Below are positions 1-64,000 of a DNA stretch of 64,000 nt, piece after piece. Both the position numbers and the translations under genes were made by a program. Position 1 is the first letter of the stretch; every line of letters begins with the position of its first letter. Source of the stretch: Tsuneonella mangrovi (GTDB lineage Bacteria > Pseudomonadota > Alphaproteobacteria > Sphingomonadales > Sphingomonadaceae). The notes beneath the pieces were generated by a model. It made no database searches. It had not been told where the DNA came from and saw nothing but the letters and a program-made list of their open reading frames with translations. The stretch is from the NCBI RefSeq assembly GCF_002269345.1, contig NZ_CP022889.1, positions 1,984,001 through 2,048,000 on the forward strand, in the 5' to 3' direction.

Positions 1-377
1 GGCTGTTCACCATCGACCACGATCTCATGCCCGAGCCATTCAATGAGTTCCTTACTCGAAGAGAAAAGGGCTTGAAGCGCGAGCCGAGCGATTGGGGGAA
101 GGACCCGGGTCTGAAATCTCGCCGGGGCCACACGTCACAATGGCAGGGGCTTCGGGCGGCTGCCTTCATCCTACTTGATTGGCACGAAACGAAGATGGGT
201 AAGACTGCCACGATAAAATGGCTGGCAGACGAGCTCGCCCTTATCGAACCGAATGTCAGCAATGCCCCAGCCAGTGGTCAGAGCATCGGCAAGGACCTAG
301 CCGCCAAGTTTCGCCATTGGTGGCTGGACGAAAAGGAACCTCGTACCGAATTGGGTAAATCCCCTCGCCCCTCATAA
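1..377 (+). CDS. Hypothetical protein, 5' end off window
   Basis: The reading frame is already open at the left edge, so only about the last 125 residues are visible. A start at the ATG at 27 is possible, but the frame continues upstream of it. The visible part is basic and tryptophan-containing, with no domain I recognise and no tyrosine-recombinase signature (no R...HxxR...Y), so it is not obviously the integrase of the element. It runs in the same direction as the AlpA gene 53 bp downstream and probably belongs to the early genes of the same element. Function unknown. Confidence 0.5.
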   Translation, partial: LFTIDHDLMPEPFNEFLTRREKGLKREPSDWGKDPGLKSRRGHTSQWQGLRAAAFILLDWHETKMGKTATIKWLADELALIEPNVSNAPASGQSIGKDLAAKFRHWWLDEKEPRTELGKSPRPS

Positions 378-430
378 TCGGCGAATACCCTCCCGAACCG
401 CAGCGAACCGCCGGAGATAAGGAGGACCAC

Positions 431-700
431 ATGGCCGACCAGGCACCCACCGAAGTACGCGCCGATGATGCGCCGGAGCAGGACGAGGAGGAGCAGCGCT
501 CGTCCATCTATATGCTCTGGCCCGAGGTGATGTGCGAGAGCACGCTCAGCAAGACCGTGATCCAGCGCTTGATGAAGCGCGGCAAGTTCCCCTTCCCCGT
601 CCAGCTATCGCCAAATCGCGTCGCTTGGGTCCGCAGCGAGATCGAGGAGTGGGTCGAGGCGAAGAAGCGCGAACGCGTCTTCGAGGTTGAGGCCGCCTGA
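431..700 (+). CDS. AlpA-family transcriptional regulator / excisionase-like protein
   Basis: An 89-residue protein of the AlpA/excisionase winged-helix class. Residues about 28-80 carry the family pattern: a VM...STLSKTVIQRLMKRGKFP recognition helix, then PVQLSPNRVAWVRSEIEEWV, ending in a charged tail. Family members bind DNA and control integrase expression or excision of P4-like and PICI-like elements. The first 25 residues are acidic and probably disordered. The start is fixed by a strong AAGGAGG Shine-Dalgarno 5 bp before the ATG. It stands directly before the primase gene, the usual order in phage satellites. The class is clear; whether it activates the primase operon or acts in excision is inferred. 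Confidence 0.9.
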   Translation: MADQAPTEVRADDAPEQDEEEQRSSIYMLWPEVMCESTLSKTVIQRLMKRGKFPFPVQLSPNRVAWVRSEIEEWVEAKKRERVFEVEAA

Positions 701-776
701 GTGACGGGCCGCCCGGCCTGAAGCCGCAAGTCGGACGGCCCTAACCATCACCTTGGCTTGGAAAGGGAGACTTTCC

Positions 777-3227
777 GTGAATGAGTATAGTGTCCCCGAC
801 TCCGGGGACGAAGGCCTAAGCGTTGAAAACGAGTTTCTCGAAGCGAAGCTCGGGGAAGCCATCGACCACCTCAAGTGGCTCCGGCCGGACGGCCCGTGGA
901 CCCTGACGGCCATCTTCCCGGACGGCGGCCCCACCAAGACAGAGACCTTCGGCCCCGAGACCGAGGAGCAGTGCCTGCGCTGGCTCGAGGACCGGACCTC
1001 TGAGGGCATGAACCTATATTTCATGGTCAATCCGGCGCGTAGCAAGCTGCGCTCCAAGGCCAAGAAGGAGGACGTGGAGGACCTCGCTTGGCTCCATGTG
1101 GATTTGGACCCGAGGAAGAAGCCAGACAGTGACAGGTCTGAGCCTGTTGAGTGGTTCAAGAAGGAACGCGAGCGTGTGCTCGGGGCTTTGCGCGACTTCA
1201 CCCCGCCTCCTTCGCTCATCATCGACAGCGGGGGCGGCCTTCAGGGCTTCTGGAGGCTCGAGGAGCCGCTGTACATCGGCGGCAACAAGAGCGCGGCCGA
1301 GGAGGCGGAGGCCTACAACCAGCAGCTTGAAATCATGCTCGGTGGCGACGCTTGTCACAATTGCGATCGCATCATGCGGCTTCCCGGGACGATCAACCGG
1401 CCCAACAAGAAGAAGAGAGCTACTGGCCGCGTCCCCCGGGTGGCAGCGGTTCTCGAGCGCCATGATGACGAAGAACACATCTATGGTTTGGGCATCTTCA
1501 CTCCAGCCCCTCGGGTCCAGAGCGATGACGGCGGCTTGGTGGCTCCGACCGTGAAGATCAGTGGCAATCTTCCGCGCCTGAAGGACCTCGATGAGCTGCC
1601 GGAAGCGGTAACGCCGCGCACCAAGATGCTCATCGTGCAAGGCGATGATCCAGACGACCAGTTGCGCTACGATTCGCGGTCTGAAGTCACGTTTGCGGTA
1701 TGCTGCGAGCTCGTCAGGGCCGGATGCGATGATGATATGATTGCGGCTGTAATAACTGATCCCGACTTTGGCATCGCAGCCCATACTCTCGCCCAGAAGC
1801 GGTACATGGAATATGCCGCTCGGCAAATTCGGCGCGCACGCGAGGAGGTCGAAGAACCGATGCTCCGTAAGCTGAATGAGCGCCACGCGGTGATCAGCGA
1901 CATCGGCGGCAAGTGCCGCGTGGTTGGCGAAGTATTAGATCGCAATCTTGCCAGACCGCGCACACGCATCTCGAAGCAGAGCTTTGAGGACTTCCGCAAC
2001 CGTTACATGAACATCAAGGTCCAGACCGGGGTAAACAAGGACAATAGTCCGAGTTACACACCGGCCGGAAAGTGGTGGCTCGAGCATCCGATGCGTCGCC
2101 AGTATGAGACCATTGTTTTCGCTCCCGGCAGAGAAGTCCCTGAGGCCTACAACTTGTGGCAGGGCTTCGCGTGTGAGGCCTTGCCAGGTGATGCACACGA
2201 GCCCTTTCTCAAGCACCTGAGAGACAACGTCTGTAAGGGTGACGACGACCATTTCCAGTATCTCATTCGATGGATGGCGCGCGCAGTTCAAAACCCGGGC
2301 GAGCAGGGCCATGTCGCTGTTGTGCTTCGCGGCGGGCGCGGCACGGGCAAGGGCTCAGTGGCGCAGATATTCGGTTCGCTGTGGGGTCGGCATTTTCTGC
2401 ACATCAGCAGCGCGAAGCATCTGGTGGGCCAATTCAACGCACACCTGCGCGATTGTGTTGTCCTATTCGCTGACGAGGCTTTCTATGCAGGCGACAAACA
2501 GCACGAAAGCACCCTGAAAACGCTCGTGACAGAGGATACGCTCATCGTCGAGGGGAAGGGCATAGATGCTGAGGTTGCGCCGAATTACGTGCACCTCTTT
2601 ATGGCATCGAACGATGACTGGGTAGTGCCTGCCGGGGCAGACGAAAGGCGCTACTTCATTCTCGACGTTGGCGACGGGAAGAAGCAGGACAAGGCCTACT
2701 TCCGCGCGCTGCATCAAGCGATGAATCAGGGTGGCCAGGAAGCGCTGCTCCATTACCTGATGACGATGGACCTGTCCGAATATGAGGTCCGGGAGATACC
2801 GCAAACCGACGCCCTGCGTGACCAGAAAGAACAAAGTCTGAAGCCGCAGGAAGAATGGTGGCTCGATGTTTTGAGAAGCGGGGTCATTCCGGGAAAAGTC
2901 GAACTGGAGAAGGTGAAGATCGACGGAAGCGATGAAGCACCTGAAAAGCATGGTAGGTTTCGCCGCTCTCTCGGTACATATGAACGGCCCGGCTTGTTCG
3001 ATCTGATGCGGCTGGGGGCACCCGCTTTGAAGGCATCTGATCCATCGCTAGGTCGCTTCCTCCGCAAGCAGGGCTTTCAACCGGGCCTGATTCAGTCGGG
3101 TGGCACGACCGCGCGAGGGTGGCTATTTCCAGCAAATCTATCTGAGGCACGAGCAGCTTGGATCCAGCGGTATGGCGGGGACTGGGGTTTCGATGACCGC
3201 TCGGAATGGGTCAAATCGGACCATTAG
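777..3227 (+). CDS. Primase-helicase (AEP primase + DUF5906-type ATPase), satellite replication protein
   Basis: About 816 residues. The N-terminal third looks like an archaeo-eukaryotic-type primase: an HVDLD acid motif near residues 107-111, the SGGGLQGFW stretch near 151-159, and CDRIMRLPGTINRP near 196-209. The C-terminal half is a D5/DUF5906-like SF3 ATPase, with Walker A GGRGTGKGS near 519-527, Walker B VVLFADEAF near 561-569 and a later MASNDDW...ERRYFILDV segment. Such fusions prime and unwind DNA of satellites and phages. I chose GTG 777 because AAAGGGAGA lies 5 bp upstream; an in-frame TTG at 753 would add eight residues. It follows alpA, and the repeat array starts 15 bp after its stop, which suggests it acts at an adjacent origin. 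Confidence 0.88.
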   Translation: MNEYSVPDSGDEGLSVENEFLEAKLGEAIDHLKWLRPDGPWTLTAIFPDGGPTKTETFGPETEEQCLRWLEDRTSEGMNLYFMVNPARSKLRSKAKKEDVEDLAWLHVDLDPRKKPDSDRSEPVEWFKKERERVLGALRDFTPPPSLIIDSGGGLQGFWRLEEPLYIGGNKSAAEEAEAYNQQLEIMLGGDACHNCDRIMRLPGTINRPNKKKRATGRVPRVAAVLERHDDEEHIYGLGIFTPAPRVQSDDGGLVAPTVKISGNLPRLKDLDELPEAVTPRTKMLIVQGDDPDDQLRYDSRSEVTFAVCCELVRAGCDDDMIAAVITDPDFGIAAHTLAQKRYMEYAARQIRRAREEVEEPMLRKLNERHAVISDIGGKCRVVGEVLDRNLARPRTRISKQSFEDFRNRYMNIKVQTGVNKDNSPSYTPAGKWWLEHPMRRQYETIVFAPGREVPEAYNLWQGFACEALPGDAHEPFLKHLRDNVCKGDDDHFQYLIRWMARAVQNPGEQGHVAVVLRGGRGTGKGSVAQIFGSLWGRHFLHISSAKHLVGQFNAHLRDCVVLFADEAFYAGDKQHESTLKTLVTEDTLIVEGKGIDAEVAPNYVHLFMASNDDWVVPAGADERRYFILDVGDGKKQDKAYFRALHQAMNQGGQEALLHYLMTMDLSEYEVREIPQTDALRDQKEQSLKPQEEWWLDVLRSGVIPGKVELEKVKIDGSDEAPEKHGRFRRSLGTYERPGLFDLMRLGAPALKASDPSLGRFLRKQGFQPGLIQSGGTTARGWLFPANLSEARAAWIQRYGGDWGFDDRSEWVKSDH

Positions 3228-3242
3228 TCGCTTCGGATCGGA

Positions 3243-3487
3243 CAGTCGGATTTCAGATTGTATCCGACTGTGTGGAAATCTTCTCGATTCATGGCCTTAG
3301 GAGCATCGCAGTCGGATCGTCGCGATAGTCGGACACTTCTGGTTCGGAGATGCGCGAAGGCCAAAAGGGACCACCGTGCACTTAGCGGGACTTGGTCGAA
3401 AATTTCCGACTAATCCGATTATCCGACTGGATCGAAGAAAAGAACAATAGAGAGAGGCGGTTAGCGCAGTCGGATTACCAGTCGGAT
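3243..3487 (+). repeat. Iteron-like array of CAGTCGGAT, candidate replication origin
   Basis: Six perfect copies of the 9-mer CAGTCGGAT lie in 245 bp. Four are on the + strand (3243-3251, 3309-3317, 3467-3475, 3479-3487) and two are inverted (3262-3270, 3421-3429). Degenerate copies occur near 3327 (AGTCGGA), 3404 (TTCCGACT) and 3413 (ATCCGATT). Spacing is irregular: the last two copies are 12 bp apart, the first inverted pair 19 bp. The array starts just after the primase-helicase stop codon, where iterons of PICI/SaPI-type elements lie. It covers two AT-richer stretches (around 3276 and 3400). Role as origin is inferred. Confidence 0.75.
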
Positions 3488-3734
3488 AGTCGCTTGCCGA
3501 GGCTAGTTTGTGGCTTCTACCTGTTTGGGCTTCCGCCGCCTGCCGTTGCCGCCGTTCGGCCTACGCGCGCGGGCGCGAGATCGCTAATGCCGGAGCCGGG
3601 GCCTAACCTAGGGGAGGTCCGGGTCGAGCTTGCCGCTTCCCATACCCCGCTGGGCTTTGTCTTACCCACCGCCTCAGCGGGGATACCGCTAGGGCTACCC
3701 TCGCTTGCAGCGGAGCAACCTTGAACTTCGCTAG
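3488..3734. other. Non-coding stretch after the iterons
   Basis: No supported gene. It is more GC-rich than the repeat array and holds an inverted repeat of CCCCGCTG (3645-3652) with CAGCGGGG (3675-3682), which could fold into a hairpin with a 22-base loop. It separates the rightward primase transcript from the leftward HEPN-motif gene, so termination or origin structure are both possible. Confidence 0.35.
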
Positions 3735-4244
3735 TTACTCCGCCCGAGGCGGCATCAACCCGGCCTCGCGCATCATCTCATGCAACTCCTCTATGCGGGC
3801 GTTTGAGATGTCGTCCGCTGACCTAATAACATTCAATTTTGTCTCGAGATTTTCTATTACCCGGTCGCGGCCTTCTGGCGTCTGAAGGTCATCCATCACC
3901 TCAGCAAAGAAGCCGTGAATTAGCCGGTTCCTCGCTTCCAGCGCCTCGCCGAGCGTCTCAGCAATCTCATCGGCCATGCCCGGCACAAGAGCCTTCAATT
4001 CGCCGATAATCTGGCCGAGCGTTCTTCGGTCAAGCTTGTCCATGAATTCCTGAGCGAGCCTGCGATGCTCTTCCTCGTCTTCATCAAACCGCCCGTTCGT
4101 GATGGTCTTCATGGTGATAACTAATGTGCCGACTGTTAGCTCGAACATCTGCGCCTTGAAGGCGACCCTTCCAAAAAGATCGAATACGTCTTCTTCAGTC
4201 GCCAAAGCATTGCTTCCGTCTAAAACTAGCGGGGACACTAGCAC
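3735..4244 (-). CDS. Small protein with HEPN RNxxxH motif
   Basis: A 169-residue, mostly helical, acidic protein. The segment EARNRLIHGFF at about 103-113 contains R105-N-R-L-I-H110, the RNxxxH form of the HEPN ribonuclease signature, and the flanking sequence predicts amphipathic helices. HEPN proteins are common toxins or effectors in defence modules, but the motif alone does not prove nuclease activity, and similar ARNRLIHGFF segments occur in uncharacterised families. No nucleotidyltransferase antitoxin is adjacent. It is convergent with the primase transcript and starts upstream of a rightward hypothetical gene. Start at the ATG at 4244, preceded by AAAGGAGAA on the minus strand. Confidence 0.65.
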   Translation of the reverse strand: MLVSPLVLDGSNALATEEDVFDLFGRVAFKAQMFELTVGTLVITMKTITNGRFDEDEEEHRRLAQEFMDKLDRRTLGQIIGELKALVPGMADEIAETLGEALEARNRLIHGFFAEVMDDLQTPEGRDRVIENLETKLNVIRSADDISNARIEELHEMMREAGLMPPRAE

Positions 4245-4335
4245 CGCACATTCTCCTTTCGTACCGAATTAGCGAAATCGCCACGGCCGCCCGGCTGTGG
4301 CTTCCTCCGTCTGTGATGAACAGAAGGAGGATCAC

Positions 4336-4758
4336 ATGAATAACGACCAGCAGATGGCCGCCCGGCTAGGCCGCTTCGAGGATTGGACTGAGGGCGAGAT
4401 CGCTTACATGATCAGAGAGCTCGGCAGCGGGATGTGCCGGGACAAGACAGAGCGCTTCGAGGGCTATTGGGGAGCGTTCACCGCGCTCAAGGTCGCCAAT
4501 GTGTTCACCTCTCACGGCGACACACCGATGGCAAATGAGTTGGCGGTTGCATGGATAGGTGCGCTCGCCGCCTACGCGCTTAATTCGACCTATTGGGGAA
4601 ATGAGGTGGCGCCTGCGGGCCCGGCAGACTGCGAAGCGGAGTACAAGACCATCGTCTGCGCTCTGACGATGATCGAGCACGCTGCTCGTCCCATTCAGTA
4701 CGCTCATGGCCTCCACGACCTGCACCTCAGCGTGAGGGGGGCTCTTGAACTCCCTTAG
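4336..4758 (+). CDS. Hypothetical element-encoded protein
   Basis: 140 residues from the ATG preceded by AGAAGGAGG at 4322-4330. The frame extends 13 codons further upstream, but the Shine-Dalgarno argues for this start. The protein is acidic, with repeated Trp residues and two moderately hydrophobic helices (around 58-85). I recognise no catalytic motif or domain. It sits between the HEPN-motif gene (divergent) and the nuclease-like gene (convergent), so it is probably transcribed alone. Likely accessory cargo; function unknown. Confidence 0.65.
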   Translation: MNNDQQMAARLGRFEDWTEGEIAYMIRELGSGMCRDKTERFEGYWGAFTALKVANVFTSHGDTPMANELAVAWIGALAAYALNSTYWGNEVAPAGPADCEAEYKTIVCALTMIEHAARPIQYAHGLHDLHLSVRGALELP

Positions 4759-4816
4759 GTCATTGTAGCTGGGGTCAGCTTCCACTCTTCGCTGGCTCCA
4801 GCTGCCGTGGCCGAGG

Positions 4817-5233
4817 TCAAGGCTCTCCGCTCGGGTTTCCGAGCCTCTGCCAGGCCTCTTCGTACTCGGGAATCGCGTAGTGTTTCGGCTCCAGCCAATG
4901 AGACACTACTCCGGTTGCGTTGACAGTTCGGGTAGCAAGCCGCCGAACCTCCTCCATTGTGAGGATGTAGCAAATGGGCGTATCAGAGTTGGCCCGTAGG
5001 GTTATCACCCACCATGGGGACCGGAGGTTGTCGAGCGAACTTCCAAGTGGAACAGCTGAGCGCTTCGACAGGGCCTTCGACTGTATGGGCAGGACAGTGG
5101 CCTCGTCATCGCTGGCCGCATAAAGGTCTGCGCCTCGGGCGTTTCTCACTGTTGGCATAACATGCCATCCACGCCGGGCGAGTTCCCGGGCAACGTGGTA
5201 CAGCCCCGAGTTGCCAGTCAATTGATGGCGCAC
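4817..5233 (-). CDS. PD-(D/E)XK-like small protein next to type III R-M
   Basis: 138 residues starting with GTG at 5233. The N-terminus reads like a small restriction-endonuclease-fold protein: GNSGLYHVARELARRGW (helix, residues 7-23), then GAD (about 34-36) and, after a turn, PIQSK (about 49-53), a possible D...QxK variant of the PD-(D/E)XK core. The rest has no clear features. It lies 43 bp downstream of res on the same strand and is probably co-transcribed with mod-res. It could be a nuclease, a nuclease-fold regulator or an unrelated accessory protein. The fold assignment is inference from a weak motif. Confidence 0.5.
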   Translation of the reverse strand: MRHQLTGNSGLYHVARELARRGWHVMPTVRNARGADLYAASDDEATVLPIQSKALSKRSAVPLGSSLDNLRSPWWVITLRANSDTPICYILTMEEVRRLATRTVNATGVVSHWLEPKHYAIPEYEEAWQRLGNPSGEP

Positions 5234-5275
5234 ACCCCCCCCTTTTTAAGCCTGAGAAATCGTCAACGGGGTCAA

Positions 5276-8068
5276 TCAGTCACTCGATGCCTCTTCGGAT
5301 TCTTCGATCCGAAGGCCTGCCTCTGCCGTAGTGAAGTAATAGTCTACCTTGCCGATTGGAGCAGCGTCAAAATGTCGTCTAGCGAACCTGATCCGCATAG
5401 CTTCATCCCACTCCAAATCATCAAGCTTGGTGGTACTCTTGGTTTCGCGGACCAAATACAATCGCTCTTGTCCGTCATCATCATAGACAATTGCCCAATC
5501 GGGGGAGTACTCGCCGACCGGAGTTCGAACCTTGAACCGCCGCGGCAATTTGGTGAACATCTTCACATGGTCGGAGTTGTTTTCGAGCTTCTTGGCAAAG
5601 TCTCTCTCGACATGGCTGTCGTAGATGACGTGATCAAAAAGGTTTGAACCACCAGCTGGCGCCTCAACCACCCCTTGAGAAGGATCGATGCCTGCTCGGG
5701 CTGGCTGAGGGTGTAATTCCTCAGAGCTCAAAAACACCACCTCAGCGTCCCACCAATCTTTCTCATCATCGGGCTCGTATTCAACATGCTTCACCATTTC
5801 TTCTATGGTCACCGTCCGTATCGCGTTTGCCACGATACGAGCCCACCCCTCCGGGTCATCCAACGCTCGATCTTGCAACTTTGTGGGTACCGCTTCGACA
5901 ATAGCGGCGATTGTCGGACGGGTCAGAAAGAGCGGAAATTTCGCTGATAGAAGTTGATCCTCTATCAAGCGCACAATGTTCGGCAGTCGAGTTCCATCGA
6001 TGACGATGGCAGTGCCAGCGCTTTCCGCAACCTCGGTGTCCGAGGTGATCACCTTGCCTTCGTCGTCATAGATGAGTTCGCCGGAGTGGATTATGTTCGA
6101 CCGCTTGGCGAGAAACTTGATGTCGTCGAGTGCTTCAGCCTCACTGACCGCCGCTGGCAAAATGGAAGCATCGATACTCACCCGATATCTCGCTCTGAAG
6201 CGTATTCGCTTCCACAGCTCTTTGAACTCTGGGCTTAGGAACACCTCCTCACGCCGCTTCACCACAACGGTATTGTCTGCGTTATCAGGCTCTGGGCCGT
6301 CGCTAGAGCCCGATCCAGCGTATTCCTTATTCAACCCCTCGCGGAATTCGCTAAAAGTCTCGTCAACCACAAGTGTCAGGCGACAGATGGAAGGATCGGT
6401 CACACGCTGACCGGTTTCATCAACGGGCAGGCGCAGGCCTCGCCCAATTTGCTGGCGCCTCTCCACCTCAGATCCACTATGTCGCAAGAAACAAACTTGG
6501 AAGACGTTTGGGTTGTCCCAACCCTCTTTGAGCGCTGAATGGGAGAAGATGAACGCGCGAGGATTTTCCTTTGTCAGGATCAGTTCTTTGTTTGCGATAA
6601 TCTCGTCGTAGGCACGTGCCTGTTGCTCTTGAGCATCTTTCGACGCCCCAACAGCATCCTTGAAAATGCCGGTTTTCGTTGAAGGGAAGTAATGAACCCT
6701 CAAAGTAGCCGGGTCGGGACACTCATCCGCGCTGAACCCTGCCCTTGCCCATTCTTCACGATACATTTTATCGAACATCCCCGGCAGGACGGGCTTCGGC
6801 GTATCATCGCTCGGCCAATAATCTGCAACTCGTTCAACGAAGAAGAGGCTCAGGACCTTAACATCGTAGCCAGCGTCATCGATCTGAGACTGCCGCTGAA
6901 TGTGCGCACGGATCGAGTGGCGAATTTGATCTTGCCAAACTGATCCTCGGTCAACCCCAGTTTCCTCGCCAACAGAAATCGAGGTGCCATTCTCAAAAAT
7001 GATACGGTCCGGATTCCTTTCGAAGCGGTCCACCACCATCCCGCGATACTGGCTCAACTCTCCCGAGACATCGAAAAGGTCGTCGCCATTTTGCAAGACC
7101 GCATCGACCCGCTCGATCCCTCTGGCGCTAGCCTCATCGATCATCACTTCGGCGAATAATCGCCTTGCCTTTGAGCGGATACGGTCAACTCGAAGATAGG
7201 CTTTGCCAGAAGCCCCGGCTGCGACGCCTTTCACTGAAACGCGCTTTACCAAACCGAGCTCGGTGGCAGCTTTTGGACCCAGCCGGTGAACTAGATTGAA
7301 CTTCTCGGCGTGGGTTGCGCTGTAGCGAAGCACGACCAGTGGATTGAGTGTAGCGATCGCCTTCTTCCGCAAGGGCGTTTTGAAATTTTGCGGCTCATCG
7401 ACAATCACAACCGGCCGAAGCTTAGAAATCGAAGCCATCCCATTCTCGGTGTCACCCCAGAGTTGCGGCTGCTCTGCCTCCTGATAGATGACCGCTGACT
7501 TCGGCTTATCGATAGATTGAACGCTCGCGACTAGGAACTGAACTGTGCTGCTTGGTTCTATAAAATCATCGACCGCAGGGCCCTCGCCAAGGACGCCCCA
7601 GCTGAATTGCAGAGATGGGAATTTCGCGCGGAAATGTTCTTCGGTTTGCTCGAAGGTCTTGATCACCCCCGCTCTAATGGCGACCGAATGGGCAAGGATC
7701 ACAAATTTCCGTAGGCCGTGGGATTGGGCGAGTTGCAGCGCAGTAGCAATATATACATAGGTTTTGCCCGTCCCGGTCTCCATTTCTACCGAGAAGTTGG
7801 GGAAGGACCGGGACTGCCCTTGCAAATCATCTTCGATCTCAAGCAGCTCTAGTTCGGTTTGCTTGTCGACTCCCTCTTCACGCCCTGTCACGATGGCAAG
7901 CCGAGCAGAGAGAGCATCATAGTCGAGCGCATATTTTTGATGACCGTCTGCGCCAGCAGCTTGACCGACTAAACCTCCCTGGGGAGGGGTTAAAGTACCC
8001 TCGAATAGGTCGGCAACGGCTGCGATTGCCGCAGCCTGATGAACTTGGTCCTCAAAGCGAAATTTCAC
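5276..8068 (-). CDS. res: Type III restriction endonuclease subunit Res
   Basis: 930 residues from GTG 8068; the longer frame upstream lies inside mod and is unlikely. It is a DEAD/SF2-type translocase plus nuclease. Walker A TGTGKT is at about 98-103, followed by VVIVDEPQNFK (motif II) and SATHAEKFN (motif III-like). Later come KEGWDNPNVFQ and QQIGRGLRLP (motifs V-VI). The C-terminal nuclease has SPDW at 855-858 and ETK at 875-877, a good PD-(D/E)XK core. With Mod it cuts DNA carrying two unmethylated inverted sites, using ATP. It overlaps mod by 17 bp, so translation is coupled. Base composition is visibly less GC-rich than in the core genes, as expected of acquired DNA. Confidence 0.95.
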   Translation of the reverse strand: MKFRFEDQVHQAAAIAAVADLFEGTLTPPQGGLVGQAAGADGHQKYALDYDALSARLAIVTGREEGVDKQTELELLEIEDDLQGQSRSFPNFSVEMETGTGKTYVYIATALQLAQSHGLRKFVILAHSVAIRAGVIKTFEQTEEHFRAKFPSLQFSWGVLGEGPAVDDFIEPSSTVQFLVASVQSIDKPKSAVIYQEAEQPQLWGDTENGMASISKLRPVVIVDEPQNFKTPLRKKAIATLNPLVVLRYSATHAEKFNLVHRLGPKAATELGLVKRVSVKGVAAGASGKAYLRVDRIRSKARRLFAEVMIDEASARGIERVDAVLQNGDDLFDVSGELSQYRGMVVDRFERNPDRIIFENGTSISVGEETGVDRGSVWQDQIRHSIRAHIQRQSQIDDAGYDVKVLSLFFVERVADYWPSDDTPKPVLPGMFDKMYREEWARAGFSADECPDPATLRVHYFPSTKTGIFKDAVGASKDAQEQQARAYDEIIANKELILTKENPRAFIFSHSALKEGWDNPNVFQVCFLRHSGSEVERRQQIGRGLRLPVDETGQRVTDPSICRLTLVVDETFSEFREGLNKEYAGSGSSDGPEPDNADNTVVVKRREEVFLSPEFKELWKRIRFRARYRVSIDASILPAAVSEAEALDDIKFLAKRSNIIHSGELIYDDEGKVITSDTEVAESAGTAIVIDGTRLPNIVRLIEDQLLSAKFPLFLTRPTIAAIVEAVPTKLQDRALDDPEGWARIVANAIRTVTIEEMVKHVEYEPDDEKDWWDAEVVFLSSEELHPQPARAGIDPSQGVVEAPAGGSNLFDHVIYDSHVERDFAKKLENNSDHVKMFTKLPRRFKVRTPVGEYSPDWAIVYDDDGQERLYLVRETKSTTKLDDLEWDEAMRIRFARRHFDAAPIGKVDYYFTTAEAGLRIEESEEASSD

Positions 8069-10019
8069 GAGGTATCCGCTCCAACAAGACGAGATTTTTT
8101 TGCATACGGGGCGCAAGGGACAGTGTCGTGGAATCGTCCACCTTGTCACCTCGCAAGATAAGAGTGTCGCTCTTCCGAAGACCAAGCTGGTCTGCCGTCT
8201 CTGATGAAAAGGCGCCTAAGCAAACAAATAAACGCCCACTCTCTTTCTCGTCTTCTTGTACAAACTCAAAGACTTCAACACCTCCAACATTGTGCATGGT
8301 CAGCTGGGAACCCAATCTCACTCCAGCGGCCTTCAGCACTAACTCCCAAGCGACGGCTAAATCATCGGCGCCTTCCACCACCGGTGGAGCATTTGCACCG
8401 TCCACAATTCCTTTGATGTATGATTGACCGGTCATCTCACTACGCGCCATGAAATGATTCTCTACTGTGAGCGACGATGGTCGTGCGCGAAAAATGCGGA
8501 ACCCGAGTTCTTCATTTATCGCCTTAGCAGCCCGTCGGAGGCGCTCAGCAGTGATCTCAAAAATGGTTGTGTATCCAGCTTCAACTGCGTTCTTTCCAGA
8601 TTCCTCAGACTCATCTGGTTCTTCTGGAGCTTGTACCAACACCCAATTGCGGGCCTTCCCGTCACGAGCATTTTGCTCCCAGACGGCTTGTCCGGTCGAC
8701 CCCGAACCTGCAAAGAAGTCGATAATGAGATCCCCCTCGTCAGTCAGCGACTGGAATAGTCTGCTTAGAACTGCCGTAGATTTTGGATCGTCAAAAACTT
8801 TGGCTTCCATGAGGCTGTCTAGTGCGGAGGAAGCGCCACTCCGGTCCTGATAGAACGTCGAAGGAGGCGCCCACTCCTCTTGCTCATGAAGATACTTCTT
8901 AATGCGGATTCGTTTGGCCCTGCCGGTCGGGTAAATCAGCTTACCCTCCGCGTCTAAGCGCTGCATAGTCGGCAGCTCATACCTCCATCCATTGTCGGGT
9001 GGTTTGTGGCCCTTAAAATCATAAACGAGGTTCTCTCGGTAGTTCGGACTCGAACTGTTATCAGAAGTCCACACGCCACCGGCATCGATAAAATTATAAT
9101 GCGAGTGGGCTTTGGAAGGATTTCCTTCCGGCAGACTATCATACCACTCCCGGAGCTCGTCTTTCGCAGATTCGAAGTCTTCGCCATGCTTGTCCAAAAG
9201 CTCCCGCTCCTTGGCGTAGACAACCTCAAGTCCGGTTTTGCGCTCTCTCCAGACTGTGTTCAATTCCTTGAGATGCTGCCGGTCTCGTGCATAAATAAGA
9301 ATGTAATCCTGCCCCCCGGCCGTCAGCTTGGCGTCACCTTTTCGCCCGCCTTGCCACGTCATCATGTCGACGAAGTTTTCGGCCCCAAAGACTGCATCCA
9401 GAAGCAGGCGCAGGTGATGTAATTCGTTGTTGTCGATTGAAGCTAAAAACACGCCATCTCTGCGCAATAGATGCCTCGCCACCACCAAGCGAGGGAACAT
9501 CATAGTCAGCCACGGCGCATGCTTTTTACCGCCCTTTTCAATCTTGCTGACATTGGCCTGACCCTGATCATCCAACTGCCCGCTTTCACGAAGGTAATCC
9601 GCCTCAGAAATTGCAAACTTGTCGTTATAGGTGAAAGTCTTGCCAGTATTATACGGTGGATCGACATAGATGAGCTTGGCCTTCCCACGGTACCCCGCTT
9701 TGAGGACCTTAAGGACTTGAAGGTTATCGCCCTCAATCAAGATGTCTCTTGCCGATGCCCAGTTTAGCGAAGCCTTTTCGTCTGGGATCAAAGTAGCTGT
9801 GGTGGCTGCACGAGCTTCGGCTCTAGCATTTTCGATGCCAGGCCATGTGAACGCAAATGACGCGGCATCCCCATCTGCAGCGCCTAAAGCAGCTAGAAGC
9901 TGCGGAGCGTCCAGCTCCCCATCCGGAAACGCGGAAGGCACAAGATCACGGATATGCCCTAGCAGCTCTTCAAGTGCGTCTTGGGTTGGCTCGGACGTTA
10001 CGTTTGAAATTTCAGCCAT
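8052..10019 (-). CDS. mod: Type III DNA methyltransferase subunit Mod
   Basis: 655 residues from the ATG at 10019, which has a GAAGGG ribosome site. It is a beta-class amino-methyltransferase: motif IV DPPYNTG at about 120-126, then a long target-recognition region, and motif I FFAGSGSTG near residue 436. It would methylate adenine in the recognition site for both protection and cleavage by the complex. No homopolymer or tetranucleotide tract that would suggest phase variation is obvious at the 5' end. It is followed by res with a 17 bp overlap, and it faces a divergent SeqA-N/RAMA-like gene across 347 bp. Confidence 0.95.
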   Translation of the reverse strand: MAEISNVTSEPTQDALEELLGHIRDLVPSAFPDGELDAPQLLAALGAADGDAASFAFTWPGIENARAEARAATTATLIPDEKASLNWASARDILIEGDNLQVLKVLKAGYRGKAKLIYVDPPYNTGKTFTYNDKFAISEADYLRESGQLDDQGQANVSKIEKGGKKHAPWLTMMFPRLVVARHLLRRDGVFLASIDNNELHHLRLLLDAVFGAENFVDMMTWQGGRKGDAKLTAGGQDYILIYARDRQHLKELNTVWRERKTGLEVVYAKERELLDKHGEDFESAKDELREWYDSLPEGNPSKAHSHYNFIDAGGVWTSDNSSSPNYRENLVYDFKGHKPPDNGWRYELPTMQRLDAEGKLIYPTGRAKRIRIKKYLHEQEEWAPPSTFYQDRSGASSALDSLMEAKVFDDPKSTAVLSRLFQSLTDEGDLIIDFFAGSGSTGQAVWEQNARDGKARNWVLVQAPEEPDESEESGKNAVEAGYTTIFEITAERLRRAAKAINEELGFRIFRARPSSLTVENHFMARSEMTGQSYIKGIVDGANAPPVVEGADDLAVAWELVLKAAGVRLGSQLTMHNVGGVEVFEFVQEDEKESGRLFVCLGAFSSETADQLGLRKSDTLILRGDKVDDSTTLSLAPRMQKNLVLLERIPREISL

Positions 10020-10278
10020 AGACCCTTCGAAAGATAAAATTGCCCAGCCGACCTCAGCCAGCCGCACCAAAGCCAAGCCACCCCCAAAGCAGAAATCACT
10101 TCGGACAGAAACGAGGCTTCGACACCAAGATTGCTCCCGCTCGACATGACAACCAATTGCTCAAAATGGCAATCATGCGGGCGGCTTGTTCCACAAGCGC
10201 AGCCCAGCGGAACCCCTTGATTCCAGCCATAGCTTCATTGCGAGCAAGCCGCCTCGTCGCAGCACCAAACTACAATTT

Positions 10279-10330
10279 CTACTCAAACTACTATTGAGTA
10301 GTTGACAGGAGTGGAGTGGTTCGAGCATAT
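10279..10330 (+). promoter_or_regulatory. Operator-like palindrome overlapping a TTGACA promoter
   Basis: The 347 bp between mod and the next gene holds a perfect inverted repeat: CTACTCAA (10279-10286) and TTGAGTAG (10294-10301), 7 bp apart. A second overlapping dyad is ACTACT/AGTAGT (10287-10302). A perfect -35 TTGACA (10302-10307) follows immediately, and a plausible -10 (GCATAT, 10325-10330) comes 17 bp later, pointing at the 10367 gene. A repressor on the palindrome would block the -35. The 10020-10278 part shows no gene. Confidence 0.55.
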
Positions 10331-10366
10331 GGCTGTGTCGGCCACACGAATCACGGAGTAAGGATG

Positions 10367-10816
10367 ATGGAAACGACCACGATTGAGATTGATTTTGATA
10401 TTCATAAAATGATTGAGGGAGAGCGCAGGAGCTTTTCCGAGAAGCCCTACATAGCATTGCGGCGCCTTTTGAATTTGCCGGAGATCGAAGAAAAGGATCA
10501 AACCACAAGGGTTTCTAGTTCGGGCAGGGCTTGGGAAGAGGATGGCGTGACGATCCCGCACGGGTCACTTGCCAGAATGGAATATGCCCGAGGCACTCAG
10601 AAGTACGAGGGACAGTTCCTTGACGGTCACCTCGTGGTCAACGGCGTGGAATATACATCGCTTTCCGCCGCTGCGAGCGCTTTGGCAAAGACGAAGAATG
10701 GCGGGAGTCCGAATCTGAACGGCTGGAATTACTGGGAAGTCCAGCTGCCCGGCAGTGACCGTTGGGAAATGATGGAACACAAGCGCCGGAAGGCGAAGGG
10801 CAAGGCAATCTTCTAG
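10367..10816 (+). CDS. SeqA-N-like / RAMA (DUF4357)-like DNA-binding protein
   Basis: 149 residues; the ATG at 10367 lies 8 bp after GGAG (10355-10358), and the neighbouring ATG at 10364 is an alternative. The first 38 residues (IEIDFDIHKMIEGERRSF then ALRRLLNLP) closely follow the pattern of the SeqA N-terminal ribbon-helix-helix dimerisation domain. Residues about 78-149 contain G..YTSLSAAASALAKTKNG and NGWNYWEV, the pattern of RAMA/DUF4357 domains, which are associated with restriction systems and may read modified DNA. A dimeric protein with such a reader, divergent from mod, suggests a methylation-sensing regulator of the R-M system. Both domain calls are by eye. Confidence 0.6.
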   Translation: METTTIEIDFDIHKMIEGERRSFSEKPYIALRRLLNLPEIEEKDQTTRVSSSGRAWEEDGVTIPHGSLARMEYARGTQKYEGQFLDGHLVVNGVEYTSLSAAASALAKTKNGGSPNLNGWNYWEVQLPGSDRWEMMEHKRRKAKGKAIF

Positions 10817-10840
10817 TATGATGAACAGTTTTCGAGCTGA

Positions 10841-10882
10841 GGCTCCGGAAGTGAGCGACTAATTGCCGACACTTCCGGAGCC
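10841..10882 (+). terminator. Rho-independent terminator
   Basis: Perfect 13 bp stem GGCTCCGGAAGTG (10841-10853) and CACTTCCGGAGCC (10870-10882) with a 16-base loop, followed by ATTCTTTT. It ends the 10367-10816 transcript and isolates it from the terS-like block. Confidence 0.85.
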
Positions 10883-10940
10883 ATTCTTTTATCAATAGTC
10901 GGCCGTTCGCTCGGCAACGGTCGCCAGCTATCGTCGGACA

Positions 10941-11438
10941 ATGAGATTGACCGACCGCCGCAAGAGGCTCTTCCTCGGAGAGCTTGCCCGCCACGGCATC
11001 CTCGTCCGTGCTGCGAGGGCTGCCAGCCCGCGCGCCAGCAGCCGGTACGGTGCGAAGCAGACTTTCCTCGACGAGCGCGACCGCGACCCCGAGTTTGCGG
11101 CACAGTGGCAGGAAGCGGTGGAGGCGGCCGAGGCTAGTATCGAGGCCGAGATTTACCGGCGCGCGCAGGAGGGATGGGAGGAGCCCATCTTCGGCGGCCG
11201 CCACAAGGAAAAGATCGTCGGCACTGTCCGCAAGTATTCGGACCGCCTGCTCGAGCTTCGCGCCCGGGCGATGCTCCCCGCCTATCGGGAGACGCACGGC
11301 ATAGCAGTAAACAAGCAGGTGACGCACACGGTCGATGCCGGGGTGCTGGGTGATGCCGTGGCGAAGGTCGCCTTGCAGATGGCTGCAAACCTTAGCCCGA
11401 AGCTTCCGGCTCCGGCCCGGGTGATCGACAATGGGTAG
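10941..11438 (+). CDS. Terminase-small-subunit-like HTH protein
   Basis: 165 residues. Residues 3-50 form an HTH of the TerS type (RRKRLFLGELARHGILVRAA, then a DPEF-AAQWQEAVEAA segment). After it come EAEIYRRAQEGWEEPIFGG and VGTVRKYSDRLLELRARAMLP, the conserved second half of small terminase-like proteins in alphaproteobacterial prophages. TerS selects the DNA to be packaged. In a satellite with no large subunit it would redirect a helper phage's TerL. It is the first gene of a close-packed block and overlaps the next gene by 8 bp. A pac-recognition role is inferred. Confidence 0.7.
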   Translation: MRLTDRRKRLFLGELARHGILVRAARAASPRASSRYGAKQTFLDERDRDPEFAAQWQEAVEAAEASIEAEIYRRAQEGWEEPIFGGRHKEKIVGTVRKYSDRLLELRARAMLPAYRETHGIAVNKQVTHTVDAGVLGDAVAKVALQMAANLSPKLPAPARVIDNG

Positions 11439-11832
11439 GGACAGCGCCCTCGACCTCCTCGCCTTTGCCGTGGCCTATCGGCTTATGAACGCGGCCGAGC
11501 GCCGCGCGCTTCGCATCTCTGCGCTGTTCGAGCTGGGGGAGAAGGCCCCCACCAGCCCTGAGCTTGCCGTCCTGTGGGATGAGGACCGCCTGATACGCGG
11601 GGAACGCGAGCCCGCCAGCGTCTATGACCGCTGGGTGTTAATGAAGGCCCGGGACGAGGCCGAGCGGCCCGCCTTCGACGAACAATTCTGGCGAATGCGC
11701 CGCAGCGACCTCGAAGGCGCTGGCTTCGAGCCGAATGAAGCGCGAGACGTGATCGCGTCGGTGCGCGCGTCCTTGGGCAACAGCCCCGGAAAGAAAGGAG
11801 ACGACAATGGGACTATTCAAGAAGCAGCATGA
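11431..11832 (+). CDS. Hypothetical protein in terS-like block
   Basis: 133 residues, Arg/Glu-rich, predicted mostly helical, with no signal or membrane segment. I recognise no family. The start ATG overlaps the end of the terS-like gene by 8 bp, and its end overlaps the next gene by 26 bp, so it is translated from one message with its neighbours. Part of a phage-derived block; function unknown. Confidence 0.65.
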   Translation: MGRDSALDLLAFAVAYRLMNAAERRALRISALFELGEKAPTSPELAVLWDEDRLIRGEREPASVYDRWVLMKARDEAERPAFDEQFWRMRRSDLEGAGFEPNEARDVIASVRASLGNSPGKKGDDNGTIQEAA

Positions 11833-12205
11833 GACCGCAGAGCAGAGCGGGTTGCTCGAGCGGCTTAACGAGCTCGCGCAAGAGCGGGTCGAGGCAGCCG
11901 AACGCGTCGATCAGGCCATTACTGAGATCGAGACAGCAATCGAAGGGCTGCTCGCCGCAGACAACGCCTTCTTTTCCGAAGTGCGTTCATCCGGTGCGTC
12001 GGATCATGGAACCGGCGGCCACCTTCGGCGGGTTATTCGAACCTTGCTGATGGGCCAGATGCAAGTCGCAGCGCCGAAGTTCGTCCGGTACCTCGGCATT
12101 CCATTCGTACCTGCCCGAGCGCAAGGCTCGATACGCGAGGCAGTTCAGCGAACGTCGGCCCACAACCTCACCGACCTAATACCGCGCGAGGAGACCGCAG
12201 CATGA
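11807..12205 (+). CDS. Hypothetical coiled-coil protein in terS-like block
   Basis: 132 residues. Residues 8-58 are a heptad-like, Glu/Ala/Leu-rich helix (LLERLNELAQERVEAAERVD onward), likely a coiled coil. The C-terminal half has a basic patch (HLRRVIRTLL). A clear AAAGGAG lies 7 bp before the ATG, so this gene has its own ribosome site despite overlapping the preceding gene by 26 bp. No family recognised. A phage scaffold-like or DNA-associated role is possible but unsupported. Confidence 0.65.
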   Translation: MGLFKKQHETAEQSGLLERLNELAQERVEAAERVDQAITEIETAIEGLLAADNAFFSEVRSSGASDHGTGGHLRRVIRTLLMGQMQVAAPKFVRYLGIPFVPARAQGSIREAVQRTSAHNLTDLIPREETAA

Positions 12206-12567
12206 AAAAGATGATTATCCGCGACATGACCGTGAACGAGATTTCGACCGTGGACGTGCCCGCCGTGAAGGGCGCGACCGCCGTTATCCTGAAGAGCGGC
12301 TCGGTCGCCATCCGCAAGAACGCAGCCGAGATCGCCGCCGGACAAGCCGAGCCGCTCTTTAAGGCCGCAGACTATGCCGATGCGATAATGGTCCGCGCTG
12401 GCGAGATCGCGCAGCAGACCGGCGTGACCGTGAGCAAGGCCCTCCTCGACCACTCCGGCACTGACCCGGTGATTATAGAGCTGGCGAAGGGCGAGCGCGC
12501 GGCCGAGATGGCGGCGATGCGCTCGAAGCAGTCCGCCGTGTTCGAGAAGAGCGCACAATGGAGCTGA
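12202..12567 (+). CDS. Small phage-associated protein
   Basis: 121 residues. The first 30 (MTVNEISTVDVPAVKGATAV then a hydrophobic strand and KSG) match a short N-terminal pattern, ISxVDxPAxxGAxAVxxK, that I know from small proteins and prohead-protease-like proteins of alphaproteobacterial phages. The catalytic part of a protease is not present. GAGGAG stands 9 bp upstream of the ATG, and the gene overlaps the preceding one by 4 bp (ATGA). Probably virion- or packaging-related ancestry; function unknown. Confidence 0.6.
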   Translation: MKKMIIRDMTVNEISTVDVPAVKGATAVILKSGSVAIRKNAAEIAAGQAEPLFKAADYADAIMVRAGEIAQQTGVTVSKALLDHSGTDPVIIELAKGERAAEMAAMRSKQSAVFEKSAQWS

Positions 12568-12890
12568 CCGAGGAGGCGGTCCTGGACCACTATATGGCCC
12601 GCTTCGAAGAAACGACGCGGAGGGCGCACACCGTGGCGCTCTCCGCAGCCATCGCCACAGTGAAGGACCGATGGCCCACCCTCGAGCTCGTCCGGCGCGT
12701 CTCGAACATCTACAGCGTGGCGGTCGAGGAGCTCGGTGCGTACTTCGGGCTTATTCGCCAGCCCGGGGACCGGGAGGTCTGGGTGGACGTGTTCCGCTCG
12801 CCCGACAACCAGCATCTCGTCCGCGACACGATGAACGTGAGCCAGCGCCGGGCCTACGGAACGATGCTGGCGATGCTCGAGGTGGCTTAG
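12558..12890 (+). CDS. Hypothetical protein in terS-like block
   Basis: 110 residues with two helical segments (EEAVLDHYMARFEETTRRAH and LVRRVSNIYSVAVEELGAYF). It overlaps the previous gene by 10 bp. No conserved catalytic residues, signal peptide or membrane segment. No family recognised. Its place inside the co-translated block argues that it is real. Confidence 0.6.
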   Translation: MELTEEAVLDHYMARFEETTRRAHTVALSAAIATVKDRWPTLELVRRVSNIYSVAVEELGAYFGLIRQPGDREVWVDVFRSPDNQHLVRDTMNVSQRRAYGTMLAMLEVA

Positions 12891-12892
12891 CC

Positions 12893-13075
12893 ATGGGCTG
12901 GCCGAATTACCTTCCGTCTCCCAATCGCCGCCGCGACGTGCACGGTGAGCCGATCGAGACGGTGAGCCGGCCTTGCCTCCGGTGCCGAAAGCCCTTCGAG
13001 AGCGAGGGACCGCACAACCGGCTGTGCGGTCCGTGCGGGAACCGAGCGAGCGATGCGAGCCCTTTGGCGGTGTGA
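12893..13075 (+). CDS. Small zinc-ribbon protein
   Basis: 60 residues; the ATG is 2 bp after the previous stop. It has a four-cysteine zinc ribbon, CLRC near residues 28-31 and CGPC near 45-48, with basic residues between them. Similar one-ribbon proteins are common in phage-like elements of this bacterial order. The last gene of the block; its stop directly abuts the stop of the convergent HTH/ImmA-like gene. Binding partner unknown. Confidence 0.7.
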   Translation: MGWPNYLPSPNRRRDVHGEPIETVSRPCLRCRKPFESEGPHNRLCGPCGNRASDASPLAV

Positions 13076-14002
13076 CTAAGAAAGCTCGACACTCTTACCC
13101 TTGTAGTCTCGCCATAGTCCAAGTCGCTTTATTCGGTACTCGACCAGTTGGGTCGAAGTACCGAAGTGTGCGGCAATTTCTGCGGCGGCAGCCTTTTGTT
13201 GAACCATGGTTCGCACGGCCTCGCGAGGTAATAGGCTCGCCGAAGCGAGGAAGTACGCATCGTGTTCTTCAGCCGTGTCATATGTGCGTCCATATGCCCC
13301 AGCGATCTTCGCAATTTTGACAAGCTTATGTCCGAGAAGGATGTGCCAATATTCCTCAAGCAAGGTCACGCGTTGTCGCTCGACAGTATGCGTGTCGTTT
13401 AAGAGCACGACCCATCGGTCCTGTGCCGAATTGAGTGGAACGCTCATGGCCGACCACTCAGCGCTCGACGCTCCCGATAGCCGTTGCCGTTCTGGGCGGC
13501 TCAGGCACTCCGATTGGGTAAGGAATTCGACAGTGACACCCGCGACACGAAGACCAAGCGAATTGAGCGCCGACTGATCGTCAAGCCCGAGGTCTGACCG
13601 GAAATCCTCTGCGATGCGCTCGAGCTCTTCTTTCGATAGCTCGACGGGATCATCGAACTCGTCTTCCTCCGAAAAATTGGGTTCGTTCTCGCGATACTGC
13701 TCTCTAAGACACGCCGCCGCCGAAAGTAGGGTCTGAACGGTCTGAGAGCTGGTCCCTTTAGCCGCTCGGAAGTGCACGAATGCGACTTCCTCGAACTCGA
13801 GGCCCTCATCGTGGGCGTCGGGACCGAGCCATTCCAGAAGCCTGATCTTCGTATTGTTATCAGGCGAGCCTTCGCCTCTGTTGATCCTTGCGAGCGTCGA
13901 AAAACTTACGCCGACGATCTTGGAGAGCGCGCGAACACTTAGGCCCTCGCGCCCCATCTTTCCCTTAACTGCTTCTACAAGCTTTTTATCGAAGTCCGTC
14001 AT
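13076..14002 (-). CDS. XRE-type HTH with ImmA/IrrE-like domain, altered zinc motif
   Basis: 308 residues from the ATG at 14002; an upstream start at 14053 would read through the operator-like DNA. Residues about 20-45 are an XRE helix-turn-helix (LSVRALSKIVGVSFSTLARI). The C-terminal half has the ImmA/IrrE layout, with EEYWHILLGH at 216-225 and TAEEHDAYFLASASLLP at about 243-259. The canonical zinc site is HExxH, but here the first His is Glu (E-E-Y-W-H), so metal binding may be lost or altered. HTH-ImmA proteins control phage and ICE induction or cleave repressors; this one may only sense. Divergent from the E2-like gene, with dyads between them. Confidence 0.8.
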   Translation of the reverse strand: MTDFDKKLVEAVKGKMGREGLSVRALSKIVGVSFSTLARINRGEGSPDNNTKIRLLEWLGPDAHDEGLEFEEVAFVHFRAAKGTSSQTVQTLLSAAACLREQYRENEPNFSEEDEFDDPVELSKEELERIAEDFRSDLGLDDQSALNSLGLRVAGVTVEFLTQSECLSRPERQRLSGASSAEWSAMSVPLNSAQDRWVVLLNDTHTVERQRVTLLEEYWHILLGHKLVKIAKIAGAYGRTYDTAEEHDAYFLASASLLPREAVRTMVQQKAAAAEIAAHFGTSTQLVEYRIKRLGLWRDYKGKSVELS

Positions 14003-14009
14003 CTCCACC

Positions 14010-14080
14010 TGTGCGAATTGCACGCCTTGACACGGCGCGGCCTGATCCATCATTGTGTGCTGGTGACACAGATTCGCACA
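14010..14080. promoter_or_regulatory. Divergent control region with paired operator-like sites
   Basis: TGTGCGAAT (14010-14018) is repeated as its reverse complement ATTCGCACA (14072-14080). Between them lie a smaller dyad, TGTGT/ACACA (14054-14058 and 14066-14070), and a TTGACA hexamer (14027-14032) pointing rightwards. The left copy also forms GTGC/GCAC (14011-14023). This is a good candidate binding region for the HTH protein encoded leftwards. Confidence 0.5.
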
Positions 14081-15079
14081 TCCGATTCGGAAAGGGAAGC
14101 CCTGATTGATGAGGGGGTGCTTTCTGCGTTGCGGCTAATCGGCGTGGCCTTGGATGAACGTCGTATCGTTAGGGTTAAGAATCAGGGCCTTGTTGTCCTC
14201 GATACCGAGCCCGCCACAACTCAAGAAGTGGACCCAATTGATGAACAACAATCGCAACGACCCGCAGCCGGGACGCGGCAACGGACCGCCCGACGGAAAG
14301 GGCCGCCCCGACGACAAGGGGCCACCTCCGGATCGCGGTCGTCCGGTGCGGGATCACGGCTCGGCAGCCTCGTCTCCCGCTACGAACGGCAGCTAGGTGA
14401 TGTCGAGGAAGCCTATCCCGGTAGTAAGCTCCTCCCCGACGAAGACGGACTTTGGCTCTTCGCCCCTAGCCTGATCTTGGAAGGCCTCGGGCGGAGAGCC
14501 ATTTTTCTTATCGCACTCCCCGACGACCCAAAGGTCGAGCCGCGCGGCTGGGCATTTTGGGAAGAACGGGGGGAGCTGCGCTGGATCGGACCGAAGCACA
14601 CAAATCTCTTCGACGGCTCAGTCTGCGCTTACGCTAATGCCAAAGACCATATGTGGTATCCGGGCGACGACCTCAGAGCCCTACTTGACCTCTATTCAGT
14701 TTGGGCCGTCCGCCATCTGCATCTTGAGTTGCTCGGGCAATGGGCGGGCCGCCAGTACGCATTGCTCGATCAGAACGGGCGACCCGACCCCTACTATCGT
14801 CTTACCCAGATTGATCCGAAGGAGCTTTGCACCTGTTCGTCAGGTAGGCGCTATGGTCAGTGCTGCATGCCAAGCGACCTGCGTGTCGGCATTCTTGCTG
14901 CGAAGGTATATTTCGAGCGGCGGCACGGCGGACGCGGGATCGGCGAGAGGAAACCACCCAAGGGAGTCGTAGCATTTCTGAACGGCGAAGGGCCCGCGCC
15001 TAGCCTGATCGAATGCCACGAACCTTTACGAGCCCTGCGCGCAAAGGCTCGGGCACGTCGAAGAAGGACATGGGGGTAG
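14057..15079 (+). CDS. E2 ubiquitin-conjugating-like protein with SEC-C tail
   Basis: About 340 residues if GTG 14057 is used; the start is uncertain. Residues 105-230 resemble an E2 fold. H181-T-N183 followed by DGSVC190 reproduces the HPN...GxxC catalytic element of E2 enzymes, with W200 and a YSVWAVRHLH helix after it. Residues 258-270 form a SEC-C-type metal motif (CTC...QCC). Residues 65-100 are an Arg/Gly/Ser-rich linker that overlaps another plausible short frame. Bacterial E2-like proteins work with an E1-like ThiF protein and a Ub-like protein in anti-phage or regulatory conjugation, but neither an E1 nor a JAB protease is seen here. The E2 match is strong; its activity is inferred. 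Confidence 0.65.
   Translation: MLVTQIRTSDSEREALIDEGVLSALRLIGVALDERRIVRVKNQGLVVLDTEPATTQEVDPIDEQQSQRPAAGTRQRTARRKGPPRRQGATSGSRSSGAGSRLGSLVSRYERQLGDVEEAYPGSKLLPDEDGLWLFAPSLILEGLGRRAIFLIALPDDPKVEPRGWAFWEERGELRWIGPKHTNLFDGSVCAYANAKDHMWYPGDDLRALLDLYSVWAVRHLHLELLGQWAGRQYALLDQNGRPDPYYRLTQIDPKELCTCSSGRRYGQCCMPSDLRVGILAAKVYFERRHGGRGIGERKPPKGVVAFLNGEGPAPSLIECHEPLRALRAKARARRRRTWG
14241..14396 (+). CDS. Short Pro/Gly/Asp-rich frame overlapping the E2-like gene
   Basis: A 51-codon frame (start MNNNRNDPQPGRGNG), rich in Pro, Gly, Asp and Lys, in another frame of the linker region of the E2-like gene. Its composition is that of the disordered N-terminal tails of bacterial ubiquitin-like proteins, but no beta-grasp domain follows because it stops at 14394-14396. 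It may be a remnant of a Ub-like gene, or the linker of the E2-like protein may be its shadow. There is only a weak ribosome site (AAGAAGTGG). Low confidence. Confidence 0.25.
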   Translation: MNNNRNDPQPGRGNGPPDGKGRPDDKGPPPDRGRPVRDHGSAASSPATNGS

Positions 15080-15089
15080 CCATACCGCC

Positions 15090-15110
15090 CGGTATCCCGA
15101 GCGGTATCCC
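15090..15110 (+). repeat. Direct repeat near element end
   Basis: CGGTATCCC occurs at 15090-15098 and again at 15102-15110, one helical turn apart, about 48 bp inside the tRNA-bounded end of the element. Phased short repeats next to an attachment site are typical of recombinase or excisionase arm sites. Function inferred. Confidence 0.4.
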
Positions 15111-15157
15111 TGAGGAACCGCCTGATCGACCCTAAGTCTCGAAAGTCTTGGAAATAA

Positions 15158-15232
15158 TGGAGCGGGCGAGGCGATTCGAACGCCCGACCCCAACCTTGGC
15201 AAGGTTGTGCTCTACCCCTGAGCTACGCCCGC
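15158..15232 (-). tRNA. tRNA-Gly(GCC), probable attachment site
   Basis: On the minus strand a full cloverleaf is readable: acceptor GCGGGCG with CGCCCGC, D-arm AGCTCAGGGGTAGAGC, anticodon stem CAACC/GGTTG with loop TTGCCAA (anticodon GCC), T-arm GGGCG TTCGAAT CGCCT, discriminator T and encoded CCA (15158-15160). The foreign element begins immediately after the 3' end, the usual place for integration by tyrosine recombinases. The matching repeat at the other end should lie left of the window. Confidence 0.95.
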
Positions 15233-15432
15233 TCACTTGGCGTGGCCGGAAGCATGCGTGTTCCGACCGGGGAGGCGCGCGATTAGCAGCGGGTCGGCAG
15301 GCTCGCAAGGGGAAAATTGGGCGCCGTCCACGATCCACGTGCAGCGGGCAGATTCCGCTTCACATTACGCCGCAAGCGCCCACATTGGGCGCGAACACAT
15401 TTGCATTCCTGACATTCTGAGGGGACCGATAC
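15233..15432. promoter_or_regulatory. Intergenic region between tRNA-Gly and cnoX-like gene
   Basis: 200 bp without a gene. It must hold the leftward tRNA promoter and the rightward promoter of the thioredoxin gene. A hairpin GCGCCC (15376-15381)/GGGCGC (15387-15392) lies about 40 bp before the GTG start. I can assign no sure -10/-35. Confidence 0.35.
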
Positions 15433-16356
15433 GTGGCCAGCATGGGGCTCAATCTCGACGAACAGAAGGCGGTCGACCGCTTCCGCAAGACGGTCGTCGA
15501 ACCGTCGATGAGCAAACTCGTCATCGTCGACTTCTGGGCCGAGTGGTGCGGGCCGTGCAAGGCGCTCGCGCCGGTGCTCGAGAAGGTCTGCGGCGAATAC
15601 GCCGACAAGGGCGTGGTGCTCGCCAAGATCAACGTCGACGAAGAGCAGTTCATCGCTGCGCAGTTCCAGGTGCGCTCGATCCCGACGGTCTACGCGATGT
15701 TCCAGGGCCAGCCGGTCGCCGACCTGACCAATGCCCGCAGCGAATCCCAATTGAAGCAAATGCTCGACCAGCTGCTTGGCCAGCTGCCGATCGAGGCTGG
15801 TGCGGAAGGTGGCAATGGCCAAGGCGCGCCTGACGTTGGGCAGTTCGTGGCAATGGCCGAGGACGTGCTGGCCGAAGGCGACGCCGAGCGCGCTGCCGGG
15901 ATATTCGCGCAGGTCGCCGAGATGGCTCCCGACAATGCACCCGCCCAGGCCGGCCTGATCCGCGCGCTGGTCGCCGCAGGCAAAGTCGACGAAGCGCAGC
16001 AGGTCGCGACTGCGCTCGATCCGAACATGGCCGAAGACCCTGCCGTCAAGACCGCCATGTCCGCGCTCGAACTCGCCGGAACGCAAGTCGACGAAAGCGA
16101 GCTTGCCAAGCTACGCGACGCCGCCACCGCCGACCCGTCCGACATGGATGCGCAGCTGGCCTACGCCGAGGCAGCTTATGCCGCGCACGATCGCGATACG
16201 GCCGCCGATACCCTGCTAGCGATGATCGCGACCGACCGCGAATGGAACGGCGGTGCGGCGCGAGCGAAGCTGCTACAGATATTCGAAGCGGTAGGGCTGG
16301 AAGACCCGTGGGTCGTCGCCACTCGCCGCCGCCTGTCGAAGATCCTGTTCGGATAA
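15433..16356 (+). CDS. cnoX: Thioredoxin-like co-chaperone (CnoX/YbbN type)
   Basis: 307 residues starting with GTG, 8 bp after GAGGGG; an ATG at 15442 has no ribosome site. Residues 10-120 are a thioredoxin fold with WCGPCK at 38-43. Residues 130-307 are helical TPR-like repeats (AEDVLAEGDAERAAGIF, AQVAEMAPDNAPAQAGL, and others), the CnoX layout. CnoX holds unfolded or oxidised substrates for DnaK and GroEL. The intact CxxC suggests redox capability, unlike E. coli CnoX with SxxC. The Lon-N-domain gene follows 2 bp later, a pairing common in alphaproteobacteria. Confidence 0.88.
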   Translation: MASMGLNLDEQKAVDRFRKTVVEPSMSKLVIVDFWAEWCGPCKALAPVLEKVCGEYADKGVVLAKINVDEEQFIAAQFQVRSIPTVYAMFQGQPVADLTNARSESQLKQMLDQLLGQLPIEAGAEGGNGQGAPDVGQFVAMAEDVLAEGDAERAAGIFAQVAEMAPDNAPAQAGLIRALVAAGKVDEAQQVATALDPNMAEDPAVKTAMSALELAGTQVDESELAKLRDAATADPSDMDAQLAYAEAAYAAHDRDTAADTLLAMIATDREWNGGAARAKLLQIFEAVGLEDPWVVATRRRLSKILFG

Positions 16357-16358
16357 GT

Positions 16359-16970
16359 ATGGCGACGCGGCTTTCCATCTTCCCCTTGCCGGGTGCGATC
16401 CTGTTCCCCGGATTGCACTTGCCGCTGCATATTTTCGAGCCGCGGTATCGGGCACTGGTGGGCGACGCGCTGGCGCGCGACCGACGGATCGCAATGATCC
16501 AGCCGCAACGTGCCGAAGAAGGCGCACCGCTGTTCGCGGTGGGCTGCGTCGGAAAGATCGACGAAGTCGAAGCGCTCGACGATGGCCGCTACAACATCAT
16601 ACTTCAGGGCGAGACGCGGTATCGCATCGTACGCGAGCTCGAAGTCACAACCCCGTTCCGCCAAGTCGAAGCCGAACCGATCGCAGAGGACGACGACGCT
16701 GCACTTTCGAGCATCGAACGCGCCGGGTTCGAACTGGAGGCGCGGCGGTTTGCCGACGCGCAGGGCTATTCGGTTGACTGGGACTCGGTTGCGCGGCTCG
16801 ACGATCGATCGTTGATCGACGGAGTCAGCCAGATCGCTCCGTTCGACTTCGCCGCCAAGCAGGCGCTGCTCGAAGCGCCCACGCTGCAAGCGCGTTGCGA
16901 GCTCCTGGTCCAGTTGATGCAGTTCTTCGGGCGCAGCGACCCTGACGAGGACAGGGTCACCTTGCAGTAA
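16359..16970 (+). CDS. LON peptidase N-terminal domain protein
   Basis: 203 residues made almost wholly of the Lon N-terminal (substrate-binding) domain: LSIFPLPGAILFPGLHLPLHI at the start, FEPRYRALVGDAL, then GCVGKI and LQGETRYRIVREL. There is no AAA or protease domain. Such stand-alone proteins are thought to bind unfolded protein; their exact role is unknown. It starts 2 bp after the thioredoxin/TPR co-chaperone, so the two probably form a protein-quality-control operon. Confidence 0.9.
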   Translation: MATRLSIFPLPGAILFPGLHLPLHIFEPRYRALVGDALARDRRIAMIQPQRAEEGAPLFAVGCVGKIDEVEALDDGRYNIILQGETRYRIVRELEVTTPFRQVEAEPIAEDDDAALSSIERAGFELEARRFADAQGYSVDWDSVARLDDRSLIDGVSQIAPFDFAAKQALLEAPTLQARCELLVQLMQFFGRSDPDEDRVTLQ

Positions 16971-16974
16971 GGGC

Positions 16975-17601
16975 CTAGAGCCCGAACGCTTTACGCACCC
17001 CGTCGATCACGTACTGCGCAGCCAATGCGGCAAGCAGCACGCCGAGCAGGCGGGTGATGACCGATTCCACTTTCGAGCCGAACACCCGCATCAGCGGCCC
17101 GGCGGCGAGCAGTGCCGCGAGGGTGAGCGCCATCACCACCAATAATGCCGCGAGGACGACCAGCGCCCCTTCGGTGCCAGGCGCCTTGCTGGTCAGCAGC
17201 ATGACGCTGGCGATTGCCCCCGGTCCGGCGAGCATCGGCATAGCCATCGGAAACACCGAAACATCCTCGATCTCGGGCGTCGCCATGACCTTTTCCGCGC
17301 GGTCTTCGCGCCGCTGGGTGCGTTTCTCGAACACCATGTCGAGCGCGATGACAAACAGCATGATCCCGCCCGCGATGCGAAATGCATCGAGCTCGATATG
17401 CAGCGCGCCCAGCAGGGCCTGCCCGAACAAAGCGAACACCAGCAGGATCGCCAGCGCAATCACACAGGCGCGGATCGCCATCGATCGGCTCTGCGCCGGG
17501 CTCGCGCCCTTGGTGAGGCCGGCATAGATCGGCGCGCAACCCGGCGGGTCGATCACCACGAACAGCGTCACGAACGCCGAAAGGAACAGTTCGGTCAGCA
17601 T
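16975..17601 (-). CDS. MarC family integral membrane protein
   Basis: 208 residues with about six transmembrane helices (residues 4-24, 45-62, 70-88, 115-135, 145-165, 180-203) and the family pattern VVIDPPGCAPIYAGLT at the first loop. MarC/UPF0056 proteins are inner-membrane proteins of unknown transport role; an older link to multiple antibiotic resistance was not upheld in E. coli. It is the last gene of the yggT-folD-lipoprotein-marC operon and starts 4 bp after the lipoprotein stop. Family certain, function unknown. Confidence 0.88.
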   Translation of the reverse strand: MLTELFLSAFVTLFVVIDPPGCAPIYAGLTKGASPAQSRSMAIRACVIALAILLVFALFGQALLGALHIELDAFRIAGGIMLFVIALDMVFEKRTQRREDRAEKVMATPEIEDVSVFPMAMPMLAGPGAIASVMLLTSKAPGTEGALVVLAALLVVMALTLAALLAAGPLMRVFGSKVESVITRLLGVLLAALAAQYVIDGVRKAFGL

Positions 17602-17605
17602 CGCG

Positions 17606-18280
17606 TCAGTTCGATCCCTGCGGCGGCACGGTCACATTGACAGCCAGCCTTGGCTCGCTCGTGCCTGAGGTCCAGACCTTGAAGCTGCGGGTGCCGTTGT
17701 CGATCGAATAGGTCCAGGCGAGCGAGTGGTCGGTCGAGAAGTACATATCGCTTGCGTTTGCCGGGGCGGCGGGCGGAGCCTTGCATTCGGCCACCCTGGC
17801 ATCGATCATCTCGGGCGCGACCGGCTGCCTGCCGGCAGCCCAGCCGAAATCGAACAGGTAGCGATAGTCGCCCTGCTTGCGGCGCTGCCACACGGTGTAG
17901 CCTTCGCCGCTTGGGCCGCCGTCGGGATAGGCGAACGCGATGTGGCTGACCGCGATCGAACCGTCGCAGCTCGACCACACCGCGAGCGGATTCCACGTCA
18001 CTGCCTTGGCCGGATCACTCTTGCCACTGAGCCACTTCTTCGCTTCGACCGGGCCGGTGCTGAAAAACAGCACCGCGTCCTTCGCAGCGAACTTGCGGAA
18101 TGCGGTCCACTGGCCCTGTTCCTGCGCCGCGCGGGCGAACGCGAGCTCAGCGGCGACCACTGCGCCGGGGTTGGCGACCGGCCTCAATCCTTCCCGAAAC
18201 CTGCCGTTACCGGCACAGCCGGCCAGCAAAGTCGCCGCCGAAAGCACGGCGATTCCGGCAAGTCTCGATAAAGAGCGCAT
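17606..18280 (-). CDS. Putative lipoprotein (DUF4440/SnoaL-like)
   Basis: 224 residues. The signal sequence RLAGIAVLSAATLLAGC gives a clear lipobox with the acylated Cys at residue 22. Residues 40-150 look like an NTF2/SnoaL-type alpha-beta fold (ELAFARAAQEQGQWTAF, AAKDAVLFFS, VSHIAFAYPDGG, YTVWQRRKQGDYRYLFDFGW). The C-terminal part contains WTYSIDNGTRSFKVWT. Probably a periplasmic, membrane-anchored binding or unknown-function protein. Its ATG overlaps the folD stop (TGATG). Confidence 0.8.
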   Translation of the reverse strand: MRSLSRLAGIAVLSAATLLAGCAGNGRFREGLRPVANPGAVVAAELAFARAAQEQGQWTAFRKFAAKDAVLFFSTGPVEAKKWLSGKSDPAKAVTWNPLAVWSSCDGSIAVSHIAFAYPDGGPSGEGYTVWQRRKQGDYRYLFDFGWAAGRQPVAPEMIDARVAECKAPPAAPANASDMYFSTDHSLAWTYSIDNGTRSFKVWTSGTSEPRLAVNVTVPPQGSN

Positions 18281-19176
18281 CAGATAGCCCCTTTCGCCAG
18301 CGCTATCGCTTCATGGCGGTATGCCGCCACGAGGGCATTGCGCAGTAGTACCGCGATCGTCATCGGGCCGACCCCGCCCGGCACCGGGGTGATCGCTCCG
18401 GCGACCTCGACTGCTTCGGCGAATGCTACATCGCCGACCAGCCGCCCCTTATCCTTGCCCGGTTCGGGCGGCAGGCGATTGATACCGACGTCGATGACGG
18501 TCGCGCCGGGCTTGATCCAGTCGCCCTTGACCATTCCCGGTCGACCGACCGCTGCGACCACGATGTCCGCCCGCCGTACGACTGCGGGCAGGTCCTTCGT
18601 GCGGCTGTGCGCGACCGTGACGGTGGCGTTGGCATTGGTCAGCAGCTGCGCCATCGGACGCCCGACCAGTTGCGAGCGGCCGATCACCACCGCATCCTTG
18701 CCCGACAGGTCGCCCAGCCGGTCTTCGAGCATCATCATGCAGCCGAAAGGGGTGCACGGGAACAGCCCGTCCTGCTGGTTGGCGAGCCGCGCGATATTGG
18801 TATCGGTCAGCCCGTCGACGTCCTTGTCGGGATCGATCAGTGCGATAACCGCCTTGTCGTCGAGATGCGCGGGGAGCGGCAACTGGACGAGGATTCCGTC
18901 GACCGCCGGATCGGCGTTGAGCGACTTGACCAGGGCTTCCAGCGCGTCTTGCGTCGTGCTTCCTGGCAGCTTGTGCTCGAAACTCGCCATCCCCGCCGCA
19001 ATGGTCGCCTTGCCTTTCGAGGCGACGTAGACCTGGCTCGCCGGGTCGTCGCCGACCAGAACCACTGCGAGGCCCGCCTTGCGACCCGACTTGGCTTCGA
19101 ATTCGGTGGCGAGGACTCCGACACGTTCGCGCAAGTTCGCGGCAAACGCCTTCCCGTCGATGATCTGTGCGGTCAC
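18280..19176 (-). CDS. folD: Methylenetetrahydrofolate dehydrogenase / cyclohydrolase
   Basis: 298 residues. The bifunctional enzyme interconverts 5,10-methylene-THF and 10-formyl-THF with NADP. Visible signatures are [14 protein letters not shown] (with the catalytic Lys), QLPLPAHLD, the DVDGLT loop, [14 protein letters not shown] in the Rossmann domain, and [15 protein letters not shown] near the end. Start taken at GTG 19174-19176, whose bases overlap the yggT stop (GTGA), giving tight coupling. Length is normal for the family. Confidence 0.96.
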
Positions 19177-19460
19177 ATGTAGGCCCCGGAAAGCGAGATC
19201 AGGATCCGCTGGGCCGCCCACAGCAGGAAGATCAGCACCATCGGCGAAAAGTCGATCGCGCCGGTATCGGGCATCATCCGCCGGATCGGCCGCAGGATCG
19301 GCTCGAACAGCCGCGAGATCGAGTCTTCGACCGCGACCAGGAAATGGTTGTCGCGCCCGACCACGTTGAAAGCGAACAGCAAGCCGATGATGAACCAGAT
19401 GATGACCAGCATGTTCACCGTCGAGATGAGCATGGAGAGAATCCCGATAATCGCGTCCAT
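19173..19460 (-). CDS. YggT family membrane protein
   Basis: 95 residues with two transmembrane segments (about 6-28 and 68-90) and the family pattern between them: [20 protein letters not shown] then SPMVLIFLL. YggT proteins are small inner-membrane proteins linked to osmotic or potassium stress and cell-envelope maintenance; the molecular role is not settled. It leads the operon with folD. Confidence 0.9.
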
Positions 19461-19541
19461 CGTTACCTCTTGATTTGCGACCCTGCAGCTTTAGCCGACC
19501 GTTATGGGGTGTATCAACCGGGCAATACGCATCGCCCCTTC

Positions 19542-20444
19542 CTAATCCGCGCTGATCAGCGTGCCCGCACCGCGGGCGGTGAAGAATTCGAGCAGCATCG
19601 CATGCGGCACCCGCCCGTCGAGCACCACCGCCGCTTCGCAGCCCGCCTCCACCGCGTGCACGCAGGTGTCGAGCTTGGGGATCATCCCGCCATGAATCGT
19701 GCCGTCCTCCTTGAGGCGGACGATGTCCGCGGGTTTGAGGTCGGTCAGCAGTTTGCCTTCGTTATCGAGAACCCCTGGCACGTCGGTCAGCAGGAACAGC
19801 CGCGCCGCACCCAGCGCCGCCGCGATCGCGCCCGCCATCGTGTCGGCGTTGATGTTGTAGGTGTGCCCGTCCTCGCCCGCACCGATCGGGGCGATCACGG
19901 GGATCATCCCGGCGGCGACCGCAGTGTCGATCAGCTTGGTATCGACCTTGGCCGGTTCGCCGACGAAGCCGAGGTCGACCGCCTGTTCGATATTGCTTTC
20001 CGGGTCCTTGGTCGTGCGCTGGACCTTGGTCGCAGTGACCAGCCCGCCGTCCTTGCCGGAAATGCCCAGCGCCTTGCCGCCTGCTTGCGCAATCCAGCTC
20101 ACCAGTTCCTTGTTGATTGCACCCGAGAGGACCATTTCGGCGACTTCCGCAGTCGCCTTGTCGGTTACCCTGAGACCATCGACGAACGTGCTTTCGACGC
20201 CCAGCTTCTTGAGCATCGCGCCGATCTGCGGGCCGCCGCCGTGGACCACCACCGGGTTGATGCCGACCGCCTTGAGCAGCACGATGTCCTCGGCGAAATC
20301 GCGCGCGGCCTCCGGATCGCCCATCGCGTGGCCGCCGTACTTCACCACGAAGGTGCGACCGGCGTAGCGCTGCAGGTAAGGCAGCGCCTCGATCAGCACT
20401 TCTGCCTTGGCGAGCATCGTCTTGTCGCTGCTGGCGCTCATCAC
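19542..20444 (-). CDS. argB: Acetylglutamate kinase
   Basis: 300 residues. It phosphorylates N-acetylglutamate in the second step of arginine synthesis. It shows the amino-acid-kinase fold: [10 protein letters not shown] (Lys for phosphate), [42 protein letters not shown] and [13 protein letters not shown]. The arginine-sensitive N-terminal helix ([18 protein letters not shown]) is present, so feedback inhibition by arginine is likely. Start GTG 20444 or ATG 20441; AAGGA lies 7 bp before the GTG. Single gene, no other arg genes near. Confidence 0.96.
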
Positions 20445-20516
20445 GCATCGGTCCTTGCTGTCCGCGAACGCGCCGCCCCTAGCGGCTGCGGGGGCGCAAG
20501 GGAAGGCGGATTGGCG

Positions 20517-21425
20517 TCAGGCGCTGCCAACCAGTTCGGCTTCGAGCGAAGCGAAGTCGGCGTGGCCGGTCACCGGTTCGACCCGCTCGGCCCACATGGC
20601 GTCGATCTGCTCGACGACCGAAGGCGGCAGATCCTTGCCGCTGCTGCCGACCTGGTGGACCTTGGTCGAATCGAACTCGCTGATCCCCAGGCGCTGCTCC
20701 ATCGCATCGCACATCATCTTGTCGTTGAACTTGTCCTTGTGGGCATACATGAATTCGCGCTCGGTGTGCGCCTCGACCATCGCCGCAAGTTCGTCGGTCA
20801 GCTCGATCCCGAGGAAGTCCGCCATCCGCCGGATCATCGCCGGGCGGTTCTTCGCTGCCCAGTGATAGGGGGCCAGCAGCGTATCGGGTTCATTCCGCCG
20901 GGCATACCAGCTCAACAGGTGGGTGAAGTAGTCGCAGCCACCCGGTCCGCCGAGCATCCACAGCGGGAAGAAATCTTCCAGCGACATCGCCCCGCGTTCG
21001 AGCAGGTAGCCTTCGAAAAAGCGGTGGAACGAGCGATAGGTTTCGTGCGGGTCGCGCAGCGTCACGATGTAGCGCATTCCTGCAGGCAGGCGTTCGTATT
21101 CGCGGTGGGACTTGAACCCGCGCGGAGCGGCGCGCTGCTCCACCGTCATGTCGAAATCGCACATCATCGCGGAATCTTCCCACGGCGTCATCCGGCTGAT
21201 GTCGTCGAAGTCCATATCGCCCCGGCCGGTCGCCGCGCCCATCCGCAGCTGGTGGAACATCTGCTGCATCATCGTCGTGCCGCTCTTGGCCCACGAAGAG
21301 ATGAACACGTCGCCTTCCTGCGGCGCGTAGGGCTTGAAGTCGACCGGCTCGAACGCGTGCAGCGCCTCCAGGTTCTGGCCCAATTCTTCCATGTTGCGCG
21401 CCCGGCGCCCGATACCAACCGTCAT
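20517..21425 (-). CDS. Sulfotransferase family protein
   Basis: 302 residues from ATG 21425. Sulfotransferases move sulfate from PAPS to hydroxyl or amine groups. The 5'-phosphosulfate loop is SSWAKSGTTMMQQM (about 43-56), the 3'-phosphate site is RYIVTLRDPHETYRSFHRFF, and the C-terminal region contains the K...GSSGKDLP loop. The acceptor is unknown: aryl, steroid or lipid substrates are all possible, and no sulfate-assimilation gene is adjacent. Same strand as the small ORF upstream, but 89 bp away. Confidence 0.88.
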   Translation of the reverse strand: MTVGIGRRARNMEELGQNLEALHAFEPVDFKPYAPQEGDVFISSWAKSGTTMMQQMFHQLRMGAATGRGDMDFDDISRMTPWEDSAMMCDFDMTVEQRAAPRGFKSHREYERLPAGMRYIVTLRDPHETYRSFHRFFEGYLLERGAMSLEDFFPLWMLGGPGGCDYFTHLLSWYARRNEPDTLLAPYHWAAKNRPAMIRRMADFLGIELTDELAAMVEAHTEREFMYAHKDKFNDKMMCDAMEQRLGISEFDSTKVHQVGSSGKDLPPSVVEQIDAMWAERVEPVTGHADFASLEAELVGSA

Positions 21426-21514
21426 GCAGCGTTCCCTCCCTGCGCGGCCCAATGGGGGTCTTGCATGGGCGGTCCCGGCTGGCAAGGGGCACCCTGGCCC
21501 GCGGTGCCGCGGCG

Positions 21515-21700
21515 TCAGCCGTGCGAGGACTTGTCGAGCGCCCAGGGGTTGTAGTGCTTGTGCACCGCCTGGGCCGTCGTGTGCTGCTGGTTCGCGGTAT
21601 CGGGCGAGGGAACCGAGCAGTACGCGGTCATCAGAACGCCAGCGGCCCACCACAGGGCCTTCCACCGGCTCCGGAAGACGTTCTGGTATTTGTTCAACAT
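21515..21700 (-). CDS. Small single-span membrane protein
   Basis: 61 residues: a basic N-terminus (NKYQNVFRSRWK), one transmembrane helix (about 16-31, ALWWAAGVLMTAYCSV) and a polar, His-rich tail. The positive-inside pattern places the N-terminus in the cytoplasm. Very similar short proteins occur in related genera from memory, with no known role. No strong ribosome site (GGGAC only). Confidence 0.6.
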   Translation of the reverse strand: MLNKYQNVFRSRWKALWWAAGVLMTAYCSVPSPDTANQQHTTAQAVHKHYNPWALDKSSHG

Positions 21701-21862
21701 GTCCCGAGTCTTACGCCGACAAGGTTAACGATTGGCTTCAGCTTTTTGCCTTCCGCTCGCCCATCCGGGCGAGCGTCCTCGGTGCTGTTCCCTACGCTAC
21801 GCTACGGGGCACCTGCGGGCGGCCATTCGGCCTTGCGGGCTGCTGGTCGCAGCCCGTTCCCC

Positions 21863-22105
21863 TCATTCCGGCGGCGTGTTGGGCGTGGGCGAGGGCGCGG
21901 CTTCGGGGACGTTGGTCATCGCGGTGTCGGGCACCTTCACCGGCACCGCGTCGCTGCCCTTGTCGGTCACCTGCAGCTGGCCGCCGCCCTGGTCGGTAAC
22001 CCCGGCCTCGTAGGTCGGCTTGTCGGACTTGCCGCACGCGCCTAGCGCGAGCGCGCCTGCCAGCACGATCGCACCGGCGGCCTTGGTGGGGGTGAGACGG
22101 TTCAT
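21863..22105 (-). CDS. Small putative lipoprotein
   Basis: 80 residues. The signal peptide AAGAIVLAGALALGAC has a lipobox with Cys at residue 24; the mature part is short and Gly/Pro/Thr-rich, ending in PSPTPNTPPE. AAGGAG lies 7 bp upstream of the ATG. It overlaps the end of the upstream gene by 4 bp (ATGA). Function unknown. Confidence 0.8.
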   Translation of the reverse strand: MNRLTPTKAAGAIVLAGALALGACGKSDKPTYEAGVTDQGGGQLQVTDKGSDAVPVKVPDTAMTNVPEAAPSPTPNTPPE

Positions 22106-22716
22106 CGGCGATCTCCTTCGCTTGGTGCTGGCGGGTGCGGCGATTGTCTCACCTTGCGCGGGGCGGGGCAAGGGGAGGCGGCACCGGGCGCAGCGCCATC
22201 CGCACGGTCCTCGCCTTCGTGGAACGCATATCCCGGGTTTGAATCGTGTGACTTTGCGCACGGATCGGCCATGTCGCCCGCCGCGCGGCCAAGCTGGGCG
22301 AGGTGCTGGAGGAGCGCGGAATTGTCCGGTTTACGGGCGATCGCGACCAATTTCCCGGCGTGCATGTGGACCTGGACCAGCCCGGCGTGGAAGCGATAGG
22401 CGGCCGGCAACCCTGTGGCTTTCGCGCTGGACGGGTCGACCGCGATGTGCGGCCTGCCCAGCGCCGCATCCCACGCCGCGGCAAACCCCGCCGCGCCGGG
22501 GCGCTTGCGCAAGCGATAAGCGCTCTCCCGCCCCATCCCGACCCGCCGGCAGGTTTCGACGACACTGCGCGTCTCGGCCAGCACCCCGATGAACCACGCC
22601 TGCCGCTGCACCGTCCACCCGTCTCTGCGCGGGGCGACGGGGACGGGATGGAACATCGGAATGCGGCGCCGGACGAGCGGCGCAGTGCGGGGCGGCGGTG
22701 CGGGCCAGTGCTTCAT
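22102..22716 (-). CDS. Hypothetical HTH-like protein
   Basis: About 204 residues from ATG 22716 (an ATG at 22656 is an alternative; neither has a strong ribosome site). Residues about 33-75 read RRDGWTVQRQAWFIGVLAET, then SVVETCRRVGMGRESAYRLR, a recognition-helix pattern seen in a sphingomonad family that also resembles small-terminase-type HTH domains. The rest is Ala/Pro/Arg-rich and probably disordered. It ends in the ATGA overlap with the lipoprotein gene. Possibly a DNA-binding protein of old phage origin. Confidence 0.6.
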   Translation of the reverse strand: MKHWPAPPPRTAPLVRRRIPMFHPVPVAPRRDGWTVQRQAWFIGVLAETRSVVETCRRVGMGRESAYRLRKRPGAAGFAAAWDAALGRPHIAVDPSSAKATGLPAAYRFHAGLVQVHMHAGKLVAIARKPDNSALLQHLAQLGRAAGDMADPCAKSHDSNPGYAFHEGEDRADGAAPGAASPCPAPRKVRQSPHPPAPSEGDRR

Positions 22717-22771
22717 TGGGCAGGATGGAGCAGGGTTGGGGGTGTGTAGGAAAGTGTTATTGAGGTCCGAA

Positions 22772-22954
22772 TTATTCCAACGACGCTTCCACGATACGAG
22801 TTTCAGTCTCGCACGTATGGCAAAAGGCGAAGTCGTAGATCGCACCGAGCGTCCAATCCTGTGCCACCTCGTCCCAATCCGCCCAAGCATCACGCGAAAC
22901 CAACGGCGAGCCGCAGGTTCCGCAAATCATTCGCACTTTCTTCTCGCCGGCCAT
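22772..22954 (-). CDS. Small zinc-ribbon protein
   Basis: 60 residues with CGTC near residues 11-14 and CHTC near 45-48, a two-knuckle zinc ribbon with acidic Trp-rich sequence between (WADWDEVAQDWTLG). Such proteins are conserved in sphingomonads with no known function. It is divergent from the HNH gene, its ATG only 37 bp from that gene's GTG, so the two share a control region. Confidence 0.7.
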   Translation of the reverse strand: MAGEKKVRMICGTCGSPLVSRDAWADWDEVAQDWTLGAIYDFAFCHTCETETRIVEASLE

Positions 22955-22991
22955 CGGCGCATGATGGCATGGAATCAGCGTGAGGAAAGTC

Positions 22992-24152
22992 GTGGCGGGG
23001 GCAAATGGGTCCGAAGCGGTTGAGATTGCTGTGCGCCGTCTAGCCGCACGCCACGGAAGCGCGTTGTTCACTCGCCAACAGATGATCGACGAAGAACTCG
23101 GGCGGATCGTTAACGAGACCGGTTCACGCGGTGCGACGCCCGACATGACTTTGAGCCGCGAATTGCAACAATTGCGCGACAAGGGCGGAATCGAGTTCCT
23201 CGGGGCGGGAAACTACCGACTGCTTGATGCTCCAGTGATCCTGCCGACCGTGAGTCCAAGCAAGTGCGTGTTCGTGATCGGCTCGCACTCGATCTACGAC
23301 GACGAGCCGGATCGGTTCTATCGCTTTCCGCAGCGCTGGCTCAACGCAGCGGCGCGCTCGGTCGGACAATGGATTGTCTACCAAGAGCCGCGCCGCGCGG
23401 GTCCGCGCGGTTACTATGCCGTGGCGTGCGTCGAGGAGATCGTGCGCGATCCTGCGAATGCCGAGATGTATCTCGCGCTGATCGTGCCGGGCAGTTACCT
23501 TGAGTTCGGGCGCGACGTTCCATTTCAAGTCGATGGAAAGGCGATCGAAAGCGGGTTGCTCGATGGGAATCGCCTCAACAACGGGCGCGCTATACAGTCG
23601 ATCCGCCCCATCGGGGATGATGACTTCAACGCCATCCTCGCGCTCGGCTTAGTCGATGAGGACGATCTCTTGCCGCGCGAGGATGAACCGGCTCAGACAT
23701 CGAAGACTCTTCACGAACCGCAACAGGAATGGCTTGGTCCCGTCGATCGGGCCACTGTGCTAACAGAGCGCAAAGTACGCGACCGGCAGTTTCGCCTTCG
23801 CGTGCTCGACGCCTACGATTGCCGTTGCGCGCTGACGGGCACGCGGTTCATTAACGGCGGCGGCAGAGCTGAGGCCCAAGCGGCGCACATTATGAGCGTA
23901 GGCGAAGGTGGCCCCGACAGCGTCGCCAACGGCATCGCCCTATCGGGTACCGTGCACTGGATGTTCGACCGAGGGTTAGTCGCATTGAGCGATGAAGGTG
24001 AAATCCTGCTCTCGCGGAAAATCAACGACGTCGAAAGCGTGACTCGTCTCTTGCACTCCGACGGACGCGCCCGATTCCCCGCTGAAACGAATGTGCGGCC
24101 CGATCCAAGGTATCTAGCTTGGCATCGAGCCTGGCATGGGATTGCAGCCTAG
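22992..24152 (+). CDS. HNH endonuclease with PUA/EVE-like domain
   Basis: 386 residues from GTG 22992, which has GAGG 6 bp upstream (GTG 22980 is an alternative). Three parts are visible: an N-terminal winged-helix-like region (residues 5-75, FTRQQMIDEELGRI, LSRELQQLRDKGGIEFL); a middle domain with W-VYQEPRRAGPRGYYAVACV and MYLALIVPGSYLEF, the pattern of PUA/EVE-like modified-base readers; and a C-terminal HNH_2 nuclease with CRCALTGTRF, AQAAHIMSV and ALSGTVHWMFDRG. This combination suggests a type IV-like enzyme that cuts modified DNA. It lies outside the tRNA-bounded element. Confidence 0.75.
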   Translation: MAGANGSEAVEIAVRRLAARHGSALFTRQQMIDEELGRIVNETGSRGATPDMTLSRELQQLRDKGGIEFLGAGNYRLLDAPVILPTVSPSKCVFVIGSHSIYDDEPDRFYRFPQRWLNAAARSVGQWIVYQEPRRAGPRGYYAVACVEEIVRDPANAEMYLALIVPGSYLEFGRDVPFQVDGKAIESGLLDGNRLNNGRAIQSIRPIGDDDFNAILALGLVDEDDLLPREDEPAQTSKTLHEPQQEWLGPVDRATVLTERKVRDRQFRLRVLDAYDCRCALTGTRFINGGGRAEAQAAHIMSVGEGGPDSVANGIALSGTVHWMFDRGLVALSDEGEILLSRKINDVESVTRLLHSDGRARFPAETNVRPDPRYLAWHRAWHGIAA

Positions 24153-24177
24153 TCGGAACGCTACAGGGTGAAACAAT

Positions 24178-25251
24178 TCACTCCGCCGCGACGCTCCCGT
24201 CGCCCGCAGCGTCGTCGCCGAACAGCCCCGGGCCGTCGCCTTCGCCGTCGCCTTCGTTCGCGGCCGAGCCCTTGGCCTTCTGGCGCTTGTCGAAGCTGGC
24301 CCACACGTCGTTCCAGTTGCCCTTCGTCGCGGCCTTCGAATATTCGGTCGCGCGGGTTTCGAAGAAGTTGGCGTGCTCCACCCCGTTCAGCAGCGGGGCG
24401 AGCCACGGCAGCGGGTGATCGTCGATCATGAACTGCTTCTTCAGGCCCAGCTGCTCCAGCCGCCAGTCGGCGATGTAGCGGATATACTTCTTGATCTCGT
24501 TGGCGGTCATCCCGCTCACCGGCCCCTGCTCGAACGCCAGGTCGATGAAGTTGTCCTCCAGCCGCACGGTCTTCATGCAGCAATCGAGGATGTCTTCCTT
24601 CACCGCCTTGGTCAGGCAGTCGCGTTCCTTGGTGAAGGCGTGGAACAGGCGGGTGATGCCTTCGCAGTGCAGGCTCTCGTCGCGCACGCTCCAGCTGACG
24701 ATCTGGCCCATGCCCTTCATCTTGTTGAAGCGCGGGAAGTTCATCAGCATCGCGAAGCTGGCGAACAGCTGCACCCCTTCGGTGAAGCCGCCGAACATCG
24801 CCAGCGTGCGGGCGATATCCTGATCGGTGTCGACGCCGAATTCCTGCAGGTAATCGTGCTTGGCCTTCATCTCCTCGTATTCGAGGAACATGCCGTATTC
24901 GCTTTCGGGCATCCCGATCGTGTCGAGCAGGTGCGAATAGGCGGCGATGTGCACCGTCTCCATGTTGGAGAACGCGGTGAGCATCATCTTGATCTCGGTC
25001 GGCTTGAACACGCGGCCGTATTTCTCGTGGTAGCAATCCTGCACTTCCACGTCGGCCTGGGTGAAGAAGCGGAAGATTTGCGTCAGCAGGTTGCGCTCGT
25101 GATCGGACAGCTTCTGCGCCCAGTCGCGGCAATCCTCGCCCAGCGGCACTTCCTCGGGCAGCCAGTGCACCTGCTGCTGCCGCTTCCAGAACTCGTAGGC
25201 CCACGGGTATTCGAACGGCTTGTAGGTCTTGCGGGCTTCGAGAAGGGACAT
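24178..25251 (-). CDS. nrdB: Ribonucleoside-diphosphate reductase, beta subunit
   Basis: 357 residues from ATG 25251 (GGAG 7 bp upstream). The class I small subunit houses the di-iron/tyrosyl-radical centre. Iron ligands are visible in DVEVQDCYHEKY (after the first helix), NMETVHIAAYSHLL and DESLHCEGITRLFH. The C-terminus is long, Gly/Asp/Glu-rich and ends DGSVAAE; that tail normally docks into NrdA. It is separated from nrdA by about 300 bp with a terminator. Convergent with the HNH gene. Confidence 0.95.
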   Translation of the reverse strand: MSLLEARKTYKPFEYPWAYEFWKRQQQVHWLPEEVPLGEDCRDWAQKLSDHERNLLTQIFRFFTQADVEVQDCYHEKYGRVFKPTEIKMMLTAFSNMETVHIAAYSHLLDTIGMPESEYGMFLEYEEMKAKHDYLQEFGVDTDQDIARTLAMFGGFTEGVQLFASFAMLMNFPRFNKMKGMGQIVSWSVRDESLHCEGITRLFHAFTKERDCLTKAVKEDILDCCMKTVRLEDNFIDLAFEQGPVSGMTANEIKKYIRYIADWRLEQLGLKKQFMIDDHPLPWLAPLLNGVEHANFFETRATEYSKAATKGNWNDVWASFDKRQKAKGSAANEGDGEGDGPGLFGDDAAGDGSVAAE

Positions 25252-25477
25252 CTGGTGGCTCCGTGCGTTGCGAAGCCCCATATCTAGCGTGAGGCGCCGC
25301 GAATGTGAATCGTCTTGTTGCGCAAACCGGGCCCATTTCCCGGTCATTGAGTCCCGCCGGCAACAGGCCCCCCGAGGCCGACTCCGACTCGCGCGCGAAC
25401 CGTTAGAATACGGCGGCTTAGCGTGCCCGCGAAACGCACGGGCCGAGCGCGCGGGGGATAACTTCGCTGGTACCGAA

Positions 25478-25509
25478 AAGGCCCCGTCCGGGTGGGGGGA
25501 CGGGGCCTT
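25478..25509 (-). terminator. Terminator between nrdA and nrdB
   Basis: A perfect 12 bp stem, AAGGCCCCGTCC (25478-25489) with GGACGGGGCCTT (25498-25509), 8-base loop; read on the minus strand it is followed by TTCGGT. It lies in the 302 bp gap after nrdA and before nrdB, so it should end or attenuate the nrdA message; nrdB then needs its own promoter or read-through. Confidence 0.8.
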
Positions 25510-25553
25510 CGTTGGACAGGCAGGGGAAGCTGCCAGTCGCTCGCGCTATGCCG

Positions 25554-27587
25554 TTACTGGCAGGCGAGACACTCGTCGTAGTCGGTGCTCGGCAGCTCGT
25601 ACTTGGCTGCTTCGGCGGTGTTGTCGGCTTCGACCCCGCCGGCGAACCCGGCGCGCTGCACGGACTTCGAACGCAGGTAGTAAAGGCTCTTGATGCCCTT
25701 CTCCCACGCCTGGAAGTGGAGCATCGCCAGGTCCCACTTGTCGACGTCGGCGGGGATGAACAGGTTGAGGCTTTGCGCCTGGTCGATGAACGGGGTGCGG
25801 TCGGCGGCGAATTCGAGCAGCCAGCGCTGGTCGATCTCGAAGCTGGTCTTGTAAACCGCCTTTTCCTCCGGCGTCAGGAAGTCGAGGTGCTGGACCGAAC
25901 CGCCCTTCTCGAGGATCGAGTTCCACACGTTGGTGGAGTTCTTGCTCTTCGTATCGAGCAGCTTTTCGAGATACGGGTTCTTGACGATGAAGCTGCCCGA
26001 CAGCGTCTTGTGGGTGTAGATGTTGGCCGGGATCGGCTCGATGCAGGCGCTGGTGCCGCCGCAGATGATGCTGATCGAGGCGGTCGGCGCGATCGCCATC
26101 TTGCAGCTGAACCGCTCCATCGCGCCGGCGTCCTCGGCATCGGGGCACGCGCCGCGCTCTTCCGCCAGCACCATGCTCGCTTCCTCGGCCTTGGCGGAAA
26201 CGTGCTTGAACATCTTGAGGTTCCACACCTTCGCCATCGGGCTTTCGAAGCCGATGCCCTTGGACTGCAGGAACGAGTGGAAGCCCATCACGCCCATGCC
26301 GACCGAGCGTTCGCGCGCGGCGGAATACTTGGCCCGCGCCATCTCGTCGGGTGCGCGGTCGATGTAGTCCTGCAGCACGTTGTCGAGGAACCGCATCACG
26401 TCTTCGATGAAGCGCTTGTCCTCGTGCCACTGGTCCCACGTCTCGAGGTTGAGCGACGAGAGGCAGCACACCGCGGTGCGATCGTTGCCGAGGTGGTCGC
26501 GGCCGGTCGGCAGGGTGATCTCGCTGCACAGGTTCGAAGTCGAGACCTTGAGGCCCAGCTCGCGGTGGTGCTTGGGCATCATCCGATTCACCGTGTCGGA
26601 GAACACGATGTACGGCTCGCCGGTGGCAAGGCGGGTTTCGACCAGCTTCTGGAACAGGCTGCGCGCATCGACGCTGCCGCGGACTTCGCCGGTCTTGGGG
26701 CTGGTGAGGTTCCATTCCTCGCCCGCGCGCACCGCTTCCATGAAGGCATCGGACAGCAGCACCCCGTGGTGCAGGTTGAGCGCCTTGCGGTTGAAGTCGC
26801 CCGACGGCTTGCGGATCTCGAGGAACTCCTCGATCTCGGGGTGGCTGATGTCGATGTAGCACGCCGCCGAGCCGCGCCGCAGCGAGCCCTGCGAAATCGC
26901 CAGCGTCAGGCTGTCCATCACGCGCACGAACGGGATGATCCCGCTGGTCTTGCCGTTGAGGCCGACCGGCTCGCCGATCCCGCGGACCTGGCCCCAGTAG
27001 GTGCCGATGCCGCCGCCGCGCGAGGCGAGCCAGACGTTCTCGTTCCACGTGCCGACGATGCCTTCGAGGCTGTCTTCGACCGAGTTGAGGTAGCAGCTGA
27101 TCGGCAGGCCGCGGCTGGTGCCGCCGTTCGACAGCACCGGGGTCGCCGGCATGAACCACAGGCGGCTGATGTAGTCATACAGGCGCTGGGCGTGCTCTTC
27201 GTCGTCGGCATAGGCATCGGCGACGCGGGCGAACAGGTCCTGGTAGCTTTCGCCGGGCAGGAGGTAGCGGTCTTCGAGCGTTTCCTTGCCGAATTCGGTC
27301 AGCAGCGCATCGCGCGACGCATCGGTGACGACATTGAAGCGCCGATCGTGGATCGTCTTGCTGTCGCTCGCGGGCTTGGCGGCAGCCTTGGCCACCGCAG
27401 CAACGGCTTCGGCCATCGCTTCTGCCGCCTTGTCGGCCACCAGTTCCTCGCTGCCCCGATCCGCCTGCGCCATACTCACCGCCGCTTTCTTCTTCTGCTT
27501 TGCGGGGGTCTCGTTCCGGCCTGTTACCGTGTCCCCGGCTTCGTGTTCGAGACCCATTTCCGCACCGTCCCCGTTCCTGAATTCCAT
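25554..27587 (-). CDS. nrdA: Ribonucleoside-diphosphate reductase, alpha subunit
   Basis: About 677 residues from ATG 27587 (GGGGGA upstream; further ATGs at residues 11 and 39). It makes dNDPs from NDPs. Visible are CYLNSVEDSL (first redox Cys), STSNLCSEITLP (radical Cys and Glu), CCLSSLN, and the C-terminal CLAC pair that passes electrons from thioredoxin. No ATP-cone is evident before residue 75, so activity control by dATP at an N-terminal cone is unlikely. The first 60 residues are charged and Ala/Lys-rich. The upstream region is dense in GANTC sites. Confidence 0.95.
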   Translation of the reverse strand: MEFRNGDGAEMGLEHEAGDTVTGRNETPAKQKKKAAVSMAQADRGSEELVADKAAEAMAEAVAAVAKAAAKPASDSKTIHDRRFNVVTDASRDALLTEFGKETLEDRYLLPGESYQDLFARVADAYADDEEHAQRLYDYISRLWFMPATPVLSNGGTSRGLPISCYLNSVEDSLEGIVGTWNENVWLASRGGGIGTYWGQVRGIGEPVGLNGKTSGIIPFVRVMDSLTLAISQGSLRRGSAACYIDISHPEIEEFLEIRKPSGDFNRKALNLHHGVLLSDAFMEAVRAGEEWNLTSPKTGEVRGSVDARSLFQKLVETRLATGEPYIVFSDTVNRMMPKHHRELGLKVSTSNLCSEITLPTGRDHLGNDRTAVCCLSSLNLETWDQWHEDKRFIEDVMRFLDNVLQDYIDRAPDEMARAKYSAARERSVGMGVMGFHSFLQSKGIGFESPMAKVWNLKMFKHVSAKAEEASMVLAEERGACPDAEDAGAMERFSCKMAIAPTASISIICGGTSACIEPIPANIYTHKTLSGSFIVKNPYLEKLLDTKSKNSTNVWNSILEKGGSVQHLDFLTPEEKAVYKTSFEIDQRWLLEFAADRTPFIDQAQSLNLFIPADVDKWDLAMLHFQAWEKGIKSLYYLRSKSVQRAGFAGGVEADNTAEAAKYELPSTDYDECLACQ

Positions 27588-28122
27588 CGGTCCCCCGTCC
27601 TCGTTCCGGACCGGGCCGATCCTGCCCGGTGTTCCGCTTTCGTTCGAATCGGCGGGCAAGCGCCCTACCTAGCATTTCGCGGTTCGCGTGGGGACAAAAC
27701 TTATCCCCAGCCGGTCACCAGAAACCTCCCTCGGGTGCCTGGTCGCAAGGCCGAATCATCCCTCGCCACGCGTGAAAGCGTGACGGGCTGAACAACTAGG
27801 TCTTGTGGGTCCCCCGACCGACGAACCACTGGCGATAGTGAATCAGCCGCGATTCATGCGCAAGAGGGTGAATCGTCGATTAACCCTTTCGCCGCCGTCG
27901 ATTCGATCGTGTGTTACACTTTCAATACACCGCGACGCGCCGGATTTCCTAGGCTGGCGGGGAGCGCAAGAGTCAAAATCGAATTTTGAAAAAAATTTAT
28001 CGGCTGGCGGTTTTCCACGACTGATTGAATCAATCGAATCCGGGGCTGAAATTTTGCTGCGTTCAGGCCGCCCGGCGAGCAACGCCTTGCCGAACGCGTG
28101 GCCGACTCGGCAGCGACTCGGT
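27588..28122. promoter_or_regulatory. nrdA upstream region, GANTC cluster and DnaA-box-like site
   Basis: 535 bp without a gene. GANTC occurs ten times: 27753, 27840, 27851, 27870, 27900, 27970, 28027, 28036, 28104, 28115 (first bases). TTATCCCCA at 27701-27709 differs by one base from the DnaA box TTATCCACA. An AT-rich tract is at 27975-28001, unusual in this GC-rich window, and GATTAACC at 27878 resembles half a CtrA site. Together they suggest cell-cycle control of nrdA by methylation, DnaA and perhaps CtrA. A replication-origin role cannot be excluded. Confidence 0.55.
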
Positions 28123-29007
28123 TCAGGCCGAACCGGCGTGATCGGCGATCAGGCCGGCCAGCTCTTCGACCAACGGAACCGGCAGGTCGTGACCCATCCC
28201 GGGGATGGTCGCGATCCGGGCACCGGGAATCGCGTCGGCGGTATCGATCCCGCCTTCCACCGGGACCAGCGGATCGTCTTCGCCATGGATCACCAGCGTC
28301 GGTGCCGAGACCGACTTCAGCCGCTGGCGGCGGTCGCCGTCGGCTATGATCGCGGCCATCTGCCGGGGGAAGCCGCTGGGATAGAAGCTGCGCCGGATGT
28401 TGGCGCGAACCTTGTCGCGCACCACGCTCTCCTCGGCGCGGTAGGCCGGGCTGCCGATCGCGCGCGCGACCATGATGCCGTGTTCGACCAGCACTTCCTC
28501 GTCCATCGAGGACGGACGGGTGGTGAGCGCCTTGAACGCCTCCCTGGTCGCTGCCGGCAGCTTGGGATTGCCGGTGGTCGACATGATCGACACCAGGCTG
28601 GCGGTGCGTGTCGGGTGCTCGACTGCGATCAGCTGCGAAATCATCCCGCCCATGCTCGCGCCGACGATGTGCGCCTGCTCGATCCCCAGCGCATCGAGCA
28701 ACCCGACCCCGTCTGCCGCCATGTCGGACAGGGCGTAGGGCACGCGCGGCTTGAACCCGAGCCGATACAGCAAGATCAGCTTGAGCATCGAAGGGGTCTT
28801 GGAACCCTCCATCTTCTGGCTAAGCCCGATGTCGCGGTTGTCGTAGCGGATCACACGAAAGCCGCGCTCGACGAGGGCGTCTACCAGTTCGATCGGCCAA
28901 AGGGTCAACTGGGCGCCAAGGCCCATCACCAGCAGGATTACGGGATCGTCAGGGTTGCCGTAGTCTTCGTATTCCAGCTCGATCCCGTTTGCCTGTATGC
29001 GTGCCAT
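28123..29007 (-). CDS. Alpha/beta hydrolase
   Basis: 294 residues from ATG 29007. The fold is clear: LLVMGLGAQLTLWP (oxyanion loop), the nucleophile elbow GASMGG (Ser near residue 104), a catalytic Asp in HGEDDPLVPV and His in GMGHDLP near the end. Similar proteins hydrolyse esters, lactones or epoxides; the cap region (FKALTTRPSS, FYPSGFPRQ) gives no substrate. Divergent from the POT transporter gene across 172 bp. Monocistronic. Confidence 0.88.
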   Translation of the reverse strand: MARIQANGIELEYEDYGNPDDPVILLVMGLGAQLTLWPIELVDALVERGFRVIRYDNRDIGLSQKMEGSKTPSMLKLILLYRLGFKPRVPYALSDMAADGVGLLDALGIEQAHIVGASMGGMISQLIAVEHPTRTASLVSIMSTTGNPKLPAATREAFKALTTRPSSMDEEVLVEHGIMVARAIGSPAYRAEESVVRDKVRANIRRSFYPSGFPRQMAAIIADGDRRQRLKSVSAPTLVIHGEDDPLVPVEGGIDTADAIPGARIATIPGMGHDLPVPLVEELAGLIADHAGSA

Positions 29008-29179
29008 TGCGGCCCTTTCCGTTGCCTTCCGACCAGACCGCCTATCTGCCGAACCGCGCGCATGCTGCCAAGATGTTCGAACAATTTGCTGCAAGCGCGA
29101 AAAAGGATTGGACGCGCTGGCGCAGCCAACGCATCATCGTCGCTGCCCGGAAGACCGGGCCTCGGTATGGGACATATCT

Positions 29180-30571
29180 ATGGCAACGCTTGCGGCAGGG
29201 CCGGGCGAGAGCGCCGAGCTGTTCGGGCACCCACGCGGCCTGACCGTCCTGGCCACTACCGAAATGTGGGAGCGCTTCTCGTTCTACGGGATGCAGGCGC
29301 TGCTGATGCTCTACATGACCAAGTACCTGTTGCTGCCCGAACACGCGCGAGGCGTGATCGGATTGGCGAGCTATCGCGCGGGGCTCGAGGCGGTGGTTGG
29401 CAAGCTCGACGACGTTGCTTTCGCCGGGCAGACCTACGGCATCTATTCGGGGATGATCTACCTCACCCCGATCATCGGCGCGTGGCTGGGCGACCGGGTG
29501 CTGGGGCGCACGCGCACGATCACGATCGGCTGCCTGATCATGGCGGCGGGTCATCTCGCGATGGCGAGCGAGCAACTGTTCCTCGGTGCGCTCACCTTGC
29601 TGGTGATCGGTTCGGGCTGCGTAATCGGCAACATGGCGGCGCAGGTCGGGCTGCTCTATTCGCCGGAGGACCAGCGCCGAACACGGGGGTTCGGGATCTA
29701 CCTCATCACACTCAACGTCGGTGCGCTGATCGCTCCGCTGATCATCGGCACGCTGGGGGAGGATTATTCGTGGCACTGGGGGTTCGGCGCGGCGGGGATC
29801 GGCATGCTGATCGGGCTTGCCACTTACCTTGCGGGACGACGCCATATGCCGCCCGACAGCCTCACTGCGCGTACGGCGGCCAGCAAGCAGAAGGTCAAGC
29901 TCACGCGCAGCGACTGGCACCGGATCGGCGTGATCCTGCTGCTGCTGTTCGTCCCCTACGTGCTCTATTTCACCGCCACCAACCAGTCGTATTCGATCAT
30001 GTACGTCTGGGCCGACACGCAGGTCGATCGCAATATCCTCGGGTTCGAGATGCCGGTCACCTGGATCGGTATTTTCGACGGGCTCGCAACGATCTGCGGG
30101 GTGTGGCTGGGCAACCGGCTGTCGCTCGCGCTCGAACGCAAGCGCGGGCGCGACCTGGGGGATGTCGCCAAGATCGGGATGGGGATTGCAGGTGTGGCGC
30201 TGGCGTGGCTGTTCGCGGTTGCCATCGCCCGCCTGCCGGTCACTCCGCTGGGCCTGTGGCTCACGTTCTTCATGCTGCAGGACTTCAGCTATGGCGCGCT
30301 GATAGAGCCGCCGATCCAGGCGCTCGTCACGCGCGATTCACCACAGTCGGTCGTGTCGATGATGATGGCGATGTACAAGGCGGCGACCGCGGTGTCCTAT
30401 TTCCTCGCCGGATGGATGGACCGCTTCTACGAACCGCTCGGCGCGAGCGGTTTCTTCCTGCTTACGGCGGGCATGACCGCCATCGGCGCAGTGATCATGT
30501 TTGGCGGTTTCCGCTGGTGGGTCCATCATCTGGGCCCGGTGGAGGAGAAGATGGAAGGCGTTTCGCCTTAG
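29180..30571 (+). CDS. POT family proton-dependent peptide transporter
   Basis: 463 residues from the ATG at 29180; codons upstream in the same frame are not protein-like. It carries the POT signature TEMWERFSFYGMQALLMLY (the ExxERFxYYG proton-coupling motif) in the first helix and about 12 transmembrane helices, with YGIYSGMIYLTPIIGAWLGD in helix 2-3. It imports di- and tripeptides with protons across the inner membrane. The segment between helices 6 and 7 (ASKQKVKLTRSDWH) is a typical cytoplasmic loop. Shorter than E. coli DtpA. Confidence 0.92.
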   Translation: MATLAAGPGESAELFGHPRGLTVLATTEMWERFSFYGMQALLMLYMTKYLLLPEHARGVIGLASYRAGLEAVVGKLDDVAFAGQTYGIYSGMIYLTPIIGAWLGDRVLGRTRTITIGCLIMAAGHLAMASEQLFLGALTLLVIGSGCVIGNMAAQVGLLYSPEDQRRTRGFGIYLITLNVGALIAPLIIGTLGEDYSWHWGFGAAGIGMLIGLATYLAGRRHMPPDSLTARTAASKQKVKLTRSDWHRIGVILLLLFVPYVLYFTATNQSYSIMYVWADTQVDRNILGFEMPVTWIGIFDGLATICGVWLGNRLSLALERKRGRDLGDVAKIGMGIAGVALAWLFAVAIARLPVTPLGLWLTFFMLQDFSYGALIEPPIQALVTRDSPQSVVSMMMAMYKAATAVSYFLAGWMDRFYEPLGASGFFLLTAGMTAIGAVIMFGGFRWWVHHLGPVEEKMEGVSP

Positions 30572-30581
30572 GCCATGCAGA

Positions 30582-32165
30582 CTAGGGCACCAGCACCGTG
30601 TCCTCGGGCACTTCGAGCGTTTCCTGATAGTCGAGCGTGTAGTGCAGTCCGCGGCTCTCGTGGCGTTTGAGCGCGCTGGTCACGATCAGGTCGGCGCACT
30701 GGTGCAGGTTCCTGAGCTCGATCAGGTCGGTGGTGACGCGAAACGAGCCGTAATAATCCTCGATCTCCTGCGCGAGCGTAGCGATGCGATGCGCCGCGCG
30801 CTCGAGCCGCTTGGTGGTGCGCACGATGCCGACGTAGTTCCACATGAACCGGCGGATCTCGGTCCAGTTCTGCTTGATGACGACTTCCTCGTCGGAATCG
30901 GTCACCCGGCTGGCGTCCCACTCGCGGATCGGCGGCGGGTCGTCCATCTCGTCCCACACCGACAGGATGTCGCGTGCGGCGGCTTCGCCGAATACGAAGC
31001 ATTCGAGCAGCGAGTTGGAAGCTAGCCGGTTCGCGCCATGCAGCCCGCTTTCGGTCACTTCGCCCGCCGCCCACAGCCCGGGCAGGTCGGTGCGCGCGTC
31101 GAGCCCGATCAGCACCCCGCCGCAAGTATAGTGCTGCGCGGGCACGACCGGGATCGGCTCCTTGGTCATGTCGATCCCGAGGTTGATCAGCTTGTCGTAG
31201 ATCGTCGGGAAATGATGCTTCACGAAATCGGGCGGCTGGTGGCTGATGTCCAGGTGGACATAGTCGAGGCCGTAGCGCTTGATCTGATCGTCGTTGGCGC
31301 GGGCGACGATATCGCGTGGGGCAAGCTCCATCCGCTCGGGGTCGTAACGCTCCATGTAGCGCTCGCCGGTGACCGGATTGTACAGCCGCCCGCCTTCGCC
31401 GCGCACCGCCTCGGTGATGAGGAAGTTCTTGACCTCGAGGTTGTAGAGGCAGGTCGGGTGGAATTGCATCATCTCCATGTTGGAGACCCGCGCCCCGGCG
31501 CGCCACGCCATCGCGATCCCGTCGCCGGTCGCGCCGCGCGGCGCGGTGGAGAACAGGTAGCAGCGCCCCGCGCCGCCGGTCGCCAGCACCGTTGCGCGGG
31601 CGACATGCGCTTCGACTTCGCCGGTCTCCTGGTCGAGCGCGTAGACGCCCCATACCCGCCCCGAGCCCGAATACTTCTCTCCATTGCGCCCGGTGATCAG
31701 GTCGATGCACGCGCGCCCGGGTAGCAGGGTGATGTTGGGGTTGGCCTCTGCCGCCTTGAGCAGCGCCTCCTGCACCGCCCAGCCGGTGGCATCGTCGACA
31801 TGGACGATCCGGCGGTGGCTGTGGCCGCCCTCGCGGGTCAGGTGCAAGTCGCCGCTTTCGCGGTTGAACGGCACGCCCAGCTCGCACAGCCGGTTGATCG
31901 CCTTGGGCGCACGCTCGATCACGAACTCGACAGTCGCCCGGTCGTTGAGGCCTGCGCCTGCAACCATCGTGTCGCGAATGTGGTTCTCGAAGGTGTCGCC
32001 CGCATCGAGGACAGCCGCGATCCCGCCCTGCGCCCACGCGGTGCTGCCGCCGGTGAGGGTGCCCTTGGCAAGCACCAGCACGCGCTTGTCCTGTGCCAGC
32101 GCCAGCGCAGCGGTGAGCCCGGCAGCGCCCGAGCCGATTACGATCACGTCGTGGGTCGCAGTCAT
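30582..32165 (-). CDS. nadB: L-aspartate oxidase
   Basis: 527 residues from ATG 32165. It oxidises L-aspartate to iminoaspartate for NAD synthesis. FAD-binding VIVIGSGAAGLTAALAL is at 8-24; then STAWAQGGIAA, the active-site stretch REGGHSHRRIVH, VLATGGAGRCYL, and QFHPTCLYN. YTCGGVLIGLDART and GLHGANRLASNSLLECF show the FAD-enzyme core. The C-terminal helical domain (LRNLHQCADLIVTSAL) fits the family. nadA and nadC are not adjacent, so the pathway genes are dispersed. Confidence 0.95.
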   Translation of the reverse strand: MTATHDVIVIGSGAAGLTAALALAQDKRVLVLAKGTLTGGSTAWAQGGIAAVLDAGDTFENHIRDTMVAGAGLNDRATVEFVIERAPKAINRLCELGVPFNRESGDLHLTREGGHSHRRIVHVDDATGWAVQEALLKAAEANPNITLLPGRACIDLITGRNGEKYSGSGRVWGVYALDQETGEVEAHVARATVLATGGAGRCYLFSTAPRGATGDGIAMAWRAGARVSNMEMMQFHPTCLYNLEVKNFLITEAVRGEGGRLYNPVTGERYMERYDPERMELAPRDIVARANDDQIKRYGLDYVHLDISHQPPDFVKHHFPTIYDKLINLGIDMTKEPIPVVPAQHYTCGGVLIGLDARTDLPGLWAAGEVTESGLHGANRLASNSLLECFVFGEAAARDILSVWDEMDDPPPIREWDASRVTDSDEEVVIKQNWTEIRRFMWNYVGIVRTTKRLERAAHRIATLAQEIEDYYGSFRVTTDLIELRNLHQCADLIVTSALKRHESRGLHYTLDYQETLEVPEDTVLVP

Positions 32166-32355
32166 CGGCGCGTCATGGCCGAAGGCTAACCGTGCGGCAA
32201 GCTGTCGCGTGTCCTCGGGCAACCTGCCCAAAGTGTGTCATTGGGGGAAATATGCGACTTCGGTCGCCCGATCTTGCAACCAAACCCTCGCTGGTTCGTT
32301 GTGGAGTCCGGGGAGGCAAACGACTAAGGTAAAGAGATAATATAAAGGGATCGCA

Positions 32356-32535
32356 ATGAGTCTGCTCGGTCGCGCCAAGTGCCTCGCCAACCACCACGAA
32401 CCCGATCGCCACCGGGTCCACCAGACGCCTTTCGGGATGTCCGGGCACTGTCGCCATTGCGGCGCCGAAATCGTGCGTTACGGGTTTCACGACTGGCGTC
32501 GCGGTTCGTTCGAGAATGCCGAGGCGCCGCAATAG
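32356..32535 (+). CDS. Small Cys/His-containing protein
   Basis: 59 residues (start MSLLGRAKCLANHHEPDRHR). Cys and His are placed as C...HH...H...H-CRHCG, a small zinc-knuckle pattern, followed by an EIVRYGFHDWRR segment. AAAGGGA stands 5 bp upstream of the ATG, and the AT-rich stretch at 32333-32345 could hold the -10. It shares the 190 bp region between it and nadB. Similar short proteins occur in sphingomonads; function unknown. Confidence 0.65.
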   Translation: MSLLGRAKCLANHHEPDRHRVHQTPFGMSGHCRHCGAEIVRYGFHDWRRGSFENAEAPQ

Positions 32536-32551
32536 GTGCGGCGAGTGGCTG

Positions 32552-33487
32552 CTAGCCCGCGCCGGTGAGCTGGACGAATACGTCCTCGAGATCGGCTTCG
32601 CGCGTGGTCACGTCTTCGATCGCGTAGCCGTGCTGCTGGATTAGCGCGAGCACCTGCCCCGCGCTGGTCGCGTCGCGATCGTAGGTCACGTCGAGCCGGC
32701 GGGGTTCGACGATTTCCGACTTGAGGAACGCAGGCTCCTGCACCGGGCCGGCAAGGTCCTTGTCGACCGTCACCGACACGATCTTCTCGCGCGCCATCCC
32801 GACCAGTTCGCGGGTCGGCTTGTCGGCGATCAGTTCGCCGTGGTTGATGATCGCGATCCGGTCGCACAGCTGCTCGGCCTCTTCGAGGTAGTGAGTGGTC
32901 AACACCACCGTCACCCCTTCCTTGTTGAGCCCGGTGACGAGCTCCCACAGCTGGCGGCGCAGCTCGACGTCGACGCCCGCGGTCGGTTCGTCGAGCACGA
33001 GGATCGGCGGCGAGTGGACCATCGCCTTGGCGACCAGCAGGCGGCGCTTCATCCCGCCCGACAGCGTGCGGGCATAGGCATTGCGCTTGTCCGACAAGCG
33101 GACCGCCGCGAGCAGTTCCTCGCTGCGCCGGTCGCGCTTGGGAATGCCGTAGAACCCGGCCTGGTTCTCCAGCACCTCGAACGGGGTGAAGAACGGGTCG
33201 AACACGATTTCCTGCGGCACGATGCCGATCGCCCGCTTGGCGTTGCGCGCATCGCGGTCGATGTCGAAGCCCCAGATCTCCGCGCTGCCGCTGGTCTTCA
33301 TCACCAGTCCGGCGAGGATGTTGATGAGGGTCGACTTGCCCGCGCCGTTGGGGCCGAGCAGGCCGAAGATCTGCCCTTGCGGCACATCGAAGCTCACGCC
33401 CTTGAGCGCCAGCTTGCCTTCTTCGCCCTTCTCCCCGGCGTAGCGTTTGACCATGTTGTCGATGCGGATCGCGGGCGGGGTGCTCAT
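32552..33487 (-). CDS. ABC transporter ATP-binding protein
   Basis: 312 residues from ATG 33487. Walker A GPNGAGKST (about 45-53), Q-loop VPQEIVFDP, signature LSGGMKRRL, Walker B ILVLDEPTAGVD and H-loop TTHYLEEAEQL are all present. The about 80-residue C-terminal extension (EKIVSVTVDKDL onward) is of the type seen in exporters of the DrrA/CcmA-like or gliding/antibiotic class. No permease gene is adjacent on either side, so its membrane partner must be elsewhere. Confidence 0.9.
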   Translation of the reverse strand: MSTPPAIRIDNMVKRYAGEKGEEGKLALKGVSFDVPQGQIFGLLGPNGAGKSTLINILAGLVMKTSGSAEIWGFDIDRDARNAKRAIGIVPQEIVFDPFFTPFEVLENQAGFYGIPKRDRRSEELLAAVRLSDKRNAYARTLSGGMKRRLLVAKAMVHSPPILVLDEPTAGVDVELRRQLWELVTGLNKEGVTVVLTTHYLEEAEQLCDRIAIINHGELIADKPTRELVGMAREKIVSVTVDKDLAGPVQEPAFLKSEIVEPRRLDVTYDRDATSAGQVLALIQQHGYAIEDVTTREADLEDVFVQLTGAG

Positions 33488-33585
33488 GCCATGTGCCCTA
33501 GTGTGCATTCGCCCTGCGCGTAAAGAGGGCATGGAGCGGATCGGCGATTGCATGGCCGCTTGCACTCGATTATCGGACCCTTCCC

Positions 33586-33846
33586 ATGAGCATTCCGCCC
33601 CCCGAAGTCACCCTGACCGACGAACACCGCGTCGCTTGCGACGGCGCCGGAGCGATCCGCCCGGGGCCGGGCTACACGCCTTCCGCGCTCGGCCACCCGC
33701 GCGTGTGGCTGGAGATCGACGAGCATGGCTATGTCGATTGCGGATATTGCGACCGCCGCTTCGTGCTGCGCGGCGGCCCGGCTGACGGGGTCGACCAGGC
33801 GAGCCTGCCGGACATTTCCGAGGGCGGCGATCCGGGGCATCGGTAA
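33586..33846 (+). CDS. zf-CHCC zinc-finger protein
   Basis: 86 residues. The segment VACDGAGAIRPGPGYTPSALGHPRVWLEI, then GYVDCGYCDRRFVLRGG, is the zf-CHCC domain (C, H, C, C ligands) known from NDUFS6-like subunits of mitochondrial complex I and their bacterial relatives. The C-terminal tail is short and acidic. It probably binds zinc; a link to respiratory complex I is by family only. It precedes tldD by 44 bp on the same strand. Confidence 0.88.
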   Translation: MSIPPPEVTLTDEHRVACDGAGAIRPGPGYTPSALGHPRVWLEIDEHGYVDCGYCDRRFVLRGGPADGVDQASLPDISEGGDPGHR

Positions 33847-33889
33847 TCGGCGCTTCCACCGCGCGGCGTGACTCCCTATCTGTCATCGC

Positions 33890-35314
33890 ATGACGGATAC
33901 GCTCGACCCGCAAACCCTGCTCTACAGCGACAAGCTCACCCCCGACGAAGCCCGCGCGCTCGCGGCGGAAACGCTCAAGGCGTGCGACGATGGCGAGCTC
34001 TACTTGCAGTTCACTGCGTCCGAAGCCTTCGTGTTCGACGACGGGCGGCTGAAAACGGCCGACTATTCGCGCGATTCGGGGTTCGGGCTGCGCGGGGTAT
34101 CGGGCGAAATGACCGGGTTCGCCCATGCCAACGAGATCAGCGCCGCTGCAATCCGGCGGGCGGGCGAGACGCTGAGCCTGCTCGATCCGGCGAGGGGCAA
34201 GCGCGCCGCGCCGCCCCAGCGCAGCAACCGCCACCTCTACACCGATGCAAGCCCGCTTGAGGCGATCCCGTTCGAGGAGAAGGTCCGCCTGCTCGAGAAG
34301 ATCGACGCGGTTGCGCGGGCCAAGGATCCGCGCGTCCGGCAAGTCACTGCAAGCCTTTCAGCCAGCTGGAGCGCGGTCGAGATCGTGCGCCCTGACGGGT
34401 TCGTGGCGCGCGACCTGCGCCCGCTGGTGCGGCTCAACGTCGGCGTCGTCGCCGAAGCGAACGGGCGGCGCGAAAGCGGCCACTTCGGGATGGGCGGGCG
34501 CTATCTCTACGGTCCGCTGTTCGAAGAGGCGCAGTGGAGCCGCGCGATCGACGAAGCGGTGGCGCAGGCACTGGTCAATCTCGAGAGCGTACCCGCCCCG
34601 GCGGGCGTGATGACCGTACTGCTCGGCCCCGGCTGGCCCGGGGTGCTGCTGCACGAAGCGGTCGGCCACGGGCTCGAAGGCGATTTCAACCGCAAGGGCA
34701 CCAGCACGTTTTCGGGCCGGATCGGCGAGCGCGTTGCGGCGCCTGGCGTAACCGTGGTCGATGATGGCGCGATGACGGACCGGCGCGGCTCGCTCACCAT
34801 CGACGACGAAGGCACTCCGACGCAGGAGACCGTGCTGATCGAGGACGGCATCCTCAAGGGCTACATGCAGGACCGGCTCAACGCCCGGCTGATGGGGGTC
34901 GAACCGACCGGCAACGGCCGCCGCGAAAGCTACCAGCATGCGCCGATGCCGCGGATGACCAACACCTTCATGCGTGCCGGTAACGACGATCCGGGCGAAC
35001 TGCTCGGACGGGTCAAGAACGGGATCTTCGCCAAGGCGTTTGGCGGCGGGCAGGTCGATATCGTCTCGGGCAAGTTCACGTTCAGCTGCACCGAGGCGTA
35101 CCTGGTCGAGAACGGCAAGCTCGGCGCGCCGATCAAGGGCGCGACGCTGATCGGCGACGGGCCGAGCGTGCTGACCCGCGTGACCGGGATCGGCAACGAC
35201 CTCGCGCTCGACGAAGGCGTCGGGGTGTGCGGCAAGGCGGGGCAGTCGATCCCCGCCGGGGTCGGGCAGCCCACGCTGCTGGTCGACGGGCTGACCGTCG
35301 GGGGAACCGCTTAG
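33890..35314 (+). CDS. tldD: Metalloprotease TldD
   Basis: 474 residues. The zinc-binding HEAVGH motif is at about residues 255-260 in VLLHEAVGHGLEGDFNRKG. GRRESYQHAPMPRMTNTF and the C-terminal VSGKFTFSCTEAYLVENGKLG are also family marks. TldD forms a heterodimer with TldE/PmbA and degrades peptides such as modified bacteriocins or the CcdA antitoxin in E. coli. No tldE lies next to it. Normal length. Confidence 0.95.
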   Translation: MTDTLDPQTLLYSDKLTPDEARALAAETLKACDDGELYLQFTASEAFVFDDGRLKTADYSRDSGFGLRGVSGEMTGFAHANEISAAAIRRAGETLSLLDPARGKRAAPPQRSNRHLYTDASPLEAIPFEEKVRLLEKIDAVARAKDPRVRQVTASLSASWSAVEIVRPDGFVARDLRPLVRLNVGVVAEANGRRESGHFGMGGRYLYGPLFEEAQWSRAIDEAVAQALVNLESVPAPAGVMTVLLGPGWPGVLLHEAVGHGLEGDFNRKGTSTFSGRIGERVAAPGVTVVDDGAMTDRRGSLTIDDEGTPTQETVLIEDGILKGYMQDRLNARLMGVEPTGNGRRESYQHAPMPRMTNTFMRAGNDDPGELLGRVKNGIFAKAFGGGQVDIVSGKFTFSCTEAYLVENGKLGAPIKGATLIGDGPSVLTRVTGIGNDLALDEGVGVCGKAGQSIPAGVGQPTLLVDGLTVGGTA

Positions 35315-35382
35315 GGTCAGTGCGGGTTAATCCGATGTGTGATAGGCACACACGAGAAGGGGTGAAACCAAGGAGACTTGCG

Positions 35383-35775
35383 ATGAACAGGATTGGTCTC
35401 GCCATTGCTGCCCTTGCCGGTATGTCGCTTTTGGCCGGGCCGGCCGTGGCGAAGGACAAGGTCACCGGCCAGCAGAAGCTGGAAAAGCTGCTCGAAGGGC
35501 GCACCGCCGGCAAGCCGAAGGATTGCATCAGCCGGTTCGACCAGAACGACATGCAGATGATTGACGATACCGCGTTGGTCTATGGTCGCGGGAAGACGAT
35601 CTGGGTCAACGTTCCGGCGAATCCCGAAAACCTCGACAGCAGCGATATCATGGTGACCCACCCATGGGGCTCGCAGCTGTGCCGGCTCGACCGCGTCAAC
35701 ATGATCGATCAGACCGGCCATTTCTATGCCGGGCCGGTCTTCCTCGGGAAGTTCGTGCCCTACACACGCGACTGA
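35383..35775 (+). CDS. Exported hypothetical protein
   Basis: 130 residues with a clear signal peptide (NRIGLAIAALAGMSLLAGPA, cleavage after AVA at about 23). The mature domain has two Cys (in KDCISRF and SQLCRLD) that could form a disulfide, and a conserved-looking VTHPWGSQLC. AAGGAGA lies 5 bp upstream of the ATG. No family function known to me; similar small periplasmic proteins occur in related genera. The DUF924 gene starts 7 bp after its stop. Confidence 0.75.
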   Translation: MNRIGLAIAALAGMSLLAGPAVAKDKVTGQQKLEKLLEGRTAGKPKDCISRFDQNDMQMIDDTALVYGRGKTIWVNVPANPENLDSSDIMVTHPWGSQLCRLDRVNMIDQTGHFYAGPVFLGKFVPYTRD

Positions 35776-35782
35776 CCGATAG

Positions 35783-36331
35783 ATGGCGCTGGCGCCTCGT
35801 GGCTGGGATGCCGCACTGCTGCACTTCTGGTTCCACGAGTTGACCCCGCGTGACTGGTGGGGCGGTTCGCCCGCGCTCGATGCGCGGATCGCGCACCGGT
35901 TCGGCGAAACGCTGGCGATGCTTGCGGGGCGTCCGGCGAGCGAGTTCCTCGGCAATCGGCTGACCGCGCGCGCTGCGATCCTGCTGTTCGACCAGGTCCC
36001 GCGCAATATCCATCGCGGGACCCCCCGCGCATTCGCGACCGACCCGCTCGCACGCGCCATCGCCAGTGCGGCGATTGCGCGCGGATTTGGCCAGGGTCTC
36101 ATGCAGCACGAACGCGCGTTCCTCGCCATGCCGCTGATGCACAGCGAAGCGATCGCCGACCAGCGCGCGAGCCTCGCTTGGTTCCGCACGATCCCGGGCA
36201 ACTTCGGTTTCGCCCGCGCGCATTACCGGATGGTCGCGCGGTTCGGGCGTTTTCCCCACCGCAACGCGATCCTCTCCCGGCGCAGTTCGCCGGCCGAAGA
36301 GCGCGCGATCGCGGCGGGTAACGTCTGGTAG
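35783..36331 (+). CDS. DUF924 family protein
   Basis: 182 residues. The N-terminal LLHFWFHELTPRDWWGG, then LLFDQVPRNIHRGTP and QHERAFLAMPLMHSE, are conserved marks of DUF924, an all-helical TPR-like fold. Its role is unknown. The final part (RMVARFGRFPHRNAILSR) is typical as well. It starts 7 bp after the exported protein gene, and its stop is close to that of the convergent CHRD gene. Confidence 0.9.
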   Translation: MALAPRGWDAALLHFWFHELTPRDWWGGSPALDARIAHRFGETLAMLAGRPASEFLGNRLTARAAILLFDQVPRNIHRGTPRAFATDPLARAIASAAIARGFGQGLMQHERAFLAMPLMHSEAIADQRASLAWFRTIPGNFGFARAHYRMVARFGRFPHRNAILSRRSSPAEERAIAAGNVW

Positions 36332-36334
36332 TGC

Positions 36335-36841
36335 CTAGCTGCCCAGCTGGCCGCGGATCGCCCCGGCGGGGAATTCGGCGGTGTGGACGTTGACGTAGAA
36401 GTCCTGCGGGTTGCCGTCGATGCGGTTCTTGGCCCACGCACTTCCGTCTTCGCAGCCCTTCCACTCGCCGGTGGCGGACGCATGCAGCGGGAACACCGGC
36501 GCGCCGTCGGCCCCTGCGGCACCCATGTGGACGTGTGCGGCCTTGATCGGCCCGATGTTCTTGATGTCCTGAAGATCCCAGCAGACTTTGCCGTAGCCAT
36601 CGGAGATCGTGATCGTGGCGGTGCCCGATCCGTCGGGGTCGCCGCCCTTGGTCTCGTTCGCACCTGACAGGGTGGCGTGATAGACGGTTTCTGCGGTGCT
36701 AACCGCCGATGCCGCATCGGACGGGGAGTCGGACGCCGTCGCGGCCGGGGCTTGCGTCTCGCCCTTGCTGGCGGAGCAGCCGGCCAGCGCCAGCGCCCCC
36801 GCGGCGGCCACGATCGCGATCGCGGATGTCTTCATGGTCAT
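36335..36841 (-). CDS. CHRD-domain lipoprotein
   Basis: 168 residues from ATG 36841 (AGGAG 6 bp upstream). The lipobox is ALALAGC, Cys at about 22. After a Ser/Ala-rich linker, residues 52-168 form a CHRD domain: YHATLSGANETKGG, GSGTATITIS, AAHVHMGAAG, and the end TAEFPAGAIRGQLG. CHRD is a beta-rich domain found in chordin and in many bacterial exported proteins of unknown function. Single gene. Confidence 0.9.
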   Translation of the reverse strand: MTMKTSAIAIVAAAGALALAGCSASKGETQAPAATASDSPSDAASAVSTAETVYHATLSGANETKGGDPDGSGTATITISDGYGKVCWDLQDIKNIGPIKAAHVHMGAAGADGAPVFPLHASATGEWKGCEDGSAWAKNRIDGNPQDFYVNVHTAEFPAGAIRGQLGS

Positions 36842-36925
36842 GTCTCACTCCTGTTGCTCATGCGCGACACGCGCAGTTTCCCGGTGCCAACGGGGCAAGG
36901 CAGCAATTCGTTCCGGACCCGCGCT

Positions 36926-38161
36926 TCACAGATCGATCGTGCGGATCGGCGGGATCACCAACCACCACCATAGTGCGCCTGCCACCGATATCCCCGCTGC
37001 GAGCGCGAATGCGAGACCATAGGAGCCGAGCTGGTCGACTATCACCCCGGTTGCGATCGGCCCGACAATACCCGAGGCATTGCCGAAGGCGTTCTGGATG
37101 CCGACCCAGCCGCCCGCCGCGCGCGGACCGGCGAACATCTGCGCCACCGCAAAGAGGTTGACCGAAAGTAGCCCAACCCCAATTCCGGCGATCACCAGCC
37201 ATGTGCCCAACTGCGCGGTGCCGTGGGCAAACCAGATCCCGGCAATCGCGACCCCGGCAATTGCCTGCCCCGCCGCCATCAGCCAACGTCGCACCCGGCC
37301 CTCGTTCACGCCAAGCTTGACCGCCATGTCCGACAGCCGTCCCGAAACCAGCGCCGATATGCCCTGCGACGTGAAGCTGAGCGTGGTCAGCAGCGTCATC
37401 TCGGCAATCGAGTAGCCGAGCGACTTGGTCAGGTAGAGCGGCAGCCAGACGAGCAGGAAGTAGAAGCCGTAGCTCGACAAGAAGTGCGCTACCCCCATCA
37501 GCCACAGGGTGGGAATGGCGAACAGGCGCTTCATCGGCACCGGATCGACCAACGGGGTCGTCACCTTTTCGGAACGCAGCGGGGCGGAAGCGAAGTGCCA
37601 CGGCACCAGCCACAGCAGCGTGATAACCCCGAAAACCCAGAAAATCTCCCGCCAGCCCGCTACCTCGAGGATCAGGCCGCCGGTCAGCACTCCTACCGCC
37701 GGGCCGAACGCCAGTGCCACGCCGACCAGTGCGTTGGCGCTGCCGCGATGGTGGGGCGGGACTTCGCTGGCGAATATCTTGGAACTGCCGGGGAAGGCGA
37801 TGCTCTCGCCCAGGCCGAGCAGCAGGCGCAGCCCGATCAGCATCGCCAGCCCCGAGACGAACCCGGTGAGCAGGGTCGCCACGGCCCACAGTGCGATCCC
37901 GGCGGCGAACATCCGGTAGACGCAGAACCGGTCGCACAGCCAGCCGACTAACAGGCACACCGGGGCATAGACCCAGAAGAATGCCGATACGGCGAAGCCG
38001 AACCCGGTCGCCGACAGGCCCAGCTCCTGCTTCATCAGCGGAGCGGCGACCCCGATCGCCCCGCGATCGACATAGTTGAGCAACACCGACAGCCCGACGA
38101 GCGCGACGACCCAGAAGATCCGAATTCCCGACGCGCGCGGTTCCGCTGCGGTAGTTGCCAT
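36926..38161 (-). CDS. MFS transporter
   Basis: 411 residues, 12 predicted transmembrane helices. VLLNYVDRGAIGVAAPLMKQ at the first helix and GLRLLLGLGESIAFPGSSKI around helix 4-5 are typical of the anion:cation symporter branch, which takes up organic acids such as hexuronates or aromatic acids. GGWVGIQNAFGNASGIVGP is in the helix 10-11 region. The substrate cannot be read. Single gene. Confidence 0.88.
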   Translation of the reverse strand: MATTAAEPRASGIRIFWVVALVGLSVLLNYVDRGAIGVAAPLMKQELGLSATGFGFAVSAFFWVYAPVCLLVGWLCDRFCVYRMFAAGIALWAVATLLTGFVSGLAMLIGLRLLLGLGESIAFPGSSKIFASEVPPHHRGSANALVGVALAFGPAVGVLTGGLILEVAGWREIFWVFGVITLLWLVPWHFASAPLRSEKVTTPLVDPVPMKRLFAIPTLWLMGVAHFLSSYGFYFLLVWLPLYLTKSLGYSIAEMTLLTTLSFTSQGISALVSGRLSDMAVKLGVNEGRVRRWLMAAGQAIAGVAIAGIWFAHGTAQLGTWLVIAGIGVGLLSVNLFAVAQMFAGPRAAGGWVGIQNAFGNASGIVGPIATGVIVDQLGSYGLAFALAAGISVAGALWWWLVIPPIRTIDL

Positions 38162-38256
38162 TGGCCGTTTCCCCCTCAGATGCCGCTGGCTATCATGCAA
38201 ACGCCTGCGTTCCAAAGCGGATTTTAGGACCGCTGGTGACCGGTCGGATCGCAAAA

Positions 38257-38955
38257 TTATTGCAACAACCAGCCGAACGCCTGCCGCAGGTAGGCCTCGC
38301 CGTCGCGGCGGACGATCTCGCCGTGCGCCATGACGATGTGCTGCGGCTTTCCGGCGAGGATCTGTGTCAGCTTGGCCCGCGCGCTGTCGCGGTTGCGGAA
38401 AGTCGCGCGCAGTTCGAGCGGCGCGTAGCCCCACCCTTCGATGATCTTCCACAACCGGGCGATCGGCCTTTGCCACCACGACCAGTGCGAGCGAATGAAA
38501 GCCTCGCTGAAGTTTTCGCTCAGGTCGGTGAGAATCACGGTTCCCGAAGCGAGATGGACGAAATCGACCTCGTCGAGAAAGCGCGAGTTGGCGAAATGGT
38601 ATTGGTCGATCTGTCCGGCCCATTCGGGCGGGGCGCCATCGCCAAGCACGCCATCGAAAGCGATGTCCTGCCGCTTGTCGATCAGCGACTGCGGTGCCCA
38701 CACCTTTGCCTCGGGCCATCGTTCGATCCATTGCGGCAGGAACAGGTGGTGGATCTTGTTGGGCGCGACCAGGTGCCGAACCGGGCCGATCGCATCGACT
38801 TCGGCTGCCAGGTCATCGTCGACCGCGATTGGCGACCAGACCCACAGGCCGCCGTCGGCAAGGCGGATGACCACCATCCTCGTCGAATATGGAAACGAAT
38901 AGAAATCGACCACCGGGCCTTCGAAGACCCGGATGTCGGGGGCAAGCACTTCCAT
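38257..38955 (-). CDS. DUF4336 family protein
   Basis: 232 residues. The pattern TRMVVIRLADGGLWVWSPI, VRHLVAPNKIHHLFLPQW and VILTDLSENF is that of DUF4336, which has the metallo-beta-lactamase fold. The HxH-like stretch (HHLF) is reduced compared with real hydrolases, so catalysis is doubtful. The C-terminus has KPQHIVMAHGEIV, a possible metal His. Faces the P450 gene, whose upstream region lies 158 bp to its right. Confidence 0.8.
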   Translation of the reverse strand: MEVLAPDIRVFEGPVVDFYSFPYSTRMVVIRLADGGLWVWSPIAVDDDLAAEVDAIGPVRHLVAPNKIHHLFLPQWIERWPEAKVWAPQSLIDKRQDIAFDGVLGDGAPPEWAGQIDQYHFANSRFLDEVDFVHLASGTVILTDLSENFSEAFIRSHWSWWQRPIARLWKIIEGWGYAPLELRATFRNRDSARAKLTQILAGKPQHIVMAHGEIVRRDGEAYLRQAFGWLLQ

Positions 38956-39069
38956 CGGGCAGGCCTCGCTCTCATTCGATCATGCGCGGTTGCCGGGTAG
39001 CCTAGCAAAAGCCCTCTCGGATGTCGCGATCGGACACTCTCCGCCACCCACTTGTCGCAATTCCGAATC

Positions 39070-39085
39070 TAGGGTAAGCACCCTA
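39070..39085. promoter_or_regulatory. Palindrome upstream of P450 gene
   Basis: TAGGGT (39070-39075) and ACCCTA (39080-39085) with a 4 bp spacer, 28 bp before the P450 ATG. A short symmetric site close to the start is a fair candidate operator for the TetR regulator encoded directly downstream of the P450. Confidence 0.45.
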
Positions 39086-39112
39086 ACCGAGGATGAGGAA
39101 AGGCAAACAGAC

Positions 39113-40363
39113 ATGGCAAGTGCTGCAGAACTGAAAGTGAAGCCGGCTGAGATCGAGCCGATCGATATGTCGCGCAAGGAGCTTTACGCCGAAGATCGCT
39201 GGCAGGAACCGTTCCGCAAGCTGCGCAAGCACGCGCCGATCCAGTGGGTGCCGGAAAGCGATTTCGGCCCGTACTGGTCGGTGTCCACCTACAAGCCGAT
39301 CCAGCATATCGAGGCGCTGCCCAAGCTGTTTTCGTCGCATTGGGAGAAAGGCGGGATCGCCATTTCCGGCAATCCCGAGATCTTCGAGAAGTACAACATG
39401 CGCGAACCGATGTTCATCGCGATGGACCCGCCGCAGCATACCGGGCCGCGGCGCGCCGTTGCGCCGAGCTTCGGCCCGTCTGAAGTTGCCGAGATGAAGG
39501 CAGAAGTGCAGCAACGCACCGCCGAGTTGCTCGACAGCCTGCCGATTGGCGAAACCTTCGACTGGGTGCCGAAGGTGTCGATCGAACTGACCACCGGGAT
39601 GCTCGCCAAGCTGTTCGATTTCCCGTGGGAGGAACGCCACAAGTTGACTGAATGGTCGGACTATGGTGGCGACGTGGAGCTGATCAAGAACCCGGACACG
39701 ATCGAAGTCCGCCTCGCCAAGATGCAGGAAATGGGCGCCGCCTTTGCCGCCCTGTGGCAGCAACGCATCGCCAACCCGGGCAAGGACTTGGTCAGCGTGA
39801 TGCTCCAGTCCGAAGCCATGAAGGACATGCCGCCCGAAGAATTCATCGGCAACCTGATCCTGCTGATCGTTGGCGGCAACGACACCACCCGCAACTCGAT
39901 GTCGGCCTACGCTTACGGCCTCAGCAAGTTCCCGGAGGAACGCGCCAAGCTGGAGGCCGACCCGTCGTTGATCCCCAACGCGGTGCAGGAACTGATCCGC
40001 TGGCAAACCCCGCTGTCGCACATGCGACGCACGGTCACCGAAGACACCGACATGTTCGGCCCGCTGATGAAGAAGGACGACATGGTGGTGATGTGGTACC
40101 TTTCGGCCAACCGCGACGAGGAAGTGTTCGAAGATGGCGAAGCGATCAAGGTCGATCGCCCCAACGCGCGGCGGCACCTCAGCTTCGGTTACGGCATCCA
40201 TCGCTGCGTCGGCGCGCGGGTGGCCGAGCTGCAGCTCAATACGCTGCTGGAGGAGATGGCCAAGCGCCGTTTGCGGGTGAACGTGGTCGGTGAACCGGTG
40301 CGGGTCCCGGCGTGCTTCGTGCACGGCTACAAGTCATTGCCGGTGCAGCTGTCGCACTACTGA
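39113..40363 (+). CDS. Cytochrome P450, CYP153-like
   Basis: 416 residues from ATG 39113 (GAGGAAAGG upstream). The heme-binding loop is FGYGIHRCVGARVAEL near residue 356, Cys being the axial ligand; the I-helix oxygen motif is LIVGGNDTTRNSM near 265; K-helix QELIRWQTPLSHMRR. These blocks, especially IVGGNDTTRNSM and RWQTPLxHMRR, match CYP153 enzymes, which hydroxylate alkane and fatty-acid chain ends. It needs a ferredoxin and reductase, not seen nearby. Its stop shares a base with the ATG of the TetR gene. CYP153 assignment is by motif memory. Confidence 0.85.
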   Translation: MASAAELKVKPAEIEPIDMSRKELYAEDRWQEPFRKLRKHAPIQWVPESDFGPYWSVSTYKPIQHIEALPKLFSSHWEKGGIAISGNPEIFEKYNMREPMFIAMDPPQHTGPRRAVAPSFGPSEVAEMKAEVQQRTAELLDSLPIGETFDWVPKVSIELTTGMLAKLFDFPWEERHKLTEWSDYGGDVELIKNPDTIEVRLAKMQEMGAAFAALWQQRIANPGKDLVSVMLQSEAMKDMPPEEFIGNLILLIVGGNDTTRNSMSAYAYGLSKFPEERAKLEADPSLIPNAVQELIRWQTPLSHMRRTVTEDTDMFGPLMKKDDMVVMWYLSANRDEEVFEDGEAIKVDRPNARRHLSFGYGIHRCVGARVAELQLNTLLEEMAKRRLRVNVVGEPVRVPACFVHGYKSLPVQLSHY

Positions 40364-40995
40364 TGCGCACAAGGGATCGCATCGTTGCCACCGCGCTGCA
40401 GTCGTTCAACCGGGACGGCTACGGCACGGTGACGACCGCTGCTTTGGCGCAGGATTGCGGAATCGCCGAAGGCAACCTGTGGTATCACTTCAAGACCAAG
40501 CGCGACTTGCTGACCGCAATCGGCGAGCGGTTTGCGAAACGGGTCGAGCAACGTCTTGCGCTGCGCCCAGACCCGGCCGACCCGGTCGGCTCGTACTGCC
40601 GGATGCTCGGAGGGTTGATGCAGGAACTGCGCGACTATCGCTTCCTCTACCGCGACCAGCCGTCGTACGGCGAACACGTCGAACCGATCGCCACCAACGT
40701 GGCCGACTGGCTCCACCGCACGATGGACAATATCGCGCTGCACCTGGCGGCGATGCGCGAGGGCGGGGCGCTGCGCTGGCCGGAAGAGGGCCTCCACACG
40801 CTCGCCACCAACGCGACGATCATTCTGCGCTACGGCCTCGAACACCATGCCGAGCTGGGCGAGCCGGAAGGTGCGGTGCGCAAGACCTTGCTGCAACACC
40901 TGACGCTGTTCGAAAGCGGGCTCGACAGCGCCGCGCGCGAGCGGATCAGGGGCGCGATCGAGCGGATCGAGGAGCGGGTGGCCGAGGCGGCCTAG
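40363..40995 (+). CDS. TetR family transcriptional regulator
   Basis: 210 residues. N-terminal HTH: ALQSFNRDGYGTVTTAALAQ and GIAEGNLWYHFKTKRDLLTAI (residues 10-52) are typical of TetR. The C-terminal helical domain (residues 60-205) should bind a ligand. It is translationally coupled to the P450 (1 bp overlap), so it most likely regulates it, possibly with a hydrocarbon or fatty acid as inducer. The palindrome 28 bp before the P450 start is a candidate site. Confidence 0.9.
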   Translation: MRTRDRIVATALQSFNRDGYGTVTTAALAQDCGIAEGNLWYHFKTKRDLLTAIGERFAKRVEQRLALRPDPADPVGSYCRMLGGLMQELRDYRFLYRDQPSYGEHVEPIATNVADWLHRTMDNIALHLAAMREGGALRWPEEGLHTLATNATIILRYGLEHHAELGEPEGAVRKTLLQHLTLFESGLDSAARERIRGAIERIEERVAEAA

Positions 40996-41799
40996 CTATC
41001 GGTCGCGGTGGCGGCTCCGCATCGGAGTTCGCATTTCATCGAGATCGATCACGATATCGGCAGGCTCGTCGGCGATCATACTGCGGGTGATTCGCTCGTA
41101 GTGCGCCACGAAACGCGACAGCTGCTGCCGATCCATTGCGGGGCTTGCCAGATCGCCTTCCTGTTCGGCGCGCCACCGCTCGACGATTTCGAACCCCGGT
41201 GCGCGAAGGAATAACTGCAAATCCACGCGCGCGAACAACGCCGCATAATCGCCAGCGAGGCGATCGTTGACCCAGCGCCGCCAGGTCCCGTCCGGATCTT
41301 CATTGTGCTCGAGCGCATTGACCGGCTGTGCGAGGTCGGTAGGGGCTTGCGGCTGTGCGCCGATACACCAGCCCTCGAGCAGCACGACATTGAAGGGCGG
41401 CAGCAACGCAACCGGATCGGCGCGATCGTCGCGCGCCTTGTCGAACCTCGGCATCTTGACCTGCCCCTCTCCGGCGGTCAGCGCATCGAGCGTTTGCTGC
41501 AGCAGCGCGACATCGTGGGTGCCCGGCACCCCGCGTGTGGCCAGCAGCGGATGGACTTCCCGCGCGAGCGCCAGTCGCTCGGCGCGGGTGAGGTAGAAAT
41601 CGTCGAGTGCGAGGACAGCGGCGCGAAGCCCTTCTTTGCCAAGCAGCGAGGCGAGGCGTGCAGCCATCGTCGTCTTGCCCGATCCCTGCGCACCGGCGAG
41701 CCCGATGACAACCGTGCGACCAAGGCTGGCATGGCATTCGGCAATGGCGATTGCGACCGCCCGGTCAACCTCATGCCATTTCGGCGATACCGATTTCAT
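40996..41799 (-). CDS. P-loop kinase, D-glycerate 3-kinase-like
   Basis: 267 residues from ATG 41799. Walker A GAQGSGKTTMAARL (about 36-49), ALDDFYLTRAERLALA (Asp for substrate phosphate transfer), then GVPGTHDVALL and NVVLLEGWCIG. This set matches D-glycerate 3-kinase and related uridine/pantothenate-kinase-like proteins, which make 3-phosphoglycerate. The substrate is by family only. Convergent with the TetR gene, with no gap; 49 bp after guaA on the same strand. Confidence 0.82.
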   Translation of the reverse strand: MKSVSPKWHEVDRAVAIAIAECHASLGRTVVIGLAGAQGSGKTTMAARLASLLGKEGLRAAVLALDDFYLTRAERLALAREVHPLLATRGVPGTHDVALLQQTLDALTAGEGQVKMPRFDKARDDRADPVALLPPFNVVLLEGWCIGAQPQAPTDLAQPVNALEHNEDPDGTWRRWVNDRLAGDYAALFARVDLQLFLRAPGFEIVERWRAEQEGDLASPAMDRQQLSRFVAHYERITRSMIADEPADIVIDLDEMRTPMRSRHRDR

Positions 41800-41848
41800 C
41801 AGGTCGCCCGTCGAGCCAGACGGCGCGTAGCGCGGGCCGGGTGCCCGA

Positions 41849-43423
41849 TTATTCCCACTCGATCGTGCCGGGCGGCTTCGACGTATAGTCGTAGACCACC
41901 CGGTTGATGCCCTGCACTTCGTTGACGATGCGGGTCGCGCAGCCGGTGAGGAACGCCGCGTCAAATGGATACACGTCGGCCGTCATTCCGTCGGTGCTGG
42001 TCACCGCGCGCAAGCCGCAGACGCTGTCGTAGGTGCGATAATCGCCCATCACGCCCACGGTTTTGACCGGCAACAGCACCGCGAAAGCCTGCCAGATTGC
42101 GTCGTAAAGCCCCGCCTTGCGGATTTCGTCGAGGTAGATCGCATCGGCCTTGCGCAGGATGTCGCAGCGATCCTTGGTGACTTCGCCTGGGATGCGGATC
42201 GCGAGGCCCGGGCCGGGGAAGGGGTGGCGGCCGACGAACAGATCGTTGAGGCCGAGCTCGCGGCCCAATGCGCGGACCTCGTCCTTGAACAGCTCACGCA
42301 GCGGCTCGACCAGCTTCATGTTCATCCGCTCGGGCAGCCCGCCGACGTTATGGTGGCTCTTGATCGTGACGCTCGGCCCGCCGGTGAATGAAACGCTTTC
42401 GATCACGTCGGGGTAGAGCGTGCCTTGCGCGAGGAAATCCGCCCCGCCGAGCTTGTTCGCCTCTTCCTCGAACACCGCGATGAATTCGCCGCCGATGAAC
42501 TTGCGCTTCTTTTCAGGGTCGGTGACCCCGGCGAGGCCCTTCATGAAGCGCTCTTCGGCATCGACCACCACCAGCGGGATGTTGTAATGGTCGCGAAACA
42601 GGCTCTCGACCTGCTCGCGCTCGTTGAGGCGCAGCAGCCCGTGGTCGACGAACACGCAGGTCAGCTGGTCGCCGATCGCTTCGTGGATCAGGATCGCCGC
42701 GACCGAGCTGTCGACCCCGCCCGAAAGGCCGCAGATCACTTTTCCATCGCCGACCTGCTGGCGGATTTCGGCGACCTTGGTCTCGCGATAGTGCGCCATC
42801 GTCCAGTCGCCGGCGAGGCCGCAGACGTGATGGACGAAGTTGGCGATCAACTTGCCGCCGTCGGGGGTATGCACCACCTCGGGGTGGAACTGGGTGCCGT
42901 AGAACTTGCGTGCCTCGTCGGCGATCACCGCGAATGGTGCGCCGTCGCTGGTGGCGACGATCTCGAACCCGGGGGCGAACTGAGTGACCTTGTCGCCGTG
43001 GCTCATCCATACCTGGTGGCGCTCGCCGACATCCCACAGCCCGTCGAACAGCGCGCACGGCTTGGTGACGGTGATGTAGGCCCGGCCGAATTCGCCGTCC
43101 CATTCGCCGTCCTTGCCCGGTTCGACCCGCCCGCCGAGTTGGTGGCTCATCACTTGCTGGCCGTAACAGATGCCGAGGATCGGCAGCCCCGCTTCGAACA
43201 GCATCTGCGGTGCGCGCGGAGATCCTTCTTCGGGCACCCCGGCGGGAGAGCCGGAGAGGATGATCCCCTTGGGCTTCAGTCGGGCAAAGGCTTCCTCCGC
43301 CTGGTTGAACGGAGCGATCTCGGAATAGACCCCGGCCTCGCGGACGCGGCGGGCGATCAGCTGGGTCACCTGGCTGCCGAAGTCGACGATGAGGATGGAA
43401 TCGGGGAGGGAGGACTGGTCCAT
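41849..43423 (-). CDS. guaA: GMP synthase (glutamine-hydrolysing)
   Basis: 524 residues from ATG 43423. The amidotransferase domain (residues 8-200) has the nucleophile in GICYGQQ and the His/Glu in FHPEV. The PP-loop ATP pyrophosphatase is SGGVDSS at about 231-237, and the C-terminal dimerisation region begins [12 protein letters not shown]. It turns XMP into GMP with ATP and glutamine. Normal length; the catalytic set is complete. Confidence 0.97.
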
Positions 43424-43913
43424 GCGCCGGTGCGTTAAGCGCGGCGGCGCATAAGGTCCAGCGGATCGAATGCAGGTTTCCACGCGTGCGCTGAATCTCT
43501 GCTCATGCCCCCGGATCGGTAGCAACGCCGCTGCAATGGCCCGGTCGGATCGAGCGGCATCCGGGGAAGACCTTCGATTACGCTGACGCGCGCGATGCAA
43601 CTGTGCAGTTTCGCGCAAGTCGCGCGACAAGCGTCGGGCCTAATGGCATGATAAAAAGAGATATATGCCCTGATCCGGTGGATTTTTGCGATTGCAAATC
43701 ATGCAAGTATGTTGCTCTATACGCAACATCAGGCGCTTTTTTCGCATTTGTCTCTGCGTTAGCCGCCGCCTATCTGCGCTCTCGAGCCGGGCTGAGGTTG
43801 TCCTCTCCCCCCCTTGATGCCCAGCCCGGTCAATAAATCGGCTTGCAACCGCGTCCCCCCCAAGGGTTGCCAGTCGTAATCGCCACCGCACACAGAGGCG
43901 GCACGGCGAAAAG
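43424..43913. other. Intergenic region upstream of guaA
   Basis: About 490 bp with no convincing gene. The middle (43640-43750) is clearly richer in AT than its surroundings and contains a perfect dyad ATGTTGC (43709-43715)/GCAACAT (43723-43729), 7 bp apart. A 62-codon frame starts at 43648 with a Cys cluster and one hydrophobic segment, but has no ribosome site. The region must include the guaA promoter and probably further regulation. Confidence 0.4.
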
Positions 43914-43961
43914 AAGCGGAGCGGCGACAACCCTCCCCCCTTGTAGGTCGCCGCTCCGCTT
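43914..43961 (-). terminator. Rho-independent terminator of the acyl-CoA ligase operon
   Basis: 15 bp perfect stem: AAGCGGAGCGGCGAC (43914-43928) with GTCGCCGCTCCGCTT (43947-43961), 18-base loop. Read on the minus strand the stem is followed by CTTTTCGCC. It lies just after the ligase stop at 43983 and ends the M20 peptidase-ligase message. Confidence 0.85.
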
Positions 43962-43982
43962 TCACTTTCCCGAAATTGCTAG

Positions 43983-45550
43983 CTACGCGATCTCGATCGC
44001 CGAGGCCCGTTCGCGGAGCTCGGTCTTGAGCAGCTTGCCGATGTGGCTGCGCGGCATTTCGTCGATCGCCAGCAGGCGCGAAAGCCGCTGGGTCTTGCCG
44101 AGCGTGGCGTTGACGTCGGCCATGATCGCATCGAGCGCGCTTTCGGCGACGCCGTCTGCGAGCCGCACGAAGCCGACCGGGGTCTCGCCCCAGCGGCGGC
44201 TTTCGACACCGACCACCGCGGCTTCCGCCACCCGCGGATCGGTCTCAAGCGCGGCCTCCAGGTCGCTGGGATAGATGTTGAACCCGCCCGAGATGATCAT
44301 GTCCTTCGCTCGGCCGACCAGCTCGACGAACCCTTCGGTGTCGATCCGCCCGATGTCGCCCATCCGCTGCCAGGTTTCGCCGGTCGCGGGATCGGTCCAG
44401 TATCCGTCGCGCGTCTTGCCCGGCTGGTTCTTGTAACCGCTCATCATCGTGCCGCTGCGGCCGACCAGGTTGCCGGGTGTGCCGGGAGCCACGGGGTTGT
44501 CTTCGTCGTCGAGCACCATGAGCTCGCTTCCGGGGGCGGGGCGGCCGACGGTGTGCAGCTTTTCGGGAAATTCGTGGCACGCAAGCAGGCAGACGACGCC
44601 GCCTTCGGTCATCGAATAGATTTCCGTCAGCGCGCCGGGCATCCGGTCGAGCACCTGCCGTTTGAGTTCTGCGGAGAACGGTGCGGAGGTGCAGTACTTG
44701 AGCTTCATCGCCGACAGGTCGAATTCGTCGAACGCCGGCTCGTCCATCAGCCGTTGGTATTGCACCGGGACCAGCATCGTCACGTTGCTGCGATCGGCAG
44801 ATGCGTATTCGAGCCAGCGCACGGTGTTGAACTTGCCCATCACCCGCACCGTCCCGCCCGACAGCAGCGGCGGCAGGAACGCGACCATCGTGGTATTCGA
44901 ATAGAGCGGGGTCGAGGCGATCGAGACCGCTTCCAGCCCTTGCGCGGCAAAGCTCGATGCGGTGCTGGCGAACTGGCGCCAGCGCATCAGGTGCGAATGG
45001 ACGATGCCCTTGGGGATGCCGGTGGTGCCGCTCGAATAGATGATGTTGAACGGGTCTTTCTCGTCCGGCTCGAACGGAGCGGCCCGGGTGCCCGTCGGGG
45101 CCATCCACGCGTCGAGCTCTTCGTCGAGCACGATGTGGTCGAGTCCGGGCATGAAATCGCTGCCCAGTTCGGCCAGCTTCGCCCTGTCGATGAACAGGTG
45201 CCGTGCCCCACTGTCGGATGCCATACCTGCGAGCTGTTCGGCACTGGCGCTGGTGGTTAGCGGGGCGGCCACCCCGCCTGCGCGCACCGCAGCGAGGAAC
45301 ACCAGCGCGTAAGCGATGCTCGAATAGCCGAGGATCGCGACCGATTGCCCGCGTTCGAGCCCGGTTTCCTGCAACCTTGCAGCGATCCGTTCGACCCGGT
45401 CGCCGAGTTCGCCCCAGGCCAGCTCGCCGTTCTCGTCGCGCAGGGCAGGCTTGTCGGGCTGCACGGCGGCCCAGTCCGCGATCACTTGCGGGAACGAGCT
45501 GAACGGTTCGGCCAGCCGTGCGCCGATCGCTTCGGCGCTCAAATCAGTAC

Positions 45551-45554
<4 letters not shown>
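43983..45554 (-). CDS. Acyl-CoA synthetase / AMP-dependent ligase
   Basis: 523 residues. ANL superfamily: P-loop YSSGTTGIPKG (about 167-177), EIYSMTEGG (A4/A5), GDIGRIDTEGF (hinge region) and GRAKDMIISGGFNIYPSDLE, with the C-terminal Lys in HIGKLLKTELRE. It activates a carboxylic acid to acyl-AMP and then acyl-CoA. The acid is unknown: fatty or aromatic. It overlaps the M20 peptidase gene by 4 bp, so the two are co-translated. Confidence 0.92.
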
Positions 45555-49612
<4,058 letters not shown>

Positions 49613-49684
49613 GCGGCTGCGGGTTCCCGCAATCCACCGCAAATTGACTTGAACCGGCATCCGCGAGGGTGCATCGCGCGGGCT

Positions 49685-51439
49685 ATGTTTCGTCAATTGC
49701 TCGCGATTCCGCTCGCGCTCGGCCTCGCGGCTTGCGCAACCGTCCCCCCGCACACCGCCAGCGCGCCGCCGCCCGACCAGCCGGTGACGGTGCGGATCGT
49801 CGGGATCAACGATTTCCACGGCAACCTCGAGCCGCTGAAGCGCCCGCTCGACCTGACGGACGGGCACGGCGGCGAGCAGACCGTCTATGCCGGCGGTGCG
49901 GCGTGGTTCGCCTCGGCGGTCGAGAAGACCCGCGCGCAAAACAAGGATTCGATGGTCATCGCTGCGGGTGACCTGATCAGCGCCAGCCCGCTGATCAGCT
50001 CGCTGTTCCTCGACGAGCCGACCATCGGGGTGATGAACCGCATCGGGCTCGAATACAGCGCGGTCGGCAACCACGAATTCGATCGCGGGTGGAAGGAATT
50101 GAAGCGCCTGCAGATGGGCGGCTGCGAGAAGAACACGCTGCGCCAGCCGTGCGCGGTCGAAAACCCGTACAAGGGGGCGCAGTTCGAATACCTCGCGGCC
50201 AATGTAGAAATGCCCGACGGTTCGACGCTGTTTCCGGCTTACGCGATCAAACGCTTTGGAAGCGGCCCCGACGCAATTGCCATCGGAGTGATCGGGCTGA
50301 CCTTGCGCGATACCGCCAACATCGTTTCGCCGACGGGTGTGAAGGGCCTGACCTTCACCGACGAGGCGACGGCGATCAACAAGGCGGTCGCGACGCTTGA
50401 GACCAAGGACGTCGACGCGATCGTCGTCGCGATCCACCAGGGCCTGGTGCCCGAACCGGGTGCCGACTTTACCGGCTGCGGCGCGATCTCGGGCGGATTG
50501 CGGCCGATCCTCGAACGGCTCGACCCGCGGGTGAACCTGGTGATATCCGGGCACACCCACCGCAATTACGTGTGCAACTTCGCGACGGTCGATCCCTCGC
50601 GCCCGTTCATTGTCAGCCAGGCCGGCTACGGCGGGACCGAGATCACCGACATCGCGATGACGATCGACCCGGCCAAGCGCACCGTTCTGTCGATTACCGC
50701 GAAGAACATTCCGGTCCAGAGCCCCAGCCCGGCCGCCGGGCCGGAGCGCCCGCTCGACCCGAATTTCGCCGCTTTCTCGCCCGATCCGAAGATTGCGGCA
50801 TATGTCGCCCAGTACGCGGCTGCCGCGCGCGACGTCACCAATCGTCCGGTCGGCAAGGTTTCAGGACCGGCGCTCAAGCGCGGCTACGAAAATCCGCTCG
50901 GCGACCTGATTGCCGACGCACAGCTCGCCGCGACGAAGGATGCAGGGGCGCAGGTGGCGTTCATGAACCCAGGCGGGATCCGCTCCGACTTGATGCCCGC
51001 AGCCGACGGTTCGGTGACCTTCGGCGATATCTATGCCGTGCAGCCGTTCGGCAACACGCTGGTGACCGAGAACCTGACCGGCAAACAACTGCTTGCCATG
51101 CTCGAGCAGCAATACGCCAATCCCGACGGGACCGAACTGGCCAACGTGATGTCGGTATCGAAGGGTTTCACCATGACGCTCGATCCGTCGAAACCGATCG
51201 GGCAGCGGGTGGTCAGCGCGGCGCTAGGCGGCGAGCCGATCGATCCGGCGGCGACCTACCGGGTAACCATGAATTCGTTCCTTGCCAGCGGGGGCGACGG
51301 GTTCACGGTGTTCGAGCAGGGCACCGATCCGGTGGTCGGTCCGCTCGACGTCGACGCGATGGAAGCCTACCTCGAAACACCCGACGGCAAAGCGCGTCAG
51401 CTGCCCGCTGGCGGGCGAGTGACTGTGCTCGGCCAGTAA
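49685..51439 (+). CDS. Lipoprotein 5'-nucleotidase / 2',3'-cyclic phosphodiesterase
   Basis: 584 residues from ATG 49685, with a lipobox LGLAAC (Cys at about 16). The calcineurin-like metallophosphatase domain shows GINDFHGNLEP, AAGDLISASPL, AVGNHEFDRGW, and ISGHTHRNY (metal His). The C-terminal 5'-nucleotidase domain has GYENPLGDLIADAQL, MNPGGIRSDL and NSFLASGGDGF (substrate-binding Phe). It recovers nucleosides outside the inner membrane. It lies 73 bp after gyrB and may be transcribed with it. Confidence 0.92.
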   Translation: MFRQLLAIPLALGLAACATVPPHTASAPPPDQPVTVRIVGINDFHGNLEPLKRPLDLTDGHGGEQTVYAGGAAWFASAVEKTRAQNKDSMVIAAGDLISASPLISSLFLDEPTIGVMNRIGLEYSAVGNHEFDRGWKELKRLQMGGCEKNTLRQPCAVENPYKGAQFEYLAANVEMPDGSTLFPAYAIKRFGSGPDAIAIGVIGLTLRDTANIVSPTGVKGLTFTDEATAINKAVATLETKDVDAIVVAIHQGLVPEPGADFTGCGAISGGLRPILERLDPRVNLVISGHTHRNYVCNFATVDPSRPFIVSQAGYGGTEITDIAMTIDPAKRTVLSITAKNIPVQSPSPAAGPERPLDPNFAAFSPDPKIAAYVAQYAAAARDVTNRPVGKVSGPALKRGYENPLGDLIADAQLAATKDAGAQVAFMNPGGIRSDLMPAADGSVTFGDIYAVQPFGNTLVTENLTGKQLLAMLEQQYANPDGTELANVMSVSKGFTMTLDPSKPIGQRVVSAALGGEPIDPAATYRVTMNSFLASGGDGFTVFEQGTDPVVGPLDVDAMEAYLETPDGKARQLPAGGRVTVLGQ

Positions 51440-51451
51440 GCGCCCTGGGGG

Positions 51452-52084
51452 TCAGGCCGCGCTGATCCGGGTGACCCCGGCAGCGCCGCGATCTTCGCCA
51501 GAAAGCCCGTCGAACAGCGTATCGACGATCGTTGCGAGCTTGGCCTCGCTCAAACGGTCATCGAGGTACACCAGAGTTTCGGGCATCGTGTAGACATGCA
51601 CCATCTGGTTGATGAGCGAGAGAGCTTCGTCGATCTGCAAACCGGGGAACGCGCCATCGGCCTGTGCCTGTGCGATCAGTTCGCAAAGGTAGTGGTCGGC
51701 AAGGTCGACATAGCTTTCGACCCGCGTGAAGTGGTTCGCGCCGAGTTCGCACTTGGTCTCGAAAGCTGCCGGGTTTTCCCGGTAGCGCGAGCGGGTCAGC
51801 CGGAACCGGCGGACGTAGAATTCGAACATCTTGCGCTTGGGCGGAAGGTCGGTTGCGAGCACTTCCTCCATGATCTTGATGTGGTCGGCGTACCATTCCT
51901 CGAGGATCGCATCGACCAGCTCGATATCTTCGGCAAAGTGTGCCTCGACCCGCGCCCGCGGCACACCGGCGGCACTGGCGACCTGTCCGATCGAGACGGC
52001 CTCGCCGCGCTCTTCGACCAGCCGTTCGGCTACCGCCACCAGGCGCGCACGCTCGTCACCGTGACTGAGGTCGATTGAGTTCAC
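51452..52084 (-). CDS. TetR family transcriptional regulator
   Basis: 210 residues starting with GTG 52084. HTH: VAERLVEERGEAVSIGQVAS and GVPRARVEAHFAEDIELVDA (residues 18-62), somewhat divergent from the TetR consensus (no YYHF). The rest is a helical ligand domain. It lies upstream of nothing on its own strand but follows the DUF1295/acyltransferase genes, so it may regulate them or itself. Convergent with the 5'-nucleotidase gene, 12 bp apart. Confidence 0.82.
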   Translation of the reverse strand: MNSIDLSHGDERARLVAVAERLVEERGEAVSIGQVASAAGVPRARVEAHFAEDIELVDAILEEWYADHIKIMEEVLATDLPPKRKMFEFYVRRFRLTRSRYRENPAAFETKCELGANHFTRVESYVDLADHYLCELIAQAQADGAFPGLQIDEALSLINQMVHVYTMPETLVYLDDRLSEAKLATIVDTLFDGLSGEDRGAAGVTRISAA

Positions 52085-52163
52085 CGTAGGCTCCCGTCGG
52101 TCTTCCTGCGGCCCAATCTAGGGATTGCAGGGCGAGCCGTGAAGACCCCCGCGGGAGTTTCGT

Positions 52164-52964
52164 TCAGCGTTTGCGCGGCGGCCAGGGGATGAACCCGCTG
52201 GTTCGCTCGACATAGGCGGCGTAGTCCGGGCGCTTGCGGACCAATCCGGCTTCGAGCAGCGGCTTGCCCGACCAGCGGGTGAGCGTGAATGTCAGGAACA
52301 GCGGCCCGACGACGGTCCACGCCGCGACCGTCCAGCTGACCGATGCTGCCACCAGCCAGATGCCCCACCATGCGCAGGCATCGCCGAAATAGTTGGGGTG
52401 GCGGGTATAGCGCCAAAGTCCGCTGTCGAGCACCTTGCCGGCATTGGCGGGATCGGCGCGGAAGCGAACCAGCTGCAGGTCGCCGACCCACTCGAAATAG
52501 ATGCCGACGAGGAAAAGCGCGATCCCGGCCAGTGCGAGCGATGGCACGTCGGGGCGATCGCCGGCCGCGATGATTCCCGCCTGCGCGGGCGAGGATACGA
52601 GGAACAGAAGCACAGCCTGCCCAAGCCAGACTTTGGTCAGCGCGGCAAACGCGAAGCGCCCCTTCTCGCGGTCTTTGCGCAGGATCCGTTCGTAGCGCGG
52701 ATCCTGCCCTTCGCGGTGCCAGCGGCGATAGAGGTAGATGCCGAGGCGGAAGCCCCATGCGCAGGTCATCGCCAGCAGGATCGTGGCAAGCGCGCTATCG
52801 TGGCTGCCGGGGCCATGGAGCCAGCTGGCGATTGCCATCAGCGCCATGCCCGTGCCCCAGAAGCTGTCGACGAACGAAACATCGCCGATGCGCACCGAAA
52901 TCGCCCACAAGACCAGCACTATTGCAACGAGGATCGCCGCATTGATCATCAGCAGGTGGATCAT
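52164..52964 (-). CDS. DUF1295 membrane protein
   Basis: 266 residues, about 6-7 transmembrane helices. The conserved block LWRYTRHPNYFGDACAWWGI then RKRPDYAAYVERTSGFIPW near the C-terminus is the DUF1295/steroid 5-alpha-reductase and isoprenylcysteine methyltransferase pattern. Probably a membrane enzyme acting on a lipid or steroid-like substrate; the cofactor is unknown. Its start overlaps the acyltransferase gene's stop by 4 bp, so the two are coupled. Confidence 0.88.
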   Translation of the reverse strand: MIHLLMINAAILVAIVLVLWAISVRIGDVSFVDSFWGTGMALMAIASWLHGPGSHDSALATILLAMTCAWGFRLGIYLYRRWHREGQDPRYERILRKDREKGRFAFAALTKVWLGQAVLLFLVSSPAQAGIIAAGDRPDVPSLALAGIALFLVGIYFEWVGDLQLVRFRADPANAGKVLDSGLWRYTRHPNYFGDACAWWGIWLVAASVSWTVAAWTVVGPLFLTFTLTRWSGKPLLEAGLVRKRPDYAAYVERTSGFIPWPPRKR

Positions 52965-53584
52965 TCGCCTCCCTCCCTTACCAGTCGCTCGGCCTGCGCT
53001 TCGAGCACCTTGAAGCGTTCGTAGTCGGGTAGTTTCGAGCGCATGAAGTGCGCGATTTCAAGCAGAGTCTCGCCGAGGCTGCCCTTGGGCCAGATTGGCG
53101 GGCCGAAACCCAGCACCATCCGTTCGTTGCACACCCACGCCGGCACGATCGGCACATTGGCTGCGCGGGCGATATGGTAGAAACCCGATTTCCAGCTGCC
53201 GTCGGTGGTGCGCGAACCTTCCGCTGCGATCACCAGTGCGAGCTTGTCGCGCTTTGCGAATACTTCCGCCACCTGGTCGACGTAGTTGGCGCGCTTGGTC
53301 CGGTCGATCGGAATCCCGCCCATGTCGAACATGAAACGGCGCATGATGCCCTTGAACAGCGTGTGCTTGCCCATGAAGTTCGGCTCGATGCCTTCCTCGG
53401 CGGTCGCGCCGATGAAAAACACGAAATCCCAGTTCGAGGTGTGCGGTGCCCCGGCGATGACGAACTTGGGCAAGTCGGGCAGGTGCCCGTCGATCTTCCA
53501 GCCTTTCCAGCGATAGAGCGCCATGATGATCCGCCGCACGATGCGCGAGGCGATCGTTCGCTTGCGTGGCGACTGTGTCGGCAA
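52961..53584 (-). CDS. 1-acyl-glycerol-3-phosphate acyltransferase-like protein
   Basis: 207 residues. The HxxxxD catalytic motif is HTSNWD at about residues 48-53. The second block (GGIPIDRT) and third (VIAAEGSRT, substrate binding) match the LPLAT/PlsC superfamily. There is no clear membrane helix, so it is probably peripheral. It may acylate lysophosphatidic acid or another lipid. Coupled with the DUF1295 gene. Confidence 0.9.
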   Translation of the reverse strand: MPTQSPRKRTIASRIVRRIIMALYRWKGWKIDGHLPDLPKFVIAGAPHTSNWDFVFFIGATAEEGIEPNFMGKHTLFKGIMRRFMFDMGGIPIDRTKRANYVDQVAEVFAKRDKLALVIAAEGSRTTDGSWKSGFYHIARAANVPIVPAWVCNERMVLGFGPPIWPKGSLGETLLEIAHFMRSKLPDYERFKVLEAQAERLVREGGE

Positions 53585-53647
53585 ATCCCTCTCTCCCCGA
53601 AGCGGGGCTTCGCACGAGCCTGCCGCGCAGGCAAGCGCGAGAGGGCG

Positions 53648-55255
53648 TTACATCCGAAAAACCCCGAAGGCGGGGCGCTCGGCGATCGGCGCTTCGAGCG
53701 TCGCGGCGAACGCGAGGCCGAGCACGTCGCGGGTCTGCACCGGGTCCACCACTCCGTCGTCCCACAGCCGCGCGGTGGCGTAGTAGGGATTGCCTTCGTC
53801 TTCGTACTTCTGGCGGATCGGGGCCTTGAACGCCTCGGCTTCTTCCGGCGTCCATTTGTCCGCGTCGCGGTGGACGGTCGCAAGGACCGATGCGGCCTGC
53901 TCGCCGCCCATCACACTGATGCGCGCATTGGGCCAGGTGAACAGGAAGCGCGGGCTATAGGCACGGCCCGCCATCCCGTAATTGCCCGCGCCGAAGCTGC
54001 CGCCGATCACCACGGTGATCTTGGGAACGGTGGCGGTAGCAACCGCGGTCACCAGCTTCGCGCCGTGTTTGGCGATCCCTTCCGCCTCGTACTTGCCGCC
54101 AACCATGAAGCCCGAGATGTTCTGCAGGAACAGCAGTGGGATACGGCGCTGGCAGGCAAGCTCGATGAAATGTGCGCCCTTCTGCGCGCTTTCGGAAAAC
54201 AGCACGCCGTTGTTGGCGAGGATCGCCACCGGTATCCCCCAGATGTGCGCGAAGCCGCACACCAGCGTGGAGCCGTAGTGCGCCTTGAACTCGTGGAACT
54301 CGCTGCCGTCGACGATCCGGGCGATCACTTCGTGCACGTCATAGGGTGCGCGCACGTCTTCGGGGATGAGGGCGTAGAGGTCTTCGGGGTCGAACTTTGG
54401 CGGGCGCGGTTCGCGCAGATCGATGTCTTTCGCAGCGCCGGTGTTCGCGCCGAGATGCGACACGATGTCGCGCACGATGGTGAGCGCGTGTTCGTCGTTT
54501 TCGGCCAGGTGGTCGACCACGCCCGATTTCTTCGCGTGCAGGTCGCCCCCGCCCAGATCCTCGGCGCTGATTTCTTCGCCCGTCGCGGCCTTCACCAGCG
54601 GCGGACCGGCAAGGAAGATCGTCCCCTGCTCGCGCACAATCACCGTCTCGTCGGACATCGCGGGCACGTAAGCACCGCCCGCAGTGCAGCTGCCCATAAC
54701 GCAGGCGATCTGCGGGATGCCGAGCGCGGACATGTTCGCCTGGTTGAAGAAGATTCGCCCGAAGTGCTCGCGGTCGGGGAATACCTCGGCCTGGTAGGGC
54801 AGGTTCGCGCCGCCGCTATCGACCAGGTAGATGCACGGCAGACGGTTCTCCTGCGCGATCTCCTGCGCGCGCAGGTGCTTCTTGACCGTCATCGGGTAGT
54901 AGCTGCCACCCTTCACCGTGGGATCGTTGCACACGATCATCGCCTGCCGGCCTGAGACACGCCCGATCCCGGCGATCATCGAAGCGCCGTTGACGTCGCC
55001 CTCGTACATGCCCGTAGCGGCGAGCTGGCCGATCTCGAGGAACGGCGAGCCCGGATCGAGCAGCCGCTCGACCCGATCGCGCGGGAGCAACTTGCCGCGC
55101 GAAACGTGCCTCTCGCGATGCTTCTCCGGCCCGCCAAGCGCGGCTTCGGCAACCCGTGCGCGCAACTCGTCCGCAAGGCACTTGTTGTGCGCGAACCGCG
55201 CCTTTGCTTGCGGATCTTCGCGGTCGAGTTTGGAGGTGAGGACGGGTGCAGTCAT
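53648..55255 (-). CDS. mccB: Methylcrotonyl-CoA carboxylase, carboxyltransferase (beta) subunit
   Basis: 535 residues. Carboxyltransferase blocks [54 protein letters not shown], and the C-terminal [20 protein letters not shown] and [10 protein letters not shown] are all those of MCC-beta (or geranyl-CoA carboxylase). It carboxylates 3-methylcrotonyl-CoA in leucine breakdown. With isovaleryl-CoA dehydrogenase upstream, MCC is the more likely. The biotin-carrying alpha subunit is not next to it. Confidence 0.9.
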
Positions 55256-55265
55256 ACTTGGCGCC

Positions 55266-55571
55266 TCAACGCTTCTTCACGAACTCGGCGCGCAGGACGA
55301 GGCCCTTGATACCGGGATACTTGCAGTCGATCTCTTGCGGATCGCCCGTGAGGCGGATCGACTTGATCAGCGTGCCCTGCTTGAGCGTCTGGCCCGCGCC
55401 CTTGACCTCCAGGTCCTTGATCAGCGTCACCTGGTCGCCATCCGACAGCAGGTTGCCGACCGCGTCGCGGACTTCGACCTTGTCCTCTTCGGCTTGCCGC
55501 GCGGCCAGTTCGGAAGCCGGCATCCATTCGCCGGTCACTTCGTCGTAAACGTATTCTTCGTCGTCGCTCAT
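55266..55571 (-). CDS. PhnA/YjdM-like protein
   Basis: 101 residues. Residues 30-101 are the PhnA C-terminal SH3-like domain: [20 protein letters not shown], then LKVKG-like [34 protein letters not shown] and VLRAEFVKK. The N-terminal zinc ribbon of full-length YjdM is absent; instead residues 1-25 are acidic ([20 protein letters not shown]). Its role is not known, and it is not a phosphonoacetate hydrolase. It is coupled by 4 bp to isovaleryl-CoA dehydrogenase. Confidence 0.8.
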
Positions 55572-56737
55572 CCCGCTGCTCCGATCAACTCGCGACCGAT
55601 CAGCATCCGGCGGATCTCGTTGGTCCCCGCACCGATGTCGAGCAGTTTGGCGTCACGCAGGTAACGCTCCACCGGCCAGTCCTTGGTATAGCCCGCTCCG
55701 CCCAGCGCCTGCACCGCTTCGGCGGCGACCTTGAACGCGTTCTCGCTCGCCAGCAGGATCGTGCCCGCTGCGTCGAACCGGGTGGTCTGGCCTGCGTCGC
55801 ACGCCTTGGCGACGGCGTAGGTGTAGGCGCGCGCCGATTGCAGCGCGACATACATGTCCGCGACCTTGGCCTGCATCAGCTGGAAAGAGCCGATCGGTTT
55901 GCCGAACTGCTTGCGCTCGCGCAGGTAGGGGATGACGGTGTCGAGGCAGGCCTGCATAATCCCGAGCTGAAGGCCCGCGAGCACCACGCGCTCGTAATCC
56001 AATCCGCTCATCAGCACGCCGACCCCGCCGTTGAGTGGCCCCATCACGTTTTCTTCGGGGACTTCGCAATCGTCGAACACCAGCTCGGCGGTGGGGCTGC
56101 CGCGCATTCCCATCTTGTCGATCTTCTGCCCGATGGAAAAGCCGGGCATGTCCTTCTCGATCAGGAACGCGGTGATCCCGCGCGATCCGGCGTGGCCGTC
56201 GGTCTTGGCATAGACCACCAGCGTATCGGCACATGTCGCGTTGGTGATCCAGAACTTGGTGCCGTTGAGCACGAAACCGCCTTGCACCGCGTCGGCCTTG
56301 AGCTTCATCGAAACAACGTCCGAGCCTGCGCTGGCCTCGCTCATGGCGAGCGAACCGACGTGCTCGCCGCTGATCAACTTGGGCAGGTATTTCGCCTTCT
56401 GCTCGTCGTTGCCCCAGCGGCGGATCTGGTTGACGCACAGGTTCGAATGCGCGCCGTAGCTGAGGCCGATGCTGGCGCTTGCGCGGCTGACTTCCTCGAC
56501 CGCGATCACGTGTTCGAGATAGCCGAGGCCAAGCCCGCCCCATTCTTCTTCCACGGTAATCCCGTGGAGGCCCAGATCGCCCATTGCGGTCCAGAGTTCG
56601 TCGCGCGGGAACCAGTCGTCGCGGTCGGCCTTCTCGGCCAGCGGAGCAATCTGCTCGTCGGCAAACCGACTGACGCTTTCGCGGATCATTTCGGCCGCTT
56701 CGCCGAGCTGGAAATCGAAATCGGGGGTTGCGCGCAA
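55568..56737 (-). CDS. ivd: Isovaleryl-CoA dehydrogenase
   Basis: 389 residues from TTG 56737, which has AGGAGA 6 bp upstream; ATG 56764 would give 398 and has no ribosome site. It is an acyl-CoA dehydrogenase: FAD-binding LAMSEASAGSDVVSMKL and FWITNATCADTLVVYAKT. The catalytic Glu is in GLDYERVVLAG (near residue 250), the position used by isovaleryl-CoA dehydrogenases rather than the C-terminal one of others. DIGAGTNEIRRMLIGREL ends the protein. It converts isovaleryl-CoA to 3-methylcrotonyl-CoA, the substrate of MccB two genes later. Confidence 0.92.
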   Translation of the reverse strand: MRATPDFDFQLGEAAEMIRESVSRFADEQIAPLAEKADRDDWFPRDELWTAMGDLGLHGITVEEEWGGLGLGYLEHVIAVEEVSRASASIGLSYGAHSNLCVNQIRRWGNDEQKAKYLPKLISGEHVGSLAMSEASAGSDVVSMKLKADAVQGGFVLNGTKFWITNATCADTLVVYAKTDGHAGSRGITAFLIEKDMPGFSIGQKIDKMGMRGSPTAELVFDDCEVPEENVMGPLNGGVGVLMSGLDYERVVLAGLQLGIMQACLDTVIPYLRERKQFGKPIGSFQLMQAKVADMYVALQSARAYTYAVAKACDAGQTTRFDAAGTILLASENAFKVAAEAVQALGGAGYTKDWPVERYLRDAKLLDIGAGTNEIRRMLIGRELIGAAG

Positions 56738-56840
56738 AAGTTCTCTCCTGTTGCCGCGCCGCATAGCCGAGGGATGGTTGCAAAGGCAATCAAAGCCGCA
56801 GGGTCGCAATGCGCCGTCAACGCGGCTAGGCTCGCCAGCG

Positions 56841-57611
56841 ATGGCCGATCCGGCGGACATGCTCAGCTTCGTTGGCGTGACGAAGCGCTTCGGCGCGGTG
56901 ACGGCGGTCGATGACGTGTCGCTGTCTGTCCCGCGCGGGCAGTTCGTCGCGCTGGTCGGCGAGTCCGGATCGGGCAAGTCCACCTTGCTGCGTACGGTCA
57001 ACCGCCTGGTCGAGCCCGATGCCGGCCATGTCGCGATCGAGGGCGCGGATGTGCTTGCCGGGCCGGCGCCCGCGCTGCGCCGCCGGATCGGTTACGTGTT
57101 CCAGTCGATCGGGCTGTTCCCGCATATGGATGTCGCGGCCAATATCGGCATCGGTGCACGGCTGGCGGGCGAACCGATGCGGCGCGAGCGGGTCCACGAG
57201 TTGCTCGAACTGGTCGGGCTGGAGCGCGAGCATGCCTTGCGAATGCCGTCCGAGCTTTCGGGCGGGCAACGCCAGCGGGTCGGGGTCGCCCGCGCGCTCG
57301 CGGTCCAGCCGGAACTGCTGCTGATGGACGAGCCGTTCGGCGCGCTCGATCCGGTGACCCGCGATGCGCTGGGTAACCGCGTACGCGACTTGCATCGCGA
57401 GCTGGGGCTGACAACGGTGATGGTCACGCACGACATGGCCGAAGCGCTGCTGCTTGCCGACCGGGTGCTGGTGATGGACGCAGGGCGGGTGGTCGCCGAT
57501 GAGACTCCGCGTGCCTTGCTCAAAGGGGCGGGCGGCGCAGAAGCGCAGCAGCTCGTTGCGGTTCCGCGCGCGCAGGCCGATGCGATCGAAGCGATGGCGG
57601 GCGACGCGTGA
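56841..57611 (+). CDS. Osmoprotectant ABC transporter ATP-binding protein
   Basis: 256 residues from ATG 56841. Walker A GESGSGKS (about 38-45), Q-loop VFQSIGLFPHMDVAANI, signature LSGGQRQRV, Walker B LLLMDEPFGALDPVTRD and H-loop VTHDMAEAL. This matches the glycine betaine/choline/carnitine (OpuCA/ProV) type, with a short tail and no CBS domains. It overlaps the permease/binding-protein gene by 4 bp. Confidence 0.9.
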   Translation: MADPADMLSFVGVTKRFGAVTAVDDVSLSVPRGQFVALVGESGSGKSTLLRTVNRLVEPDAGHVAIEGADVLAGPAPALRRRIGYVFQSIGLFPHMDVAANIGIGARLAGEPMRRERVHELLELVGLEREHALRMPSELSGGQRQRVGVARALAVQPELLLMDEPFGALDPVTRDALGNRVRDLHRELGLTTVMVTHDMAEALLLADRVLVMDAGRVVADETPRALLKGAGGAEAQQLVAVPRAQADAIEAMAGDA

Positions 57612-59149
57612 CGGGGATTATCTCGATCATCGCCGGGCTGGGCGACAAATTCGCGGCACACGTGCTGTTGTCCGCATCCGCGCTGGCGCTGGGCATTCTC
57701 GTTGCCTTGCCGCTGGCGGTGTGGGCGAGCCGGTCGCCTGCGGTCGCGCGCATCACGCTCGGTATCGCCAGCCTCGTGCAGACGATCCCTGCGCTGGCGC
57801 TGCTGGCGCTGTTCTTCCCGATCCTGCTCTCGCTCAGGGTCGTGTTCGGCGAAGCCTTGCCGACGCTCGGGTTCCTGCCCGCATTGCTCGCACTGGCACT
57901 CTATGCGGTGTTGCCGATCCTGCGCAATGCAGTGACCGCGCGGGCGGAGATGGAAGCCGGCGTGCTCGAAGCGGCCGACGCGGTAGGGATGTCCGGCTGG
58001 CAGAAGCTGCGGCTGGTCGAAGCGCCGCTCGCTGCGCCTTACATCATGGGTGGAATCCGCACTGCTGCGGTGTGGACGATCGGTGCCGCCACGCTGTCGA
58101 CCACGGTCGGCCAGCCCGGCCTCGGCGATCCGATCTTCGCCGGGTTGCAGACGCAGAACTGGCCGCTGGTGCTGGCCGGGTGCATCGCCGCTGCGGGGCT
58201 GGCGATGGCCGCCGATTTCACGCTCGCGCTGGTTGAACGGGGGCTTTCCGAGCGCCGCCCGTGGCTGCGCCGGATCGGGTTCGGGATCATCGCACTGGGG
58301 GTGGCCGGGGCGCTGTGGCCTGCGTTCGTGCGCAATGCCGACGATACCGTCGTTATCGGTGCGAAGGGGTTTTCCGAACAATACATCCTCGCCCGGCTGG
58401 TCGGGCAGCAACTCGAAAAGGCAGGTTACAGCGTTGCCTATCGCGACGGGATGGGCTCGGCGATCGTCCAGAGCGCGATCGAGAGCGGGCAGATCGACAT
58501 TTCGCTCGATTATACCGGAACAATTTGGGCCAACCAGCTCAAGCGCACCGACAATGTGCCGCGCGACCGGATGCTGGCCATCATCGCGAAGTGGGAAGGC
58601 ACGCGCGGGGTCGATGTGCTCGGGCGGCTCGGGTTCGAAAACGCCTACGCGCTGGCGATGCGCGGGCAGCAGGCAAGGGCGCTGCACATCGAAACGCTGA
58701 GCGATCTTGCGCGCATCTCGCCGCGCCTGACGATTGGCGGGGACCCGGAATTCTTCGAACGGCCCGAATGGAAATCGGTCGAAACCGCCTATGGCATGCG
58801 CTTTGCGCGCGAGCGCAACTTCGCTCCGACCTTCATGTACGACGCACTGCAATCGGGCGAAGCCGACGTGATCAGCGCCTATACCTCCGACGGGCGGATC
58901 GCGGCCGACCACCTGGCGGTGCTGGCCGACCCCAAGCACGCATTGCCCAATTACGATGCGATCCTGCTGCTCTCGCAGCGCCGCGCGGGCGACAAGCGCC
59001 TGTCGGGCGCGCTCAAACCGCTCCTCGGCAAGATCGACGTGGCAACGATGCGGCAGGCCAACTTCATGGTCGATCGACCCGACGACAAGAAGACCCCGGC
59101 CGAGGCCGCGCACTGGCTGGAGCGGCAGATCGGGCTCGGCGGAAACTAG
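57608..59149 (+). CDS. Osmoprotectant ABC permease fused to substrate-binding protein
   Basis: 513 residues. Residues 1-215 form the permease: six helices, with EAADAVGMSGWQKLRLVEAP as the EAA loop for the ATPase. After a transmembrane segment (about 222-240) residues 245-513 are an OpuAC-type binding protein (VVIGAKGFSEQYILARLVGQ, SLDYTGTIWAN, DVISAYTSDGRIAADHL). The binding domain is thus tethered to the outer face. It imports betaine, choline or carnitine-like solutes. Start GTG 57608. A single gene replaces three in many operons; fusions are known in this family. Confidence 0.92.
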   Translation: MTGIISIIAGLGDKFAAHVLLSASALALGILVALPLAVWASRSPAVARITLGIASLVQTIPALALLALFFPILLSLRVVFGEALPTLGFLPALLALALYAVLPILRNAVTARAEMEAGVLEAADAVGMSGWQKLRLVEAPLAAPYIMGGIRTAAVWTIGAATLSTTVGQPGLGDPIFAGLQTQNWPLVLAGCIAAAGLAMAADFTLALVERGLSERRPWLRRIGFGIIALGVAGALWPAFVRNADDTVVIGAKGFSEQYILARLVGQQLEKAGYSVAYRDGMGSAIVQSAIESGQIDISLDYTGTIWANQLKRTDNVPRDRMLAIIAKWEGTRGVDVLGRLGFENAYALAMRGQQARALHIETLSDLARISPRLTIGGDPEFFERPEWKSVETAYGMRFARERNFAPTFMYDALQSGEADVISAYTSDGRIAADHLAVLADPKHALPNYDAILLLSQRRAGDKRLSGALKPLLGKIDVATMRQANFMVDRPDDKKTPAEAAHWLERQIGLGGN

Positions 59150-59158
59150 GCCGCGCGG

Positions 59159-60229
59159 CTAGTCCTCGCTGCCGAACCCGACGCCCTGCGGCCAGCGCTG
59201 CGATGCAAGCCCCATGACCTTGAACAGCTGGCCCATCTGGTCGTCGGCAATCAGCCGGTCGCGTGCGGCCTCCAGTTCCTGGCGGTAGTGCGGCGCGCGA
59301 TAGGCGAGGTTTTCCGCGCGGGTCTCGATCCCCAGCGAGCGCAGCCAGTCGCCTTGCGTTTCGGTGCCGAGCCACCGCGCATCGCGTGACTGCGCGACCC
59401 GCGCAAGGGTGGCGAAATCGACCAGCGCGGTAAGATCGGCTTCGCCCGGAGCGCTGAGCGGATCGACGCTCTTGTGCGCTTTCACCGCTTGCAGCGTGGT
59501 GCCGGCGCGCCCGTCGGCATGGCCATAGTCGATCAGCAAGGCCGCCCCATCCTGCAAGGCGAGCCGGCCGGCGATTTCGTAGACGATCGCGGCAGCGGCG
59601 GGGCAAGTCTCGATGATCGTGCCTTCGCTCGCTTCGTGCCGGTCGGGCGGGACTGCGCTGTCCATCGGCTGGCTCCCGCTGACGAAGGTGAGGTTTTCAT
59701 CGGCATCGAGCCCGACCATCCGTTCGCGCCAGCCGTCGGCAGTGCGGACCAGTTGGCGCACCGGGAGAGCATCGAGGAATTCGTTCGCCACCAGCAGCAT
59801 CGGCCCATCGTCGGGCACCGTGCTGAGGTCGTCGTGGAACTCGGCATCGGGCACGGCATCGTATTGGAGCTTTCGCAGCGAAGGCGAGGTTTCGACGAAG
59901 TGGACGAAAGGCTCGAGGCCGTAGCGCTTCATGGTCCGCAGCGCGTCCTTGGCGAGAGTGCCGCGTCCCGGTCCGAGCTCGACATAGTGCGGCGGTTCGA
60001 TCCGCCCGGCGCGGATCCACATATCCGCCAGCCATAGCCCGATCAGCTCGCCGAACATCTGGCTTATTTCGGGTGCCGTTATGAAGTCGCCCGCTGTGCC
60101 CAGCGGATCGCGCCCGGCATAATAGCGCGCGTTGCTCTCGGCCATGAAGTGCGCGACGCTGATCGGCCCCGAGGTGCGGATCAGGCGGCGGAATATGTCC
60201 GCCAGGCTCAGCTGCTCTTCGCCGCTCAT
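59159..60229 (-). CDS. SAM-dependent methyltransferase, MidA/NDUFAF7-like
   Basis: 356 residues from ATG 60229. Marks: ISVAHFMAESN, PEISQMFGELIGLWLADMW, YVELGPGRGTLAKDALR (SAM site), LLVANEFLDALPVRQL and LIDYGHADGRAG. NDUFAF7 methylates an arginine on a complex I subunit in mitochondria; the bacterial homologue probably acts on respiratory complex I too, but this is by homology. It overlaps lgt by 4 bp (ATGA), a conserved pairing. Confidence 0.9.
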   Translation of the reverse strand: MSGEEQLSLADIFRRLIRTSGPISVAHFMAESNARYYAGRDPLGTAGDFITAPEISQMFGELIGLWLADMWIRAGRIEPPHYVELGPGRGTLAKDALRTMKRYGLEPFVHFVETSPSLRKLQYDAVPDAEFHDDLSTVPDDGPMLLVANEFLDALPVRQLVRTADGWRERMVGLDADENLTFVSGSQPMDSAVPPDRHEASEGTIIETCPAAAAIVYEIAGRLALQDGAALLIDYGHADGRAGTTLQAVKAHKSVDPLSAPGEADLTALVDFATLARVAQSRDARWLGTETQGDWLRSLGIETRAENLAYRAPHYRQELEAARDRLIADDQMGQLFKVMGLASQRWPQGVGFGSED

Positions 60230-61167
60230 GCCGGATCCGTGTCGCTGGCCTCCCCGGATTGCGAGGCGGCGGGCGCGGGTTTGCTCGGCGCACCGAGCGA
60301 GGGCCGGACAAGCGCGCGGACCACCATCCCGATGCCGATCAGGATCAGCGGGATCGTCAGCCACTGGCCCATGCTCAGGCCGGTACGCTCGGCGAACGCC
60401 AGCAGCTGCGGGTCGGGCTCGCGGAAGAATTCGACCGTGAAGCGCGCTGCGGCGATGCCCGCGGTGAATACGCCGACCATCAGCCCCGGGCGCCAGCGTG
60501 CGCGGGTCTTCCAGAACAGCGGCAGCATGATGATGATCATCAGCAGCCCTTCGAGCGCTGCCTCATAGAGCTGGCTGGGGTAACGCGGGATATCGCCGCC
60601 GCCGGGGAAGATCATCGCGAACGGGGTTCCCGGAGGGGCAGGGCGGCCCCACAGCTCGCCGTTGATGAAGTTGGCGATGCGCCCGAACATCATCCCGAAC
60701 GGCACGTTGACCGCGATGTAGTCGGCCACCCGGATGAAGCTCAGCTGGTTGCGCCAGCAGACCCAGCCGATCGCCAGCAAAACGCCGATCACCCCGCCGT
60801 GGAAGCTCATCCCCCCGTCCCACAGCCGCAGCAGGTCCCAGCTGGGGAACTGACCGGGAGTAAAGTGCGTGAACATGCTCGGCTCGTCGCTGGTTCCGCC
60901 GGTGTAGAACGCGGCGTACCCCAGCCGCCCGCCGATAATGATGCCGAGCGTGCAGTAGAAAAACAGGTCGTCGGCATGACGCTGGGCCAGCGGCGCGCCG
61001 GGCGCCTTGATCATTTTCGAGATGTGCCAGTATCCCAACAGGATGCCGGCGAGGTAGGCGAGCGAATAGAAGCGCAGTTCGAAGAAGCCGAGGTTGATGC
61101 CCCGATGCAGGCCGAGGTCTGCGAAATGGATCACGTGGGGCGCTTCGGCCAGTAGTGACAGCAGCAC
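60226..61167 (-). CDS. lgt: Prolipoprotein diacylglyceryl transferase
   Basis: 313 residues, about seven transmembrane helices. The Lgt signature GRIANFINGELWGR is at about 158-171, with the conserved HGG in GGMSFHGGVIG and YPSQLYEAALEG. It transfers a diacylglyceryl group to the lipobox Cys of prolipoproteins, such as the four lipoproteins in this window. Translationally coupled to the midA-like gene. Confidence 0.96.
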   Translation of the reverse strand: MLLSLLAEAPHVIHFADLGLHRGINLGFFELRFYSLAYLAGILLGYWHISKMIKAPGAPLAQRHADDLFFYCTLGIIIGGRLGYAAFYTGGTSDEPSMFTHFTPGQFPSWDLLRLWDGGMSFHGGVIGVLLAIGWVCWRNQLSFIRVADYIAVNVPFGMMFGRIANFINGELWGRPAPPGTPFAMIFPGGGDIPRYPSQLYEAALEGLLMIIIMLPLFWKTRARWRPGLMVGVFTAGIAAARFTVEFFREPDPQLLAFAERTGLSMGQWLTIPLILIGIGMVVRALVRPSLGAPSKPAPAASQSGEASDTDPA

Positions 61168-61303
61168 GTTTGGTCCTTACCTAAGGCGCATACGGAGTGG
61201 GTGCGCCGATTTGCGCGCGCTTGTGGCATAGCCTGCGCTCCGGCGAAACCCCGTGCGAGCCCCCGCACGGGAAGTAACGATAAATGGAGAGGATTTCCCG
61301 CCA

Positions 61304-63001
61304 ATGGCCACCGAGCTCGACAAGTCACTTGATGCGATCATGGACCAGCTGACCGCCCCCGGCGCGCCGGCGGAGACGGTCCCCTTCGAGCGCAACGGCG
61401 TGGCTATGCCGATGCTCAAGAACGCTCCCCCGAGCCTGGTGCATTATTTCGCGCATTACTGCGCCGAACATGCCGAGGCTGATTTCCTGGTTGACGGCGA
61501 TGTCCGGCTGACCTTTGCCGAGACATGGGATGCTGCGCTGCAGGTAGCCGCCGGCCTCATGGCCCGCCACGGCGTTGCCCGCGGCGACAGGGTGGGGATT
61601 GCGGCACGCAATTCGTCGAACTGGATTGTCGCCTACATGGGCATCCTCGCGGCGGGTGGTTGCGCGACGCTGCTCAACGGGTTTTCGAGCGGTGACGAAC
61701 TGGCGGACCAGATCGAGCTGGTCGGATGCAAGCTGCTGCTCGCCGATGCCCAGCGCGCCAAGCGGCTCGAGGGGCATCCGCACGGCGCGAAAATCGTGCT
61801 GTTCGAGCACGACAGCGTGCCTGCCGACGGGCTGTCCGAAATCTGGGGCGATCCGGCAGGCGCTCAGCTGCCAGACGTCGGCCCGGACGATTATGCCACG
61901 GTGCTCTACACGTCGGGTTCGACCGGCAAGTCGAAAGGCGCGTGGTCGGATCATCGCGGGGTGGTCCACGGCGCGCTCAGCTATGCGATGCAGACCCTGA
62001 TGGCATTTACCTACCTCGATTCGGGCGGCAACGCGCCGACCTCGCAGGCCTGTGCGCTAGTCGCGGTGCCGCTGTTCCACGTAACCGGTGAAGTGCCGGT
62101 GTTCCTCCAGAGCTTCGCGCTGGGCCGCAAGCTGGTGATGATGCCGCGCTGGAACGCGGGCGAGGCGTTGCGGCTGATGGACCAGGAGAAGGTGAGCTAC
62201 TTCGCCGGGGTCCCGCTGATGAGCTACGAGATCGCGACCCATCCCGACCGCGCGCAGTACGACATCAGTTCGTGCACCGGGTTCGCCGCAGGCGGCGCGC
62301 CGCGCCCGGTAGAGCACGTAACCAAGATCCGTGACGCGTTCCCCGACGGGTTCCCGCTGCTCGGCTATGGTCTCACCGAAACCAACGGCGTGGGCTGCGC
62401 GAACTTCAACGAAAACTATCTCGCCAAGCCGTCGAGCACCGGCAAGCCGAGCCGCCCGCTGGTCGATCTTGCGATCCTCGACGACGATGGCAACGCTTTG
62501 TCGCAAGGCGCGGTGGGTGAAGTCTCGATCCGCTCGGTCTGCAACTTCGTGGGCTACTGGAACAACGACGAAGCGACCCGCGCCGCGTTCACCGACACGA
62601 TGTATTTCCGCACTGGCGATCTCGGCAAGCTCGACGAGGATGGCTACCTCTATATCGTCGACCGCAAGAAGGACATCATCATCCGTGGCGGCGAAAACAT
62701 TACCTGTATCGAGGTCGAGGAAGCGATCTACGCGCATGACGCGGTTGCCGAATGCTCGGTGTTCGGCCTGCCCGACGAGCGGATGGGCGAAGTCCCGGCG
62801 GCGGTCTATTTCCTCAAGCCCCATCACGCCCTGAGCGCAGCGGACCTGCGCGAATTCCTGCTTGGCAGCATCGCGTCTTTCAAGGTGCCGCTCGAAGAGC
62901 ACATCTGGATTTCCGACGAAGCGCTGCCGCGGCTCGGCACGCAAAAGATCGACAAGCGCACCCTGCGGGCGAAATATACCGAGAAGGTCGCCGCCGCTTG
63001 A
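61304..63001 (+). CDS. Acyl-CoA synthetase (class I AMP-forming)
   Basis: 565 residues from ATG 61304. ANL core: YTSGSTGKSKGAW (about 204-216), LGYGLTETNGVG, FRTGDLGKLDEDGYLYIVDR, KKDIIIRGGENITCIEVEE, and C-terminal LPRLGTQKIDKRTLRAKY with the catalytic Lys. It makes acyl-CoA from a fatty or other carboxylic acid. It is followed by glnD with a 4 bp overlap, and may be co-transcribed with it. Substrate unknown. Confidence 0.92.
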   Translation: MATELDKSLDAIMDQLTAPGAPAETVPFERNGVAMPMLKNAPPSLVHYFAHYCAEHAEADFLVDGDVRLTFAETWDAALQVAAGLMARHGVARGDRVGIAARNSSNWIVAYMGILAAGGCATLLNGFSSGDELADQIELVGCKLLLADAQRAKRLEGHPHGAKIVLFEHDSVPADGLSEIWGDPAGAQLPDVGPDDYATVLYTSGSTGKSKGAWSDHRGVVHGALSYAMQTLMAFTYLDSGGNAPTSQACALVAVPLFHVTGEVPVFLQSFALGRKLVMMPRWNAGEALRLMDQEKVSYFAGVPLMSYEIATHPDRAQYDISSCTGFAAGGAPRPVEHVTKIRDAFPDGFPLLGYGLTETNGVGCANFNENYLAKPSSTGKPSRPLVDLAILDDDGNALSQGAVGEVSIRSVCNFVGYWNNDEATRAAFTDTMYFRTGDLGKLDEDGYLYIVDRKKDIIIRGGENITCIEVEEAIYAHDAVAECSVFGLPDERMGEVPAAVYFLKPHHALSAADLREFLLGSIASFKVPLEEHIWISDEALPRLGTQKIDKRTLRAKYTEKVAAA

Positions 63002-64000
63002 ACGGATACCGCATTCCCAGCCAGCGATCGATCATCGATCGTCGCGCGCTTGCCGGAAAGATCGCCGATCTGGCTGAGGCCGACGGAGCCGCCAAGGCGC
63101 GGCCCGCGATCGTGGCGGCGCTGCGCGACGCGTTGGCGAGCGGCCGCGAGGAGCTTGGTCGCAGGCTGGAGGAAAAACCCTCCGCCGGGCACGAGATTAC
63201 CGCCGGCTATGCGTTTCTCGTCGACCAGTTGCTGCGCACGATCCACGACCACGTGGTGGCGGATGTTTACCCGGCAGCCAACCGCTCGACCGGCGAACGG
63301 CTGACCGTAGTGGCGGTCGGTGGCTACGGCCGTGCGGAGATGGCCCCGCATTCGGATGTCGACATCGCCTTTCTCACCCCGTCGCGCAACACCCCGTGGT
63401 GCGAGCAGGTGATCGAAGCGATGCTCTATTACCTATGGGACCTGGCGTTGAAGGTCGGCCATTCGAGCCGCTCGGTCGACGACATGGTGCGCATGGCCAG
63501 GGGCGACCTGACGATCCGTACGGCATTGCTCGAAGGGCGCTACGTCTGGGGCGACCAGGACCTCTACGACGAAGCGTCGCAACGCTTCGCCGACGATGTC
63601 GTCAAGGGCACCGAGCGCCAGTTCGTCGCCGAGAAGCTGGAAGAGCGCAACGCGCGGCACGTGCGGATGGGGGATAGCCGCTACGTCGTCGAGCCTAACG
63701 TCAAAGACGGCAAGGGCGGGCTGCGCGACCTGCAGACGCTCTACTGGATCGGCAAATACATCCACAAGGTCCGCACCGCCTCGGAGCTGGTCGATGTCGG
63801 GCTGTTCACCGCGGCCGAATACCGCAGCTTCCGTCGCGCTGAAGGCTTCATGCTGGCGGTGCGATGCCACTTGCACACGATCACCGGGCGCGCCGAAGAC
63901 CGGCTGACGTTCGACTTGCAGCGGCAGGTTGCGCAGCGGATGCATTTCGCCGACCGGCCCGGAAAAAGCGCGGTCGAACGGTTCATGCAGTTCTACTTCC
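62998..64000 (+). CDS. glnD: Protein-PII uridylyltransferase, 3' end off window
   Basis: The frame begins with TTG 62998, whose last two bases are in the TGA of the acyl-CoA synthetase (TTGA), and runs off the right edge; 334 codons are visible. The nucleotidyltransferase motif VVAVGGYGRAEMAPHSDVDIAF lies near residues 101-122, with DxD as catalytic acids. Residues 200 onward show NVKDGKGGLRDLQTLYWIGK and RFMQFYF, both typical of GlnD. It uridylylates PII proteins under nitrogen limitation and removes UMP when glutamine is abundant. The HD and ACT domains must be beyond the window. Confidence 0.93.
   Translation, partial: MNGYRIPSQRSIIDRRALAGKIADLAEADGAAKARPAIVAALRDALASGREELGRRLEEKPSAGHEITAGYAFLVDQLLRTIHDHVVADVYPAANRSTGERLTVVAVGGYGRAEMAPHSDVDIAFLTPSRNTPWCEQVIEAMLYYLWDLALKVGHSSRSVDDMVRMARGDLTIRTALLEGRYVWGDQDLYDEASQRFADDVVKGTERQFVAEKLEERNARHVRMGDSRYVVEPNVKDGKGGLRDLQTLYWIGKYIHKVRTASELVDVGLFTAAEYRSFRRAEGFMLAVRCHLHTITGRAEDRLTFDLQRQVAQRMHFADRPGKSAVERFMQFYF

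Follow-up and report, generated by a model that had tools for sequence, protein, structure and literature searches.

The locus lies in a 64,000-nt stretch of the Tsuneonella mangrovi genome (the window; positions 1,984,001–2,048,000 of a 2.70-Mb single contig) and in its left flank, L011, which was read separately (window position = L011 position − 10,000). An exact 49-bp direct repeat of the 3′ part of a tRNA-Gly(gcc) gene delimits an element of ~16.9 kb (window −1744 to 15204) that starts 1.74 kb to the left of the window (Table 1). A preliminary description of the window had proposed a PICI/P4-like phage satellite whose right end falls at the 3′ end of this tRNA gene, and the repeat places the end there. 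The integrase and attL that it expected farther left were both found, and the part of the flank from attL to the window start encodes just the integrase and an overlapping hypothetical gene, with none of the structural phage or conjugation genes that were to count against a satellite. The right arm repeat has 22 of its 23 bp in common with L011 8429–8451.

The chromosomal neighbors, named by eye, are a TonB-receptor-like gene on the left (L011 5968–8106) and a thioredoxin-like gene on the right (15433–16356). The latter has an adjoining tRNA-Gly in all ten other genomes of the genus that were searched. In eight of these the TonB receptor gene starts a few hundred bases from the tRNA, giving the empty tRNA-Gly site that the preliminary description had suggested looking for; for the other two (L131 and L132), a TonB receptor match was absent from the 8 kb examined beside the tRNA.

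Table 1 Features of the T. mangrovi element, from left to right (window positions unless L011 is named).
Feature	Position	Strand	Evidence and remarks
attL	L011 8256–8304 (window −1744 to −1696)	.	49-bp repeat
Integrase	L011 8474–9751 (window −1526 to −249)	+	PF00589 and arm-binding domain; comes after attL
orf2	1–377 (whole gene L011 9730–10377)	+	Hypothetical; overlaps int end by 22 nt
AlpA-type regulator/excisionase	431–700	+	PF05930 E=1.2e-11; phrog_2790 E=5e-11
Primase-helicase (replication initiator)	753–3227	+	phrog_1829 E=9e-96; DUF5906 E=1e-20
Replication origin candidate	3234–3493	.	AT-rich 60 bp from 3390, surrounded by eight AGTCGGA iterons
Cargo, HEPN-like (weak)	3735–4244	-	HEPN_Cthe2314 E=0.059; RNxxxH motif; best PDB E=0.079
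Cargo, no family (Pfam, PHROGs, PADLOC)	4297–4758	+	33% relative in L088
Cargo	4817–5233	-	82% identical gene in L088, there too adjoining a Res-type gene
Cargo, type III restriction subunit Res	5276–8185	-	PDLC03647 E=9e-162
Cargo, type III methyltransferase Mod	8052–10076	-	PDLC03634 E=4e-124
Cargo, RAMA-like	10316–10816	+	PF18755 weak (below cut-off); PDC-S14 E=2.5e-7
Conserved site GCCGTTCGYTCS-N9-GCCAGCTAY	10902–10931	+	Candidate pac/TerS-binding or late-promoter site
TerS, terminase small subunit	10941–11438	+	phrog_4044 E=8e-30; 84–98% identical in 7 relatives
p1, module gene	11431–11832	+	74–87% in 7 relatives
p2, module gene, two alleles	11807–12205	+	88% in L088, about 25–35% in the other six
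p3, module gene	12202–12567	+	68–96% in 7 relatives; weak match to a phage family
p4, module gene, divergent alleles	12558–12890	+	Confident helical model
p5, small protein with CxxC pairs	12893–13075	+	Zinc-ribbon-like by eye; module end
Cargo, HTH and IrrE-type (M78) peptidase	13076–14053	-	PF06114 E=2.5e-15; PADLOC RmrA models, best E=8e-11
Cargo, SEC-C protein, weakly E2-like	14018–15079	+	SEC-C 20.6 vs cut-off 20.4 bits; PADLOC E2 E=0.014
Right arm repeat, CGGTATCCC pair	15088–15110	.	Candidate integrase arm sites
attR	15156–15204	.	49 bp identical to attL, within tRNA-Gly(gcc) 3′ part
tRNA-Gly(gcc)	15158–15232	-	Integration target, kept intact

The AlpA regulator, primase-helicase, TerS and type III Res and Mod proteins named in the preliminary description were recovered as family matches, and the tRNA-Gly is present. 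The iteron-like array also proved real: its eight AGTCGGA copies start at 3244–3480, and the top 8-mer count of the stretch was reached by none of 500 first-order Markov shuffles. Pfam scans of 20 ORFs (17 candidate genes of the element, p5 excepted, plus three others) and PHROGs scans of 10 ORFs revealed no family of large terminase, portal, capsid, tail or conjugation proteins, in agreement with the earlier statement that TerL, portal, capsid and tail genes are missing. From terS to p5, every gene start overlaps or abuts the preceding gene.

TerS is 90–97% identical in four other genomes among 298 of the host's family, the next best match being a partial protein at 52%. A scan of 84,980 species genomes gave nine TerS loci. 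Three are additional elements: L088 (in Sphingomonadales BRH_c3), L090 (in Qipengyuania proteolytica) and L092 (in Tsuneonella suprasediminis). Two belong to G178 (Croceicoccus gelatinilyticus) and G163 (Sandaracinobacter neustonicus), and the remaining four match weakly, at 36–43% over part of the protein. The family comprises eight integrated elements in at least four genera of Sphingomonadales and one metagenomic fragment. All eight have the gene order AlpA, primase, cargo, TerS, p1, p2, p3, p4, tRNA, with the integrase at the far end, and the seven integrated relatives with this order support the earlier satellite reading. The primase occupies two open frames in G178, G163 and L088. The targets are tRNA-Gly (two elements), tRNA-Val (four) and tRNA-Arg (two), with att repeats of 33–56 bp in seven elements and of only 12 bp in G163. 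Less one repeat copy, the elements fall into two size groups, six of 10.1–10.7 kb (10,148, 10,196, 10,392, 10,605, 10,633 and 10,668 bp; the 10,392 bp of G163 depends on its 12-bp repeat) and two of 16.9–17.3 kb (16,900 and 17,261 bp). Some copies decay: a stop interrupts the integrase frame of G036, and in the regions examined in G005 and G133 the module persists only as remnants; p2 of G036 is open only from an internal start.

A gene overlaps int by 22 nt in four of the eight (the T. mangrovi element, G163, G058 and G036). Seven carry a repeated 8-mer behind the primase gene at a count reached in 0.000–0.016 of 500 Markov shuffles; in the stretch of G178 examined there, no iterons were found (shuffle fraction 0.972). 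The T. mangrovi element and L092, whose primases are 88% identical, have the same iteron with the same spacing, and other elements use other iterons. Words near both element ends follow the integrase class in seven of eight elements (CGGTATCCC for Gly, TACCCC-type for Val and CGTTTCCCC-type for Arg); no arm word common to both ends was found in G178.

Common to all eight elements is a module of ~2.2 kb consisting of a site upstream of terS, terS itself and p1–p4. The p5 gene was found by motif in seven, and in L092 the DNA at this position is aligned but diverged. DNA homology between the T. mangrovi element and its relatives stops by 13071. Against the Croceicoccus element, blastn (pieces of at least 150 bp) gave just two blocks of homology, 10891–11812 and 12205–13041, separated by a different p2 allele. 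No Pfam or PHROGs family was matched by p1. The model of p4 is helical, with a mean pLDDT of 89, and had no PDB or BFVD match at E≤0.001. All five p3 members scanned weakly matched phrog_24785, a phage family of unassigned function (best E=0.00019; T. mangrovi p3, 0.00057); the p3 model is poor (mean pLDDT 66) and had no fold match at E≤0.001, and searches with p3 came up empty in phage records (E≤1) and in viral contigs. On this evidence, p3 may at most be a candidate prohead-protease or scaffold mimic.

The site lies directly upstream of terS in all eight elements, and the DNA farther upstream is mostly unrelated among them, with L088 and L092 still alike there. At up to one mismatch, its pattern occurs in exactly the five carriers among the 298 genomes, once each and with no mismatch; reversing the pattern as a control yielded five chance matches, in other genomes of this set. 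In viral contigs the pattern had one match, L150, which is the metagenomic fragment of a ninth element and retains pieces of integrase, AlpA, primase (82%) and TerS (73% over 143 residues). A version with an N8 spacer matched none of the 298 genomes and four viral sequences, which we read as chance; L141, L143 and L144 had no element genes by tblastn. Since the site was found only in the carriers and L150, it appears, as far as these collections show, to belong to the satellites rather than to be a copied helper site.

TerS is 83–99% identical between any two elements. Integrases share 40–48% between tRNA classes, 61–85% within the Val class and 98% for the two Gly enzymes, in a comparison without G036, whose frame is interrupted, so that the Arg class lies outside it. 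In p2, the T. mangrovi allele groups with L088. For p3, the T. mangrovi, G178 and G163 alleles (91–96%) separate from the other five, and for p4 those of T. mangrovi, G178, L090, G036 and L092 (85–94%) separate from L088 and G058 (94%), with G163 p4 at 65–67% to the latter two. Any two of these splits show all four combinations and are incompatible with one tree; the module genes therefore recombine among elements. The dN/dS of TerS against the T. mangrovi copy is 0.06–0.23, suggesting a module under selection, which we count against decay. Finally, the left arms of the T. mangrovi and L088 elements are 94% identical over 2,580 bp, compared with 76% over 2,159 bp for the chromosomal right flanks, a difference that favors transfer over common descent.

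Cargo fills two variable slots, between primase and terS and between p5 and the tRNA. The preliminary description had called it unusually rich in defence-like genes (HEPN, type III restriction-modification, E2-like). The type III system is clear, and the HEPN-like and E2-like assignments turned out weak: the HEPN match falls below the Pfam cut-off, although we take the RNxxxH motif of the same protein to be HEPN-like, and the E2-like SEC-C protein had no PDB match at E≤1. The RAMA-like protein is probably associated with restriction-modification. Type III restriction-modification is shared with L088, which also carries an ApeA-type HEPN. G178 has Abi_C/AbiJ and a methyltransferase domain, G036 a NaeI-type nuclease and a C5 methylase, L092 an Eco57I-type methylase and L090 a reverse-transcriptase domain (E=2.9e-7); G163 carries a C5 methylase, and so does G058, as judged from a gene 99% identical to that of G163. 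Thus, at least one defence-associated domain was found in each of the eight elements in scans of ten proteins per run that covered part of the relatives' cargo ORFs, a lone methylase or reverse transcriptase being weak evidence for defence. Cargo of this kind, described earlier as unusual, is thus the norm among these elements, and other satellites carry it too (PMC9122126).

We compared the element with the known satellite classes. The cf-PICIs carry their own capsid and packaging genes. Membership in that class was rejected, as capsid, portal and TerL are absent from the scanned ORFs of the element and the TerL and capsid matches of the genome lie elsewhere. Judged by its genes, the element has the anatomy of Gram-negative PICIs as defined in the accessible text of PMC6092414: a specific att site with direct repeats (49 bp) and its own integrase, an AlpA (or MerR) regulator, a primase/rep with its own candidate origin (genes and iterons), and no structural phage genes, terS being allowed (20 ORFs in Pfam and 10 in PHROGs, p5 outside the scan). 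With EcCICFT073 and PmCI172, as described there, it shares int, AlpA, a primase-rep with origin, an att site, the optional terS, accessory genes including phage-resistance genes and the lack of structural genes. It differs from them in its Sphingomonadales hosts and in having terS in eight of eight elements, within a fixed operon with p1–p4. These p1–p4 proteins match known families poorly, and the phage-dependent traits of PICIs (induction, interference and packaging into phage particles) are here predictions from the genes. The same text gives two points of comparison with SaPI-type Gram-positive PICIs: a satellite-encoded TerS and an origin beside the replication gene are shared, whereas no Stl-type divergent repressor pair was recognised between int and primase, where AlpA lies instead.

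The core of integrase, AlpA and DUF5906-type primase (DUF5906/DUF3987 in PICMI) is that of the Vibrionaceae PICMI, as far as the available text of PMC10803314 describes them, and these too do without a resident helper prophage; a gene overlapping int (PICMI iolg; orf2 here, in four of eight elements) is alike by position alone. PICMI are inserted at fis, are about 6 kb long and have neither terS nor capsid-remodelling genes, whereas the present elements use tRNAs and carry a terS module. Membership in PICMI was rejected on the integration site, tRNA-Gly in place of fis. As for P4-like satellites, whose components are listed in the accessible part of PMC8628076 as psu, sid, delta, epsilon and alpha, the likeness extends to AlpA, integrase, primase-helicase, a defence hotspot and an integrase history uncoupled from that of the hijack genes. 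In the scanned ORFs, psu, delta, epsilon and PF03288 went unmatched (PF07455, PF04606, PF10554 and PF03288; Sid, for which Pfam has no model, was outside the search), and the element has its own terS instead. Of the earlier double label, the PICI half therefore stands and the P4-like half does not. We file the element as a PICI-type satellite of a new family, with a function that we infer.

Which particle such a satellite would use was approached through TerL, capsid and TerS. In the T. mangrovi genome, TerL (phrog_2) and HK97 capsid (PF05065) matches occur only in one TerS-TerL-portal-capsid cluster (L107), which we take from its gene order to be RcGTA-like; PF03354 had no match. In the host genomes G163 and G300 a single capsid match lies within a few kb of the one phrog_2 match, and G178, G036 and G299 have two to four. 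An HK97 capsid match is absent from G058 and from MAG G298. By these families, which would miss other phage types, five of the eight hosts show no evident resident helper prophage of the HK97 type; prophage-type TerL/capsid loci occur in some host genomes, with no link to the satellite found. Among phage records TerS had 37 matches, all below 60% identity and the best at 37%; in viral contigs a single-protein query found none and an alignment query five relatives at 37–43%. Our guess is that the helper is a visiting tailed phage.

The resident cluster raises the alternative that the element parasitizes the GTA, its TerS redirecting GTA packaging, rather than a phage. The cluster supplies the only TerL and capsid that the families searched detect in this genome, and distant TerS homologues turned up in 173 of the 298 genomes of the host's family (E≤0.001), those beside TerL being common. 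The TerL search beside these covered 49 loci, several overlapping or short, each TerL locus being represented among the queries by its longest ORF (not the TerL frame for some, at least L102, L104 and L105); of 13 loci counted (best query L080, L085 or L103), nine best matched the resident GTA-like TerL, L080, and the distant homologues were dropped as evidence for a helper. In a TerS tree of 19 rows with an arbitrary root, the fork that separates the satellite, Epa5 and G301 proteins from GTA-type TerS is weak (78/69), which raises the probability of a link slightly. Within this tree, however, satellite TerS is joined first by that of Pseudomonas phage Epa5 (99/95) and next by that of G301, a 65-kb phage contig (87/77), and profile scores favor the same two (73 and 64 bits, against 50 bits for the best other homologue). 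The hosts lacking an HK97 capsid match also speak against a GTA satellite, as does size: GTA heads hold only a few kb, and elements of 10–17 kb exceed this. We regard a satellite of the GTA as very improbable.

Two other explanations dispense with satellite behavior altogether. The terS operon and integrase could be what is left of a temperate phage after the loss of its structural genes; terS is a phage gene, and the remnants in G005 and G133 and the interrupted integrase of G036 speak for this reading. Yet at three different tRNAs eight elements have the same reduced set of genes in one order and orientation, and this, like selection on the module and transfer between hosts, is unexpected under decay. 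We consider a degraded prophage the least probable account of all. The element could instead be an ordinary integrative defence island that happens to carry the terS operon and spreads through generalised transduction or in some other way. This would suit the defence-associated cargo of all eight elements and the failure of the searches to find a helper. Against it, the terS module is constant where cargo varies, and the element has its own primase and candidate origin; such an island seems to us unlikely, if marginally less so than the GTA reading.

We therefore consider it highly probable that the element is an integrated, apparently intact PICI-type phage satellite whose own TerS recruits a helper terminase. 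The steps of its cycle, from excision and replication to helper use, and the roles of p1–p5 are those that we infer from the genes. The integrase and AlpA would excise the element at the tRNA-Gly att sites, as their families and the att repeat suggest. Replication by the primase-helicase would start at the iteron origin that follows the primase gene, because iterons are the same where primases are alike and different elsewhere. The element's TerS would recognise the site beside terS and, together with the large terminase that an infecting helper phage supplies, direct satellite DNA to the helper's heads; p1–p5 would act as helper-interference proteins or capsid/packaging adaptors. The two cargo slots, primase–terS and p5–tRNA, hold exchangeable defence genes.

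Titles and abstract openings of the satellite literature, among the matches listed, concerned mainly Gammaproteobacteria, Gram-positive bacteria and Streptomyces, and no alphaproteobacterial or sphingomonad satellites were found among them. We put forward, with somewhat less than even confidence, a wider hypothesis: that no phage-satellite family had been recognised in Alphaproteobacteria before this one, which joins a PICMI-like excision and replication core to a new hijack module (pac-like site, TerS and p1–p5) independent of the known redirectors Sid/Psu, CpmAB, Ppi and TcaP; that module genes are swapped gene by gene across genera and att classes; that the two discrete sizes (~10.4 and ~17 kb) are set by the helper head; that the helper is a virulent or visiting phage; and that the satellites serve as mobile defence carriers.

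A conserved, recombining family in Sphingomonadales would extend phage satellites to Alphaproteobacteria, and its module would offer five new candidate phage-hijack proteins. Packaging could be approached directly through the site that precedes terS, replication through the iterons specific to each element, and excision through the arm repeats. Such a family would also account for the movement of restriction and abortive-infection genes among genera of sphingomonads.

In length, the eight integrated putative satellites of Sphingomonadales form two narrow classes: six measure 10.1-10.7 kb, and the two at tRNA-Gly measure 16.9-17.3 kb. The TonB receptor gene, the left chromosomal neighbour of the tRNA-Gly site occupied in T. 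mangrovi, was not found left of tRNA-Gly in the 8 kb fetched from each of two same-genus genomes (L131 and L132), where the site may hold another occupant or may have been rearranged.

The elements G163 and G058, from two genera, share a C5 methylase that is 99% identical at the protein level, and the 4.9-kb stretch containing its gene is 88.5% identical in DNA. The divergent gene pair on the right of the T. mangrovi element may constitute a two-gene defence system. Elsewhere in the same genome lies a GTA-like cluster.

Coordinates of the features discussed
Feature	Location	Position	Content
GTA-like cluster	T. mangrovi, L107 (G000:C1:1538000-1557999)	about 7850-18710	TerS, TerL, portal, protease, capsid, 769-aa tail-type protein (names assigned by eye, on the order of the genes)
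Cargo pair	window	13076-15079	HTH-IrrE peptidase, SEC-C gene
C5 methylase	G163, L047	2138-3472	
Isolated remnant	G005, L074	9822-10172	p2-p5 module
Isolated remnant	G133, L073	about 13100-13770	p2-p5 module

In the G036 element (L045) a stop interrupts the reading frame of the integrase, and the remainder of the element appears largely intact. Around the G005 and G133 remnants of the shared terS module, the fetched stretches contain no complete element; these remnants are scars of former satellites.
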